A stretch of 64,000 nt of DNA from Gigantopelta aegis (lineage: Eukaryota > Mollusca > Gastropoda > Neomphalida > Peltospiridae). The notes beneath the pieces are model-generated. The model was given only the letters and a program-made list of their open reading frames with translations, made no database searches and was not told where the DNA came from. The DNA lies in contig NC_054712.1 of the NCBI RefSeq assembly GCF_016097555.1, positions 40,846,926-40,910,925 of the forward strand. Reading direction: 5' to 3'. Below, in pieces: positions 1-64,000 of this stretch (positions are counted from its first letter, which is position 1; the number at the start of each line of letters is the position of its first letter). Position numbers and translations under genes: made by a program.

Positions 1-115
1 CAACAGAAAGAAATGAATGAATGAATGAATGTTTAACGACACCCCAGCACGAAAAATACATCGGCTATTGGGTGTCAAACTATGGTAATGCAAATAAATA
101 AAGTGATGATCAACA
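1..115 (-). repeat. SINE tail fragment (family 3/4 type)
   Basis: The stretch GTTTAACGACACCCCAGCAC followed by CATCGGCTATTGGGTGTCAA is the 3' tail of a SINE read backwards. Similar tails occur at 2338, 6755 (other orientation), 34450 and 37960. Only the tail is present; the tRNA-like head is missing or lies outside this copy. Confidence 0.6.
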
Positions 116-299
116 TCAATATAAAAATTCAAGATTTAAACAAACATAGTGTAAAGAACTGTGCAAAAACACAAATATCACAGATAGATACTGAATTTTA
201 CTCAAAACGTCAATTTTGTGCTATATTGGCCATTCTCAAAGAAAATGTTACACCCCTGCACCACGGTGAGGTTACAGCATGCGCAGGGGAACAACAGAA

Positions 300-620
300 A
301 GAAAGAAAGAAATGTTTTATTTAACGACGCACTCAGCACATTTTAATTACGGTTATATGGCGTCAGACATATGGTTAAGGACCACATAGATATTGAGAGA
401 GGAAACCCGCTGTCGCCACTTCATGGGCTACTCTTTCCGATTAGCAGCAAGGGATCTTTTATATGCACCATCCCACAGACATACCACGGCCTTTGATATA
501 CCAGTCGTGGTGCATTGGCTGTGACGAGAAATAGCCCAATGGGCCCACCGACGGGGATCGATCCCAGACCGACCGCGGATCGAGCGAGCGCTGTACCACT
601 GAGCTACGTCCCGCCCCCTG
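300..620 (-). mobile_element. SINE family 1, near full length
   Basis: Read on the minus strand it starts with a tRNA-like head (GGCGGGACGTAGCTCAGTGG as box A, GGGATCGATCC as box B). A conserved body ends in ATAAAATGTGCTGAGTGCGT and TTAAATAAAACATTTCTTTC. The same ~320-bp unit recurs at least six times in the window, so the boundaries are known by comparison. It is an RNA polymerase III-type SINE; the open frames inside it are not genes. Confidence 0.9.
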
Positions 621-939
621 TAACAACAGATATTCATCAGCAGACTCGATCGGACACGTCAAATCATCATATCGCGTTCGATCGGTTCGGTGGAACATAA
701 AGAGCTGATTCCACTTGGTGGAAAAGTGAATTTTCGAAAACAATTTTACAGAATTTTGTCGCCCTCTAAAATTTGGCGCCCTAGGCCTTGGTCTAGTCGG
801 CCTGTTTAAAAATACGGTTCTGTGTATATCTATATATATTTGTAATTTTGTTTGCTTTGGTGTGTGTGTGTGTGCGTCCGTGTGTGTGTGTGTGTGTGTG
901 TGTGCGTATGTTTGTGTTACAGTGTATTGTTATATTCAG
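621..939. other. Intron of the CUB/LDLa gene with a (TG)n tract
   Basis: No gene was seen here. A (TG)n microsatellite lies at about 860-905, followed by the 3' splice site TTATATTCAG ending at 939. This is presumably intron sequence of the gene whose next exon starts at 940; earlier exons were not found and are likely upstream of the window. Confidence 0.5.
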
Positions 940-1092
940 GTAAGGACGGTATCTGCGGCACGTCGGCCCCGGGGTCAGCTTACGTCACGACGGGTCAGTA
1001 CTCGTGGATCCACGTGCAGATTAACACCACCACGACACACACCGGAAGTTTCCAGATCATCGCAACATCCTTCCGGTCAGAGCTCCCAAACG
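940..1092 (+). CDS. CUB-domain exon of a CUB-LDLa membrane protein (penultimate exon)
   Basis: The exon is 153 bases, phase 1 at both ends, between acceptor TTATATTCAG and donor AACG|GTACTT. It encodes the C-terminal half of a CUB-like domain: GKDGICGTSAPGSAYV, then TTGQYSWIHVQI and TGSFQIIATSF, with the cysteine and the beta-strand pattern typical of CUB ends. CUB domains bind proteins or sugars outside the cell. Joined to the exon at 2660 the split codon becomes GGG (Gly) and the frame runs on as LPN-G-NCPNATEM into an LDLa module. The 5' exons (signal peptide, earlier CUB domains) are not in the window. The assignment rests on pattern, not a database match; the exon junction is supported by matching phase. 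Confidence 0.7.
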
Positions 1093-1316
1093 GTACTTAA
1101 GACAGGAATATCAAAAAGCTATCGCGTTCAAAGAATTTACTCAATACTGTAACAGAAACTTGGGGACTCTTTGTAATCGTTAATTATATGTGTTTATCTG
1201 TCAAATATATAGGCTGTTATGACTTTTATTATTGGAACTAATAGAAGGTAAATACAATAACATTAAATTAGTATCAACAAATATAAATACAGGTATATAA
1301 AAACTCTTAAAACAAG

Positions 1317-1592
1317 GAGCCCCGGTGGTGTCGTGGTTAAGTCATCGAACATAAGGCGGGTAGGTATTGGGTTCGCAGCCCGATATTCGCTACACCCAGA
1401 GCGAGGTTTAACGACTCAATGGGTAGGTGTAAGACCACTACACTGTCTTCTTTCTCACTAACCACTAACAACTTGGACAGACGGCGCAGATAGCTGATAT
1501 GTGTGCCCAGGACAGCCTGCCTGAACCTTAATTGTATATAAGCACGAAAATACGTTGAACTGAATTAATGAATGATGGATGAATAAGAGGCT
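1317..1592 (+). mobile_element. SINE family 2, full length, in intron
   Basis: The tRNA-like head (GTGTCGTGGTTAAG, then GGGTTCGCAGCCC as box B) is followed by a body with AATGGGTAGGTGTAAGACCA. The tail GAACCTTAATTGTATATAAG is followed by CACGAAAATA. A second full copy lies at 26343-26612 and a head fragment at 21855-21970. Confidence 0.85.
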
Positions 1593-1687
1593 AAGTCATA
1601 ATATGAACAAACGTCAAAGGAAGTAAGTAAATTTAGATTATATTTTTGTTCTAAGTTTGTTGCCTTTTACTTCTACCCTTATTTACT

Positions 1688-2303
1688 TCCTCTAGGAGAT
1701 CAGTAACATGATGTTTAGTCCACCTCCCCCTTCTGTTGTAGGGTGACCGCCACTCCCCTAGGAGATGAGTCACAGAATGTTTAGTCCACCCCCCTGTTGT
1801 AGGATGACCGCCGCTCCCCTAGTAGATCAGTAACATGATGTTTAGTCCGACCCCACCCCACCCCCGTTGTAGGATGACCGCCACTCCCCTAGGAGATCAG
1901 TAACAGGATGTTTAGTCCACCCCACCCCACCCCATCCCCGTTGTAGGATGACCGCCACTCGCCTAGGAGATCAGTAACAGGATGTTTAGTCCACCCCCAC
2001 CCCACCCCACCCCCGTTGTAGGATGACCGCCACTCCCCTAGGAGATCAGTAACAGGATGTTTAGTCCACCACCCCCACCCCCCGCTGTAGGATGACCGCC
2101 ACTCCCCTAGGAGATCAGTAACAGGATGTTTAGTCCACCACCCCCAACCACCGCTGTAGGATGACCGCCACTCGCCTAGGAGATCAGTAACAGGATGTTT
2201 ATTCCACCCCTACCCCACCCCACCCCCGCTGTAGGATGACCGCCACTCCCCTAGGAGATCAGTAACAGGATGTTTAATCCCCTTGTTGTAGGACTGCCAC
2301 TCT
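1688..2303. repeat. Minisatellite, ~60-68 bp unit, about 10 copies
   Basis: The unit core is CTAGGAGATCAGTAACAGGA, TGTTTAGTCCACC, a length-variable C-rich run and GTTGTAGGATGACCGCCACT. Unit length varies mainly in the CCCCA-rich spacer. It lies in the intron between exons 940-1092 and 2660-2913. Confidence 0.9.
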
Positions 2304-2337
2304 CAAGACTAGCTTAGAAAACCCAAATTGCATGAGA

Positions 2338-2460
2338 ATAGTTTGTTTTGTTTAACAACACCACTAGAGCACATTGGTATATTAATCATCGGCTATTGGA
2401 TGTCAATGCATAAGGATAGAGCTTGATATATACAGTTATGATGGCATGTAAACAACAGTG
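2338..2460 (-). repeat. SINE family 3 tail fragment
   Basis: TTTGTTTAACAACACCACTA, then ATCATCGGCTATTGGATGTC, match the 3' end of the full copy at 34450-34757 in the same orientation. The head is absent. Confidence 0.65.
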
Positions 2461-2659
2461 ATGATATCAGGTATTCTCGAAAGATGAGCATTCCCTGCAC
2501 CTGTTATGAGCACAGCCTACACCTATCATGTCCATAGTTTAAATTATAGGACTTTACCAAAACTAAGGAAAGGCATTTTTTACAAACAATTTGTACTATT
2601 GATTGATTTATTTATTTATTTATTCGATGATTTTTCTTTTCTTTGCCTCCGTAATTCAG

Positions 2660-2913
2660 GGAACTGCCCAAATGCAACAGAAATGTTCAAGTGCTCAAGT
2701 GGCCGGTGTATTGGTGCAGACCTCAGGTGTAACGGCTACGACAACTGTGTGAATAACTCTGATGAAAGCCACTGTCACGGGTTATCTACCCTTGATCTCA
2801 TCCTCATGGGGGTGGGTGGAGGAATCGTACTGGTGTTTGTTGTATCACTGACAGCGTGTCTGTGTGTTCCTAGACGGAGAAAACAACGCGAATACGAGAG
2901 ACTACACAACTGA
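2660..2913 (+). CDS. LDLa repeat plus transmembrane helix; last exon of the CUB-LDLa gene
   Basis: The exon begins after CCTCCGTAATTCAG (phase 1) and ends with TGA at 2911-2913. It encodes 83 residues after the split Gly. An LDL-receptor class A module has six cysteines (C-x8-C-x4-C-x6-C-x5-C-x8-C) and the calcium-binding acidic end NNSDESHC. A short linker, one hydrophobic helix (about LDLILMG to TACLCV, 26 residues) and a basic 14-residue tail PRRRKQREYERLHN follow. This is a type I membrane receptor with a very short cytoplasmic tail. CUB plus LDLa plus one helix recalls NETO/LRP12-like proteins, but the short tail and the unseen N-terminus do not allow a name. The stop codon is immediately followed by the 32-bp minisatellite. 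Confidence 0.75.
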
Positions 2914-5409
2914 ACTCCTCGGAATATGACTATGCACTTCATCGAACTCCGCGGAATATGACCATGCACCTCACTGGCCTCTGTAGGGTATGACCATGCA
3001 CCTCACTGATCTCTGTAGGGTATGACCATGCATCTCACTGAACTCTGTGGGATATGACCATGCACCTCACTGAACTCTGCGGGGTATGACCATGCACCTC
3101 ACTGAAATCTGCGGGGTATGACTATGCACTTCATCGAACTCCGCGGGATATGACCATGCACCTCACTGAACTCTGTGGGATATGACCATGCACCTCACTG
3201 AACTCTGCGGGGTATGACCATGCACCTCACTGAAATCTGCGGGGTATGACCATGCACCTCACTGAACTCCGCGGGGTATGACCATGCACCTCACTGAACT
3301 CTGCGGGGTATGACTATGGACCTCACTGAACTCTTTGGGGTATAATCATGCACCTCACTGAAGTGTTCGGGGTATAGCCATGCACCTCACTGAACTCTTC
3401 GAGGTATAACCATGCACATCACTGAAGTGTTCGGGGTATAACCATGCACATCACTGAACTCCTCGGGGTATAACCATGCATATCACTGAAGTGTTCGGGG
3501 TATAACCATACACATCACTGAAGTGTTCGGGGTATAACCATACACATCACTGAAGTGTTCGGGGTATAACCATGCACATCACTGAAGTGTTCGGGGTATA
3601 ACCATGCACATCACTGAACTCCTCGGGGTATAACCATGCACATCACTGAAGTGTTCGGGGTATAACCATGCACATCACTGAACTCCTCGGGGTATAACCA
3701 TGCACATCACTGAAGTGTTCGGGGTATAACCATGCACATCACTGAAGTGTTCGGGGTATAGCCATGCACCTCACTGAACTCCTCGGGGTATAACCATGCA
3801 CATCACTGAAGTGTTCGGGGTATAACCATGCACATCACTGAAGTGTTCGGGGTATAACCATGCACAACACTGAAGTGTTCAGGGTATAGCCATGCACCTC
3901 ACTGAACTCCTCGGGGTATAACCATACACATCACTGAAGTGTTCGGGGTATAGCCATGCACCTCACTGAACTCCTCGGGGTATAACCATGCACATCACTG
4001 AAGTGTTCGGGGTATAACCATGCACCTCACTGAACTCTTCGGGGTATAACCATGCACATCACTGAAGTGTTCGGGGTATAACCATGCACATCACTGAAGT
4101 GTTCGGGATATAACCATGCGCATCACTGAAGTGTTCGGGGTATAACCATGCACAACACTGAAGTGTTCGGGGTATAGCCATGCACCTCACTGAACTCCTC
4201 GGGGTATAACCATGCACATCACTGAAGTGTTCGGGGTATAACCATGCACATCACTGAACTCCTCGGGGTATAACCATGCACATCACTGAAGTGTTCGGGG
4301 TATAACCATGCACATCACTGAAGTGTTCGGGGTATAACCATGCACATCACTGAACTCCTCGGGGTAGAACCATGCACATCACTGAAGTGTTCGGGGTATA
4401 ACCATAAACATCACTGAAGTGTTCGGGGTATAACCATGCACATCACTGAACTCCTCGGGGTATAACCATACACATCACTGAAGTGTTCGGGGTATAGCCA
4501 TGCACCTCACTGAACTCCTCGGGGTATAACCATGCACATCACTGAAGTGTTCGGGGTATAACCATGCACCTCACTGAACTCTTCGGGGTATAACCATGCA
4601 CATCACTGAAGTGTTCGGGGTATAACCATGCACATCACTGAAGTGTTCGGGATATAACCATGCGCATCACTGAAGTGTTCGGGGTATAACCATGCACAAC
4701 ACTGAAGTGTTCGGGGTATAGCCATGCACCTCACTGAACTCCTCGGGGTATAACCATGCACATCACTGAAGTGTTCGGGGTATAACCATGCACATCACTG
4801 AACTCCTCGGGGTATAACCATGCACATCACTGAAGTGTTCGGGGTATAACCATGCACATCACTGAAGTGTTCGGGGTATAACCATGCACATCACTGAACT
4901 CCTCGGGGTATAACCATGCACATCACTGAAGTGTTCGGGGTATAACCATGCACATCACTGAAGTGTTCGGGGTATAACCATGCACATCACTGAAGTGTTC
5001 GGGGTATAACCATGCACATCACTGAAGTGTTCGGGGTATAGCCATGCACCTCACTGAACTCCTCGGGGTATAACCATGCGCATCACTGAAGTGTTCGGGG
5101 TATAACCATGCACATCACTGAACTCCTCGGGGTATAACCATGCACATCACTGAAGTGTTCGGGGTATAACCATGCACATCACTGAAGTGTTCGGGGTATA
5201 ACCATGCACATCACTGAACTCCTCGGGGTATAACCATGCACATCACTGAAGTGTTCGGGGTATAACCATACACCTCACTGAACTCTTCGGGGTATAACCA
5301 TGCACATCACTGAAGTGTTCGGGGTATAACCATACACCTCACTGAACTCTTCGGTGTATAACCATGCACATCACTGAAGTGTTCGGGGTATAACCATAAA
5401 CATGAACTG
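2914..5409 (+). repeat. 32-bp minisatellite in the predicted 3' UTR, ~78 copies
   Basis: The array starts at the stop codon: the end of the coding sequence, ACTGAACTCCTCGG, is itself the first unit. Units read AACCATGCACATCACTGAAG then TGTTCGGGGTAT, with two main subtypes (GAAGTGTTC and GAACTCCTC). Rare variants (GGGATATAACCATGCG; CACAACACTG) recur 544 bp apart (near 4108 and 4652). That is 17 units, so a 17-unit block was duplicated. No open frame is implied. Confidence 0.95.
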
Positions 5410-5420
5410 TCCACCTCACT

Positions 5421-5505
5421 GAGCCCGCCTACATGGCTGTTTGGCGGGTTTCTGTAAGGGAGAGAAAGATCACTCGAATTGATGTGTGAGAAGAAACGAA
5501 ATAAA
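5421..5505 (+). promoter_or_regulatory. Possible 3' UTR end with AATAAA signal
   Basis: After the array comes a short hairpin (CCCGCC ... GGCGGG, 5424-5447 approximately) and AATAAA at 5500-5505. If this is the poly(A) signal of the CUB-LDLa gene, the whole 32-bp array is transcribed as 3' UTR. Position and motif are seen; use is inferred. Confidence 0.4.
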
Positions 5506-5699
5506 ATGCTTTAAACATTTGTGCGTGTGCAAAATGAATTAAAGAATGTTGTTTGTGAAATACTGAGAATGCTAAGAGCGGGATGTTTGTGTAACGGCAG
5601 CCCACGACCTCAAGTAATGGACGGGAAGTGCGTGTGCCAGATCCTTTCTGATTTCACGTGACGGCGTCGCCGCTGTCTCGGCACATGGTCGCCTCGCTC

Positions 5700-6395
5700 G
5701 CATGTTAGATAGCAACTAAGTTTAGGTTACAATGTTAGACAGTAAAAATACGTTTAGGTTAAAATATTAGACAACAACTAAGTTCAAGTTAAAATGATAG
5801 ACAGCAAATACGTTTAGGTTAAAATGTTGGACAGCAACTAAGTTTAGGTTAAAATAATGGACAGCAAATACGTTTAGGTTAAAATGTTAGGCAGCAGATA
5901 CGTTTTGGTTAAAGTGTTAGACAGCAACTAAGTTTAGGTTAAAATGATGGACGGCAAATACGTTTAGGTTAAAATGTTAGTCAGCAGATACGTTTTGGTT
6001 AAAGTGTTAGCAAATACGTTTCGGTTAAAATGTTAGCAAATAAATTTAGGTTAAAATGTTAGACACCAAATTGGTGTAGGTTTAAAATGTTGAACACCGA
6101 ATTGGTGTAGGTTAAAATGTTAAGACACCGAATTGGTGTAGGTTAAAATGTTAGTCGCCAAATTGGTGTAGGTTAAAATGTTAGACACCAAATTGGTGTA
6201 GGTTAAAATGTTAGACACCAAGTTGGTGTAGGTTAAAATGTTAGACACCAAGTAAGTTTAGGTTAAAATGTTAGACACCAAATTGGTTATGTTAAAATGT
6301 TAGACACCAAGTAAGTTTAGGTTAAAATATTAGACACTAAATTGGTGTATGTTAAAATGTTAGACACCAAATTAGTGTAGGTTAAAATGAGTTAA
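5700..6395. repeat. 30-bp minisatellite, ~23 copies
   Basis: The unit is about AAATGTTAGACACCAAATTG plus GTGTAGGTTA. The left half uses a subtype with ACAGCAACTAAGTTTAGGTT or ACAGCAAATACGTTTAGGTT and the right half ACACCAAATTGGTGTAGGTT, so the array is stratified by subtype. Confidence 0.9.
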
Positions 6396-8096
6396 ATTGT
6401 CGTTACACAAACACTTCTTCCCTCGTGGTGTTTCTTCACATTTTAGACAGCTGGTTGAAATGGGAAATTAGTCCCGTGGATCCACTGAACTCAGTGCATT
6501 TAAAAAGGTTTCCCTAACCACTGACTGGACACATGAACCCATGAACAAAATCTTGTTCTTAACAGCTCTAGTGAAATTTCAAGTTCCTTGTGTGTTGAAC
6601 AAATTTCACATTACACACCCAATCTATATTGTACACCCCCCCCCCCCCCCCCCAAGCGTGTTTTAAAATTCCTGCTAGATGCAGAATTGTATTACAAATT
6701 TTAAATATATTTGTGATAATATATTTTTGAACGCACCACATTTTAATATAAGTTTTGAATGTTACCTTGGTTTGACACCCAATAGCCGATGTGTATTACG
6801 TGTCGGTATTAGACATTCAGTGATTCATCCTCCCAAGAAAAAGCCGTGTGCCCGCCTGATTTATCGACAGCATTAACACATTTATGTTAACACCCGCGGT
6901 GAACTCCACACGGCCATAGGTAGCAGATTTGGCAGTGGTCGAAATGTCACGTTTTGTGCAAACGGCGTCATTAAGTAAAACAGGTAATAGAAAAGACTTT
7001 TAGAAACTGTTTTTCGTGTATTTTTAGCAAAATAAGTTGTGTCGTTTGTAATTATAAAAATTGTAATTTTTTGGTGAATTTATCGATGTATAACAGTCAC
7101 AAATTTACTTTAAAATGTCTTCACTCCGCCACGCTATTTTATACAATTTGTGACTTTTATGCATCTATAAATTCACAAAAAAAAGACAAACAATTCTTAT
7201 ATGACAGCTAAGTGAAGTTATGATACAGGATTTCTCAGTTTATTGGTAAGACGAGTTTATTAAAGGGACATACCCTAGTTTTTAAACACTACAGCATATT
7301 TTTTATCGTTTATGATCACTGAAATCAAACGTTACTTATATTGTATTGTTTATAATATCCATTTCCGTAGAACCAAAGCGTTTCTAGTCATCCTGGTGTT
7401 CCTAATACCATAAAATGCATTTTTCATAATTTTAAAAACGCGCGTGCGTCTAAGAAGTAGCGGTTATATATTCGAGTTTTAGTCTATTTTCAAGGACATT
7501 TCCAGGTTTTAACGCCACACTCTTCTTTCACTCTGTTCTAAACTATATCCAAATAAGTTACAGGTTTGTAGATTAACTAAACTCGGTGTTCATTGTTTAC
7601 GGGTTAAAAGTTTAATAACTTTAATAACGTACTTTGTGTATTGTGCTGTAGTTCGTAATGTTTTGACATGATGAAGCTATCTGTGACATTACATAACTGT
7701 GCCTCGTTTGTGTTGTAAGTTTTGTTTCCGGGCTGATGAAAACACTCCAGTCTAATTGCGTGTGACTAAGTACAAGCAGTCTGCACTAAGCCTGTTTGCA
7801 GGTGCCGCGGAACACAGGAGCAATGCTGGACTACCACACCCACCCCAAACCCACCGCCCTCACCGTTTGAAGTGTTCTGTTTATTTACTTTAAAAAAAAA
7901 TCTCATCCACAAAATACAATACTAAACTGCCCTTAAAACGCGTCTCTGAGGAATTTTTATTTAATAATTTCTCGGGAAGCAGGCCCTTTAAAGATGTCCC
8001 TCCCTTTGGGAGCCACGCTCAAATTCCTTTGGCAAACTCAAACTTGTCCTCATTAGAGTTGTGTGACCGCCCATTGAATACAAGATCCGCCACTGG
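6396..8096. other. No gene seen; poly-C run, SINE scrap, AT-rich sequence
   Basis: The stretch contains a C homopolymer (about 6637-6653). A SINE-tail scrap in + orientation at about 6755-6815 carries ACACCCAATAGCCGATGTGT. A fold-back sequence is listed separately. TTAAAGGGACATACCCTAG at 7259 resembles an end of a repeat, but no partner was confirmed. No exon with convincing splice sites was found. Confidence 0.5.
7058..7196. repeat. Imperfect fold-back (inverted repeat), arms ~50 bp
   Basis: The left arm (about 7058-7106) contains GTGAATTTATCGATGTATAA and GTCACAAATTT. The right arm (about 7141-7196) carries the reverse complement with a few mismatches: AATTTGTGACTTTTATGCAT, then CTATAAATTCACAAA. 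The loop is about 35 bp. It could be a small MITE core; no target duplication was identified. Confidence 0.6.
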
Positions 8097-9735
8097 GGTT
8101 CGATCTCAGTCAGTGTTCTAGAATATCTTCCTAGATGTTTGATCTCAGTCCAGGAGCCTAGCTTCCATATATGCAGGTACGCTGCTCAGGTACACCTGAG
8201 ATTGCAAATATTTTTTGTTATTAGTAAAATATAAGATGTAAAATGCGTGTATGCTCTATGTTTTATTCCATCGCTGAAAAAATCTGCGTACCACCTGAAA
8301 ATCCCAAGCTAGGCCCCTGGAGTCAGTGTTCTGGTATATCCCCCTGGGTGATCGACCTCAGTCAGTGTTCTGGTATATCCCCCTGGGTGATCGACCTCAG
8401 TCAGTGTTCTGGTATATCCCCCTGGGTGATCGACCTCAGTCTGTGTTCCTGTATATCCCCCTGGGTGATCGACCTCAGTCAGTGTTCTGGTATATCCCCC
8501 TGGGTGATCGACCTCAGTCAGTGTTCTGGTATATCCCCCTGGGTGATCGACCTCAGTCAGTGTTCTGGTATATCCCCCTGGGTGATCGACCTCAGTCAGT
8601 GTTCTGGTATATCCCCCTGGGTGATCGACCTCAGTCAGTGTTCTGGTATATCCCCCTGGGTGATCGACCTCAGTCTGTGTTCTGGTATATCCCCCTGGGT
8701 GATCGACCTCAGTCAGTGTTCTGGTATATCCCCCTGGGTGATCGACCTCAGTCTGTGTTCTGGTATATCCCCCTGGGTGATCGACCTCAGTCAGTGTTCT
8801 GGTATATCCCCCTGGGTGATCGACCTCAGTCAGTGTTCTGGTATACCCCCCTGGGTGATCGACCTCAGTCAGTGTTCTGGTATATTCCCCTGGGTGATCG
8901 ACCTCAGTCAGTGTTCTGGTATATTCCCCTGGGTGATCGACCTCAGTCAGTGTTCTGGTATATCCCCCTGGGTGATCGACCTCAGTCAGTGTTCTGGTAT
9001 ATCCCCCTGGGTGATCGACCTCAGTCAGTGTTCTGGTATACCCCCCTGGGTGATCGACCTGTCGGTGTTCTGGTATATTCCCCTGGGTGATCGACCTCAG
9101 TCAGTGTTCTGGTATATCCCCTGGGTGATCGACCTCAGTCAGTGTTCTGGTATACCCACCTGGGTGATCGACCTCAGTCAGTGTTCTGGTATATCCTCCT
9201 GGGTGATCGACCTCAGTCTGTGTTCTGGTATATCCCCCTGGGTGATCGACCTCAGTCAGTGTTCTGGTATATCCCCCTGGGTGATCGACCTCAGTCAATG
9301 TTCTGGTATATCCCCCTGGGTGATCGACCTCAGTCTGTGTTCTGGTATATCCCCCTGGGTGATCGACCTCAGTCACTGTTCTGGTATATCCCCCTGGGTG
9401 ATCGACCTCAGTCAGTGTTCTGTTATATCCTCCTGGGTGATCGATCTCAATCAGTGTTCTGGTATACCCCCCTGGGTGATCGACCTCAGTCTGTGTTCTG
9501 GTATACCCCCCTGGGTGATCGACCTCAGTCAGTGTTCTGGTATACCCACCTGGGTGATCGATCTCAGTCAGTTTTCTTGTATATCCCCTGGGTGATCGAC
9601 CTCAGTCAGTCATCTGGTATATCCCCCTGGGTGATCGATCTCAGTTAGTGTTCTGGTATATCCGCGTGGGTGATGGGTGATCGATCTCAGTCAGTGTTCG
9701 GGTATATTCTCCTGGAGTGATCGATCTCAGGTTCT
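8097..9735. repeat. 39-bp minisatellite, ~36 regular copies plus diverged edges
   Basis: The unit is GTGTTCTGGTATATCCCCCT then GGGTGATCGACCTCAGTCA. It is regular from about 8322 to 9650, with decayed copies from 8097 and up to 9735. Because 39 is a multiple of three and the unit lacks stops in several frames, long frames (up to 450 codons) run through it. Unit-to-unit changes alter amino acids freely, so it is not treated as coding. Confidence 0.95.
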
Positions 9736-9768
9736 GACTGACAGACAAAGAGACACAAAGTGGGTATG

Positions 9769-9769
9769 T

Positions 9770-9837
<68 letters not shown>
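9769..9837. repeat. (AG)n microsatellite
   Basis: About 34 AG dinucleotides without interruption. Confidence 0.98.
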
Positions 9838-9841
<4 letters not shown>

Positions 9842-9894
9842 CAGACCGCTATCTAGACCGCGTCGCGCCAAGTATTTATATCTCAATGACGTAT

Positions 9895-10816
9895 ATCCAC
9901 TACTGGATTATATTTACAACTCCATTCATATCTTACTGTCTCTGTTTCCACTACTCGAATATATTTACAACTCCATTCATAGCTTACTGTCTCTGTTTCC
10001 ACTACTCGAATATATTTACAACTACATTCATATCTTACTGTCTCGGTTTCCACTACTCGATTATATTTACAACTCCATTCATATCTTACTGTCTCGGTTT
10101 CCACTACACGATTATATTTACAACTCCATTCATATCGTACTGTCTCGGTTTCCACTACACGAATATATTTACAACTACATTCATAGCTTACTGTCTCGGT
10201 TTCCACTACTCGAATATATTTACAACTCCATTCATAGCTTACTGTCTCGGTTTCCACTACACGATTATATTTACAACTACATTCATAGCTTACTGTCTCG
10301 GTTTCCACTACTCGAATATATTTACAACTCCATTCATAGCTTACTGTCTCGGTTTCCACTACTCGATTATATTTACAACTATATTCAAATCTTACTGTCT
10401 CGGTTTCCACTACTCAATTATATTTACAACTATATTCAAATCTTACTGTCTCGGTTTCCACTACTCGATTATATTTACAACTACATTCATATCTTACTGT
10501 CTCGGTTTCCACGACTCGATTATATTTACAACTATATTCAAATCTTACTGTCTCGGTTTCCACGACTCGATTATATTTACAACTATAGTCACATCTTACT
10601 GTCTCGGTTTCCACTACTCGATTATATTTACAACTACATTCATATCTTACTGTCTCGGTTTCCACTACTCGATTATATTTACAACTATAGTCACATCTTA
10701 CTGTCTTGGTTTCCACTACTCGATTATATTTACAACTACATTCATATCGTACTGTCTCGGTTTCCACTACTCGATTATATTTACAACTACATTCATATCT
10801 TACTGTCTCGGTTTCC
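9895..10816. repeat. 51-bp minisatellite, ~18 copies
   Basis: The unit is TATTTACAACTACATTCATA, TCTTACTGTCTCGGTTTCCA and CTACTCGATTA. Read on the minus strand each unit contains GAAACCGAGACA|GTAAGATATG, a good 5' splice site. The right edge of the array coincides with such a donor next to the candidate exon at 10804-10861. Long frames in several registers follow from the 51-bp (17-codon) period. Confidence 0.95.
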
Positions 10817-10861
10817 GAAATAACATTATGAGATTCATTTTACAAATAGCTGGCAACAATA
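10804..10861 (-). CDS. Candidate exon with array seeded at its donor (uncertain)
   Basis: On the minus strand GAAATTTCAG precedes a 58-base segment ending AAACCGAGACA|GTAAGATATG. Only one of three frames is open through it (two bases, then LLPAICKMNLIMLFRKPR, then two bases). No neighbouring exon with matching phase was found, so this is a weak call. It is recorded because the adjacent 51-bp minisatellite starts exactly at this donor, as in the better supported gene on the right side of the window. Confidence 0.25.
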
Positions 10862-10869
10862 CTGAAATT

Positions 10870-11349
10870 TCCAGTGGTCTGTCTTAATAAAATTTTGCTT
10901 GCTGACATGTTTTATTGCTTAGAACGTCATAAACAAAATGCACAAGATTGGGAGTAGTGTTTTAATAAATGAATAATAAAATATCCAAATAAGGAAGTTT
11001 TTAGCCTTTAAAATATGTACACAAATGAAAATAAAGGCTTAAAGATCAAGCAAAAATAATTTCGTTGCTTTCTGATTTTGCAAAATGTCACCTACCATGT
11101 GAACCAATATCGTCTGAATGTTTGGATAGTTTATGGAAGCCAGACATTCTAAACAAAGAGATAAATACACTCCGAATGTCTTTGGTGATTTTTACAAGTA
11201 TTTTTTTTACAAATGCCATGCGAATTCAATACGCTCTAGTTGTGTTGTCAACCAAAAGAAACTTTAGACTGTTAACCTAAGAATTTGTTTTAAATATTTA
11301 AATTTTCAAGGTCTCATTTGAGCTCGATTCTGGCGGTGTATTCTTTCGA
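10870..11349. other. No gene seen
   Basis: AT-rich sequence with AATAAAATTTT and AATAAATGAATAATAAAA motifs but no convincing open frame, repeat or splice pair. Confidence 0.4.
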
Positions 11350-11530
11350 CTGGGAGCGGGACGTAACCCAGTGGTAAAGCGTTCCCTTGATGCGCGTTCC
11401 GACTAGGATCGATCCCCGTCGGTGGACCCATTGGGCTATTTCTCGTTCCAGCCAGTGCTCCACAACTAGTGTAACGAAGGCCGTGGTATGTACTATCCTG
11501 TCTGTGGGATGGTGCATATAAAAGCTATCT
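11350..11530 (+). mobile_element. SINE family 1, 3'-truncated
   Basis: The head GCGGGACGTAACCCAGTGGT, the box-B region GGATCGATCCCCGTCGGTGG and the body to GGATGGTGCATATAAAAG are present. The copy then breaks off into the 40-bp minisatellite. Confidence 0.85.
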
Positions 11531-11534
11531 TGCT

Positions 11535-12975
11535 AAACATGTTTACTGTGGCTACTGGCTACACACACGACGATTAAACAGGTTTACTTGGCTACTGGCT
11601 ACACACACGACGATTAAACAGGTTTACTTGGATGGTAGCTACACACGGCGATTAAACATGTTTACTTGGATAGTAGCTACACACACGGCGATTAAACATG
11701 TTTACTTGGATAGTAGCTACACACACGACGATTAAACATGTTTACTGGATAGTAGCTACACACACGGCGATTAAACATGTTTACTGGATAGTAGCTATAC
11801 ACACGGCGATTAAACATGTTTACTTGGATAGTAGCTACACACACGACGATTAAACATGTTTACTGGATAGTAGCTACACACACGGCGATTAAACAGGTTT
11901 ACTTGGATAGTGGCTACACACACGATGATTAAACATGTTTACTTGGATAGTAGCTACACACACGGCGATTAAACATGTGTACTTGGATAGTAGCAACACA
12001 CACGGCGATTAAACATGTTTACTTGGATAGTAGCTACACACACGGCGATTAAACATGTTTACTTGGATAGTGGCTACACACGACGATTAGACCTGTTTAC
12101 TTGGATGGTGGCTATACACACGACGATTAGTCATGTTTACTTGGACAGTGGATACACACACGGTGGTTAAACAAGTGTACTTGGATAGTGGCTACACACA
12201 CAACGATTAAACATGTTTACTTGGCCACTAGCTAAACACACGATGATTAAATTGGTTTACTTGGCTACAGGCTACACACACGACGATTAAACAGGTTTAC
12301 TTGGCTGCTGGCTACACACACGACGATTAGACATGTTTACTTGGCTACTGGCTACACACACGACGATTAAACAGGTTTACTTAGCTATTGGCTACACACA
12401 CGACGATTAAACATGTTTACTTGGTTACTGGCTACACACACGACGATTAAACATGTTTACTTGGCTACTGGCTACACACGATGATTAAACAGGTTTACTT
12501 GGCTACTGGGTACACACGACGATTAAACAAGTTTACTTGGCTACTGGCTACACACGACGATTAAACAGGTTTACTTGGCTACTGGCTACACACACGACGA
12601 TTAAACAGGTTTACTTGGCTGCTGGCTACACACACGACGATTAGACATGTTTACTTGGCTACTGGCTACACACACGACGATTAAACAGGTTTACTTAGCT
12701 ACTGGCTACACACACGACGATTAAACATGTTTACTTGGCTACTGGCTACACACACGACGATTAAACATGTTTACTTGGCTACTGGCTACACACGATGATT
12801 AAACAGGTTTACTTGGCTACTGGGTACACACGACGATTAAACAAGTTTACTTGGCTACTGGCTACACACGACGATTAAACAGGTTTACTTGGCTACTGGC
12901 TACACACGACGATTAAACAGGTTTACTTGGCTACTGGCTACACACACGACGATTGAACAGGTTTACTTGGGGTGG
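11535..12975. repeat. 40-bp minisatellite, ~36 copies
   Basis: The unit is GGCTACTGGCTACACACACG then ACGATTAAACATGTTTACTT. Left copies carry GGATAGTAGCTACAC, right copies GGCTACTGGCTACAC. A marker variant (GGCTGCTGG followed by GATTAGACATG) occurs at about 12303 and again 314 bp later, showing a duplicated block of about eight units. Confidence 0.95.
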
Positions 12976-14352
12976 GGTGATGCGGGGTGGGTAGGGTGGA
13001 GTGGGCTGGGGTGGAGATATTTTGTTTTTGTTTTCTCTACACCCCCCCCCCCCCTACCTTTTTACCATGTGTGCACTAGCGTTAATCAGTAATTAAACGG
13101 TGTATAACTGTGATGTCTTAAGCCGACATGTTCCCACGAGTCCAGTTCTTAACGTCCAAGTAAATTCCAATCGTTTCGTAAGTACATTAGCTTTTTAACG
13201 GCTTTTATTTCCTGTACTGCCTCTTGGGGCAGTGTCGCGTTTCCTGGCACTTCTCTCCACGTGTTACTGGAGAAAGTCTCAAACGCATGCTCAAAATGCA
13301 TTTTGTAGCACTGGTTAAAAACAGTGTTATCGATAATTAGTCCTCCCCAGAGAACTACTTTCCGAAAACCCGTCCTCAAGTAGACAAATAGGAAGTCATT
13401 CTGATGATGTGTTTTCAAGCATGCATTTGATCGCAGCGCAACCCGAGATATTAAAAAGGTTGAAGTTCAAGAGTCAATTGAGTCGATTTGAAGACCTTTC
13501 TTTTTTTCTTCTGAACCAGGAGCGAGTGAGTCAGAACTGGCCACTCACGTGCGAGCTGGCACACTGGGGTATCGAATGAAACGTGCGTAATGTCAAAAAG
13601 ACGAACATGCTCGGTGTTTTAAAGCAATTGACATTTATTAGACAGCTTCATTCGTGAGACAGATACCAGGCGAGGATAACGACTGGTTCAATGTTCCGTC
13701 AGCAGCAAATCTGAGGAACACACTGGAGCCACAAACAGAAGGTGGGACATTTATCAAGTCGGAAGAAACAGTTAATAATATGTAAGTACAAACTATTTAA
13801 TTAATTAATTTATTATTTATTCGCTTTAGCCTTTATTATTATTTATTGCTTTTGTTATTATAATTTTTTTATTATTTATTATTTATTTATTTATTTATTT
13901 ATTTATTATTATTATTATTATTACTACTATTATTATTATTATTATTATATTATTGTTATTTGATGTTATTAGTTTTAAAGGAATGTTCGGTTGCTGTTTT
14001 TATGTTTATTTCATTTTTTTTTTTTTATGTTGCTAATAAAATTAGTCCTTAAATAAAATGTACTAATAATTCTTTTTCGTAGGTACGAAATTACTAGTAA
14101 ACAAATCTAGTTTCGATTACTACAAACAATAGTTTATTATTCATTCTTTGTTTTTCTTGTTTTTAAATTTTGTCCTTTGAAAGATCGTTGCTTCCTTAAC
14201 ATCGTAAAAACAATAAATTATTGCTTTATTATCTTAAATGTTTTTAAGAATGTGATGATAGTGATGACAACAACGATCATGATAATGGGTGATGATGATG
14301 ATGATGATGATGAACTATGATGATGATGGATTATTATTGTCGTCCTGTATAG
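12976..14352. other. No firm gene; G/C runs, (TTA)n and (GAT)n microsatellites
   Basis: The stretch holds a G-rich then C-run segment (12970-13056), TTA/TTTA-rich microsatellites (about 13797-13960) and a GATGAT repeat (about 14288-14335). On the minus strand a frame of about 89 codons ends with TAA at 13149-13151. It starts without an ATG (TTG at 13416-13418) and has no recognised domain. It could be a terminal exon or chance. Confidence 0.4.
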
Positions 14353-14692
14353 TTGGAGGGGCGTGACGTAACTCAGTGGTACAGCGCTCGCCTGATGCAC
14401 GATCGATCTAGGATCGATCCCCGTCGGTGGGCCCATTGGGCTATTTCTCGTTCCAGCCAGTGCTCCACAACTGGTGTAACAAAGGCCGTAGTAAGTACTA
14501 TCCTGTCTGTGGGATGGTGCATATAAAAGATCCCTTGCTGCTAATTGAAAAGAGTAGCCCATGAAGTGGCGACAGCGGGTTTCTTCTCTCAATATCTGTG
14601 TGGTCCTCAACCATAAGTCCGACGCCATATAACCGTAAATAAAATGTGTTGAGTGTGTCGTTAAATAAAACATTACTTTTTCTTCCTTCCTT
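14353..14692 (+). mobile_element. SINE family 1, full length
   Basis: The head GGGGCGTGACGTAACTCAGT, box B GGATCGATCCCCGTCGGTGG, the shared body and the tail GTGTCGTTAAATAAAACATT are all present in about 340 bp. It is one of the most complete copies in the window. Confidence 0.9.
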
Positions 14693-14905
14693 GTATAGTT
14701 AGATGAATTGCTATCTAGTACAGATGGAGGCGAGTCAGTTTTTCTTCAGTTTGATTTGTATCTAGTACAAATGGAGGCTAGTCACTTTTATTCAATGTTG
14801 TGATATAATTTTTGACCTTTTTGTTCAGGATGTCATGTCTGTCTACGCGAATTAAAGTTAATAATGGCCGTCCACAACTAAATGCCATGTCGCTCATCAC
14901 ACACG

Positions 14906-15440
14906 CATGTCAAACCTGTCCTAGTGGCCATCTGTACTTAGCGGTCACCAGCCTTAAGCGGCCACTTTTTTCCCTCCCAAACGATTTATAATGTAAATGC
15001 ACCTGTAATAAGCGGTCACCTGTCTAACGTGGCCAGCGGCCACCTAAATCGGATCTCAAATCGCTAAAATACCTGTATTAAGCGGCCACAGTAAAGTTTT
15101 ACATTTATATAAAAGATATATTTTAACAACAACGATAAGGTGCAGCAAATAACCGGTCTTCACACCTTCAGGAATACTAGTACCCATTCAGTACCGACAT
15201 CTCTACTGTGTATCAGTTAAGAAAGTATGAATCTGGAATGCATCTAATTGCCTCTGGGCAGGCTATGATTGACGGTTGTAGATTCACTTACTATGACAAT
15301 ACACCGCATGAAGTAGGAATTAAATAATTAAATGGAAAAAGAAAACAAATATTTTAAAGACTACATATATGGCAACCTGTACACAGCGGCCACCTGTCTT
15401 ATCTACTCCCTTGTGTGACCGCTTAAGACAGGTTTGACTG
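14906..15440. mobile_element. pogo/Tigger-type non-autonomous element (MITE)
   Basis: The right end reads GACAGGTTTGACTG followed by TA. The left end reads GTCAAACCTGTC with a slightly damaged outermost CAG. The ends are inverted copies, and subterminal AAGCGGTCACC / AAGCGGCCAC motifs are repeated inside. TA-flanked CAG...CTG ends fit pogo-family elements. No transposase frame was seen in the ~535 bp. Confidence 0.6.
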
Positions 15441-15442
15441 TA

Positions 15443-15523
15443 TATATATACACACACACACACATAAACACACACACACACATACACATAATACAAATTC
15501 GCACACACACACACACACACACA

Positions 15524-15593
<70 letters not shown>

Positions 15594-15594
15594 A

Positions 15595-15621
<27 letters not shown>
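15443..15621. repeat. Compound (CA)n(CT)n(CA)n microsatellite
   Basis: TA and CA runs, then about 34 CT dinucleotides, then CA again. It begins right at the end of the pogo-type element. The frames that cross it are artefacts. Confidence 0.97.
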
Positions 15622-15625
<4 letters not shown>

Positions 15626-16560
15626 AACATGCACACCAAAAGGAAACCAATAATTGATATGCACCTCGATAAGGAATATTATTAAAATGTTATTAAATTT
15701 AAAAGACATACCAACTCACATGAAAATATAATAATAATGTGACTGTAAATAAAACAAGTTTCCTTACAAACTGCCATCAAATGACCGTTTTGATACAAAC
15801 AGAACAGCACGTGCAATGGTTTTACCATGACTATTCCAGGAATTGTCATCATCCCTGTGTTATGTGCTTTGTTAAAAGAAACAGCTCTTCTTCTTCATTC
15901 TTCTATCAAATTGGATATATAATGTATGCAATTTAATGGCAATTTGATACGAAAGGGGTTCGTTTGGGGGGTTTTTTTAATAAAAAAAATTAAGTTGAGG
16001 TTTCCTTGCACGATTTGTGTTAAACAAGCATTTTTTAATTTCTAAATATTACTGATTTTACTTATTTAACACTGGAAGGCAACATTTTATGCGTGTTTGT
16101 ATGCTCTTTAATGATAAACAAACAAATGAAGAAGGAATATAATGATAATAAACATTTATAAAACATATTCCAAAAACACTACATTTTATGAAACATATTT
16201 TAACATTTTACCCCCAAAAATCACATTTAGCACGCAGTTTCAATAGCGGAGTTTTGATATGTTATACTAGATACATATATGAATGCAAAAAAACCCCAAA
16301 CATTTCTATTCTAATTTATTTGGGGTTTACGTAATTTGTGGGTTAAATTAACTGGACTGTTGGTGCGAGTTCGACATTGATACGTTCGTATATGAGTTTT
16401 AGTATTATTCGTTATAAAGCTACATCCATAGGTTGACTGTTGACGCAAAGGGGCAGTGTATTTGAACAACTAACGCTTTGTCAGTCTTGAAGAACCTGTT
16501 TCCACATTTAGATCTGGTATAACGAGAATTACTTAACGATGGTCTAATATCAAATGTTAT
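15622..16560. other. No gene seen
   Basis: AT-rich unique sequence with short A and T runs. No frame with domain features and no clear splice pairs were found. Confidence 0.4.
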
Positions 16561-16564
16561 TCTT

Positions 16565-17725
16565 TAAAACACAAAATAGCTTACTCATTCATATTTTAAC
16601 AATCAATGATACATTAATATATTAACAATCACACATTAATATATTAACAATCGCACATTAATATATTAACAATCACACATTGATATTTTAACAAAGTCAC
16701 TCGTTAATATATTAACAAACAATCACACTTTAATATTTTAGCAATCAATCACACATTTATATTTTAACAATCACACATTCATATTTAACAAACAATCACA
16801 CATTCATATTTTAACAAACAATCACACATTTATATTTTAACAAACAATCATACATTCATATTTTAACAAACAATCACACATTCATATTTTAACAAACAAT
16901 CACACATTTATATTTTAACAAACAATCACACATTCATATTTAACAAACAATCATACATTCATATTTTAACAAACAATCATATATTTATATTTTAACAATC
17001 ACACATTCATATTTTAACAAACAATCACACATTCATATTTTAACAAACAATCATACATTTATATTTTAACAAACAATCACACATTCATATTTAACAAACA
17101 ATCATACATTCATATTTTAACAAACAATCACACATATATATTTAACAAACAATCATACATTCATATGTTGACAGACAATCATACATTCAGATTTAACAAT
17201 CACACATTCAGATTTAACAAACAATCATACATTCATATTTTAACAAACAATCACACATTCATATTTTAACAAACAATCACACATATATATTTAACAAACA
17301 TTCATACATTCATATTTTGACAAACAATCATACATTCAGATTTAACAATCACACATTCATATTTTAAGAAACAATCACACATGCATATTTAACAAACAAT
17401 CAGACATTTTATTTTAACAAACAATCATACATTCATATTTAACAAACAATCATACATTCATATTTTAACAAACAATCATACATTCATATTTAACAATCAC
17501 ACATTCATATTTAACAAACAATCACACATTCATATTTTAACAAACAATCATAAATTCATAGTTAACAAACAACCACACATTCATATTTAACAAACAATCA
17601 CACATTCATATTTAACAAACAAACACACATTCATATTCAACAAACAACAACACTCGCACATTCATATTTAACAAACAATCGCACATTCATATTTAACAAA
17701 CAATCATACATTCATACATCATACA
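16565..17725. repeat. 26/27-bp minisatellite, ~43 copies
   Basis: The unit is AACAAACAATCACACATTCA then TATTTT, with variants ATCATACATTC and shorter TATTTAAC copies. It is degenerate at the left edge, where AACAATCACACATTAATATA units occur. Confidence 0.93.
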
Positions 17726-17844
17726 TGCTATTTTTGACACTATTTATTCTGAGGCAGCATTTACATTGAAATGCATGGAGGATGTAATGGTGGTATGCAT
17801 CCTTAAGGTCTGTTTTCTGCAGATTCCATTTTGAAAGGACAAAA

Positions 17845-19245
17845 TAGTTTGGTCAGGTTGATTAATATCAAATGCTGTGCACATGAAACAAAGCAAGCAG
17901 TGAATGGAACTGTTTAATACATGGTCAGGTTGATTAATATCAAATGCTGTGGACTCGAAACAAAGAAAGCAATGAATGGAACTGTTTAATACATGGTCAG
18001 GTTGATTGATATCAAGTGATGTGCACATGAAACAAAGCAAGCAGTGAATGGAACTGTTTAATGCATGGTCAGGATGATTAATATCAAATGATGTGGACAC
18101 GAAACAAAGAAAGCAATAAATGAAACTGTTTAATGCATGGTCAGGTTGATCAATATCAAATGATGTGTGAATGAAACTGTTTAATGCATGGTCAGGTTGA
18201 TCAATATCAAATGATGTGTGAATGAAACTGTTTAATACATGGTCAGGTTGATCAATATCAAATGATGTGGACACGAAACAAAGAAAGCAATGAATGGAAC
18301 TGTTTAATACATGGTCAGGATGATTAATATCAAATGATGTGGACACGAAACAAAGAAAGCAATGAATGGAACTGTTTAATGCATGGTCAGGATGATTAAT
18401 ATCAAATGATGTGGACACGAAACAAAGAAAGCAATGAATGAAACTGTTTAATGCATGGTCAGGTTGATTAATATCAAATGATGTAGACACGAAACAAAGA
18501 AAGCAATGAATGGAACTGTTTAATACATGGTCAGGTTGATTAATATCAAATGATGTGTACGCGGCAAAAAGAAAGCAATGAATGGAACTGTTTAATACAT
18601 GCTCAGGTTGATTAATATCAAATGATGTGTACGCGGCAAAAAGAAAGCCATGAATGGAACTGTTTAATACATGGTCAGGTTGATTAATATCAAATGATGT
18701 GTACACGAAACAAAGCAAGCAGTGAATGGAACTGTTTAATACATGGTCAGGTTGATTAATATCAAATGATGTGGACACGAAACAAAGAAAGCAATGAATG
18801 GAACTGTTTAATGCATGGTCAGGTTGATTAATATCAAATGATGTGGACACGAAACAAAGAAAGCAATGAATGTAACTGTTTAATGCATGGTCAGGTTGAT
18901 TAATATCAAATGATGTGTACACGAAACAAAGCAAGCAGTGAATGGAACTGTTTAATACATGGTCAGGTTGATTAATATCAAATGATGTGTACACGAAACA
19001 AAGCAAGCCATGAATGGAACTGTTTAATACATGGTCAGGTTGATTAATATCAAATGATGTGTACACGAAACAAAGCAAGCCATGAATGGAACTGTTTAAT
19101 ACATGGTCAGGTTGATTAATATCAAATGATGTGTACACGAAACAAAGAAAACAGTGAATGGAACTGTTTAATACATGGTCAGGTTGATTAATATCAAATG
19201 ATGTGTACATGAAACAAAGAAAGCAATGAATGGAACTGTTTAATA
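17845..19245. repeat. 72-bp minisatellite, ~20 copies
   Basis: The unit is AATGGAACTGTTTAATACAT, GGTCAGGTTGATTAATATCA, AATGATGTGTACACGAAACA and AAGCAAGCAGTG. The minus strand stays open for about 488 codons with a 24-residue unit (core TSFDINQPDHVLNSSIH). Two shortened 51-bp units keep the frame. Nearly all differences between units change the amino acid (V/A, N/D, Q/H, S/F), which argues against a selected protein. Confidence 0.93.
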
Positions 19246-19314
19246 CATGCTGGCGAAATCATTAATTCCTTTTACTTTATCCTCACTTCACGTGTTTGTT
19301 TATTTTTCATCCCC

Positions 19315-19345
<31 letters not shown>

Positions 19346-19630
19346 ACTGCCGCTGTTTTTATCGCGGTTTTGAAAACAGGATTTCTTATTTGTTTATATC
19401 TAACTTTGTAAAGCTGGGTTTCTCTAAGATATTTCTATAAGTAATCGTATGTGTTTCTGTAGAACTCTCCGGTTTCCTTTGATTGGAAACTGACTTGTTT
19501 CCACGCCATGCCGATCTACATGTGGGTTTAGTTAAAGTGCGGTAAGACTTGTTTATATTGCAACTCGAATCAAATTCATGTAGTCAGAACATGCGAAATG
19601 CATTTGCTCAATGTTTTTGCTTGTCGTCGG
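19246..19630. other. Unique sequence with poly-C/(CA) run; weak exon-like frame
   Basis: A C homopolymer followed by (CA)n lies at about 19311-19347. On the minus strand, just beyond the 33-bp array, CATAAAACAG is followed by an open stretch of 24 codons (19630 down to about 19556, starting PTTSKNIEQMHF) ending in TAA. The splice partner is not known and the call is weak. Confidence 0.3.
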
Positions 19631-21545
19631 CTGTTTTATGAACCTCTTGTGTTTGTGGTGGGCTGTTTTATGAACTATTGTGTTTGTGGTGGGCTGTTTT
19701 ATGAACTCTTGTGTGTTTGTGGTGGGCTGTTTTATGAACTATTGTGTTTGTGGTGGGCTGTTTTATGGACTATTGTGTGTTTGTGGTGGGCTGTTTTATG
19801 AACTATTGTGTGTTTGTGGTGGGCTGTTTTATGAACTATTGTGTGTTTGTGGTGGGCTGTTTTACGAACTATTGTGTGTTTGTGGTGGGCTGTTTTATGA
19901 ACTATTGTGTTTGTGGTGGGCTGTTTTACGAACCTCTTGTGTTTGTGGTGGGCTGTTTTATGAACTATTGTGTGTTTGTGGTGGGCTGTTTTATGAACTA
20001 TTGTGTTTGTGGTGGGCTGTTTTATGAACTCTTGTGTGTTTGTGGTGGGCTGTTTTATGAACTATTGTGTTTGTGGTGGGCTGTTTTATGGACTATTGTG
20101 TGTTTGTGGTGGGCTGTTTTATGAACTATTGTGTGTTTGTGGTGGGCTGTTTTATGAACTATTGTGTGTTTGTGGTGGGCTGTTTTACGAACTATTGTGT
20201 GTTTGTGGTGGGCTGTTTTATGAACTATTGTGTTTGTGGTGGGCTGTTTTACGAACCTCTTGTGTTTGTGGTGGGCTGTTTTATGAACTATTGTGTGTTT
20301 GTGGTGGGCTGTTTTATGAACTATTGTGTTTGTGGTGGGCTGTTTTATGAACTATTGTGTGTTTGTAGTGGGCTGTTTTATGGACTATTGTGTGTTTGTG
20401 GTGGGCTGTTTTATGGACTATTGTGTTTGTGGTGGGCTGTTTTGTGAACTATTGTGTGTTTGTGGTGGGCTGTTTTGTGAACTATTGTGTGTTTGTGGTG
20501 GGCTGTTTTATGAACTATTGTGTGTTTGTGGTGGGCTGTTTTATGAACTATTGTGTTTGTGGTGGGCTGTTTTATGGACTATTGTGTGTTTGTGGTGGGC
20601 TGTTTTATGAACTATTGTGTGTTTGTGGTGGGCTGTTTTATGAACTATTGTGTGTTTGTGGTGGGCTGTTTTATGAACCTCTTGTGTTTGTGGTGGGCTG
20701 TTTTATGAACTATTGTGTGTTTGTGATGGGCTGTTTTATGAACTATTGTGTTTGTGGTGGGCTGTTTTATGGACTATTGTGTGTTTGTGGTGGGCTGTTT
20801 ATGAACTATTGTGTTTGTGGTGGGCTGTTTTATGGACTATTGTGTGTTTGTGGTGGGCTGTTTTATGGACTATTGTGTTTGTGGTGGGCTGTTTTGTGAA
20901 CTATTGTGTGTTTGTGGTGGGCTGTTTTATGAACTATTGTGTTTGTCGTGGGCTGAACTATTGTGTGTTTGTGGTGGGCTGTTTTATGAACCATTGTGTT
21001 TGTGGTGGGCTGTTTTATGGACTATTGTGTTTCTGGTGGGCTGTTTTATGAACCTCTTGTGTTTGTGGTGGCCTGTTTTATGAACTATTGTGTTTGTGGT
21101 GGGCTGTTTTATGGACTATTGTGTTTGTGGTGGGCTGTTTTATGAACTATTGTGTTTGTGGTGGGCTGTTTTATGAACTATTGTGTTTGTGGTGGGCTGT
21201 TTTATTGACTATATTTATCCAGTATGTGTGTTTGTGGTGGGGGTAACTATATTTTCCCAGTATTTGTGGTAGGATGTTTTGCTAACTATATTTGTCCAGT
21301 ATTTGTGGTGGGGTATTTGGTTAACTATATTTATCCAGTATTTGTTGTATGGTGTTTTATGAACTAAATTGGCGCAGTATTTGTGTTTGTTGTGGGATGT
21401 TTTGCTAACTATATTTGTCCATTATTTGTGGTGGGGTATTTGGTTAACTATATCTATCCAGTATTTGTTATATGGTGTTACTATATTTGTCCAGTATTTG
21501 TGGTGAGGTGTTTTATGAACAATATTTGTCCAGTATTCGTGTTTG
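19631..21545. repeat. 33-bp minisatellite, ~55 copies, decaying to the right
   Basis: The unit is TTTGTGGTGGGCTGTTTTAT then GAACTATTGTGTG, with 31- and 33-bp forms that differ by one TG. A block of about ten units is repeated almost exactly with an offset of 323 bp (block from about 19640 and block from about 19963). Degenerate copies with ATATTTGTCCAGTATTTGTG continue to 21545. Confidence 0.94.
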
Positions 21546-21649
21546 TGATTTTTTTCCCCATGTCAAAGCGAATTGACGTCTGTTACACTTCTCCATCAAA
21601 CTCAGTATTAAAGCGATTAAAAATAAAACACGAGTGCCTTACATTTTCA

Positions 21650-21830
21650 GTTGTAACCATTAATTGCATTCATATCTCCCCATCCCTCAAATTGTACGCA
21701 CGACTTGCATTCATACCTTCCCATCCCCCAAATTCTAATCATTAATTGCATGCATACCTCCCCATCCCCAAAATTCTAACCAGTACATGCATCCATACCT
21801 CTCCACCCAACACTCCAAATTCAATATTTC
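21650..21830. repeat. Short degenerate tandem repeat, ~45 bp, 4 copies
   Basis: Copies of TTGCATTCATACCTCCCCAT plus CCCCAAATTCTAA, strongly diverged. Confidence 0.6.
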
Positions 21831-21854
21831 ATAACATGTTATTTCCGCAAATAA

Positions 21855-21970
21855 CCAGTAGTGGCCCATTCAGTCTGGGCGTCATCCGGTACCGACACAC
21901 GAACCCAGTACCTACCAGTCTTAAATATAACCACTTAACTACAGCGCCACTGCGGCCTGTCATGACACAG
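21855..21970 (-). mobile_element. SINE family 2 head fragment
   Basis: The reverse complement reads GGCCGCAGTGGCGCTGTAGT, then GGTAGGTACTGGGTTCG. It matches the tRNA-like head of the copies at 1317 and 26343. Confidence 0.65.
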
Positions 21971-22462
21971 ATGTAGTAGCACGTTATACAGACGTCTACT
22001 GTTACGTGTGTTACGACCAGAGTGCTGACATCTGTATGTTGCTTTACGCACTGAACTTATACTGACTCCAGCCATATCAGAGCATATCTAGCTTTATTAT
22101 TTGTCCCTCTGTTTTTTTCTTCTTCTTCTCTTTTTTGTTATTTTTTGTTCACGGTTTCCCTCCACAAGGGGAAACTAAAATGAACATAAATTCCAAAAGC
22201 TCGAAGCCGCTATCTGAATCTTCTACAGTTACATTAATAGCGACTGGCTGCCGACCCCGAGTGCGACTGATGATTTTAACAAACGTCCGTACATCGATCC
22301 GTCAGTCGCCCATTGAGGCTGGCAGCTCGAGGACGGCGCGTGGCGGATCTGTGGGTGGCCTGATGGTGTCAGCCAGTCTCCCCACAATCAGTCCACGTAA
22401 ATCACGCTACATCACACAATCAAATCTCACAACGCACGAAATGAGAGCCAGGAAAGTCTTAC
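21971..22462. other. No gene seen
   Basis: Unique sequence, somewhat GC-richer around 22220-22400. A 110-codon frame here has no recognisable domain and no good start context. Confidence 0.4.
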
Positions 22463-22821
22463 GATAGTATTAAACCAAATAACATCCGGCTGGGTCAAAG
22501 TTCGAGGTGCACCTAACTTTTAATAGAACAGTTAATACCACAAGTCCTGTCATTGGTGATAAATGTGACTTTTTGTTGTAAAAAAAAAAGAGAAAAGTTT
22601 CATCTGGACAAAAAACGTATGCAATTTTATTTCATCTGGTACCACTGTGCCATGTAGCCTTACAAGTGCTTGAAACATGTATGGGGTACCTGTAACAAAC
22701 AAGTACTAAACTTTTGTGCGAAACTAGGGGTGTTGTAAAAATAATATCTGGTTATACCGAAAATGAGCCATTAAAGGTAACATTTTCTTCAGTTAATACT
22801 TTGAGGTAGGGGTGGTAGTAT

Positions 22822-22857
<36 letters not shown>

Positions 22858-22985
22858 ATATATATCTATATATATCTATATATGGGTCATAGTCTGGTTA
22901 ATATATTGAATATAGTGTTTTATTACTTTTTAAAAACAAATGTTAACATGGTCGCCTATGGGATTTTATTTGGAATAGTATAACA
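22463..22985. mobile_element. MITE-like repeat, copy 1 of 3
   Basis: The left end AGTATTAAACCAAATAACAT and the right end GGATTTTATTTGGAATAGTA form imperfect inverted ends (CCAAATAACATCC against CCAAATAAAATCC). The interior shares long stretches with 35100-35455 (for example GAAACTAGGGGTGTTGTA) and the edges with 53740-54010. A (TA)n tract has expanded inside this copy (about 22827-22883). No coding capacity was seen. Confidence 0.6.
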
Positions 22986-23317
22986 TTTAAGACAGTATCA
23001 TGCATCACGATATACCACCCACCAACACCATAGCAAGACTTAGTAAATTTAATAATTTGAGAAAACAATTCCAAGAATTGTTCATACAATGCACAGAACA
23101 ATTCCATAAACTCACTCATATGGCGAGATAAAAAAAAACATAACATCGAAATATCAGATTATTTTCTGCATGTTAAACATGTTAAAAACTAGAACAGGTC
23201 TAACTAGTTTACGCATCCACTTGAACTTGAAATGGCCAGGTGATTAAAGAAAATGTACAAACTGTCCTAAACATGTACCTTTTGTAAAGTCTTCAAACTT
23301 AGCACTTCTGATAATTA

Positions 23318-23357
<40 letters not shown>

Positions 23358-25064
23358 GAAAGATATAACTAATATTGTAAAAACAAACCTCAGTACTTGG
23401 GTTAATGTATGGACAAAATGTAATACAGTTATTTCAACACTTTGACAATGGTGGTTAAATTTGTATTGAAAAATAATATATACTTATTGCTGGCTTACTG
23501 GGATGGATATTATTACAGAACATTGCGATGCATCCGCAAAAATCAGGTACGTTTTGTTTTTCAGTTCTAAGACTAATTCCTGACGTGATACTTTAAGTAT
23601 TACGTAACCACCGGCTCGCCAGAGGGCGTATTCACTGGGATGGTACAAAATGGCTGCGCCCGTTATATATAATAGCCGTCACATTTAACCGTTGTATTAA
23701 TTAAATATAAGATTATACTTGTTGATATTAAGCAATAATGTGCATTATATATCGTTGAATATGCATACCAATTCACAAGCCTTGCTTAATCATTCCTTTA
23801 ATAATAGTGTTTAATGTTTATCCTCCAGGTAAACCAAAATCAAACTTTGTAACTGTACGTATTGGTATATTTGAATTTATATTTTGTTTATTGCACAAAT
23901 GTTTGTCATCCTAATTGTTTAATGTAATTGTGTTTATTGTAACTCACAAACGTGCCTGAACCTCTTTTGGATATAGGCACGTTAATAAAGTAACAGTAAC
24001 ATTAACAATAACTGACTCACTGCACAACTAGTCTTATTCCAATTCTTCTGCTATTATTAAAAGTACTCATGACTCAGGGTCGTCTGTAGCCAAATTAGAC
24101 CCCGAGACCAGATATGGACTTATAATAAATTTTTATTTTGTGGCGGCAGCGATAAAGCACTAGAAATAGGGTTTCCTTTATGAATGGGCCGGGTCTGGGA
24201 ATAGAATACCCTGCCCTCCCAACCCCAAGAAAAAGAAACAAGACAGAAATAGTGTTGCTCTGTGAATCTAACCCAACGATTACCAGTCTTGTTACTCACT
24301 TTCTAAAAAGCCTTGATTGTTTATATTTAAATGACGGCTGGGTGCATCTGTGAAATGGACTAGTGTACTGAGAACCTTTTCCCCCATCACAGTAATCTGG
24401 CCAACCCGACATACCAAACTGATAACTTCTATGACAGCAGCAAAAAATGTACATACACAAAGCGCGACTGTTAACGTCTGATCAAATGTTTCGAGATACA
24501 GACGACAATAAAAAATACACTCAGAAAATATTGTTTATCTTTCTAATCCGCCAACACACAACTCTGTAATGGCTTACACAATCCAGTACTCTTTCAGACT
24601 AGATATCTCCCAGCATGCAGCGCGTTTATCGGTTTGACAGAGAAGGATAGTGAGAATGCGCACACAGTAGCCGAGTGTTCGGGAGAGCCCGAGTCCGTGT
24701 TTACTGATCGATGGACGCCGATAGACGGTTTTATCGTCGCTGACTCACATCGCTTGTTCGTATTGGTTCAGCGCACAACACTTATCATACATACATCGCG
24801 GCGTGAGAAAATGCCGAGTGCCTAATTGAGTCGTGTTTTCCAATAATCACATCCGTCCGTGTAAGGTTACAAATTCCTTTCTCATACTTGAATGTGGCCA
24901 GTTTTGACATCATAGCTTTCCGTAGCATTCCATCTTTTCCAAGGAGCAGAATGCGTTTAAATGCACCCATGTTGACAGAGCTCCAGATTACAGCGTGCCG
25001 CATTTAATAGCCCTACTTGTAATAACAAAACATAAAGCTTAACAAATGACTGTCCAGGGTCGGA
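22986..25064. other. No gene recognised; (AAT)n tract and an interspersed repeat
   Basis: An (AAT)n tract lies at about 23319-23356. The segment 23688-23770 is the inverted partner of a repeat at 28005-28491 (TATACTTGTTGATATTAAGC, then CGTTGAATATGCATACCA). The rest is unique AT-rich DNA. A 5' exon or promoter of the GPCR gene could lie here, but I could not identify one. Confidence 0.4.
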
Positions 25065-25505
<441 letters not shown>

Positions 25506-25807
25506 TCCAGGGTCGGATCCACGCATTTATTATTTTGTTTTATTTATTTATCATACAGGGAACATTTATTTTCATTTTTTGTTATTAGCGACAGTCGCTA
25601 ATCAATCTGAAAATTGAATACCGATTACTAATTTTGTGTAGCAATTTTTTAAGCGTATAGTATGATAAATTAAATATGAACAGACGATTTTTAAATAACT
25701 TTTATATTATTTATATATTACACTTCTATTTAGTAGTCATAAAGAATAAATAATTTCATGTACAGTCATGTTTGATTGTAAGTCATAATCGGTATTCTCT
25801 TGTTTGT

Positions 25808-26205
25808 ACCGGCCTCGGTGGCGTCATGGCAGGCCATCGGTCTACAGACTGGTAGGTACTGGGTTCGGATCCCAGTCGAGGCATGGAATTTTTAATCCAG
25901 ATACCGACTCCAAACCCTGAGTGAGTGCTCCGCAAGGCTCAATGGGTAGGTGTAAAGCACTTGCACCGACCAGTGATCCATAACTGGTTCAACAAAGGCC
26001 ATGGTTTTTGCTATCCTGCCTGTGGGAAGCGCAAATAAAAGATCCCTTGCTGCCTGTCGTAAAAGAGTAGCCTATGTGGCGACAGCGGGTTTCGTCTAAA
26101 AAAATATGTGTGGTCCTTAACCATATGTCTGACGCCATATAACCGTAAATAAAATGTGTTGAGTGCGTCGTTAAATAAAACACTTCTTTCTTTCTTTCTC
26201 TTGTT
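25808..26205 (+). mobile_element. Composite SINE: family-2 head joined to family-1 tail
   Basis: The element starts with the family-2 type tRNA head (CGGCCTCGGTGGCGTCATGG, then GGGTTCGGATCCCAGTCGAG). It passes through AATGGGTAGGTGTAAAGCAC and then continues as family 1 (CAACAAAGGCCATGG, AAAAGATCCCTTGCTGC, ATAAAATGTGTTGAGTGCGT). The same arrangement occurs at 47255-47645, so it is a family of its own and not a chance junction. Confidence 0.8.
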
Positions 26206-26342
26206 TCAACGTTCAACAAATAAATCAACTACCGTACAGTATAAAATGTATTTATTTATCTATCGAATTCCAATAAATATTATAGAATTGCTGACCAGAT
26301 TAAAAAAAAAAACGTTACTGGTAAGTCGTTTTGCGGTGTCCT

Positions 26343-26612
26343 TAGTACCAGCCTCGATGCCGCAGTAGTTAAGCCATCGGACTACAGGCTGGTATGTACA
26401 GAGTTCGCATCCCGGTATCGGCTCCAACTCAGAGCGAGTTCTTAAGGGCGCAATAGGTAGGTGTAAGACCACTACACCCAATTCTCTCTCACTAACTAAC
26501 AACCAACCCACTGTCCTGAACAGACAGCACAGATAGCTGAGGTGTGCCCAGGACAGCGTGCTTGAACCTTAATTTTATATAAGCACGAAAATAAGTTGAA
26601 ATGAAATGTGCC
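26343..26612 (+). mobile_element. SINE family 2, near full length
   Basis: The head CAGCCTCGATGCCGCAGTAG, the body AGGTAGGTGTAAGACCACTA and the tail GAACCTTAATTTTATATAAG match the copy at 1317-1592. Confidence 0.8.
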
Positions 26613-28004
26613 CGTAGTTACGCAATAATTAGGCTACTTAAAAACAATCAACCTAGTGAGCTCCGCTACCAAAATTTTTACAAGGTATGGAACTATTATA
26701 TGTTATCTTATAGTACCAAGTTTCAGAACTATCAGATAAAAACTACAAGACGATAGACTTTGAAATTTTGAATGTTAAATTTTTATTTGTCTTTTAAATT
26801 AAAACTTTAGGAGAAGACACACTTGGAAAACTTTAAATATTAAATTTGTATTTAATTGTTTTTAATTTAATAATAAAAAGAAATAATAATTCACAATTTC
26901 CCAAATATTTCTCTATTAGTTTGTGAAAACTGCCCCTAACAATCATTGTGTTTTCTTCAGAACTATCCAATCAATCTTTAAAAGAAGATAGACTTTAAAA
27001 TGTACCATGTTAAAATTCTAATTAAAATTTTTAAAATTAGAAGAAAAAAAATCACAAATTCAAAATTTATTATTTTGTGAAAACTACCCCAGATAATCAT
27101 AGTACTATGTTTCTGACCTATTCAATGAAAGTTGCAGAAGCGAATATCTAACTTAGGCCTCTTATATTTAATTAATATGTTGAGGTTTTGGGACGAGATT
27201 GTTTTAATTTTTATTTATTTTTTATTTTTATTTTATGTTTCGGTCCCTGTACTGTATTGACCCACGGCGATCGCTACAACCTCCCCCACCCCCACCCCAC
27301 ATTTAGAGATGATTACCATTTGTTTTTAAATTTCAACTTTGCCGTAGGTATTTAAAACCATAAATGATTAATTAAGGGTTCGTTTCAAACTTCCACCATA
27401 TCGCATTGTACGAATAATGTTCGTGGGAGGGAACCAATGGGGGACGTAATATCAGTACAGTTTGGATCTTGATAATAATTTGTTTATTAAAAAAAAGTCC
27501 ATGTCTAAACATACTTAGGGCCTATTTCAAAGGAATATTCGCTGGCTGACAATCAGAACGATCGTAAGCCGCTATGCCGTAGAATCGCGGAAGTTATTTT
27601 AATGATGGAAATCAGTCACCTGAATTCGATTACAAAACTTCTTTTTATTTCAGAGTATATTATAAAATGTAAGCAGTTTGAAACTTTAATTTATAAGAAC
27701 GACTGATATAATTTTAATAAAATATTTCACTTCCTGAATACGATTTTTACACGGCCCCTAAATAAACATAATCAGTTGCAAACAGCCGTTACTCTTTATC
27801 ATTATGTCTAATGGCGGGCGGTAATCTGAACAGCGGTATGACAACTGTAAGTGGTGGTCCTAATCGGACGAGGAACTTAGCAAAAAGGGAAAGATGCCGG
27901 GAAAAACTTAGAAACAGCGACTTTGGCAGTATGGGGATATCTATTTCCAGATATATTTAACATGTTATCGGTGTTAAAGGAAGGGACAATTAAGGCATTT
28001 GGCC
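26613..28004. other. No gene seen; old decayed tandem copies
   Basis: Between about 26690 and 27170 there are three diverged copies of a segment with AGTACCAAGTTTCAGAACTA and a following GATAGACTTT motif (spacing about 190-230 bp). The remainder is unique AT-rich sequence. Confidence 0.4.
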
Positions 28005-28491
28005 TGGTATGCATATTCAACGATATAATAATGCACATTATTGCTTAATATCAACAAGTATAATCGTATAGTTCATGGGCGGATCCAAGGGGGGGGGGGA
28101 CCAGGGGGACGCGTCCCCCCCAAAAATTGTTCAAGTGCCCTCAAAATGTCCAAGTGCCCTTTTTGTTTGTAGAATTTTTTTTTTTTTAAGTAAACAATAA
28201 TTATATTGTAGATAAATGAAATCAAGATTTTCGTGTACATGCGCAAGCTTGCAGATATGTGTCTGTGTTATCGAGTCTCAATGGGGCCCCATTGAGGTTC
28301 TAACGCGAGTGACGCCAATTTACTTCATTATTGCTAGTATATTATGACGTAGAACTGTAGGAATTCATATTAATTGTAAATATCAAAACTTGTAGTAAGG
28401 TGCCCTTTTGACGAGTCAATGTGCCCTTCTTTTTTGGTCCCCCCCTAAAAATATTTGCTGGATCCGCCCATGTAGTTAATTAATAAAACGG
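28005..28491 (-). repeat. Older interspersed repeat, split by a MITE
   Basis: 28005-28073 plus 28473-28491 together match 23688-23770 in reverse orientation (TGGTATGCATATTCAACGAT, then AATATCAACAAGTATAATC). The match continues across the inserted element at 28074-28472, which shows the insertion is younger. Confidence 0.75.
28074..28472. mobile_element. 399-bp MITE with 13-bp inverted ends and TAGTT duplication
   Basis: The ends CATGGGCGGATCC and GGATCCGCCCATG are exact inverse copies. They are flanked by TAGTT on both sides (28069-28073 and 28473-28477). G- and C-rich subterminal parts (AAGTGCCCT / AAGTGCCC) follow. Removing the element restores the older repeat it sits in. No transposase is encoded. 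Confidence 0.85.
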
Positions 28492-28606
28492 TCCCGGCAG
28501 AATGTCAATTTATCGTTTGTATTACCTCTGAAGCATGGTTATAGATATGGCTTTTATATGTTGTATTTGATCCAGTGAAGTTTAAAATTCTTTCTCTGCC
28601 TTGCAG

Positions 28607-29837
28607 GTCTGAATCGACGCTGAACGAGTCGACAACTGTGACGGGGTCGTCCGATGTCGGGTACAACGCCTCCCATCGACTGCTGCCGGTGTCTGAGAAT
28701 GACGTCATGTACAACGCGTCCCAGCGCGTGCTGCGCGAGCTGAACGACGCCAAGGCGACGCTGTACCTTCCCGTGATCGTGTTCCTGGGCGTGCTCGTCG
28801 TTGTGGGGACGCTGGGCAACCTGCTCGTGTGCGGCGTCTACTGGAACAAGCAGTACAAAGCATCGTCTCACTACTTCATCCTGTCCCTCGCCCTCCTCGA
28901 CCTCTTCACCTGCCTCATCGGGGTACCCACGGAAATCGCCGATCTCCGCTTTCCCTACATGTTCTACGCTCCAGCCGCCTGCAAGCTTCTGCGGTTCGTA
29001 CATTCGTCCACGATCATCGCGTCATCGACGATTTTAATCGAGGTCGCCTTCGACAGGTATTTCCGAATCTGCAAGCTAGGACGGCAGTACAGTGTGAAGA
29101 AAGCCAAGCTTCTGTGCATGTTGGCGATTGTCCTTGGAATACTCACGTCGTGGCCGTCATGTCTGTTATTTGGTCGCAAAACGATAATGGTCGCTCCTGG
29201 AGTGGTAGGAATAGACTGTTCCACGGACGACTCAATGAGAGGAACCATCTACCCCATGCTGTATTACGCCTTTCTATTCGGCCTGTTTTTCATGACCTTG
29301 ACATTCTTCCTGATCCTCTACAGCAGGATTGGCTACGAGATCTTGAGGCGGAAGCGGATCCCCATTGGTTCCAATATAAACAGCAGCGCGTCAAAGACGG
29401 GCGCCAACAGTCAGCTGTCCGACCCGACGTCGACGGAGATGTCCTCGGAGGCTGAGGACACCACCAGCAGCGGGACCCACAAGAAGACGTCGCTGGCCGC
29501 CATGCAGAAGTCCCTGGTGAAGCAGAGTCGAGGTCAGGCTCTGCGAGTCGGGAAGACGACTACCGTGCTGTTCGCCGTCACCCTCGCCTACATCCTCTGC
29601 TTCCTGCCCTTCCTCGTCGTCATGGTGTTGAGGAGCGTCATCAAGGACTTCGAGCAGAAACTCGGCCCGACCGGGGAGGTGGTGTACAAGTTCTGTGTCA
29701 AGTCGTTCTTCATCAACAACGCCATCAACCCGCTCATCTACAGCTTCCTCAACGCCACGTTCAGGCGGGACGCCAGACACCTCATCAAACGAGTCTGGTG
29801 TGCCTGTTGCTGCTGCTGTTGCTCTAGAGACGAGTAG
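28607..29837 (+). CDS. Class A (rhodopsin-like) G-protein-coupled receptor, last exon
   Basis: The exon begins after TTTCTCTGCCTTGCAG (phase 2) and runs 409 codons to TAG. Counting from the open frame at 28575, the N-terminus has three N-glycosylation sites (NES 17, NAS 31, NAS 47). Seven membrane helices follow: GN 81-82 in TM1, LALLD with D109 in TM2, Cys136 at the TM3 start, DRY 160-162, W193 in TM4, Cys215 in loop 2, P227 in TM5, CFLP 342-345 in TM6 and NPLIY 385-389 in TM7. Loop 3 is long and Ser/Thr-rich (about 261-325). The C-terminus carries C409 and C411-C416, probably lipid-modified. The receptor should couple an outside ligand to G proteins at the plasma membrane. The style suggests a peptide or amine receptor, but the ligand cannot be told. 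There is no ATG before the acceptor (only GTG at 28575 within the pyrimidine tract), so the start codon is probably in an upstream exon; the first in-frame ATG is at 28707. Confidence 0.92.
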
Positions 29838-31260
29838 ACAGGGGGTGGGGGGTGAACTGAATAGTCGGTCGTGGACCGACTGTTAAGGATAACCACGTAA
29901 CCTCCAGCCATGTTAGTATAACAGACTAAATCAGAGATCTGAACCCTATGTTGCTAAAAGGACGATACAGTTTGTTCTTAAAAAGACAGATTAGTTTGGT
30001 CGCGGGAAGAAAATTCTAAGTAGTAACAGCGATTTGTTCTTCACAAGACAGATCAGTTTGGCCGCGGGAACACAATTCGAGGTAATCAACATGGCGACCA
30101 GGCACAGATGAACCTACGTGCAAGAAAATGTTGGGTTAAAGAGTCCGATATGTACGAAATCAAAATCTCCTGACTATTTTCCCATGCCGTTTCACCATTA
30201 TGGGAATTGACACTTCAAACTAACTTGTGTATTTTGGAAAACGGATTATGTATGTGCAGTAACACCAGTGAAGGGTGGCTCTCACGTTTATAACAGTAGC
30301 TAACACATGTAGCAGCGTCACGATTCGTTATGTGTGGACACTAAAATCGTAACTGTCGTACCTCAGAGATGATTCGCGGAATCAGCCGAGAAGTTCCGAG
30401 TGATGGTCTCGAACTCGAACAATAATGTTCTCAAACTGCATAGTCCGATAATAAAATCGTTACCTTATTAGCGGTGATCTGTCAAAGCTGAATTCGGAGT
30501 AGAGCTTTGATACACGTTTTAATTCACAACAATGTACTTCTGATCGTCTTAATGTTTGTAGTAGTCCAATCCAGATTTTATCTCCCAATAATTTCGTACG
30601 TATGGAATTTTTTAATTAGGAAATAAAAGAAAGGGAAGTTTAAGCTATTATAAACATTCGGACTATCAGAATACACCGGATATAGAGACACTGGCATTTA
30701 AGACAAGAACATTTTATTTAACGTGCAATTTTAGTCGTTAAAAAGGGCCTTATTAGTCCAAAACATCGTATAATGGCAGCAAATTTAGGAGTCCCTTTAA
30801 ATGTCCTTATATGTTGGATATAAAACAGTGGCATATGCAGGTTAATGCATATGGTTGGTGCATAAAACATTTGATCAATTTTTGATCTTGTGGACTTAGC
30901 AAATTTTGCTAAAACTTCAGGTTTGGGGAAGCGAAATTGTCCATCAAAATGTAAAAGTTAAAATAAACATTGTTCATCAACAGAATGTTTCTTTAATGAC
31001 GTCAGTTTTTTCCTTTGCATTGTTATTATTTATTTGTGTTCTTTCTTTTAATTATAATTTTTAAAATGTAGGTTTTTTTTTTTTAATATTGTTTTTTTTA
31101 AATTTTATTGTCCCCAGAATATAAAAAGGCAGTGTCAGGGTTGGGGTGCCCTGAGCTCACTGTCTCACAATATTTTTTAAATTTCATATGATATACACAG
31201 TTTTATATACATACATATAAATGGCAAAATATATACACACGAATAGATAAATTCCATTTA
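29838..31260. other. 3' flank of the GPCR; no further gene seen
   Basis: AATAAA at 30450-30455 is a possible poly(A) signal, giving a 3' UTR of about 0.6 kb. A pair of ~60-bp direct copies (AAGACAGATTAGTTTGGTCG and AAGACAGATCAGTTTGGCCG) lies at about 29980-30085. The rest is AT-rich. Confidence 0.45.
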
Positions 31261-31677
31261 TATTGTTGTTGTTGATATTTTGTTTGTTTGGTCGGTTTTT
31301 TTATTAATTTTTTAAAATTATTACTTTCTGGGTCCAAGAAGGAAAAAGAAAAGAAAAAGGAGATGTTATGTACGGAATTAGTATTGATACAAGAAAGTAT
31401 TATAAAAAGATGTGTGAAGGAGTATAAAGTGCGAAGAAGGTATTTTAGAAATAAATATATCTCAATATTTGATAGATTTAATAAATGTTTATGATGTTTG
31501 AAATAAATTATACCACTGCTCCCATACTGTCTTGAAATCTTCATAATTACCATTTTTATATAAGATACATTTTTCAGTTTCCAACTTTTCTTTAATTATA
31601 GTTTTTAAGGCAGAGAAGTTTAATTTTTGTTTTTGTATTTTCATGGAATAAATATAATATTTTATGTTAATAATTAA

Positions 31678-32658
31678 TCAATTTATTGCATATGTATTTG
31701 TTTTTTTAAGCAGACCCAAAATGGCAATATGTTTATCTATAATTATGCACTCTTCTATAGTATTGAATATCCAGTTTGTAATATCTTTCCAAAATTCTTT
31801 AACATAGCAACACTCATAAAATAAATGTTCAATTGTCTCTGGCATACGATTACAAAAAGTACATTTATTTGAATTAATATAATGTATTGTATATAGAAAT
31901 GTGTTAGTAGCGAGAAATCTGTGTAGAATTTTATATTGAAACCAACGTAAAGTTGTATCTCTAACGCATTTAAATGGTATATTGTAAACTATATTCCATT
32001 CTGCTGGTGAATAACAAAAACCTTTATTTTTATATTTTAATTGAGACTTTGGAATGGTTTTTGTGTAGCATAACAATTTATATATTTCTCTACATCCCGT
32101 TTTGTCTTTAAGAAGTTGTTTTAGCTTGTGGGGGTAGACTGGTTTTTCGTTTGTAATTGACTCGTTTATTTCATCATTATGTTTTCCATACATTCCTATG
32201 AAACATTTCACTGCATTAATTAAAGAAGCATACTCTAGAACATTTGTTTTTGTATTAAATTTTGCAATAAAATCACATAGATTTAGAAATCCTCCATCAG
32301 TATTAACTAAATCACTAATGAAACAAACTCCATTTTCTGCATATTTATTATAAAAAATAGGCTTCTTATTTATTAATATTTTACTGTTAAACCAAATGTT
32401 TATACCAGCTATATCGTTTTTATTTTCTATTGGTTGTTTACACTGGATGTTTCTCCAGCTATCTAGAACATCTTCCCAAAACGGGTTAGTCATATTTTTT
32501 ATTTTTAAATTAATAAAATGATCACCATATATAATTAGTTCTTTGGTCGATATACCTGTAACTGACGAGAAGAGACATGCCAGTTTTGTGTTGTTTAAAA
32601 ATAACCTTCTTATCCACGTTGACTTTAATGATGTTATAAACGTAGATAATTTAATCAT
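31678..32658 (-). pseudogene. LINE ORF2 C-terminal part with zf-RVT-like motif
   Basis: A 326-codon open piece. The last third carries WFQYKILHRFLATNTFLY and CTFC-x6-7-EHLFYEC, the zinc-binding pattern found after the RT domain in L1-type LINEs. It continues the reverse transcriptase piece at 32772-33491 in another frame. Confidence 0.8.
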
Positions 32659-32771
32659 TTTTAACCCCTCGTTTTTATGGTCCTGAATTATAACATCTCT
32701 TTTAATTTTGTCAGGTTTATTTTGCCAAATGAATTTGAAAAATCGCTTATTTAACTTTTCAACTAACTGTT

Positions 32772-33491
32772 CTATGGTAGCGAAATTAACAAATTTGTTA
32801 TTTTTGGTAATATTAGTGATTTTAACACTGTGAGTCTGCCTAATGGTGTAAGTTTACGGGTACTCCAAGCTTTTAATACAATTTCCATTTCTTCTATTTT
32901 TGGCTCGAAATTATCTTTAATAATATCTTGTAAATTTAAAGAGAAATTAATACCTAATAAAGTAAATTTAATTGAACACCATGCTAGCTTCCATCTAGAA
33001 TGATGAAACACTTCTTTTGAATATCTTTTCCTGCCTATCCATATTATCTTTGACTTTGAATAATTTAGCTTCAGACCAGATATTTTTGCAAAGAAATCCA
33101 GTGTAGTAAGTGTATTATACAGGGTATTTGGGGATCCATCCAAGATAAAGGTAGTGTCGTCGGCATATTGAGAAATCAGGAATTCTTCTCCATCAATATT
33201 TATACCTTTGATTTCTTTATTATTACGTATTAAAATTGCAAGTATTTCCGCACATATTACAAATATGTAAGGAGATAATGGGTCACCTTGCCTACAACCT
33301 CTATTTAATTTAAAACCTTCTGATAAGTGTCCATTTTGTATTACTGCTTTTACCCAGTTTTTAATAAAAATCTTAAAATTAAAAATATTTAAAGCTTCTT
33401 GAATGAAAGACCATGATAGAGAATCAAAAGCTTTTTCAAAGTCTACTAATAGAAGTTGACCTGGTATATTTTGTGTTTCGGTATATTGCAT
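32772..33491 (-). pseudogene. LINE reverse transcriptase core
   Basis: A 239-codon open piece with palm motifs: VDFEKAFD (catalytic Asp at residue 17), RQGDPLSP (67-74) and YADD (109-112, the two catalytic aspartates). The frame continues upstream of the first ATG to about 33570 (GRYIGENIRLIYDI), so the ATG is internal to the old ORF and not a true start. Confidence 0.88.
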
Positions 33492-33820
33492 AATGTCATA
33501 TATTAAACGTATATTTTCGCCTATGTATCTCCCTTTTATTAATCCAGTTTGATCTTTTTCAATAATTTTATCTAAAATGTTTTTTTTATCCTGTTTGCAA
33601 TACAGCCTGATGCTATTTTATAGGTGCAGTTTAAAAGTGTTAACGGTCTCCAATTTTTAAGAAATTGCTTAGATTTATTTGGTTTTGGAATACATGTTAT
33701 AATACCTAACTTTTGCACATTAGACATTTCTTCGATACTGTAACTGAAATTAATAGATCTAACTATAAAATATCCTAGGTCTATCCAAAATTTAAAAAAT
33801 TACTCAGCTGAGAAACCATC

Positions 33821-34141
33821 TTAACCCGGACTTTTGTCATTTTTCATACTTTTTAGATAAAAGAAAATTTCTGAATACGTTAATTCTCCTTCTAATTTAT
33901 TTGCATCATCCTCTGATAATTTATCAAATTTGTATTCCTTAATTTTCTCTGCTATATTTTCATATTCCCCAACTTGTTTGGAATAAAGTTTTTCATAAAA
34001 CAGTTTGGTTTCTTTCAATATTTCTTTTTGATCTGTAATAACTTTTCCATCTTCTTGTTCTATTTTTGAAATTAATTTATTATAAAAGTGCCTAGATTCC
34101 ATGTTACAAACATATTTTGTTGGCTTTTCTCCCTCTTCCAC
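33821..34141 (-). pseudogene. LINE ORF2 segment upstream of the RT palm
   Basis: GEKPTKYVCNMESRHFYNKL and DKLSEDDANKLEGELTYSEI are typical of the region before the RT fingers in L1-like ORF2 proteins. It ends at KNDKSPG with a stop where intact relatives continue. Confidence 0.75.
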
Positions 34142-34215
34142 CCATTTAACTCGAGATCTAATAAAATGTCCCTTTAGTCTTTCTTTTCTAATGTATTTAT
34201 TTTATTTTAATTGTT

Positions 34216-34449
34216 TGTGTTGTGTGTTTTGGGTTCTATTTATTATATCTTGAATAGTTTTGAACTTCTAGTTCGTTCATGAGGGTGGTGTTATTTGACT
34301 TTCAGTTACGCTAAAAATGAAATAGATGTTTATAGTTCGGTTACTAATATGTACATGTATATATATCTAGTGTATTTATATAGTTAGAATGCAGGAACAG
34401 TGATACACATAATATATATTATATGCCCCTTGTAGTCTTCCATAGTTTC
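34216..34449. other. No gene seen
   Basis: AT-rich junk between the LINE and the SINE, including ATGTACATGTATATATATCT. Confidence 0.4.
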
Positions 34450-34757
34450 AGTTTTTTGCTTTGTTTAACGACACCACCAGAGCACATTGATTACATAATC
34501 ATCGGCTATTGAATGTGAAACATTTCGTAATTCTGACAGTCTTTGAGGAAGTACTATACTTTTAAATTGGCAGCATGGGATCTTTTTCGTGCACTTTCTC
34601 ACAGACAGAACATCACATAACACAGCCATTGATATACCAATCGTTGGGCACTGGGTAGTATGTGGCCAATCTAAGAATGGTTCCACCGAGAAGGCTCGAT
34701 CCTGTGACCACAGTACCTAAGTAGTGTACTCTACCAACTGAGCTAGATGTCTCCTCC
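34450..34757 (-). mobile_element. SINE family 3, full length
   Basis: The reverse complement starts GGGAGGAGACATCTAGCTCA, then GTTGGTAGAGTACAC (box A), and has CAGGATCGAGCC (box B region). The tail is ATAGCCGATGATTATGTAAT, then GTGGTGTCGTTAAACAAAGC. tRNA-headed, about 308 bp. Confidence 0.8.
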
Positions 34758-34939
34758 CATAGTTTGACAGTTAGCTGTGCGAATTACTGATACACGTACA
34801 GTGCTGGATTTATAAGGGGGCAAAGTGGGCAATTGCCCCCCCCCCCCCCCCCCCCCCACTAAGGACTTCCTTTATTAAAAATTTTTTATAATTATAAAAT
34901 TAGTTTACACCAATACACGAAAGGCACTTATTGTCTTCC

Positions 34940-35015
34940 ACATTTTGACAGGAAGGAAGGAAATGTTTTATTTAACAACGCACTCAACACATTTTATTTA
35001 CGGTTATATGGCGCC
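34940..35015 (-). mobile_element. SINE family 1 tail fragment
   Basis: GGAAATGTTTTATTTAACAA, then CACATTTTATTTACGGTTAT, is the family-1 3' end only. A C homopolymer of about 20 bases (34840-34858) lies upstream. Confidence 0.7.
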
Positions 35016-35099
35016 AGTCCACAGTTTGACAGAGGCCAGATAAGAATTACAGATACATGTATGACACTTTTGGTCTTCCATAGTTCGACAGTGTTGGCG

Positions 35100-35455
35100 T
35101 TATTTCAGTGGTATAAAAAAAGAAGAAAAAGTTTCATCTGGGCTAAAAATGTATGCAATTTTATTTTATCTAGTACCACTGTGTCAAGTAGCCTTGTGCT
35201 TGGAACATGAGGTACCTGTAAAAAAAAGTACTAAAATTTTGTTCGAAACTAGGGGTGTTGTAGAAACATCTGGTTATACCAAAAATGAGCCATGAAAGGT
35301 ACCATTTTCTTCAGTTAATACTTTGAGGTAGGGGTTGTAGTACTGATATTTATGGGTCATAGTTTGGTTGATATATTGCATATAGTTTTTAAGCACAAAC
35401 GTTAACATGGTCGCTTATGGGATTTTATTTGGTATAGTACAGCCTATAATGAGAG
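35100..35455. mobile_element. MITE-like repeat, copy 2 of 3 (one end missing)
   Basis: It shares GTTTCATCTGG, GAAACTAGGGGTGTTGTA, TTCAGTTAATACTTTGAGGT and the right end GGATTTTATTTGGTATAGTA with 22463-22985. The first ~110 bp of that copy are missing here. Confidence 0.65.
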
Positions 35456-35489
35456 GTAGAGTCAATCATACTCAATGGACTCAGGATTA

Positions 35490-35605
35490 CCCTCGTCCCA
35501 GCCAATGCTCCATGGCTAGTACATTAAAGGCTGTGGTATGTACACTCTTGTCTATCGGAAAGTGCACATAAAATACCCTTTTCTGCACTTTGGAAGGGAT
35601 GGAGA
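35490..35605 (+). mobile_element. SINE family 1 fragment, diverged
   Basis: CGTCCCAGCCAATGCTCCAT, GGCTGTGGTATGTACA and GAAAGTGCACATAAAA are the middle of a family-1 copy; head and tail are lost. Confidence 0.55.
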
Positions 35606-35865
35606 TTGTGTGATGTGGGCTGGGATGTAGTGATTATTAGCGTATATGTTAATATATAATTATACAGAGGTAGTGTCTGTATGTATATACTGTTAAAATA
35701 CCACTGTGCCATGAAACCAAATATGAAATCTGCCCACAGCCTTTCAGTAATGGGCACATTCAGTCCACTAATGAGCAGTGGTCAAAATATCTTAAAGAGT
35801 AACTCATATTATATTATTATACATGTATATGACATACTGTATATCATTCTTCATGTGTATATATG

Positions 35866-36133
35866 CAGGGCTCGACCTTAGTGGAAGCCCAGAGTGTTTT
35901 GGCTAACAGATGTCTAAACCCGATAGTCCACCAAGCTACTAGATTTTTTTTTGCACACCTAGTTACTCTGCAATCAATAAGATGCTTAAACCTAAAACAT
36001 GTTTAAATAAAAATAAATGATCTTGCTTTTATCTATTTTTAATTTTTTTAAATTAAAATTATGAGCTACTGATGGCTTCCAGGTTTCATAGCCTGATGGG
36101 CTACCACTAAAAAACAGTTAAGGTCGAAGTCTG
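35866..36133. mobile_element. hAT-like MITE, 268 bp
   Basis: The left end CAGGGCTCGACCTTAG and right end TTAAGGTCGAAGTCTG are imperfect inverted copies. They are flanked by TATATG on each side (ending 35865 and starting 36134). The CAGGGC-type end fits hAT-related MITEs. No coding capacity. Confidence 0.65.
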
Positions 36134-36700
36134 TATATGACATATATCATTCTTTATTGGTGTATACGACATATATCATTCTTTATTGGTGTATATGATA
36201 TATATCATTCTTTATTGGTGTATATGACATATATCATTCTTTATTGGTGTATATGATATATATCATCAGGGCTTTTAGATTATGGTAGCCCCACTCCCAT
36301 GGCTAGTGATATTCAGTGTTGGGCTAGTAAATAACTACTATACCTAGCCCGACAGCTAGTTACAAAAACCCTTGTCAAATTCTGCATTTAAGTCTTATTT
36401 TGTAAATATGAATATCTTGGCCCCACTTCCCACCCCTAATTTAAGGAGTTTTAAGCTCTATCTCCCTCTTTAGGTGACATATCTGATTATTACTATTAGT
36501 AAAATGTTATTTATTTAAAGTAGGGCTAATGAATGGCTAATCATGGCTAGTAAAAAAAAAAAAATCACTGATCCCATGGCTAATGGATTTTTATAAAATT
36601 CTAGAAGCCCTGTATCATTCTTTATTGGTGTATATGAGATATATCATTATTTACTGGTATATATGAGATATATCATTCTTTATTGGTATGTACATGCATG
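36134..36700. repeat. ~29-bp TATATCAT array, interrupted by a MITE
   Basis: Copies of TATATCATTCTTTATTGGTG plus TATATGACA occur at about 36134-36266 and again at 36613-36700. The two parts belong to one array that was split by the element at 36267-36612. Confidence 0.8.
36267..36612. mobile_element. hAT-like MITE, 346 bp, inside the 29-bp array
   Basis: The left end CAGGGCTTTTAGATT and right end AATTCTAGAAGCCCTG are near-inverse copies, with TATCAT on both sides (36261-36266 and 36613-36618). Interior motifs (CCCATGGCTAGTGATATTCA) recur inverted at 55848-56000. No open frame of note. Confidence 0.75.
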
Positions 36701-37552
36701 ACATATATTATTTACTCCATGTAGGGAAATGTCTCGATACTGTCCATTCCTTACAAATGGTGGTCTGCTCTCCAGTGTTTCATGAATGGACAGTTACTGG
36801 GACATTACCCATTGCAGTGTACATCACCAACCATATTACCAGGGTGTAGCCTGATATTTGTACATATTAAATATACTGAGAAGCATAAATAACGCAATGG
36901 GTATTTCACTGAATAATCTCTTATAGAAATGTCAAATCATATATATAAGTACACGTATGTGGACAAATAACATATTGGTAATAACTAAGTGAAAGAGGAT
37001 TTTGTTAAAATCAGAATTTGTTTGAATAAAATGACTTTTCAGCAAAAAAGAATAACTTGTGTGTTTATTGCAATAACACATCAATGCGTATGAAAATCAT
37101 TTTGCTTGTGCATTGCCTGCTCTCATCTCCCTATAAAAGCAACCATTTTTTTTTGTTTTCTGTCTTTTTTTTTTAAATATACCATGGTAAGTAATGTTAA
37201 AAAATTGCAGTTTTATTGCTAAAAACCCCACTTGTTTTTTGTTTAAACAAAAACCACATTTTATTAAAAACAATTCCCAATTTTAACAATATCTTCTTTC
37301 TGTTACAGTTGTTACCAATATGTCATTTGTCTGCATTCCTAATATAGATGACATACTATTTCTATAAAAAAAATATCAGTGAAATACCCATTGCGTTATT
37401 TATGCCTCAGTATAAATACAGAAATCTAGTTGTGAAATAAAGGTATTGCATAGATATCAATTGTGTTTCTTCATTACAAATGTGTCAAAACAGATACAGT
37501 ATATACCAGAATCAGTTCTTTTTAAAGGCTTTCTTCATGTGGTTTAAATATA
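36701..37552. other. 3' flank of the - strand gene; no other gene seen
   Basis: AT-rich sequence with two distant copies of an AATACCCATTGCGTTATTTA-like motif (one inverted, near 36890 and 37383), so a small fold-back element may be present between about 36870 and 37410. No exon was found. Confidence 0.4.
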
Positions 37553-37558
37553 TTTATT
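37553..37558 (-). promoter_or_regulatory. Poly(A) signal AATAAA of the - strand gene
   Basis: On the minus strand AATAAA lies 75 bases after the stop codon of exon k (37633-37704). This supports that exon as the 3' end of the gene. Confidence 0.55.
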
Positions 37559-37632
37559 GCTGTAAAAATAAACAGTTTTGGGATTGGCCAACAGGCCTCT
37601 CCCAGCATTTTACAAAGATACAATATTTATAG

Positions 37633-37704
37633 TCAGCATGACATGGACATGATCTGTCTGAAATTGTAACATTCTTCGAGAAAAGGAAATAAAACGTGGG
37701 AATG
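37633..37704 (-). CDS. Unidentified gene, terminal exon k
   Basis: The acceptor ATGCTTTCTTCTCTAG is strongly pyrimidine-rich. The exon is phase 0 and encodes HSHVLFPFLEECYNFRQIMS then MSC and TGA (37633-37635). It joins in phase to exon j (39507-39563). An AATAAA follows. Exons a to k carry about 350 residues with many short amphipathic helices, as in ARM/HEAT-type proteins. I do not recognise the family, and the 5' part is not assembled. Confidence 0.55.
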   Translation of the reverse strand, partial: HSHVLFPFLEECYNFRQIMSMSC

Positions 37705-37864
37705 CTAGAGAAGAAAGCATAACATTAATAACTAAACCTCTTTACAATGAATTTTGGCAGTTAGTAATTGCTATTTCCTCAACGGATCCACAGAACAAAC
37801 AGAATACATATATTTTAAGTAAATGTATTTCTAAAAGTAAAACTGCTAAATTAGTGACAATAGG

Positions 37865-38040
37865 CATTAGGCCCACTGACAGGAATTGATCCTAGACAGG
37901 CAGCATGTCAGGTGAATGCTTTATCACTAGGTTACGTCCCGCCTTGAATCATGAATGGATGAATGTTTAATGTTCTCCCAACACAAACAAATACATGGGC
38001 TATTCAATTATATTGGGTGTGAAACAAGGGTAAATACACA
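37865..38040 (-). mobile_element. Two adjacent SINE fragments
   Basis: 37865-37945 is a family-1 head read backwards (GGTTACGTCCCGCC at its right end). 37955-38040 is a SINE tail of the type at position 1 (GAATGTTTAATGTTCTCCCA, then GGGTGTGAAACAAGGG). Confidence 0.6.
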
Positions 38041-38044
38041 AATG

Positions 38045-39506
38045 ACTGAATCAAGTGTAGCACTAACAGATACTTGGTATGGGTCAGTGACCAGAGGCAA
38101 GGCTTAAACATCAGTTACTCTGGGTCAGTAACCAGAGGCAAGTCTTAAACATCAATTACTTTGGGTCAGTGACTTGAGGCAAGCCTTAAACATCAAGTAA
38201 TTTGGGTCAGTGACCTGAGGCAGGTCTTAAACATCAGTTACTTTGGGTCAGTGACTTGAGGCAAGACTTAAACATCTGGTAATTTGGGTCAGTGACCTGA
38301 GGCAAGTCTTAAACATCAGTTACTCTGGTTCAGTGACCAGAGTCAAGTCTTAAACATGTTACTTTGGGTCAGTGACCAGAGTCAAGTCTTAAACATCAGT
38401 TACTTTGGGTCAGTAACCAGAGGCAAGACTTAAACATCAGCTACTTTGGGTCAGTGACTTGAGGCAAGACTTAAACATCTGGTAATTTGGATCAGTGACC
38501 TGAGGCAAGTCTTAAACATCAGTTACTCTGGGTCAGTAACCAGAGTCAAGTCTTAAACATGTTACTTTGGGTCAGTAACCAGAGTCAAGTCTTAAACATC
38601 AGTTACTTTGTGTCAGTGACCAGAGTCGAATCTTAAACATCAGTTACTTTGTGTCAGTGACCAGAGTCAAGTCTTAAACATCAGTTACTTTGGGCCAGTA
38701 ACCAGAGTCAAGTCTTAAACATCAGTTACTTTGGGTCAGTAACCAGAGGCAAGACTTAAACATCAGCTACTTTGGGTCAGTGACTTGAGGCAAGACTTAA
38801 ACATCTGGTAATTTGGATCAGTGACCTGAGGCAAGTCTTAAACATCAGTTACTCTGGGTCAGTAACCAGAGTCAAGTCTTAAACATGTTACTTTGGGTCA
38901 GTAACCAGAGTCAAGTCTTAAACATCAGTTACTTTGTGTCAGTGACCAGAGTCGAATCTTAAACATCAGTTACTTTGTGTCAGTGACCAGAGTCAAGTCT
39001 TAAACATGAGTTACTTTGGGCCAGTAACCAGAGTCAAGTCTTAAACATCAGTTACTTTGGTTCAGTGACCAGAGGCGAGTCTAAAACATGAGTTACTTTG
39101 GGTCAGTGACCAGAGGCGAGTCTAAAACATCAGTTACTTTGTGTCAGTGACCTAAGTCAAGTCTTAAGCATCAGTTACTTTAGGCCAGTAACCAGAGTCA
39201 AGTCTTAAACATCAGTTACTTTGGTTCAGTGACCAGAGGCGAGTCTTAAACATCAGTTACTTTGGGTCAGTGACCAGAGGCGAGTCTTAAACATCAGTTA
39301 CTTTGGACCAGTGACCAGAGGCAAGTCTTAAACATCAGTTACTTTGGGTCAGTGACCAGAGGCAAGTCTTAAACATCAGTTACTTTGGGTCAGTGACCAG
39401 AGGCGAGTCTTAAACATCAGTTACTTTGGACCAGTGACCAAAGGCAAGTCTTAAACATCAGTTACTTTGGACCAGTGACCAGAGGCAAGTCTTAAACATC
39501 AGTTAC
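38045..39506 (-). repeat. 41-bp minisatellite starting at the donor of exon j, ~36 copies
   Basis: The unit on the minus strand is AAAGTAACTGATGTTTAAGA, CTTGCCTCTGGTCACTGACC, C. It fuses the first bases of exon j (AAGACTTGCCTCAGGTCACT) to its last bases and donor (CCCAAA|GTAACTGATG), omitting the exon middle. The array's right edge is the donor itself at 39506. A marker variant recurs 326 bp apart (about 38481 and 38807), so blocks of eight units were duplicated. Confidence 0.92.
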
Positions 39507-39563
39507 TTTGGGTCTGTCAAGCAGCAACACAAGTTCTGAGGTCAGTGACCTGAGGCAAGTCTT
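39507..39563 (-). CDS. Unidentified gene, exon j
   Basis: A 57-base, phase 0/0 exon between acceptor AACTGTTGATAG and donor CCCAAA|GTAACTG. It encodes KTCLRSLTSELVLLLDRPK, a leucine-rich helix. Phase agrees with exons i and k. The acceptor is weak in pyrimidines, so the exact left border is less sure. The donor is the edge of the 41-bp minisatellite. Confidence 0.5.
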
Positions 39564-40009
39564 CTATCAACAGTTAGTTTGATGTCAAACCCACAAGACA
39601 GTAAGGAACTCTAAAATAAAAATAAATAAATAAGAATATTTCAGTGAGGCTATTTCAAGCTTTTTGTGCAATAGAATTGTCAGTAGCAGAGAATTTTTTT
39701 TTTTTTATATATATCACAAGCCTTTCGATGATAATTTTCCAAATTGGTTTCAAATATATAATGTACAGGTAAATGTATAGTTCTGTGTTTACAATATTAT
39801 ATATTTATCAACAATACAAGCCAAAGAGTTAAAATATTTACTAACAATACACACCAAAGAGATCTAGTATTTATGGCATTTCTTCAACAGTTAATTATAA
39901 CAAACTTTTACAACCTAAAAAATAAAGAGTTGCTTTAATCAATGATTAAAACTAAAAATTGACTTCAAGAAATTAAAATTTTAAATTACAGCATTCATTA
40001 TACACAGTA
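39564..40009. other. Intron, no feature seen
   Basis: AT-rich unique sequence with short A and T runs between exon j and the array behind exon i. Confidence 0.4.
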
Positions 40010-40436
40010 ACTGGCTTGAATGTATGCACTCACCTTATCCAGGGAATAGACACAGGGCAGAGTAACTCACCGTATCCAGTGTATACAAACAGGGTAGAGG
40101 ACTCACATTATCCATGATATACAAACAGGGCAGAGTAACTCACCGTATCCAGTGTATACAAACAGGGTAGAGAAACTCACATTATCCATGATATACAAAC
40201 AGGGCAGAGTAACTGACCTTATCCAGTGTATACAAACAGGGTAGAGGACTCACATTATCCAGGGTATACAGACAGGGCAGAGGGACTCACCTTATCCAGT
40301 GAATACAAACAGGGCAGAGGGACTCGCCTTATCCAGTGAATACAAACAGGGCAGAGGAACTCACCTTATCCAGGGTATAAAACAGGGCAGAGGAACTCAA
40401 CTTATCTAGTGTATAAAACAGGGCAGAGTATCTCAC
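40010..40436 (-). repeat. 35-bp minisatellite seeded at the donor of exon i, ~12 copies
   Basis: Each unit (minus strand) is CTCTGCCCTGTTTGTATACA then CTGGATAAGGTGAGT. It repeats the last ~29 bases of exon i plus its donor GATAAG|GTGAGT. Several units keep a full-consensus donor; others have GATAATGTGAGT or similar. Because 35 is not a multiple of three, use of an internal donor would shift the frame. Confidence 0.93.
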
Positions 40437-40529
40437 CTTATCTAGTGTATACAGACAGGGCAGAGGAACTCTGAGCAGGATCTTTCTGATGAACTCTGCA
40501 TGGGACATCACCTCTGTCAAAGAGATGGG
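40437..40529 (-). CDS. Unidentified gene, exon i
   Basis: 93 bases, phase 0/0, acceptor TTGTCGTTTCAG, donor GATAAG|GTGAGA. It encodes PISLTEVMSHAEFIRKILLR and VPLPCLYTLDK. Matches the phases of h and j. The exon's tail is the seed of the adjacent 35-bp array. Confidence 0.65.
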
Positions 40530-40755
40530 CTGAAACGACAATGGTCAAACTATGTATGGAACAATTGACATTAATGTTTAATTTGGTGTTAGCACAGTTT
40601 ATGTCAGCAACACAGCATTTTCCTAACTTTAATAGATGAATGTGCCCACAAAATATTTAACCACTCTTAAACAATTAATTAGAAATAAAGTGTTTGGTTT
40701 GTTTTTAACTAGCCCAATCAATACATCAAGCAGTCAAATAAGCTATATCAGCTGG

Positions 40756-41015
40756 TTCTTGGGGAAAATGCCACATAACACAAAACTGTTTAAACTTCAA
40801 TTCATACAATTCTGGTTTCTGTACTTGTATATATGTACTTTAAATTCACAATCAATTTTCATCACAAAATTTCGTTTAATTGCCGGTTCTTGGGGAAAAT
40901 CCCACATAACACTAAACTGTTTAAAACTTCAATTCGTACAATTTCTGGTTTCTGTATATACATGTATGTACTTTAAATTCACAAACAATTTTCATCACAA
41001 AATTTCATTTAATTT
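40756..41015. repeat. Two-copy tandem duplication, ~131 bp
   Basis: TTCTTGGGGAAAATGCCACA and TTCTTGGGGAAAATCCCACA start the two copies. They stay similar through TACTTTAAATTCACAA and TTTTCATCACAAAATTTC. Intronic, between exons h and i. Confidence 0.85.
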
Positions 41016-41133
41016 TTTTCACCATGTTGAGACTCTTTTTTGCAACCATTCCCATGAAATTGCCCTTGTATACTCTTTGAAATGCTCTCCACAAAAAAAA
41101 AAGAGAAGCTCACGACTGTTTTCTCAAACAAAC

Positions 41134-41275
41134 CTGTGTAGTCCTGTTAGTAACTTCAGAAGCTCCAGTTTCGAATCTGACACAGACTTGTTGAAAGATG
41201 TGTACCACACATTTTAAGTTTGACTCATGTTTGAATATGTCCATCTCATGCTGAGTGTCTAGCAGAGCAAGGAGT
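41134..41275 (-). CDS. Unidentified gene, exon h
   Basis: 142 bases, phase 2 in and 0 out, between CTGTCTATTTGCAG and ACACAG|GTTTGT. It encodes 47 full codons (LLALLDTQHEMDIFKHESNL, KCVVHIFQQVCVRFETG, ASEVTNRTTQ). The first base completes Gly with GG from exon g. Only this frame is open. No array lies at its donor. Confidence 0.7.
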
Positions 41276-41494
41276 CTGCAAATAGACAGAAATAAAATAA
41301 ATACAAAAATACTTGTTTAAAAAAAAAACCATCCCACTTTTTGAAAATTGAGAACTGTTCACAAATACAAACTGGTGAAGTTCCTTGTATAAATCAGAGA
41401 TTTACCCAGGAGTGTTTGCCAGAGTGCCATGTCTGATGGGAAAATTAATGAGAGTAAATCATACTTGGAATATTTTTTTCAGGCCACAGCATGA

Positions 41495-41985
41495 AGGAAG
41501 AAAGGAAGGAACTGTTTTATTTAATGACACACTCAACACATTTTATTTACGGTTATATGGCGTCAGATATATGGTTAAGGACCACACAGATATATAGAGA
41601 GAGGAAACCCTCTGTCACCACTTCATGGGCTACTCTTTTCGATTAGCAGCAAAGGATCTTTATGTAACAGATAAAAATCAACTTCCACTTAGGGTATTTG
41701 AAACACAGACTCTCAGTACGAGAGTCCAGCGCTCTACCAACTGAGCTAATAGGGAAATTCCCACTAGCTACTGCCAGTAGGAGCACTTTATATTAACACT
41801 ACTACATTTATATGCACCATCCCACAGACAGGATAGTACATACCACAGCCTTTGTTACACCAGTCGTGGTGCACTGGCTGGAATGAGAAATAGCCCAATG
41901 GGGCCACCGATGGGGATCGATCCAAACCCGACCACGCATCAAGCGAGCGCTTTACCACTGGGCTACATCCCGAACCTGGCCACTG
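41495..41985 (-). mobile_element. SINE family 1, interrupted by a nested element
   Basis: The tail is at the left (GAACTGTTTTATTTAATGAC) and the head at the right (GGGCTACATCCCG read backwards). The body is split at GGATCTTT / TATATGCACC by the 41664-41806 insertion. Removing that insertion restores the usual family-1 sequence. Confidence 0.88.
41664..41806 (-). mobile_element. Nested tRNA-like element with TTTAT target duplication
   Basis: TTTAT flanks it at 41659-41663 and 41807-41811. The reverse complement contains TTAGCTCAGTTGGTAGAGCG (box A of a tRNA-like head) and TGTTTCAAATACCC, a decayed box B. The anticodon arm is abnormal, so it is not a working tRNA gene. It is probably another SINE family. 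Confidence 0.65.
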
Positions 41986-42505
41986 AATGATGCAGTACAC
42001 TACCGTATATGAATTTATGTACAACAGACATATATTAAATATATATATATTGTGACTTTTTAGCATAGATGCCATAGAAATTGGGAATTTTTAGTACCAT
42101 ATTCTTTTGGGAAGGGGCCTATGTTCACAGTATGCCTGGATAAATCCCTGTAAATGTTATATTTGCTACATTGGAACCTAAACAAATAATATAAAGTTCC
42201 AAGAATTCACGAGGACAATTATTATGATAATTTTTTTTTAAATAAATTACTTTTGGACATTTTCAATTATTTTAGCAAACATTCACTCAAGTAGGTTTTT
42301 ACATCATGTTAAACTAGAAGAGTCAGAGCATGCCCAGTCACCCAATCACAGCTCTTTTATATTTCACATCACATTATTTATCTACCTGTCAACCAATAAC
42401 ACGACTAATAGACAGTGGCCGTCACTCACACCCAATAGAAAATACTGACTACACAGTGTGAACTAGGAGATGCCACAGAGACCATGGCTGCCTACATTTT
42501 CACTC
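41986..42505. other. Intron, no feature seen
   Basis: Unique AT-rich sequence between exons g and h. No exon or named repeat was recognised. Confidence 0.4.
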
Positions 42506-42506
42506 G

Positions 42507-42509
<3 letters not shown>

Positions 42510-42592
<83 letters not shown>

Positions 42593-42631
42593 AGGGAGAG
42601 GGAGGGAGAGAGGGAGAGAGGGAGGGAGTGT

Positions 42632-42669
<38 letters not shown>

Positions 42670-42720
42670 GAGAGAAAGAGAGGGAGAGAGGGAGGGAGGG
42701 AAGAGGGAGTGAGGACGAGA
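42510..42720. repeat. Purine microsatellite (AG)n with GGGA interruptions
   Basis: About 210 bases of almost pure purine on the + strand, starting as (AG)n and becoming GGGAGGGAGA-rich. The frame across it is an artefact. Confidence 0.97.
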
Positions 42721-42820
42721 GAATTGTCAGTTTTTATTCACAAGCCAATCACTGATTAAACTTTATCAGCTAACTCTAGAAATAAATAGGCTTTTATTCC
42801 TGGAATGTAATTTGTTACAC

Positions 42821-42933
42821 TAAGAAACCGGAGTAGAGTGCGACTTTTAGCAGTTTGAGTTGGAACATTTAAGAAACCTACCCGAGTAGAGTATGACTTC
42901 TAGCTGTGTGACTTAAACATTTAAGAAACCTAC
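42821..42933 (-). repeat. ~51-bp duplications of the exon g donor, 2 extra copies
   Basis: On the minus strand ATACTCTACTTGG|GTAGGTTTCTT (exon g donor) is followed by ATACTCTACTCGGGTAGGTT and then GCACTCTACTCCGGTTTCTT. Each copy holds about 30 bases of exon tail plus about 20 of intron. Confidence 0.85.
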
Positions 42934-43088
42934 CCAAGTAGAGTATGACCACTAGCAGTGTGAGTTGCCATTGACCTGCTAACTAGGTCAATCTCTTTGT
43001 TTTCATTCAGAATGTCGGATAATATGCCTGGATGACGTGACAGTATCTTCACAAACATCTGTCTTAAAGTGACATTTTCATTGTTTTT
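42934..43088 (-). CDS. Unidentified gene, exon g
   Basis: 155 bases, phase 0 in and 2 out, between TTTATTTTCAG and CTTGG|GTAGGT. Encodes 51 codons (KNNENVTLRQMFVKILSRHP, GILSDILNENKEIDLV, SRSMATHTASGHTLL) plus GG. Phase fits f and h exactly. The donor region is triplicated on the intron side. Confidence 0.7.
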
Positions 43089-43239
43089 CTGAAAATAAAA
43101 CCGTATTTCATATGATTGTTCTACTAGTCAGGTACATTCATGACTATCGGGTATCCAGTGCATAACAGATTGTCATACAAGAATTTCACCAGATATGAAA
43201 ACATGTGTGTTACACAAAAAAATCCAGACATTTTAATCT

Positions 43240-43565
43240 TAGAAGGAAATGGTTTATTTAATGACGCACTCAACACATTTTATTTACAGTTATATGGCGT
43301 CGGACATATGGTTAAGGCCCACACAGACACTGAGGGAGGAAACCCGCTGTCGCCACTTCATAGGCTACTCTTTTAGATTAGCAGCAAGGGATCTTTTATA
43401 TGCAACATCCCATAGACAGGATAGCACATACCACGGCCTTTGATGTACCAGTCGTGTTGCACTGGCTGCAGCGAGAAATAGCCCAGTGGGCCCACCAACA
43501 GGGATCGATCCCAGACCGACTGTGCATCGAGTGAGCACTTTACTACTGGGTTACATCATCCCACA
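43240..43565 (-). mobile_element. SINE family 1, full length, in intron
   Basis: The tail AGGAAATGGTTTATTTAATG is at the left; the decayed head (GGGTTACATCATCCC) is at the right. The body is as in the other copies. Confidence 0.88.
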
Positions 43566-44005
43566 CCTTTTAATACTAATGCTTGGGTACTGAGATTAGC
43601 TCTATAGGGTTATAGTTGCATGCTGGTCTACAATGGTGATTTCCTTTTTCAAGATTGTATGCATAGTATCAGCTGAAACTATATTGTAAGTTTTGGATGG
43701 AGACCACAGTAAATTTTGGACAAACAGTCAGCAAAAAACCCGGAATCACTGAATAGACAATTATAAATTTGGAAAACTGTCATCTCTGATTCCAAATGGT
43801 CTCAAAAATATTTTTTCAAGGGCCATAACTTTGTAATAAAAGTCAAACTTGATAATATGTAACTCTACATGATAAAGGTATACACAAAATTTCAGCTCAG
43901 TATCTCGAGGCATTGTGAAAAACTAGTCTGAAAAACTATACGTGGGACAGACCAATAGATGTTAAAGATGTTCTACAACATGAATAATGTCAAGTGACTT
44001 AAAAA
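43566..44005. other. Intron, no feature seen
   Basis: Unique sequence. GGCCATAACTTTGTAATAAA and similar wording is faintly like other intergenic repeats (compare 53205), but not enough to name one. Confidence 0.35.
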
Positions 44006-44009
44006 GGAA

Positions 44010-44342
44010 GGAAGGAAGGAGATGTTTTATTTAACGATATACTCAACACATTTTATTAACGGTTATATGGTGTCAGACATAGGGTTAAGGACCACACAGA
44101 TATTGAGAGAGAAAACCCGCTGTCGCCACTTTATGGGCTACTCTTTTCGATTAGCAGCAAATGATCTTTTATATGTACCATCCCACAGACTGGATAGTTA
44201 CACATACCACTGCCTTTCTTACACCAGTTGTGAAGCACTGGCTGGAACGAGAAATAGTCAAATGGGTCCACCGAGGAGGATCGATCCTAGACCGACCGCA
44301 CATCAAGCAAAAGCTTTACCACTAAACTATATCCTGCCCCAT
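44010..44342 (-). mobile_element. SINE family 1, full length, in intron
   Basis: GAGATGTTTTATTTAACGAT tail at the left and CTATATCCTGCCCC head remnant at the right, with the standard body between. Inserted next to a short GGAA run. Confidence 0.88.
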
Positions 44343-44567
44343 TACATGAATAATGTCAAGTGACTTTAAAAAAGTAAGACATTAATAGAAAACAAAGGTT
44401 TAATACTGAATTTCTATAGTCATCATGTGTTGCTATGACAATATTAATATCTGGCATCAATCCCAAGCAATATACAATATATCAGTTGTATGAAAAGAAT
44501 GATAATAAACAATCTATTACACAGCGCTGTTTAGCCAGTATCATTGTTTATGTGAACAGTTACATAC

Positions 44568-44630
44568 CTTGTTTGAAGTATGAAGTCCACTCAAAAATGA
44601 GAGAAGAATTTCACAAAGTGACACCATAAC
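44568..44630 (-). CDS. Unidentified gene, exon f
   Basis: 63 bases, phase 0/0, acceptor CCAATTTTGGCAG, donor AACAAG|GTATGT. Encodes VMVSLCEILLSFLSGLHTSN and K, an amphipathic helix. Matches e and g. There is no tandem array at this donor. Confidence 0.65.
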
Positions 44631-45045
44631 CTGCCAAAATTGGAAAGAAACAATAGTTAATAACACATCAAAAACTAAAAAAAATTCTTGTTCCGTTTTG
44701 CTTTGAAAAGCAGAAAAAAATGTGTAAGGCCGACTTTTCATTCAAACAATTCTGTAGCGATTTATTGTGCACATTTCTGCACATGGAAATGTGCATTTCT
44801 GTATCTGCATTTTGATAAGCAGATTACTAAACAAAAATTGACGTTGTCAAAATTTATTTTTATACCGGTAATAAAACCATTGTGTTATGTCACTACTAAA
44901 AAAACTTGTGTTTGGAAAAATCACTCATGGATTGTTGTTTTTCCTCACCCCCCATGTGCTGAATCCATCTGCGAAACCATTTAATTATACCAAAAATATT
45001 AATGGCTTTATCACAATGTGATGGTCATCAACAGCTTGTTCTGAA
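44631..45045. other. Intron, no feature seen
   Basis: Unique AT-rich sequence. A 98-codon + strand frame (44688-44984) shows no domain and lies inside the - strand gene, so I do not call it. Confidence 0.4.
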
Positions 45046-45049
45046 TATG

Positions 45050-45661
45050 CAAGTTAAACACTGACCTGGTCATAACACAAACACAATGGTAACACAATGT
45101 TTATCTCAACATGTACAAACATGTACAACACAAACACATCAACACATTGTTAGCTCAATGTATATCCTCAATACACTAACAGGTTTACGTGACAATCATT
45201 AACACACTAACATGTTTACATCAATGAGATGGCTGTTACACCATTAACACACTAACACAATGTTTACCTGACTATCATGATTGTGACATCAACACACTGA
45301 CACACTGTTTACGTCAACATAAATCATTAACACACTAACATGTTTACATCAATTTAATGTGACATCAACACACTAACAATGTCTACATCAATATGATGGT
45401 TGTAACATCATTAACACACTAACAATGTTTACATTAATTTAATGTGACATTAACACACTAACAATGTTTACATCAATGTGATGGTTGTTACGTCATCAAC
45501 ACACTAACGATGTTTACCTGACCATCATGGTTGCTACATCATCAACACACAAACAATGTTTAAATCAATGTGATGGCTGCTACATCATCAACACACTAAC
45601 AATGTTTACATCAACATGATGGTTGCTACATCATCAACATACATGTACTAACAATGTTTAC
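45050..45661 (-). repeat. ~47-bp minisatellite seeded at the donor of exon e, ~13 degenerate copies
   Basis: On the minus strand the exon end CAACCATCACGTTGAG|GTAAACATTGTTAG is repeated as CAACCATCACATTGATGTAA, then ACATTGTTAGTGTGTTGATG. Copies become more diverged with distance from the exon, so the exon edge looks like the origin. Confidence 0.85.
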
Positions 45662-45809
45662 CTCAACGTGATGGTTGTCAGAGTTGGCCAACAGACCTGC
45701 GACATCATCAACACGTTTACCGTCAACCACAGCAGCAAATAACTCTGCAGCACACAACCACGACGGCAGATGATGAGGAATGGACTCGAGATGTTTTGAT
45801 CCAACACTC
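45662..45809 (-). CDS. Unidentified gene, exon e
   Basis: 148 bases, phase 2 in and 0 out, acceptor GAAATCTATTTTCAG, donor GTTGAG|GTAAAC. Encodes 49 codons (SVGSKHLESIPHHLPSWLCA, AELFAAVVDGKRVDDVAGLL, ANSDNHHVE); the first G completes Leu with CT of exon d. Both splice sites of this exon sit in tandem duplications: an array behind the donor and a two-copy duplication over the acceptor. Confidence 0.72.
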
Positions 45810-46205
45810 CTGAAAATAGATTTCTTCTTTCAGTTTTACACAGCGTTACCGAGGTAACTGAAATACAGAATGTTTTCCTCCTGTAATTTTAATTTAGTAA
45901 AGAATGATGAATTCCCACACCTCCTCTACATTCTACTCATGTTGTACCACCCACAAACATAGCGTTAAAACTAACATGAGAAAGATGAGTTTTGATTTTA
46001 AACTCGTGAAAATATATTTTTTATTTCAGTTTTAAACAGCATTACAGATTTCAAACTGAAATACAGAATGTTTTCCTCCTGTAAATTGTAATCTTAATTA
46101 AATATAGAATTATGAATTCCCACCCTTCTCTATATTCTGCTCAATGTTGTACCACCTCCTCAAACAAAAAACCCCCCCAACATATCACAAAAATTAACAT
46201 GAGAA
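45803..46205 (-). repeat. Two-copy tandem duplication over the acceptor of exon e, ~195 bp
   Basis: ACTCCTGAAAATAGATTTCT (acceptor side of exon e, + strand reading) recurs as ACTCGTGAAAATATATTTTT near 46001. Both are followed by TTTCAGTTTTA, AATACAGAATGTTTTCCTCC, GAATTCCCAC and AACATGAGAAA. The second copy lacks the AG needed for splicing. Confidence 0.8.
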
Positions 46206-46239
46206 AACTATGTATGATATGCATTCCATGAACAGGGAA

Positions 46240-46562
46240 GGGGCGGGACGTAGCCCAGTGGTACAGTACTCGCTCGATGCGCGGCTGATGTGGGATCGAT
46301 CCCTGTCAGTGGGCCCATTGGGCTATTTCTCATTCCAGCCAGTGCACCGCGACTGGTATATCAAAGGCCGTGGTATGTACTACCCTGTCTGTGGGATGGT
46401 GCATATAAAAGATCCCTTGCTGCTAATCGAAAAGAGTAGCCCATGATGTGGTGACAGTGGGTTTCCTCCCTCAATATCTGTGTGGTCCTAAACCACATGT
46501 CTGTCGCCATATAACTGTAAACATGTTGTGAGTGTGTCATTAAATAAAACAGTTCTTTCTTT
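46240..46562 (+). mobile_element. SINE family 1, full length
   Basis: GGGGCGGGACGTAGCCCAGT head, GGGATCGATCCCTGTCAGTG box-B region, tail GTGTCATTAAATAAAACAGT then TCTTTCTTT. One of the best preserved heads. Confidence 0.92.
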
Positions 46563-47254
46563 CCATGAACATGGATTGTATTTCAGTACACACCATTAGA
46601 GTAAAAGTTAAAGTTAAAACCCGACACTTGAGTTGTAACAATTACACAACTAACTGTATTATAGTGTATCTAAAATTCAATCAAAGTGAAAAGTGAATCA
46701 AAGGTAACTATTTTATTTTGTTTATGAAGGAAATGTACAATTTCCTGCACTTAACTTGTTTATCAAAGAGATCCTTTGAAAGGAACACTCGAGGAAATTT
46801 CAACTCGGGTTAATATGGACGTGGATATCAACCACTTGGCCAGTGATCGACGGCTCATTGCAAGTTCTGTTTTTAACATTCATTGACATTCTTACTTTTC
46901 AAATCTAACTATCTTCAATGCTTTCTTTTTCACAGAATTTCTTGAAGGTTTTTTATTTAAGTGTTTAGTGGATTTTTTGCTTCTTTTTACCTTGACGTTT
47001 CCATAAAAAGCAGGGTACAAACTCTGGCTTCTAATAAACTAACATCAATGAATGATAGAAGAAAACCTAAAATCACCATACAGGCTAATCAATTATAACA
47101 GCAATCAGCATTTTATATGACCGTTACTAAACTATCTTTAGACTACAGTAAGAAACAACAACAACAAAACACTTTATTACTCCAGTGTTCATATTATATG
47201 ACATGACGGAGAAGACATTTGTCATAGGAAAACCCCCAAATCTAACACTCGAGG
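46563..47254. other. Intron, no feature seen
   Basis: Unique AT-rich sequence between exons d and e; no exon-like frame with splice sites was found. Confidence 0.4.
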
Positions 47255-47645
47255 GACCGGCCTTGGTGGCGTCGTGGTTAGGCCATCAGTCTACAGGCTG
47301 GTAGGTACTGGGTTCAGATCCCAGTCGAGGCAGGGGATTTTTAATCCAGGTACCGACTCCAAACCCTGAGCGAGTGCTCCACAAGGCTCAATGGGTAGGT
47401 GTAAACCACTTGCACCAACCAGTGATCCATAACTGGTTCAACAAAGGCCATGGTTTGTGCTATCCTGCCTGTGGGAAGCGCAAATAAAAGATCCCTTGCT
47501 GCTAATCGGAAAGAGTAGCCCATGTAGTGGCGACAGCAGGTTTCCTCTCAAAATCTCTGTGGTCCTTAACCATATGTCTGACGCCATATAACCGTAAATA
47601 AAATGTGTTGAGTGCGTCGTTAAATAAAACATTTCTTTCTTTTTT
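47255..47645 (+). mobile_element. Composite SINE (family-2 head, family-1 tail), copy 2
   Basis: Same order of parts as 25808-26205: GGCCTTGGTGGCGTCGTGGT, GGGTTCAGATCCCAGTCGAG, then CAACAAAGGCCATGG, AAAAGATCCCTTGCTGC and TTAAATAAAACATTTCTTTC. Confidence 0.85.
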
Positions 47646-47689
47646 TCTAACACTCGAGGGATGTGATATTTTCCTGCAACACAGTATTT

Positions 47690-48150
47690 AAATTTTAAGA
47701 AGTTATTTTAAAAAAGATAGTTACAAATTGAGATAGATTTCTTAATACTGGCAAACTTTTACTATTAAACAGTTCATGAACTTTTAAAATATTTGGCCTG
47801 AACAAAAATTTTGACTTAATATATTTCTTACGAGTATCGACCAAAAATGGACTGATAAAAAGATAATGATATTCAACACCTAATTCATTTTGGTTACAAA
47901 GGGTACGTTTCCTTTCTTCTCGTGGTCTATTTTCCCACCTGCCCTTTTCAACAGGGAGTTGATGGTTACCTAATCTCAATTTTGTAATAGGTATTGATAG
48001 TGGCTTAGGTAACAAGAGTAGGTAATTTTTTTAATTAATATTACATTTAATAATACGATAAAAGAGAGATTTGGGGGAATTTGATACTAAAGCGTGCCAA
48101 TTTTGAACAAATTGATAAAATAATTCTTTGTTTGATGATCAATTTAAGCC
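47690..48150 (-). mobile_element. LINE ORF2 C-terminal fragment
   Basis: The minus strand encodes KLRLGNHQLPVEKGRWENRP, then CNQNELGVEYHYLFISPF and RPNILKVHELFNSKSL, wording typical of the C-terminal zinc-binding region of LINE ORF2 proteins. A different LINE type from the one at 31270-34215. Open for 107 codons (47695-48015); upstream remnants reach about 48150. Confidence 0.65.
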
Positions 48151-48225
48151 AGTTTATATTAGGAACAGATTAGATTGAGATAACCATAAATAACAGAAAC
48201 AGATAAGCAGTCACCACATACTTAC

Positions 48226-48281
48226 AGACTGTAGGTTGCTCTATTCAGCAGTGGTTGGAAGATTGTACATATATGTCCAGA
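48226..48281 (-). CDS. Unidentified gene, exon d
   Basis: 56 bases, phase 0 in and 2 out, acceptor GTTTTTCTTACAG, donor AGTCT|GTAAGT. Only one frame is open (SGHICTIFQPLLNRATYS plus CT); it joins exon e in phase. It does not match the phase 2 end of exon c, so an exon between 48410 and 48800 is probably missing. A weak candidate of the right phase is 48410-48503 (donor TTTTG|GTTGCT is poor). Confidence 0.6.
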
Positions 48282-48624
48282 CTGTAAGAAAAACCCCAGA
48301 CCACACATACCGGCTGCTGGTTTCAGCAATGGATTTTCCCACAAACAGAACAGCACATACATGATGGAAAGAAAGAAGAGAATACAGAACAGCACATACG
48401 GACAGCAACCAAAATCCTCATCCACAGTGTCCGGAAGTTAACTGTGTAACAGTCCGTCAATAACACAGTACTGACATTCAATCCAGCATCAGAGCTCTGT
48501 GCTCTGTACACGCATATATCCACTCTTAAGTAGCTGATCAAATTTGATCTCAAACACCATGTGTTCTCATATTTGTTTCTCATCAGTGAAGTACAGTCTG
48601 TGATATACTGGTCAAATAGCAATG
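48282..48624. other. Intron with SINE remnant; possible missed exon
   Basis: TATGTGCTGTTCTGTTTGTG, then GGAAAATCCATTGCTG, on the minus strand is a decayed SINE middle (about 48310-48410). The segment 48410-48503 has an open frame (AQSSDAGLNVSTVLLTDCYT) of phase 2 to 0 that would bridge c and d. The junction quality is low. Confidence 0.3.
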
Positions 48625-48804
48625 GATGGATGGGTGTTGGGTGTTATAACTGGGTTACCCGTGAAACCAGTTGGGTGGGTGGGGGAGAGGATGGCGTATA
48701 ACTGAGTTACCTGTTAAACCAGTCAGGGGTGGGGTGGCATATAACTGAGTTACCTGTTAAACCAGTCGGGGGAACGGGGGGAGGATGGCGTATAACTGAG
48801 TTAC
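48625..48804 (-). repeat. Tandem copies of the exon c donor, 3 extra units
   Basis: On the minus strand GGTTTAACAGGTAACTCAGT, then TATACGCCATCC and a C-rich run, repeats three times behind exon c. Unit length varies (about 43-55 bp) in the C-run. A last copy has GGTTTCACGGGTAACCCAGT. Every unit carries about 11 bases of exon end plus the donor. Confidence 0.88.
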
Positions 48805-48902
48805 CTGTTAAACCAATGTTTCACTTGGTGTAGATGAGAAAACAACTCATCGTCCTCTTCACTCCACGACGATAACAGAGACCGCACAGTATCCCAGTGA
48901 AC
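48805..48902 (-). CDS. Unidentified gene, exon c
   Basis: 98 bases, phase 0 in and 2 out, acceptor CTGATTAAACTTCAG, donor AACAG|GTAACT. Only one frame is open: VHWDTVRSLLSSWSEEDDEL, FSHLHQVKHWFN plus AG. Phase matches exon b. Tandem arrays touch it on both sides: donor copies at 48625-48804 and acceptor-side copies at 48903-49345. Confidence 0.68.
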
Positions 48903-49345
48903 CTGAAGTTTAATCAGAGTCTATTACTACAATATTTAACCAGTGTCTATTACTACAAAGTTTAACCAGAGTATATTACTACAAGGTTTAATCAGTGTCT
49001 ATTACTACAATGTTTAACCAGTGTCTGTTACTACAAGGTTTAATCAATGACCATTACTACAAGGTTTAATCAGAGACTATTAATACAATGTTTAACCAGT
49101 GTCTGTTACTACAAGGTTTAATCAATGACCATTACTACAAGGTTTAACCAGTATCTATTACTACAATATTTAACCAGTGTCTAGTACTACAAGCTTTAAC
49201 CAGTGTATATTACTACAAGGTTTAATCAATGTCTATTACTACAAGCCTTAACCAGTGTCTATTACTACAAGGTTTAATCAATGACCATTACTACAAGGTT
49301 TAATCAGTGACTATTACAACAAGGTTTAATCAGTGGCTATTACAT
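48903..49345 (-). repeat. 26-bp minisatellite at the acceptor of exon c, ~17 copies
   Basis: The minus-strand unit is TAGTAATAGACACTGATTAA plus ACCTTG. The sequence in front of exon c, TAGTAATAGACTCTGATTAA then ACTTCAG, is the same unit with a working AG. The array therefore repeats a branch-point-like CTGATTAAAC and the tract before the acceptor. Confidence 0.9.
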
Positions 49346-49434
49346 GAACGCATTATGACAATCAGTGCCTAGAGGAATTAAAGGTCTTGCCTACACTAAA
49401 CATATTCCACGTTACTGACAGAAGAAGCAAAGAA

Positions 49435-49757
49435 AAGAAATGTTTTATTTAATGACGCACTCAACACATTTTATTAATGGTTATATGGCGTCGGACATGT
49501 GGTTAAGGATCACGCAGATATTGAGAGAGGAAACCCGCTGCTGCCACTTCATGGGCTACTCTTTTCGATTAGCAGCAAGGGATCTTTTATATGCTACATC
49601 CCAGACAGGATAGTACATACCACAGCCTTTGTTACACCAGTTGTGGAGCACTGGCTGGAACGAGAAATAGCCCAATGGGTCCACCGACAGGGATCGATCC
49701 TAGATCGACCACGCATTAAGCAAATGCTTTACCAGTGGGCTACATCCCGCCTCTGTT
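49435..49757 (-). mobile_element. SINE family 1, full length
   Basis: GAAATGTTTTATTTAATGAC tail at the left, GGGCTACATCCCGCC head at the right, standard body. Intronic (between exons b and c). Confidence 0.9.
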
Positions 49758-49794
49758 ACTGACAGATGCATCCACAGATGTCCAAAAAGGTAAT

Positions 49795-49915
49795 GATGAT
49801 GATGATAATGACAACTAGTTTAACGTGCCCATATACCACTAGGGTTTCGAACACGCCCATCCCGAGTCCGACCTCCGATAAGATCGGTGGCCTGACTCGG
49901 GATGGAGGGGGTAAT
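49795..49915. repeat. Hairpin-bearing repeat between GATGAT tracts
   Basis: ATCCCGAGTCCGA at about 49859 and its near reverse complement GCCTGACTCGGGAT at about 49891 form a strong stem. The CACGCCCATC / GGGTTTCGAAC part looks tRNA-like on the minus strand. GATGATGATAATGA on the left and GGTAATGATGA on the right resemble a flanking duplication. Probably a further SINE or fold-back element. Confidence 0.45.
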
Positions 49916-50104
49916 GATGAGAAGTCCTGTTGTTGAGATAATTGCTACATGAAACAATATGAGTTACAGAAACCAATTACAACATGCAATCCTACCTTGT
50001 ACTCTTACTCTCACTGAATTACAGTTACATAGTGAACCAGTAGTCATTGCAGTGGGGCTCCCAAAGCCCTGCTTTCCCCCATCTTATACACCTGTGTATA
50101 CACA

Positions 50105-50345
50105 ATAAGGAGACGGCATGTAGCTTAGTGCTAGAGCCCTACCTTTGCTCACCCTAAATGCATTGGGTTATAATTGTTTTATCCCAACCAGTGGCATTGT
50201 ATGTACTGTTCTGTCTATCCGACGGTGCAGATAAAACAGCCCTTGCAATGTTTTGGTGTTAGGTTTCTGTGCTCAGTGACCAGTTATACGCACCAAACAT
50301 GACACAGACATGAGCCGATGTGTTGTGAGAGACCGCAATGTGTCA
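50105..50345 (+). mobile_element. Diverged SINE (tRNA-headed)
   Basis: GGAGACGGCATGTAGCTTAG (box-A like), then GGGTTATAATTG in the box-B position, GCATTGTATGTACTGTTCTG and CCGACGGTGCAGATAAAACA parallel the order of parts in family 3. The tail is decayed. Confidence 0.55.
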
Positions 50346-50384
50346 CCTAGGGAAGCAGATCTTCTCAAGCTAATAAGACCCTGA

Positions 50385-51190
50385 AATATAACAAACTAAT
50401 TACACCCTGAAATATAACAAACTAATTACACCTTGAAATATAACAAACTAATTACACCCTGAAATATAACAAACTAATTACACCCTGAAATATAACAAAC
50501 TAATTACACCCTGAAATATAACAAACTAATTACACCTTGAAATATAACAAACTAATTACACCTTGAAATATAACAAACTAATTACACCCTGAAATATAAC
50601 AAACTAATTACACCCTGAAATATAACAAACTAATTACACCCTGAAATATAACAAACTAATAAGACCCTGAAATATAACAAACTAATTACACCTTGAAATA
50701 TAACAAACTAATTACACCTTGAAATATAACAAACTAATTACACCTTGAAATATAACAAACTAATTACACCCTGAAATATAACAAACTAATTACACCCTGA
50801 AATATAACAAACTAATAAGACCCTGAAATATAACAAACTAATTACACCTTGAAATATAACAAACTAATTACACTCTGAAATATAACAAACTAATTACACC
50901 CTGAAATATAACTAATTACACTCTGAAATATAACAAACTAATTACACCCTGAAATATAACAAACTAATTACACCCTGAAATATAACAAACTAATTACACC
51001 CTGAAATATAACAAACTAATTACACCCTGAAATATAACAAACTAATAAGACCCTGAAATATAACAAACTAATTACACCTTGAAATATAACAAACTAATAA
51101 GACCCTGAAATATAACAAACTAATTACACCTTGAAATATAACAAACTAATTACACCTTGAAATATAACAAACTAATTACACCCTGAAATA
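50385..51190. repeat. 26-bp minisatellite, left part (array split by Tc1 element)
   Basis: The unit is GAAATATAACAAACTAATTA then CACCCT; continued at 52796-53190. On the minus strand every unit reads TTTGTTATATTTCAG|G, a near-ideal 3' splice site. Before the insertion the array had about 46 copies. It lies in the intron between exons b and c. Confidence 0.95.
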
Positions 51191-52795
51191 TACTACTCAA
51201 AAGAATTTAAGGGTCAGACGATATTTTCGACATTATTTTCTGAATGTCAATTATATTAGCTAGACCATAATGTCACGCATGGTATTGTTCCATTTTGACG
51301 AAAGTGGGTCTAAGCAACCCATAAATGAATTAAAATCCACTGTCATTGACACTGTCGACTAGTTCTAATGGCAAAAACATGCTTACATTTGCACGTAAAT
51401 TAGGGTGAAAGCGAAAGTTCTGCTAAGTGCCCATAACTTGCTTTTTCACAAAGCGCTTCATTTGCACGCTTTGCACGTGTATTCCATGTTCCCAATGCTG
51501 AATTTCCGTATAATTGGAGCTTGCGTTCGTGTGCGGTGCACACTCCAAATTTGACAATGGTACGACTTCAACTGACTATCGAAGATCGAGGAAGGGCTAT
51601 TACTTGGCTTCAGGATGGCAATACGCAAAGAAATGTTGCTCTGAGACTTGGTGTCAGTCAGAGTGTCGTTGGGCGACTGTGGCAACGGTACCAAGCAACG
51701 AATTCTGTTCGAAATCGTCCACGTTTGGGAAGACCCCGAAGCACTACAAATAGAGAGGACCGCTACATCACCAATATGGCTCTACGTCAACACACAACCA
51801 CTGCACGCCGATTACGTGACAATCTGCGGACTGCGACTGGAACTCGAGTGTCTGATCAAACCATACGCAATCGTCTGAGAGCCAATAATCTACGCTGCCG
51901 TCGCCAGGCTGTTCGACCACCACTCCTACCACGTCACAAAACGGCCAGACGTCACTGGTGCATGCTTCATCTGCGGTGGCAACGTGTTCAGTGGGGTCGA
52001 GTGATGTTCACTGATGAGTCCAGGTTTAGTCTCCAGTTCAACGACGGTCGGGTTCGTGTCTACAGACGTCCTGGGGAGCGCTTCGCTGACGTTAACGTTA
52101 GACAACGTCACCGGTTCGGTGGTGGCAGCGTCATGGTGTGGGGCGGCATCTCTATCCACCACAGGACCCCCCTCTATGTGGTAGATGGCAATCTGAATGG
52201 AATCCGCTATCTGAATGAGATTATCCGGCCGTTGGTTCTCCCAGGCCTTCAGCAGATTGGCGGCGGGGCAGTTCTGCAGGATGACAATGCCAGACCCCAC
52301 CGCACCAGGGTGGTAACGGACTTTCTCAGACAACAAGGTATCGCCAGGATGGATTGGCCAGCATATTCGCCTGACTTGGCCCCAATAGAGCACGCCTGGG
52401 ACGAATTAGGCAGGAGAGTTCGGGATAACCATGCCCCTCCGGCCAACCTTCATGATCTGGGTCAACTTCTTATGGCAGAGTGGCAGGCCATTCCCAAAGA
52501 GTTCTTCAGACGTCTGATCAACAGCATGAGGCAACGATGTGTCGAGTGTATTCGCGCCAGGGGTGGATTCACACACTATTAAACGAATGTTCTAATGTGT
52601 AAAATCCATGTTTGACAACCTTCAACTTTGACAGCATGTCATGTGACTTTCTTGTATACAGTGACGTTTATTTGTGGTTTTTTGTAAATATGGAACAATA
52701 AATAAAAAATTTGGTTTAGTTTACATCATCAATCTAATACACTTTGAAACTTATTTGGTTATAAACTTTTGACCCTTAAATTCTTTTGAGTAGTA
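51191..52795 (+). mobile_element. Complete Tc1-type DNA transposon, 1605 bp
   Basis: Terminal inverted repeats of 26 bp are identical (TACTACTCAAAAGAATTTAA then GGGTCA; 51191-51216 and 52770-52795). TA flanks both ends (51189-51190, 52796-52797). Removing element plus one TA restores a normal 26-bp unit of the host minisatellite. One uninterrupted transposase gene and an AATAAA (52697-52702) lie inside. Identical ends and an open gene indicate a young copy that may still be mobile. Confidence 0.95.
51557..52582 (+). CDS. Tc1/mariner-family transposase (DD34E)
   Basis: 341 residues. The chosen start ATG at 51557 (context GACAATGG) gives MVRLQLTIED, the usual beginning; the frame upstream of it has only a TTG. 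Order of parts: two helix-turn-helix modules (about 7-46 and 66-112) with a GRPR AT-hook-like motif (58-61) between them, then the catalytic domain with D153 (MFTDESRF), D243 (QDDNARPH) and E278 (PIEHAWDE). The spacing D243-E278 has 34 intervening residues, as in Tc1. The protein would bind the inverted ends and move the element by cut and paste into TA. Length is normal for the family and no break was seen. Confidence 0.95.
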   Translation: MVRLQLTIEDRGRAITWLQDGNTQRNVALRLGVSQSVVGRLWQRYQATNSVRNRPRLGRPRSTTNREDRYITNMALRQHTTTARRLRDNLRTATGTRVSDQTIRNRLRANNLRCRRQAVRPPLLPRHKTARRHWCMLHLRWQRVQWGRVMFTDESRFSLQFNDGRVRVYRRPGERFADVNVRQRHRFGGGSVMVWGGISIHHRTPLYVVDGNLNGIRYLNEIIRPLVLPGLQQIGGGAVLQDDNARPHRTRVVTDFLRQQGIARMDWPAYSPDLAPIEHAWDELGRRVRDNHAPPANLHDLGQLLMAEWQAIPKEFFRRLINSMRQRCVECIRARGGFTHY

Positions 52796-53190
52796 TATAA
52801 CAAACTAATAAGACCCTAAAATATAACAAACTAATTGCACCTTGAAATATAACAAACTAATTACACCTTGAAATATAACAAACTAATTACACCTTGAAAT
52901 ATAACAAACTAATTACACTCTGAAATATAACAAACTAATTACACCCTGAAATATAACTAATTACACCCTGAAATATAACAAACTAATTACACCCTGAAAT
53001 ATAACAAACTAATTACACCTTGAAATATAACAAACTAATTACACCCTGAATTATAACAAACTAATAAGACCCTGAAATATAACAAACTAATTACACCCTG
53101 AAATATAACAAACTAATTACACCCTGGAATATAACAAACTAATTACACCCTGAAATATAACAAACTAATTATACCCTGAAATATAACAAT
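52796..53190. repeat. 26-bp minisatellite, right part
   Basis: Continuation of 50385-51190 with the same unit and the same subtypes (CACCCTG, CACCTTG, AAGACCCTG). Confidence 0.95.
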
Positions 53191-53549
53191 TTAAACCTTA
53201 AAAGTTCAAGGACCATAACTGTCAAAAATGAGTAAGTCGGCATGGAATTCAAACTTGATTTGTAACAGTACTTAATAAATCTATACACAAAATTGAAGAA
53301 AAAAAGTCCTTAAAACTATATGCAGGATGGAGACAGACATGCAGACAGACAGACAGACAGACAGGCAGACAAGCAGACAAACAAAGAGAGTGTTAAAACA
53401 CGACTGTGTGTAGTTGATCAACCACATACCACTCTCTCCCCTTTATCTCATGTCCAGTTACTCCTAACAAGAGTGATCGTTGTTAAACCCAAAAGGACGA
53501 GGAGCAATGAATTAATCTGAATGAATGATACCCAGGAAAATTAACTCAC
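53191..53549. other. Intron with short (CAGA)n tract
   Basis: CAGACAGACAGACAGACAG at about 53341-53380. The exon b donor GTGAGT lies at 53544-53549. No gene on the + strand is supported. Confidence 0.45.
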
Positions 53550-53606
53550 CTGCAGAAGATAAGACGTGACAGAAATCGACAGCGCACAACCCTCCACAAG
53601 ATGAAT
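53550..53606 (-). CDS. Unidentified gene, exon b
   Basis: 57 bases, phase 0/0, acceptor GTTTTTTATTTCCAG, donor CTGCAG|GTGAGT (both strong). Encodes IHLVEGCALSISVTSYLLQ. Phase agrees with exons a and c. No tandem array at its donor. Confidence 0.65.
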
Positions 53607-53739
53607 CTGGAAATAAAAAACAAACAAGGTAACCAGGTGGTAAAATAAGGCCTTACACTTGCCATTAATAAACGTTTATTCATTTCTGTGTGTAGGCCAT
53701 CAGCCCACATAAAACACTTTACGTAATAGTTGGCAATAT

Positions 53740-54012
53740 AGGTAGTACTAAACCAAATAACTTCCGGCTGGGTCAAAGTTCGAGGTGCACCGAACTTTTG
53801 ATAGAGAAGTGAACACCACAAGTCCTGTGATTGGTTATAAATGTGAGTGTGTTGGTTGTAAAAAAATAATAATTTCATCTGGGTAAAAAAAAAGTGCAAT
53901 TTTATTTCATCTAGTACCAATGTGGCGTTTATGTCGGTTGATACGTTGCAGGTAGGAGTTTTAGCCACATATGTTACTATTGTCGTCTATGGGATTTGAT
54001 TTGGTAGTATAC
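53740..54012. mobile_element. MITE-like repeat, copy 3 of 3 (internally deleted)
   Basis: The left end AGTACTAAACCAAATAACTT, then CCGGCTGGGTCAAAGTTCGA, matches 22463. The right end TCTATGGGATTTGATTTGGT then AGTATAC matches the other end. About 250 bp of the interior of copy 1 are missing. Confidence 0.65.
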
Positions 54013-54035
54013 ACCCTATATACACATTTGACATA

Positions 54036-54587
54036 CAGTGGACTCTGTCAGGCAAGATCTAAAACTCTACCAACTTCCAGCCCAATTTTAAAAGAAAAGG
54101 CTCTTCAGTTCGCCGAGCAGCTTGGCATAGCAGACTTTAAAGCATCAGAGGGTTGGCTGACGTCGTGGAAAACTCGTTTTAACATCGAACAATTCAAAGT
54201 TAGCGGGGAAAGTGCAGGTGTCAATCATGACATTGTTGACGATTACAAAACACGCCTACCAACGATAATTGGAGATTTTCGACTCCAAGCATATCTTCAA
54301 TTGTGAAGAGACCGGACTGTTCTTTTGAGCGTTACCTGACAAAACCCTCACTTATAAAACTCAGGCGGCGAAAGGTGGTAAAGTTTCAAAAGAAAGATTA
54401 ACTGTTTTATTGTGTCTGGCTTGTATGACCGTTTCCCAACCATCCATGGGTTCAAATGTCATTGTTGATCATTCAAGAACCATACATGTAACTCTGGATA
54501 AACTCTGACTAAACTGGTCCTCTATGTAAACCGGACTACACGTATTTTGATGGTACTAAGTGAGTCCAGTTTAGACAGAGTCCACTG
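54036..54587 (+). mobile_element. pogo/Tigger-type element, deletion derivative, 552 bp
   Basis: Ends CAGTGGACTCTGTC and GACAGAGTCCACTG are exact inverse copies, each flanked by TA (54034-54035, 54588-54589). Inside is a transposase remnant: a CENP-B/Tc5-type helix-turn-helix (KEKALQFAEQLGIADFKASE, GWLTSWKTRFNI), then after a stop the start of the catalytic domain (FNCEETGLFF, PDKTLTYKTQAAKGGKVSKE). The usual first catalytic Asp (DETGL) is Glu here. The rest of the catalytic core is deleted. Confidence 0.85.
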
Positions 54588-54619
54588 TATTTTGTTTTCT
54601 AACGAAGATTTGTTTCTTT

Positions 54620-55846
54620 TTCTAAAATTACAACGTAACGGTAATTCATGAATTCTCAATAGGCATAGTATAAGTAAAGGTAATTCATGAATTCTCAATA
54701 GGCATAGTATACATAAAGGTGATTCATGAATTCTCAATAGGCATAGTATACATAAAGGTGATACATGAATTCTCAATAGGCATAGTATAAGTAAAGGTGT
54801 TTCACGAATTCTCAATAGGCAGAGTATACATAAAGGTGATTCATGAATTCTTAATAGGCATAGTATACATAAAGGTGATACATGAATTCTCAATAGGCAT
54901 AGTATAAGTAAAGGTGATTCAAGAATTCTCAATAGGCATAAAATACATAAAGGTAATTCATGAATTCTCAATAGGCATAGTACAGGTAAAGTTGATTCAT
55001 GAATTCTCAATAGGCATAGTATATGTAAAGGTAATTCATGAATTCTCAATAGGCATAGTACAGGTAAAGTTGATTCATGAATTCTCAATAGGCATAGTAT
55101 ACGTAAAGGTAATTCATGAATTCTCAATAGGCATAGTATACGTAAAGGTACTTCATGAATTCTCAATAGGCATAGTATACATAAAGGTACTTCATGAATT
55201 CTCAATAGGCATAGTATACATAAAGGTAATTCGTGAATTCTCAATAGGCATAGTACAGGTAAAGTTGATTCATGAATTCTCCATAGGCATAGTATACGTA
55301 AAGGTGATTCATAAATTCTTAATAGGCATAGTATACATAAAAGATGACTCATAAATTCTCAATAGGCATAAGATAAGTAAAGGTGATTCAAGAATTCTCA
55401 ATAGGCATAAAATACGTAAAGATAATTCATGAATTCTCAATAGGCATAGTATATGTAAAGGTGATTCATAAATTCTCAATAGGCATAAAATACGTAAAGG
55501 TAATTCATGAATTCTCAATAGGCAGAGGATACGTAAAGGTGATTCATGAATTCTCAATAGGCATAGTATATGTAAAGGTGATTCATGAATTCTCAATAGG
55601 CATAGTATAAGTAAAGGTGATTCATGAATTCTCAATAGGCAGAGTATATATAAAGGTGATTTATGAATTCAAAATAGGCATAGTATACATAAAGGTGATT
55701 CATGGATTCTCAATAGGCATAGTATATTTATAGGTGATTAATGAATTCACAATAGGCATAGTATACGTAAAGGTAATTCATGAATTCACAATAGGCATAG
55801 TATACGTAAAGGTACTTCATGAATTCTCAATAGGTATCAGAGCTTC
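54620..55846. repeat. 39-bp minisatellite with an EcoRI-like GAATTC per unit, ~31 copies
   Basis: The unit is AGGCATAGTATACGTAAAGG then TGATTCATGAATTCTCAAT. Because 39 bp is 13 codons, both strands show long frames (for example units of LRIHESPLCILCL). Variants change residues freely, so not coding. Ends at a MITE copy. Confidence 0.95.
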
Positions 55847-55847
55847 T

Positions 55848-56000
55848 AGAACTTTATAAAAATCCACTAGCCATGGGATCAGTGATTAATTTTTTTATAT
55901 TTTTTTAATAAATAACATTTTACTAATAGTAATAATCAGATACATGTATGTCACCTAAAAGAGGATGATAGAGCTTAAAAACCCTTAGATTTGGGGTAGG
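55848..56000 (-). mobile_element. Partial hAT-like MITE (same family as 36267-36612)
   Basis: CAGAGCTTCTAGAACTTTAT, then AAAAATCCACTAGCCATGGG, ATCAGTGATT and TAATAATCAGATA are the reverse complement of the right half of the element at 36267-36612. One end is exact at the border of the 39-bp array; the other end is lost. Confidence 0.7.
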
Positions 56001-56485
56001 AAGGTTTTGTAATTATTTCCCTGTTTGATATTGACTCACTCACATTAACAAATGATACTAGCTCACATTATTGTATTATGCCTTTAACTTGGGTGTTTAT
56101 TTCTCTAGTGGATGTGATTACTGTTTGTATAGATTGCTGTCAGCTTAATAAAACATTTTTAAATTCCTTGTCATATGGCCATAAAAGCACCGTATTCATT
56201 CCAAGACCGAGCCTTGGTAAAACATTCCAGATGTTTGATGGTGTGGGTCCCGTGACAATATAATAATTATAATTTAATTACAACAGTTTGTAATAAAACT
56301 AAAACAAATTCTGTTTCCTTCTTTTGTGTTATTATTGTTTGTATGATATGATAACATGTTTTTAAAGTGCAATTTACGTAAGTTCTTTTTTTAACGAACT
56401 TCGGTCACGGGCCATTCAAAAATTGTACGGGTGAGTCAAAGTGTTGCTGTGAGTGGCCCCGATTGGTCAGTCAAAAAATAATCCA
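56001..56485. other. No gene recognised
   Basis: A + strand frame of 61 codons (56078-56263) has no recognisable domain and is inside the - strand gene's intron. The rest is AT-rich. Confidence 0.4.
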
Positions 56486-56489
56486 AAGT

Positions 56490-57843
56490 GCATACCCTGG
56501 TGTGTGTATTTGCTATAGTTATCATGCACAGTGTGTATTTGCTATACTTATCATGTAGTGCGTGTATTTGCTATACTTATCATGTAGTGCGTATATTAAC
56601 TACACTTATCATGTAGTGTGTATATTTGCTATATTCATCATGTAGTGTGTATATTTGCTATATTCATCATGTAGTGTGTGTATTTGCTATATTCATCATG
56701 TAGTGTGTGTATTTGCTATATTCATCATGTAGTGTGTATTTGCTATATTCATCATGTAGTGTGTGTATTTGCTACATGTATATTCATCATGTAGTGTGTG
56801 TATTTGCTACATTCATCATGTAGTGTGTATTTGCTATATTCATCATGTAGTGTGTGTATTTGCATCACGTAGTGTGTGTATTTACTATATTCATCATGCA
56901 GTGTGTGTATTTGCATCCTGTAGTGTGTATTTGCTATATTCATCATGTAGTGTGTATATTTGCTATATTCACCATGTAGTGTTTATATTTGCTATATTCA
57001 TCATGTAGTGTGTATATTTGCTATATTCATCATATAGTGTGTGTATTTGCTATAGTTATCATGTAGTGTGTGTATTTGCTATATTTATCATGTAGTGTAT
57101 TTCCTATATTCATCATGTAGTGTGTGTATTTGCTATACTTATCATGTAGTGTGTGTATTTGCTATATTCATCATGTAGTGTGTATATTTGCTATACTTAT
57201 CATGTAGTGTGTGTATTTGCTATACTTATCATGTAGTGTGTATTTGCTATATTCATCATGTAGTGTGTGTATTTCCTACATTCATCATGTAGTGTGTATA
57301 TTTGCTATACTTATCATGTAGTGTGTGTATTTCCTATATTCATCATGTAGTGTGTGTATTTGCTATACTTATCATGAAGTGTGTGTATTTCCTACATGTA
57401 TATTAATCATGTAGTGTGTATTTGGTATATTTATCATCTAGTGTGTGCATTTGCTATATTCATCATGTAGTGTGTGTATTTGCTACATTTATCATCTAGT
57501 GTGTGCATTTGCTATATTCATCATGTAGTGTGTGTATTTGCTACATTTATCATCTAGTGTGTGTATTTGCTATATTCATCATATAGTGTGTGTATTTGCT
57601 ATATCCATCATGTAGTGTGTGTACTTGCTATATTTATCAAGTATTTACTATACGTATCATGTAATGTGTGTATTTCCTATACTTATGTAGTGTTTGTATT
57701 TCCTATAGTTAACATGTAGTATGTGCATTTGCTATACTTATTATTTCTTGTGTGTATTTGCTATACTTATCATGCAGTGTGTGTATTTGCTATACGTATG
57801 TACTGTCTGCATTTGATATATGTATTGTGTATTTGTTATACAT
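56490..57843 (-). repeat. 29-bp minisatellite seeded at the donor of exon a, ~46 copies
   Basis: The + strand unit is CATGTAGTGTGTGTATTTGC then TATATTCAT. On the minus strand the exon a end and donor TACATG|GTATGTATAACAAATA are mirrored in array units such as TACATGATAAGTATAGCAAA then TACACACAC. Near the exon the copies are most like the donor; farther away they are homogenised. Confidence 0.9.
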
Positions 57844-57845
57844 AC

Positions 57846-57951
57846 CATGTATCGCTCCACACGAGATATAACTTCTTGCATAGTTTGTTGGTCTGGCAGA
57901 ATGCCAAGCTGGTCGGAGAGAAACAGGTGTGGAGGAAGAACACTGACCACC
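57846..57951 (-). CDS. Unidentified gene, exon a
   Basis: 106 bases, phase 2 in and 0 out, acceptor CCTGTTTCTTCTTGCAG, donor TACATG|GTATGT. The chosen frame gives 35 residues (VVSVLPPHLFLSDQLGILPD, QQTMQEVISRVERYM) and fits exon b's phase. The other two frames are also open, so the frame rests on phase and protein-like look. Upstream exons would lie at or beyond 63961. The 29-bp array begins at its donor. Confidence 0.6.
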
Positions 57952-58024
57952 CTGCAAGAAGAAACAGGTCAGGGCAGTTCCACAGATCACATTAAGGGGG
58001 TGGGAGGTACTGGGATGTACTCGC

Positions 58025-59528
58025 TAGCAATCAGGTACTGAGACTGGGAGTGAGTACATCCCGGTACCTGACTGGGAGCGAGTACATCCCAGTACCTGAC
58101 TGGGAGCGAGTACATCCCAGTACCTGACTGGGTACCTGACTGGGAGCGAGTACATCCCGGTACCTGACTGGGAGCGAGTACATCCCGGTACCTGACTGGG
58201 TACCTGACTGGGAGCGAGTACATCCCAGTACCTGACTGGGTACCTGACTGGGAGCGAGTACATCCCGGTACCTGACTGGGAGCGAGTACATCCCGGTACC
58301 TGACTGGGAGCGAGTGCATCCCAGTACCTGACTGGGAGCGAGTACATCCCAGTACGTGACTGGGTACCTGACTGGGAGCGAGTACATCCCGGTACCTGAC
58401 TGGGAGTGAGTACATCCCAGTACCTGACTGGGAGCGAGTACATCCCAGTACCTGACTGGGAGCGAGTACATCCCAGTACCTGACTGGGTACCTGACTGGG
58501 AGCGAGTACATCCCGGTACCTGACTGGGTACCTGACTGGGTACCTGACTGGGAGCGAGTACATCCCAGTACCTGACTGGGTACCTGACTGGGAGCGAGTA
58601 CATCCCGGTACCTGACTGGGTACCTGACTGGGAGCGAGTACATCCCAGTACCTGACTGGGTACCTGACTGGGAGCGAGTACATCCCGGTACCTGACTGGG
58701 AGCGAGTACATCCCGGTACCTGACTGGGAGCGAGTGCATCCCAGTACCTGACTGGGAGCGAGTACATCCCAGTACCTGACTGGGTACCTGACTGGGAGCG
58801 AGTACATCCCGGTACCTGACTGGGAGCGAGTACATCCCAGTACCTGACTGGGAGCGAGTACATCCCGGTACCTGACTGGGAGTGAGTACATCCCAGTACC
58901 TGACTGGGAGCGAGTACATCCCAGTACCTGACTGGGTACCTGACTGGGAGCGAGTACATCCCGGTACCTGACTGGGAGCGAGTACATCCCGGTACCTGAC
59001 TGGGAGCGAGTACATCTCAGTACCTGACTGGGAGTGAGTACATCCCAGTACCTGACTGGGTACCTGACTGGGAGCGAGTACATCCCGGTACCTGACTGGG
59101 AGCGAGTACATCCCGGTACCTGACTGGGAGCGAGTACATCCCGGTACCTGACTGGGAGCGAGTACATCCCGGTACCTGACTGGGAGCGAGTACATCTCAG
59201 TACCTGACTGGGAGCGAGTACATCCCAGTACCTGACTGGGTACCTGACTGGGAGCGAGTACATCCCGGTACCTGACTGGGAGCGAGTACATCCCGGTACC
59301 TGACTGGGAGCGAGTACATCCCGGTACCTGACTGGAGCGAGTACATCCCGGTACCTGACTGGGAGCGAGTACATCCCTGTACCTGACCGGGAGCGAGTAC
59401 ATCCCTGTACCTGACCGGGAGCGGTACCTGACCGGGAGGGAGTACATCCCGGTACCTGACCGGGAGCGAGTGCATCCCGGTACCTGACCGGGAGCGAGTG
59501 CATCCCGGTACCTGACCGGGAGCGAGTC
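58025..59528. repeat. 28-bp minisatellite, left arm of a giant inverted repeat
   Basis: The unit on + is GGTACCTGACTGGGAGCGAG then TACATCCC; a 12-bp half unit (TACCTGACTGGG) is often added. A 420-bp block repeats (58261-58320 is the same as 58681-58740). Near the centre a subtype with CTGACCGGGAGCG prevails. The unit has no stop codon in any frame on the coding-like strand and 28 is not a multiple of three, so a frame runs through all registers. Confidence 0.97.
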
Positions 59529-59534
59529 AAGTAA

Positions 59535-62500
59535 CGGGATGTATTCACTCCCAGTCAGGTACCGGGATGTACTCGCTCCCAGTCAGGTACCGGGATGTAC
59601 TCGCTCCCAGTCAGGTACCGGGATGTACTCGCTCCCAGTCAGGTACCGGGATGCACTCGCTCCCAGTCAGGTACCGGGATGCACTCGCTCCCAGTCAGGT
59701 ACCGGGATGCACTCGCTCCCAGTCAGGTACAGGGATGCACTCGCTCCCAGTCAGGTACCGGGATGCACTCGCTCCCAGTCAGGTACCGGGATGCACTCGC
59801 TCCCAGTCAGTACCGGGATGCACTCGCTCCCAGTCAGGTACAGGGATGCACTCGCTCCCAGTCAGGTACAGGGATGCACTCGCTCCCAGTCAGGTACAGG
59901 GATGCACTCGCTCCCAGTCAGGTACCGGGATGCACTCGCTCCCAGTCAGGTACCGGGATGCACTCGCTCCCAGTCAGATACCGGGATGCACTCGCTCCCA
60001 GTCAGGTACCGGGATGCACTCGCTCCCAGTCAGGTACCGGGATGCACTCGCTCCCAGTCAGGTACCGGGATGCACTCGCTCCCAGTCAGGTACCGGGATG
60101 TACTCGCTCCCAGTCAGGTACCCAGTCAGGTACTGGGATGCACTCGCTCCCAGTCAGGTACTGGGATGTACTCGCTCCCAGTCAGGTACCGGGATGTATT
60201 CACTCCCAGTCAGGTACCGGGATGTACTCGCTCCCAGTCAGGTACTGAGATGTACTCGCTCCCAGTCAGGTACCGGGATGTACTCGCTCCCAGTCAGGTA
60301 CCGGGATGTACTCGCTCCCAGTCAGGTACCCAGTCAGGTACTGGGATGCACTCGCTCCCAGTCAGGTACCGGGATGTACTCGCTCCCAGTCAGGTACCGG
60401 GATGTACTCGCTCCCAGTCAGGTACCCAGTCAGGTACTGGGATGCACTCGCTCCCAGTCAGGTACCGGGATGTACTCGCTCCCAGTCAGGTACCGGGATG
60501 TACTCGCTCCCAGTCAGGTACCCAGTCAGGTACAGGGATGCAGTCGCTCCCAGTCAGGTACCGGGATGTACTCGCTCCCAGTCAGGTACCGGGATGTACT
60601 CGCTCCCAGTCAGGTACCGGGATCTACTCGCTCCCAGTCAGGTACCGGGATCTACTCGCTCCCAGTCAGGTACCGGGATGTACTCGCTCCCAGTCAGGTA
60701 CCGGGATGTACTCGCTCCCAGTCAGGTACCGGGATGTACTCGCTCCCAGTCAGGTACCGGGATGTACTCGCTCCCAGTCAGGTACCCAGTCAGGTACTGG
60801 GATGCACTCGCTCCCAGTCAGGTACCGGGATGTACTCGCTCCCAGTCAGGTACCGGGATGTACTCGCTCCCAGTCAGGTACCGGGATGTACTCGCTCCCA
60901 GTCAGGTACCGGGATCTACTCGCTCCCAGTCAGGTACCGGGATGTACTCGCTCCCAGTCAGGTACCGGGATGTACTCGCTCCCAGTCAGGTACCGGGATG
61001 TATTCGCTCCCAGTCAGGTACCGGGATGTACTCGCTCCCAGTCAGGTACCGGGATGTACTCGCTCCCAGTCAGGTACCGGGATGTACTCGCTCCCAGTCA
61101 GGTACCGGGATGTACTCGCTCCTAGTCAGGTACCCAGTCAGGTACTGGGATGCACTCGCTCCCAGTCAGGTACCGGGATGTACTCGCTCCCAGTCAGGTA
61201 CCGGGATGTACTCGCTCCCAGTCAGGTACTGGGATGTACTCGCTCCCAGTCAGGTACCGGGATGTACTCGCTCCCAGTCAGGTACCCAGTCAGGTACTGG
61301 GATGCACTCGCTCCCAGTCAGGTACCGGGATGTACTCGCTCCCAGTCAGGTACCGGGATGTACTCGCTCCCAGTCAGGTACCGGGATGTACTCGCTCCCA
61401 GTCAGGTACCTGGATCTACTCGCTCCCAGTCAGGTACCGGGATGTATTCACTCCCAGTCAGGTACCGGGATGTACTCGCTCCCAGTCAGGTACCGGGATG
61501 TACTCGCTCCCAGTCAGGTACCGGGATGTACTCGCTCCCAGTCAGGTACCGGGATGTACTCGCTCCCAGTCAGGTACCGGGATGTACTCGCTCCCAGTCA
61601 GGTACCGGGATGTACTCGCTCCCAGTCAGGTACCGGGATGTACTCGCTCCCAGTCAGGTACCGGGATGTACTCGCTCCCAGTCAGGTACCGGGATGTACT
61701 CGCTCCCAGTCAGGTACCGGGATGTACTCGCTCCCAGTCAGGTACCCAGTCAGGTACTGGGATGCACTCGCTCCCAGTCAGGTACCGGGATGCACTCGCT
61801 CCCAGTCAGGTACCCAGTCAGGTACCGGGATGCACTCGCTCCCAGTCAGGTACCGGGATGCACTCGCTCCCAGTCAGGTACCGGGATGCACTCGCTCCCA
61901 GTCAGGTACCGGGATGCACTCGCTCCCAGTCAGGTACCGGGATCTACTCGCTCCCAGTCAAGTACCGGGATCTACTCGCTCCCAGTCAGGTACCGGGATG
62001 TACTCGCTCCCAGTCAGGTACCGGGATGTACTCGCTCCCAGTCAGGTACCGGGATCTACTCGCTCCCAGTCAGGTACCGGGATCTATCGCTCCCAGTCAG
62101 GTACCGGGATGTACTCGCTCCCAGTCAGGTACCGGGATGTACTCGCTCCCAGTCAGGTACCGGGATGTACTCGCTCCCAGTCAGGTACCGGGATCTACTC
62201 GCTCCCAGTCAGGTACCGGGATGTATTCCCTCCCAGTCAGGTACCGGGATGCACTCGCTCCCAGTCAGGTACCGGGATGCACTCGCTCCCAGTCAGGTAC
62301 CGGGATGCACTCGCTCCCAGTCAGGTACCGGGATGCACTCGCTCCCAGTCAGGTACCGGGATGCACTCGCTCCCAGTCAGGTACCGGGATGGACTCGCTC
62401 CCAGTCAGGTACCGGGATGGACTCGCTCCCAGTCAGGTACCGGGATGTACTCGCTCCCAGTCAGGTACTGGGATCTACTCGCTCCCAGTCAGGTACTGAG
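59535..62500. repeat. 28-bp minisatellite, right arm (opposite orientation)
   Basis: The unit on + is GGGATGTACTCGCTCCCAGT then CAGGTACC, the reverse complement of the left arm unit. About 105 copies, with subtypes GATGCACTCG (clustered at 59640-60100 and 62230-62400), GATCTACTCG and half-unit insertions (CAGTCAGGTACCCAGTCAGG). The 991-codon frame here is a repeat artefact. Confidence 0.97.
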
Positions 62501-62566
62501 ATGCTAGTCTTAAACCTCATGTCTTCACCTTTATTTTTATGAAGCTAGACATTCTCCACTATAAGC

Positions 62567-63239
62567 CAGGACCCATATTCACAAAAAAGTGTAAATTTAC
62601 GTCTACGACTAGCACTTACGTCTGCCGTAGATTTACGTTTACGTGCAAGAAGCACCTTATTCTCAAAGATGGTCGTAAATGTAAACGTAACTTAGTTGGA
62701 CGTAAATCTACGATTTAACACACTCACTGGAGTAATTAATAAAAACACATTAGAAACGATGGCTACCGGGTAAATAACAAATGCGCAAAATGCAATTTTC
62801 TTTGTCGTCTGCTAACAATAACATTGCGAACAGTGAACCATGGCATTTTGGTATTGGTGGGGATCCGCGTTTTGGTACGAACTTGAGGACATTTCTTAAA
62901 AAGGAAAAGATAACTCAGGAGAAATTGGCCGAGTTGAAAATATCCGTTCGATCATGAACAAAAATATGTTCAATCCGTGGGCGTTCGTCATCGCAAACTG
63001 CTTCATTTATTGGAAATACTGCTAGTTTCCGTAAATAATAGTAAATAACGACGATCGTGCTTGATTTATTAATGTACACAACTTACGTGCAGCGTTAGTT
63101 GCAACCTGAGGCACTTTTATATTTACGTCCAACTTTACACGTAACTTAAGTTTTCGTTGTTTCGTGAATAGCTCTTCAGTCGTAGATTTACGTTTACGTG
63201 TAAAACTAGGCTTACGATATTTTGTGAATATGGGTCCTG
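62567..63239. mobile_element. DNA transposon remnant/MITE with 20-bp inverted ends, 673 bp
   Basis: CAGGACCCATATTCACAAAA and TTTTGTGAATATGGGTCCTG are exact inverse copies. Subterminal TTTACGT motifs are repeated in both orientations. A short open piece (about 62791-62957: MQFSLSSANNNIANSEPWHF, then GIGGDPRFGTNLRTFLKKEK) may be the start of a transposase-associated protein. The ending resembles PIF/Harbinger-type MITEs; family not certain. It sits at the left border of the 46-bp array. Confidence 0.75.
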
Positions 63240-63244
63240 ATGTT

Positions 63245-64000
63245 TGAGTTATATCATATTCTTTATAGACCCGAAGAAAACACCTATATTCACCGGTATA
63301 AGCTAGACATTTATGTTATATCATATTGTTTATACACCTGAAGAAAACACTGACAATCTCCATTATAAGCTACATGTAGATGTTTTCGTTATATCATATT
63401 GTTTATATACCTGAAGAAAAGCAAGATGTTTGCGTTATATCACATTGTTTATATACCTGAAGAAAAGCAAGATGTTTGCGTTATATCACATTGTTTATAT
63501 ACCTGAAGAAAAGCAAGATGTTTGCGTTATATCATATTGTTTATATACCGAAGAAAAGCAAGATGTTTGCGTTATATCATATTGTTTATATACCTGAAGA
63601 AAAGCAAGATGTTTGCGTTATATCACATTGTTTATATACCTGAAGAAAAGCAAGATGTTTGCGTTATATCACATGTTTATATACCTGAAGAAAAGCAAGA
63701 TGTTTGCGTTATATCATATTGTTTATATACCTGAAGAAAAGCAAGATGTTTGCGTTATATCATATTGTTTATATACCTGAAGAAAAGCAAGATGTTTGCG
63801 TTATATCACATGTTTATATACCCGAAGAAAAGCAAGATGTTTGCGTTATATCATATTGTTTATATACCTGAAGAAAAGCAAGATGTTTGTGTTATATCAT
63901 ATTGTTTATATACTTGAAAAAAAAGCAAGATGTTTGCGTAATATCATATTGTTTATATACCTGAACAAAACACTGATGTCCATGATTATAAGCTAGATGT
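63245..64000 (-). repeat. 46-bp minisatellite running out of the window, 15 or more copies
   Basis: The unit is GAAGAAAAGCAAGATGTTTG, CGTTATATCATATTGTTTAT and ATACCT. On the minus strand every unit reads CTTTTCTTCAG|GTATATAAAC, which contains an acceptor-like and a donor-like site back to back. The last unit (63961-63992) could be a short exon (LIIMDISVLF plus AG, phase 2, which fits exon a), but this is only a possibility. The array may continue past 64000. Confidence 0.9.

Follow-up and report, generated by a model that had tools for sequence, protein, structure and literature searches.

Tandem arrays across 5' splice sites in a FANCA-like gene of the gastropod Gigantopelta aegis

The window, which is the whole stretch of DNA analysed, comprises 64,000 nt of the + strand of Gigantopelta aegis (GCF_016097555.1, NC_054712.1, 40,846,926-40,910,925). 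Exon and array coordinates are positions within this 64-kb window, in the piece 37,633-57,951. A FANCA-like gene, i.e. a DNA-repair gene, lies on the minus strand (7kzp_A match, E 1.3e-10). Its exons in the piece are:

57846..57951, minus strand: exon a (acceptor and donor, phase, open frame)
53550..53606, minus strand: exon b, donor without array
48805..48902, minus strand: exon c
45662..45809, minus strand: exon e (includes a weak FANCA match over e-f)
44568..44630, minus strand: exon f, donor without array
42934..43088, minus strand: exon g
41134..41275, minus strand: exon h, donor without array
40437..40529, minus strand: exon i
39542..39610, minus strand: exon j, to the in-frame TGA (candidate donors 39507, after the stop, or about 39550)

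Three more exons, U1, Ux and U2, were located in the 10 kb upstream. A codon-usage exon finder, though too weak for the window exons, picked out U1 and U2 without any knowledge of arrays; Ux was found where the phases demanded an exon, its array already in view. More exons of L034 may have escaped this finder. From U1 through j, exon phase is consistent at each of the 11 joins, as followed by hand in the printed sequence. The FANCA match appears when the three upstream exons are added to a-j and is absent without them; the nine-exon translation (a-j) alone has no relatives at E 0.001 among 1719 candidates and matches neither a Pfam domain above cut-off nor a PDB entry at E below 0.68. The joined translation of 424 aa is partial and contains no Pfam domain above cut-off; its residues 44-128 are similar to 7kzp_A (FANCA). 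The solved FANCA chain aligns through U1-Ux-U2-a, across three junctions, without a duplicated segment. The alignment reaches the start of exon a, which joins the upstream exon in phase, and a weak match (domain 3) crosses the join of exons e and f.

An earlier note on this DNA had proposed eleven exons, with arrays at the donors of a, c, e, g, i and j. Exon d was not found and is unnecessary; exon c joins exon e in phase without it. The donor of j was mis-modelled: all three frames stop before 39507, and the frame from exon i meets a TGA at about 39544-39542. The segment at 39507 is repeated (score 60, shuffles 25), and an alternative j donor, CAG/GTCACT with its last exon base at about 39550, also lies within repeat-like sequence. 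Exon j is left out of the gene counts below. The arrays and duplications are:

56500..57851, minus strand: 29-bp array at the donor of exon a (TRF 56500-57794; copy alignment to 57851)
48682..48817, minus strand: 43-46-bp array over the donor of exon c (TRF in + orientation 48682-48815; copy alignment)
48908..49343, minus strand: 26-bp array adjoining the acceptor of exon c (TRF)
45194..45677, minus strand: 46-bp array over the donor of exon e (TRF, copy alignment)
45785..46135 (approximate limits), minus strand: old two-copy duplication over the acceptor of exon e (alignment)
42827..42967, minus strand: 52-bp x2.7 array over the donor of exon g (TRF, copy alignment)
40028..40471, minus strand: 37-bp x12 array over the donor of exon i (TRF, copy alignment)
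38080..39514, minus strand: 41-bp x35 array adjoining exon j (TRF; candidate donor relation)

Arrays are thus present at the proposed donors of a (57846), c (48805), e (45662), g (42934) and i (40437). At all five the unit consists of exon tail, GT and intron start, as had been described; it holds 6 exon bases in a, 11-14 in c, 16 in e, 34 in g and 35 in i. The arrays do not begin exactly at the donor but run through it from a start 6-35 bp inside the exon. The reported gradient is weak: copies nearest the exon are the most exon-like in g and c, and no such trend is visible in e or i. The exon c array has about four copies counting the exon's own, with the unit ...TTTAACAG/GTAACTCAGTTATA... 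(slash, junction), and is missed when TRF is run on the minus strand. The exon e array has ten further copies. Donor a is the weakest case; its first copies are degenerate and TRF alone leaves a gap of about 50 bp to the exon. GT is retained in 9/9 scorable copies of the i array, 7/10 of e, 3/5 of U2 and 1/16 (scorable) of a. The exon part of the copies has diverged by up to 23% from one copy to another. Units of different donor arrays look unrelated by eye.

When 30 exon and 20 intron bases at each junction were scored against the following 2 kb of intron (40 shuffles), donors a, c, e, g and i scored 37, 62, 54, 76 and 75, against a best shuffle of 23-28. Donors b, f and h scored 17-21, no higher than their own shuffles; f and h at their exact positions scored 16-18 over 1 kb. 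The reported lack of arrays at b, f and h is therefore correct, and the same report for d concerns an exon that was not found. At acceptors, the 26-bp array at exon c stops 5 bp upstream and has zero exon bases inside. The duplication at exon e includes 17 exon bases (score 34, best shuffle 25; 29/37 identical); its diverged copies lie about 200 bp apart and are missed by TRF.

The three upstream exons all have donor arrays. Within this gene, which was picked for being striking, arrays are found at 8/11 donors and 1/12 acceptors (P 0.003), the lone spanned acceptor being the old duplication at exon e. TRF arrays span 0/12 acceptors, with one abutted. In a permutation of 20,000 trials, random placement spanned a mean of 0.45 donors and a maximum of 4; six were observed by the permutation's criterion. 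Arrays at these donors exceed chance. A pooled donor-acceptor P of 0.0008, based on the TRF counts and on zero spanned acceptors in the gene, is withdrawn.

Conserved genes were surveyed at 41/80 myosin, 42/64 CCT and 60/124 kinesin places. Places were taken mostly by rank, favouring large contigs and few internal stops, and some may be single-exon copies; 17/60 loci retrieved by searching with myosin (9) and CCT (8) were dropped as they lay on small contigs. Of the 143 exons, 12 have no callable donor and 6 no callable acceptor; one locus lost in this way is L033, where an array abuts the likely acceptor. Several donors uncalled at first were re-fitted under a looser rule. Manual placement, following inspection, was used for three donors (L065, L101 and L095) and one acceptor (L096). 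TRF arrays span 7/131 donors and 2/137 acceptors (P 0.097), and for two of the seven (L065, L101) the donor position was chosen manually with the array already seen. The spanned donors belong to L006, L009, L108 (myosin), L065, L101, L104 and L153 (kinesin). GT is retained in 8/8 scorable copies of the L009 array. L108 has a single 98-bp duplication of 79 exon and 19 intron bp, which is probably an early stage of a donor array. In all 15 donor-spanning arrays of the FANCA-like and conserved genes, an in-frame stop occurs no more than 105 bp from the donor; coding repeats are ruled out by these stops.

In the conserved genes, the proposed association between array edges and donors is not significant: 7 TRF edges were seen at donors against 3.6 expected, about twice the intron density (P 0.075). 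Edges just inside exons ahead of donors (7 in 11,266 bp) are not significantly denser than in intron interiors, and TRF finds none 91-150 bp inside the exons of these genes. In a more sensitive alignment test, which also detects old two-copy duplications, 7/129 donors and 6/137 acceptors are spanned (P 0.78); random flank positions are spanned about twice as often as junctions (34/332 and 37/344, about 10%). This test leaves out L065 (too little flank) and misses L104 (7 exon bases). L008, L069 and L110 have donor-side copies in the printed sequence, but the match in their scored segments falls short of five bases on at least one side of the splice site. Acceptors are spanned in L053 and L125 by TRF and also in L008, L118, L119 and L121 by alignment; the L119 duplication has about four copies. 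Spanned donors in the conserved genes have scores of 6.5-10.5 against a median of 7.5, no weaker than the rest (P 0.07 in the opposite direction). Donor scores do not support donor strength, high or low, as the cause of arrays.

Genome-wide, tandem triplets of MAGGTRAGT outnumber those of the reversed motif 3.4-fold at spacers of 12-42 (2176 against 636) and 2.5-fold at spacers of 43-73 (2915 against 1145), counted as matches rather than arrays; among 100 listed places with spacers of 12-42, about 74 come from one array. Single motifs show no excess (41233 against 44954 reversed). Acceptor-motif triplets (3713 against 2901) fall below their own baseline from single motifs (356591 against 225075). 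One of the listed triplet places, C1:9868704, looks SINE-derived.

Arrays of donor copies had been thought undescribed; the same structure is known from amphioxus 'mirages' (PMC3087553, PMC3902484). In the available portions of these papers, mirages are minisatellites at exon-intron boundaries in Adh3 and globins, with PGBD5 and troponin C; unit lengths range from 10 to 160 bp, AG/GT survives in many copies though not in all, and RT-PCR suggests normal splicing. Unstable copy number between alleles is a further mirage trait. As far as those portions describe them, mirages resemble the present arrays in three respects: the tandem unit spans the boundary, the splice dinucleotide is kept in many but not all copies (here e 7/10, U2 3/5, a 1/16), and both 5' and 3' boundaries are affected (here 6/137 acceptors by alignment). 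For normal splicing the indications here are indirect, namely the agreeing exon phases and the FANCA alignment. The present case differs in lying in another genome, of 1.15 Gb, and in being known from the DNA of one assembly alone. It also differs in the 8/11 donors against 1/12 acceptors of one gene and the genome-wide donor-motif excess; the array frequency in one gene and the donor-motif bias are what is new here.

No report of mirages outside amphioxus was found in the literature searched, which covered few subscription papers. A length-variable minisatellite with a 27-bp unit in intron 3 of an abalone TSSK1-like gene is likewise a mollusc intron repeat, but the available part of that paper does not mention splice-site copying (PMC6905558). 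Copied splice sites are also not mentioned in the parts available on earthworm metallothionein intron minisatellites (PMC12783039) or on C. elegans minisatellites and splicing (PMC4039745).

The arrays are best explained as mirage-type minisatellites, with donors also seeming to initiate or retain arrays more frequently in this gene and at some other places; we give this reading a probability of roughly 0.7. The founding event would be a short duplication in tandem, some 20-100 bp long, one end falling in the last tens of exon bases and the other just inside the intron. The exon-proximal donor would stay on the intact exon and be spliced, leaving the protein unchanged; the extra copies would be intronic decoys followed by in-frame stops, and the array would later expand and drift inside the intron. 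From the DNA we infer which donor the RNA uses, and likewise the founding duplication along with its cause. Duplications across donors are likely to be tolerated, with the exon-proximal donor in use. Duplications crossing acceptors occur as well and seem less often to become long arrays; use of the first AG past the branch point is a possible reason for the pattern at acceptors. In conserved genes, tolerance of random duplications may suffice. In the FANCA-like gene, and by motif counts at some other places, donors seem to start or keep arrays more than ordinary intron positions do; extra birth of arrays at donors is possible. The repeated seeding at exon-intron borders that had been suggested agrees with this gene (8/11) and the motif excess, but is not shown in the conserved genes. 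Since the latter show no significant donor excess, tolerance alone may cover the general case, this gene perhaps being an exception.

The strongest competitor, although it is the less probable account, is that duplications arise evenly and selection removes those that damage exons, with no preference in birth and this gene as an extreme draw. The donor edge density in conserved genes, the absence of edges 91-150 bp inside exons, and junctions spanned less than random flank positions, donors no more than acceptors, are all consistent with it. However, such a filter only lowers density, yet six donors are spanned here against a maximum of four in 20,000 trials, and donor-motif triplets exceed their control while singles do not.

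It is rather unlikely that 5' splice sites are hot spots for tandem-repeat birth in this lineage, owing to a process such as U1 binding, pausing or R-loops that acts on the donor while the gene is transcribed or spliced. Duplications would then be several times likelier at donors, genes would differ strongly with the FANCA-like gene as an extreme case, and the conserved genes would be silent because selection acts against copies of this kind.

A footprint of intron gain, in which tandem duplication of AGGT-bearing exon segments makes introns (Rogers-type), is very improbable. The units do bear AG/GT, and the available text of two papers treats the model as established elsewhere (PMC4974935, PMC3087553). 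Under that model an intron lies between two AGGT copies, so that the copy extends to the acceptor; here, donor arrays stop short of acceptors (TRF arrays span 0/12 and one abuts), the introns continue through kilobases of other sequence to ordinary acceptors, and the sole old duplication sits at the acceptor end of its intron (exon e). The potato RdRp case (PMC4974935), as far as its available text goes, shares local tandem duplication over an exon-intron boundary; here the copies stay in an existing intron and no new intron is implied. Equally improbable is that selection keeps the donor copies, e.g. as spare donors or to keep U1 close to the exon: GT is retained in all scorable copies of some arrays (i, L009), but in 1/16 of a and 3/5 of U2, and spanned conserved-gene donors are not weaker. 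An artefact of a wrong exon model, chance or assembly error is hardly credible despite the mis-modelled j and missing d, given the FANCA homology, exon phases that agree, myosin and kinesin exons of high conservation that share this structure, and copies diverged by up to 23% in their exon part, unlike assembly stutter.

In this genome, short tandem repeats can grow from exon ends, copying the exon tail and splice signal into the intron many times over. The arrays create introns with several natural donors, in which the spliceosome's choice of the first among near-identical donors could be studied, and the position of array edges relative to donors and acceptors is a simple test for any annotated genome. 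If donors start duplications more often than other sites do, transcription or splicing would leave a readable mutational scar, which would explain where many intronic minisatellites come from and, in part, how introns grow; were 5' splice sites true hot spots, introns would keep a record of past donor use.

The minus-strand gene is, judged by its predicted protein, FANCA-like. The joined translation aligns with 7kzp_A, a solved chain of Fanconi anemia group A protein (E 1.3e-10), across U1, Ux and U2 and into exon a, so homology supports the joins U1-Ux, Ux-U2 and U2-a; a second, weak piece of the alignment lies over e-f. Window exons were re-derived from acceptors, donors and reading frames, and three exons were recovered by a non-exhaustive search of the 10 kb upstream (L034, numbered 64000+i). 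The 11 joins between U1 and j, followed by hand on the printed sequence, all preserve codon phase; exon d of the earlier note is therefore not required.

Exons of the FANCA-like gene and arrays at their donors (a to i placed by acceptor, donor and frame; j by acceptor and frame)
U1, 70567-70426, upstream of the window in L034; 88-bp unit x1.9 with 5 exon bases
Ux, 69485-69412, upstream of the window in L034; 58-bp unit x4.0 with 50 exon bases
U2, 68212-68084, upstream of the window in L034; 80-bp unit x6.0 with 64 exon bases
a, 57951-57846, minus strand; 29-bp unit
b, 53606-53550, minus strand; no array
c, 48902-48805, minus strand; 43-46-bp unit
e, 45809-45662, minus strand; 46-bp unit
f, 44630-44568, minus strand; no array
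g, 43088-42934, minus strand; 52-bp unit
h, 41275-41134, minus strand; no array
i, 40529-40437, minus strand; 37-bp unit
j, starts at 39610, minus strand

Donors a, c, e, g and i are each followed by tandem copies, running head to tail into the intron, of the end of the exon, the GT and the intron's first bases. Aligned to the 2 kb that follow, these junction segments score 37-76; the best of 40 shuffles reaches 23-28. Junctions b, f and h score 17-21 over the same distance, and 16-18 over 1 kb at exact coordinates. Arrays are thus present at 8/11 donors of the gene (7/11 if the weak case a is dropped). U1 and U2 were found blind to arrays, and both have them; Ux was located where phase demanded an exon, with the array in view. 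All 15 array donors (eight here, seven elsewhere) have an in-frame stop no more than 105 bp downstream. Where copies could be aligned (14 cases), their exon-derived part matches the true exon at 82-100% identity; the U1 value is based on 5 bases, and L104, a kinesin locus, gave no alignable copies.

The earlier note had described arrays beginning exactly at six of ten donors, with copies most exon-like near the exon where a gradient could be seen. Five of the six hold, as does the absence of arrays from b, f and h; j does not. All three frames of j stop ahead of the proposed donor at 39507, though the sequence there is itself repeated. The frame carried on from exon i meets a TGA at about 39544-39542; a donor near 39550 is a possible alternative. 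The start is not exact: window arrays start within the exon, 6-35 bases before its end. The gradient is seen in g and c, but not in e and i.

Acceptors differ from donors in this gene (1/12 vs 8/11, P 0.003). TRF arrays span none of the 12 acceptors, and one, acceptor c, is abutted at 5 bp. Acceptor e is spanned by an old, diverged duplication, which has copies about 200 bp apart and includes 17 exon bases (29/37 identical; score 34 vs best shuffle 25). When the 16 merged TRF arrays in the gene's 33 kb are placed at random, a mean of 0.45 donors are spanned, with a maximum of 4 in 20,000 trials; the same criterion, which misses donor c and the degenerate start of a, gives 6 observed.

Several other repeats occur in and near the gene. 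The intron between U2 and a holds a large minisatellite (58042-62503, with a unit of about 28 bp, GTACCTGACTGGGAGCGAGTACATCCC); at about 59524 its orientation reverses, leaving two arrays head to head. A 26-bp array at 50366-53189 (TATATTTCAGGGTGTAATTAGTTTGT, with an acceptor-like TTTCAG) is interrupted by about 1.6 kb having inverted ends TACTACTCAAAAGAATTTAAGGGTC; its reading frame is one we take to be transposase-like, and the insert is apparently a DNA transposon that landed within the array. At 63378-63970, a 46-bp array has a minus-strand unit, TTGCTTTTCTTCAG|GTATATAAAC, that resembles an acceptor and a donor at once; no exon was seen beside it. The U1-Ux intron contains a 73-bp array (x7.3, L034 5716-6248, i.e. 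69716-70248) with acceptor-like CTTGTTAATCTTCCAG in the unit, and no exon of the FANCA-like gene directly follows. One tRNA-derived SINE has several intronic copies (about 41500-42000, 43240-43580, 44000-44340, 46225-46580, 47270-47640 and 49440-49760).

Conserved genes were surveyed in the same assembly (1.149 Gb, 5,216 contigs) using exons anchored by Pfam matches to myosin head (80 places), CCT chaperonin (64) and kinesin (124). In the 143 of these 268 places that were examined, donors could be called for 131 exons and acceptors for 137. TRF arrays whose units are at least 15 bp long span 7/131 donors (L006, L009 and L108 in myosin; L065, L101, L104 and L153 in kinesin; 0/35 in CCT) and 2/137 acceptors (L053 and L125, both CCT; P 0.097). 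Four further arrays start within 30 bp past a donor (L047, L066, L113, L116) and four stop within 30 bp ahead of an acceptor (L015, L096, L140, L144). Over the final 90 bases of exon ahead of a donor, edge density is 0.62/kb, vs 0.32/kb in intron interiors; no edges lie 91-150 bp inside these exons. Donors have 7 edges vs 3.6 expected (P 0.075), or 11 vs 5.1 with abutting arrays (P 0.015); acceptors have 2 vs 4.2.

The clearest candidate for an early stage of a donor array among the surveyed exons is L108, where 98 bp (79 from the exon, 19 from the intron) are duplicated once. In the L006 intron, about 45 bases of the exon occur once more, in addition to the short unit. The 60-bp unit of L101 (52 exon and 8 intron bases), in which TATAG precedes the copied exon bases, resembles an entire mini-exon carrying both splice signals. 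Arrays at L015, L140 and window 48908-49343 stop 5-7 bp short of the acceptor, and the final partial copy apparently supplies the pyrimidine tract.

A more sensitive alignment test compared junction segments with the next 190 bp of intron, requiring at least 5 bases each side of the junction. Spanned are 7/129 donors (L006, L009, L101, L105, L108, L118, L153) and 6/137 acceptors (L008, L053, L118, L119, L121, L125; P 0.78), vs 34/332 and 37/344 random flank positions. Junctions in conserved genes are therefore spanned more rarely than random positions, in line with what constraint predicts, and donors show no surplus over acceptors; the difference seen with TRF concerns longer or cleaner arrays. 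Two of the acceptor-side duplications missed by TRF reach far into myosin exons: L119, with the acceptor in about four copies, and L121, in two copies with more than 90 exon bases.

Donor-motif triplets are in excess genome-wide. Tandem MAGGTRAGT triplets number 2176 vs 636 for the backward pattern (spacers 12-42 bp) and 2915 vs 1145 (43-73 bp), with no excess of singles (41233 vs 44954). For the acceptor motif YTTYCAGR, the values are 3713 vs 2901 for triplets and 356591 vs 225075 for singles. Relative to singles, donor triplets show 3.7- and 2.8-fold excess and acceptor triplets 0.8-fold; these figures are matches, not arrays, large arrays weigh heavily, and the search may skip simple repeats. 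Some donor-triplet units look SINE-derived, e.g. minisatellite C1:9868704, which looks amplified from the same SINE as in the gene's introns.

Intron gain by tandem duplication, in the classical model as outlined in PMC4974935, does not fit, because the donor arrays stop short of acceptors. A short tandem duplication over a donor would not disturb the exon or its first donor; with splicing at the exon-proximal donor it would be silent, and copies could drift and multiply within the intron. Over an acceptor, it would place a second AG and exon sequence upstream of the true AG, which may restrict copy growth. Tolerance of such duplications accounts for the conserved genes, but neither for donor arrays far above the intron rate in this gene nor for the donor-triplet excess. 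The simplest reading of the donor excess, not a proven one, is that arrays arise or survive more often at donors, possibly through transcription, U1 binding, R-loops or other factors. The general seeding process proposed earlier would fit this gene and the triplets, but the conserved genes sampled argue against a strong general donor effect. The FANCA-like gene, which was chosen as striking, exceeds that sample by either test (8/11 vs 7/131 with TRF or 7/129 by alignment, P 3e-7 each) and may be a hot spot.

The earlier note knew of no description of donor-copy arrays at this frequency. Mirages, tandem duplications of exon-intron boundaries, are already reported from globin genes of amphioxus, following Adh and other earlier cases (BMC Evol Biol 2010, PMC3087553), and from PGBD5 and troponin C (PMC3902484). 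The Gigantopelta arrays, known here from genomic sequence, share the anatomical features described there. No report of mirages outside amphioxus was found in the literature searched, which does not prove absence from print. The arrays are a real structure of a known kind, mostly read correctly at first; new, as far as could be found, are the genome, the array density in one gene and the genome-wide donor-motif bias. Duplication of an exon's entire start within an intron, as in L119 and L121, is a possible route to new exons.
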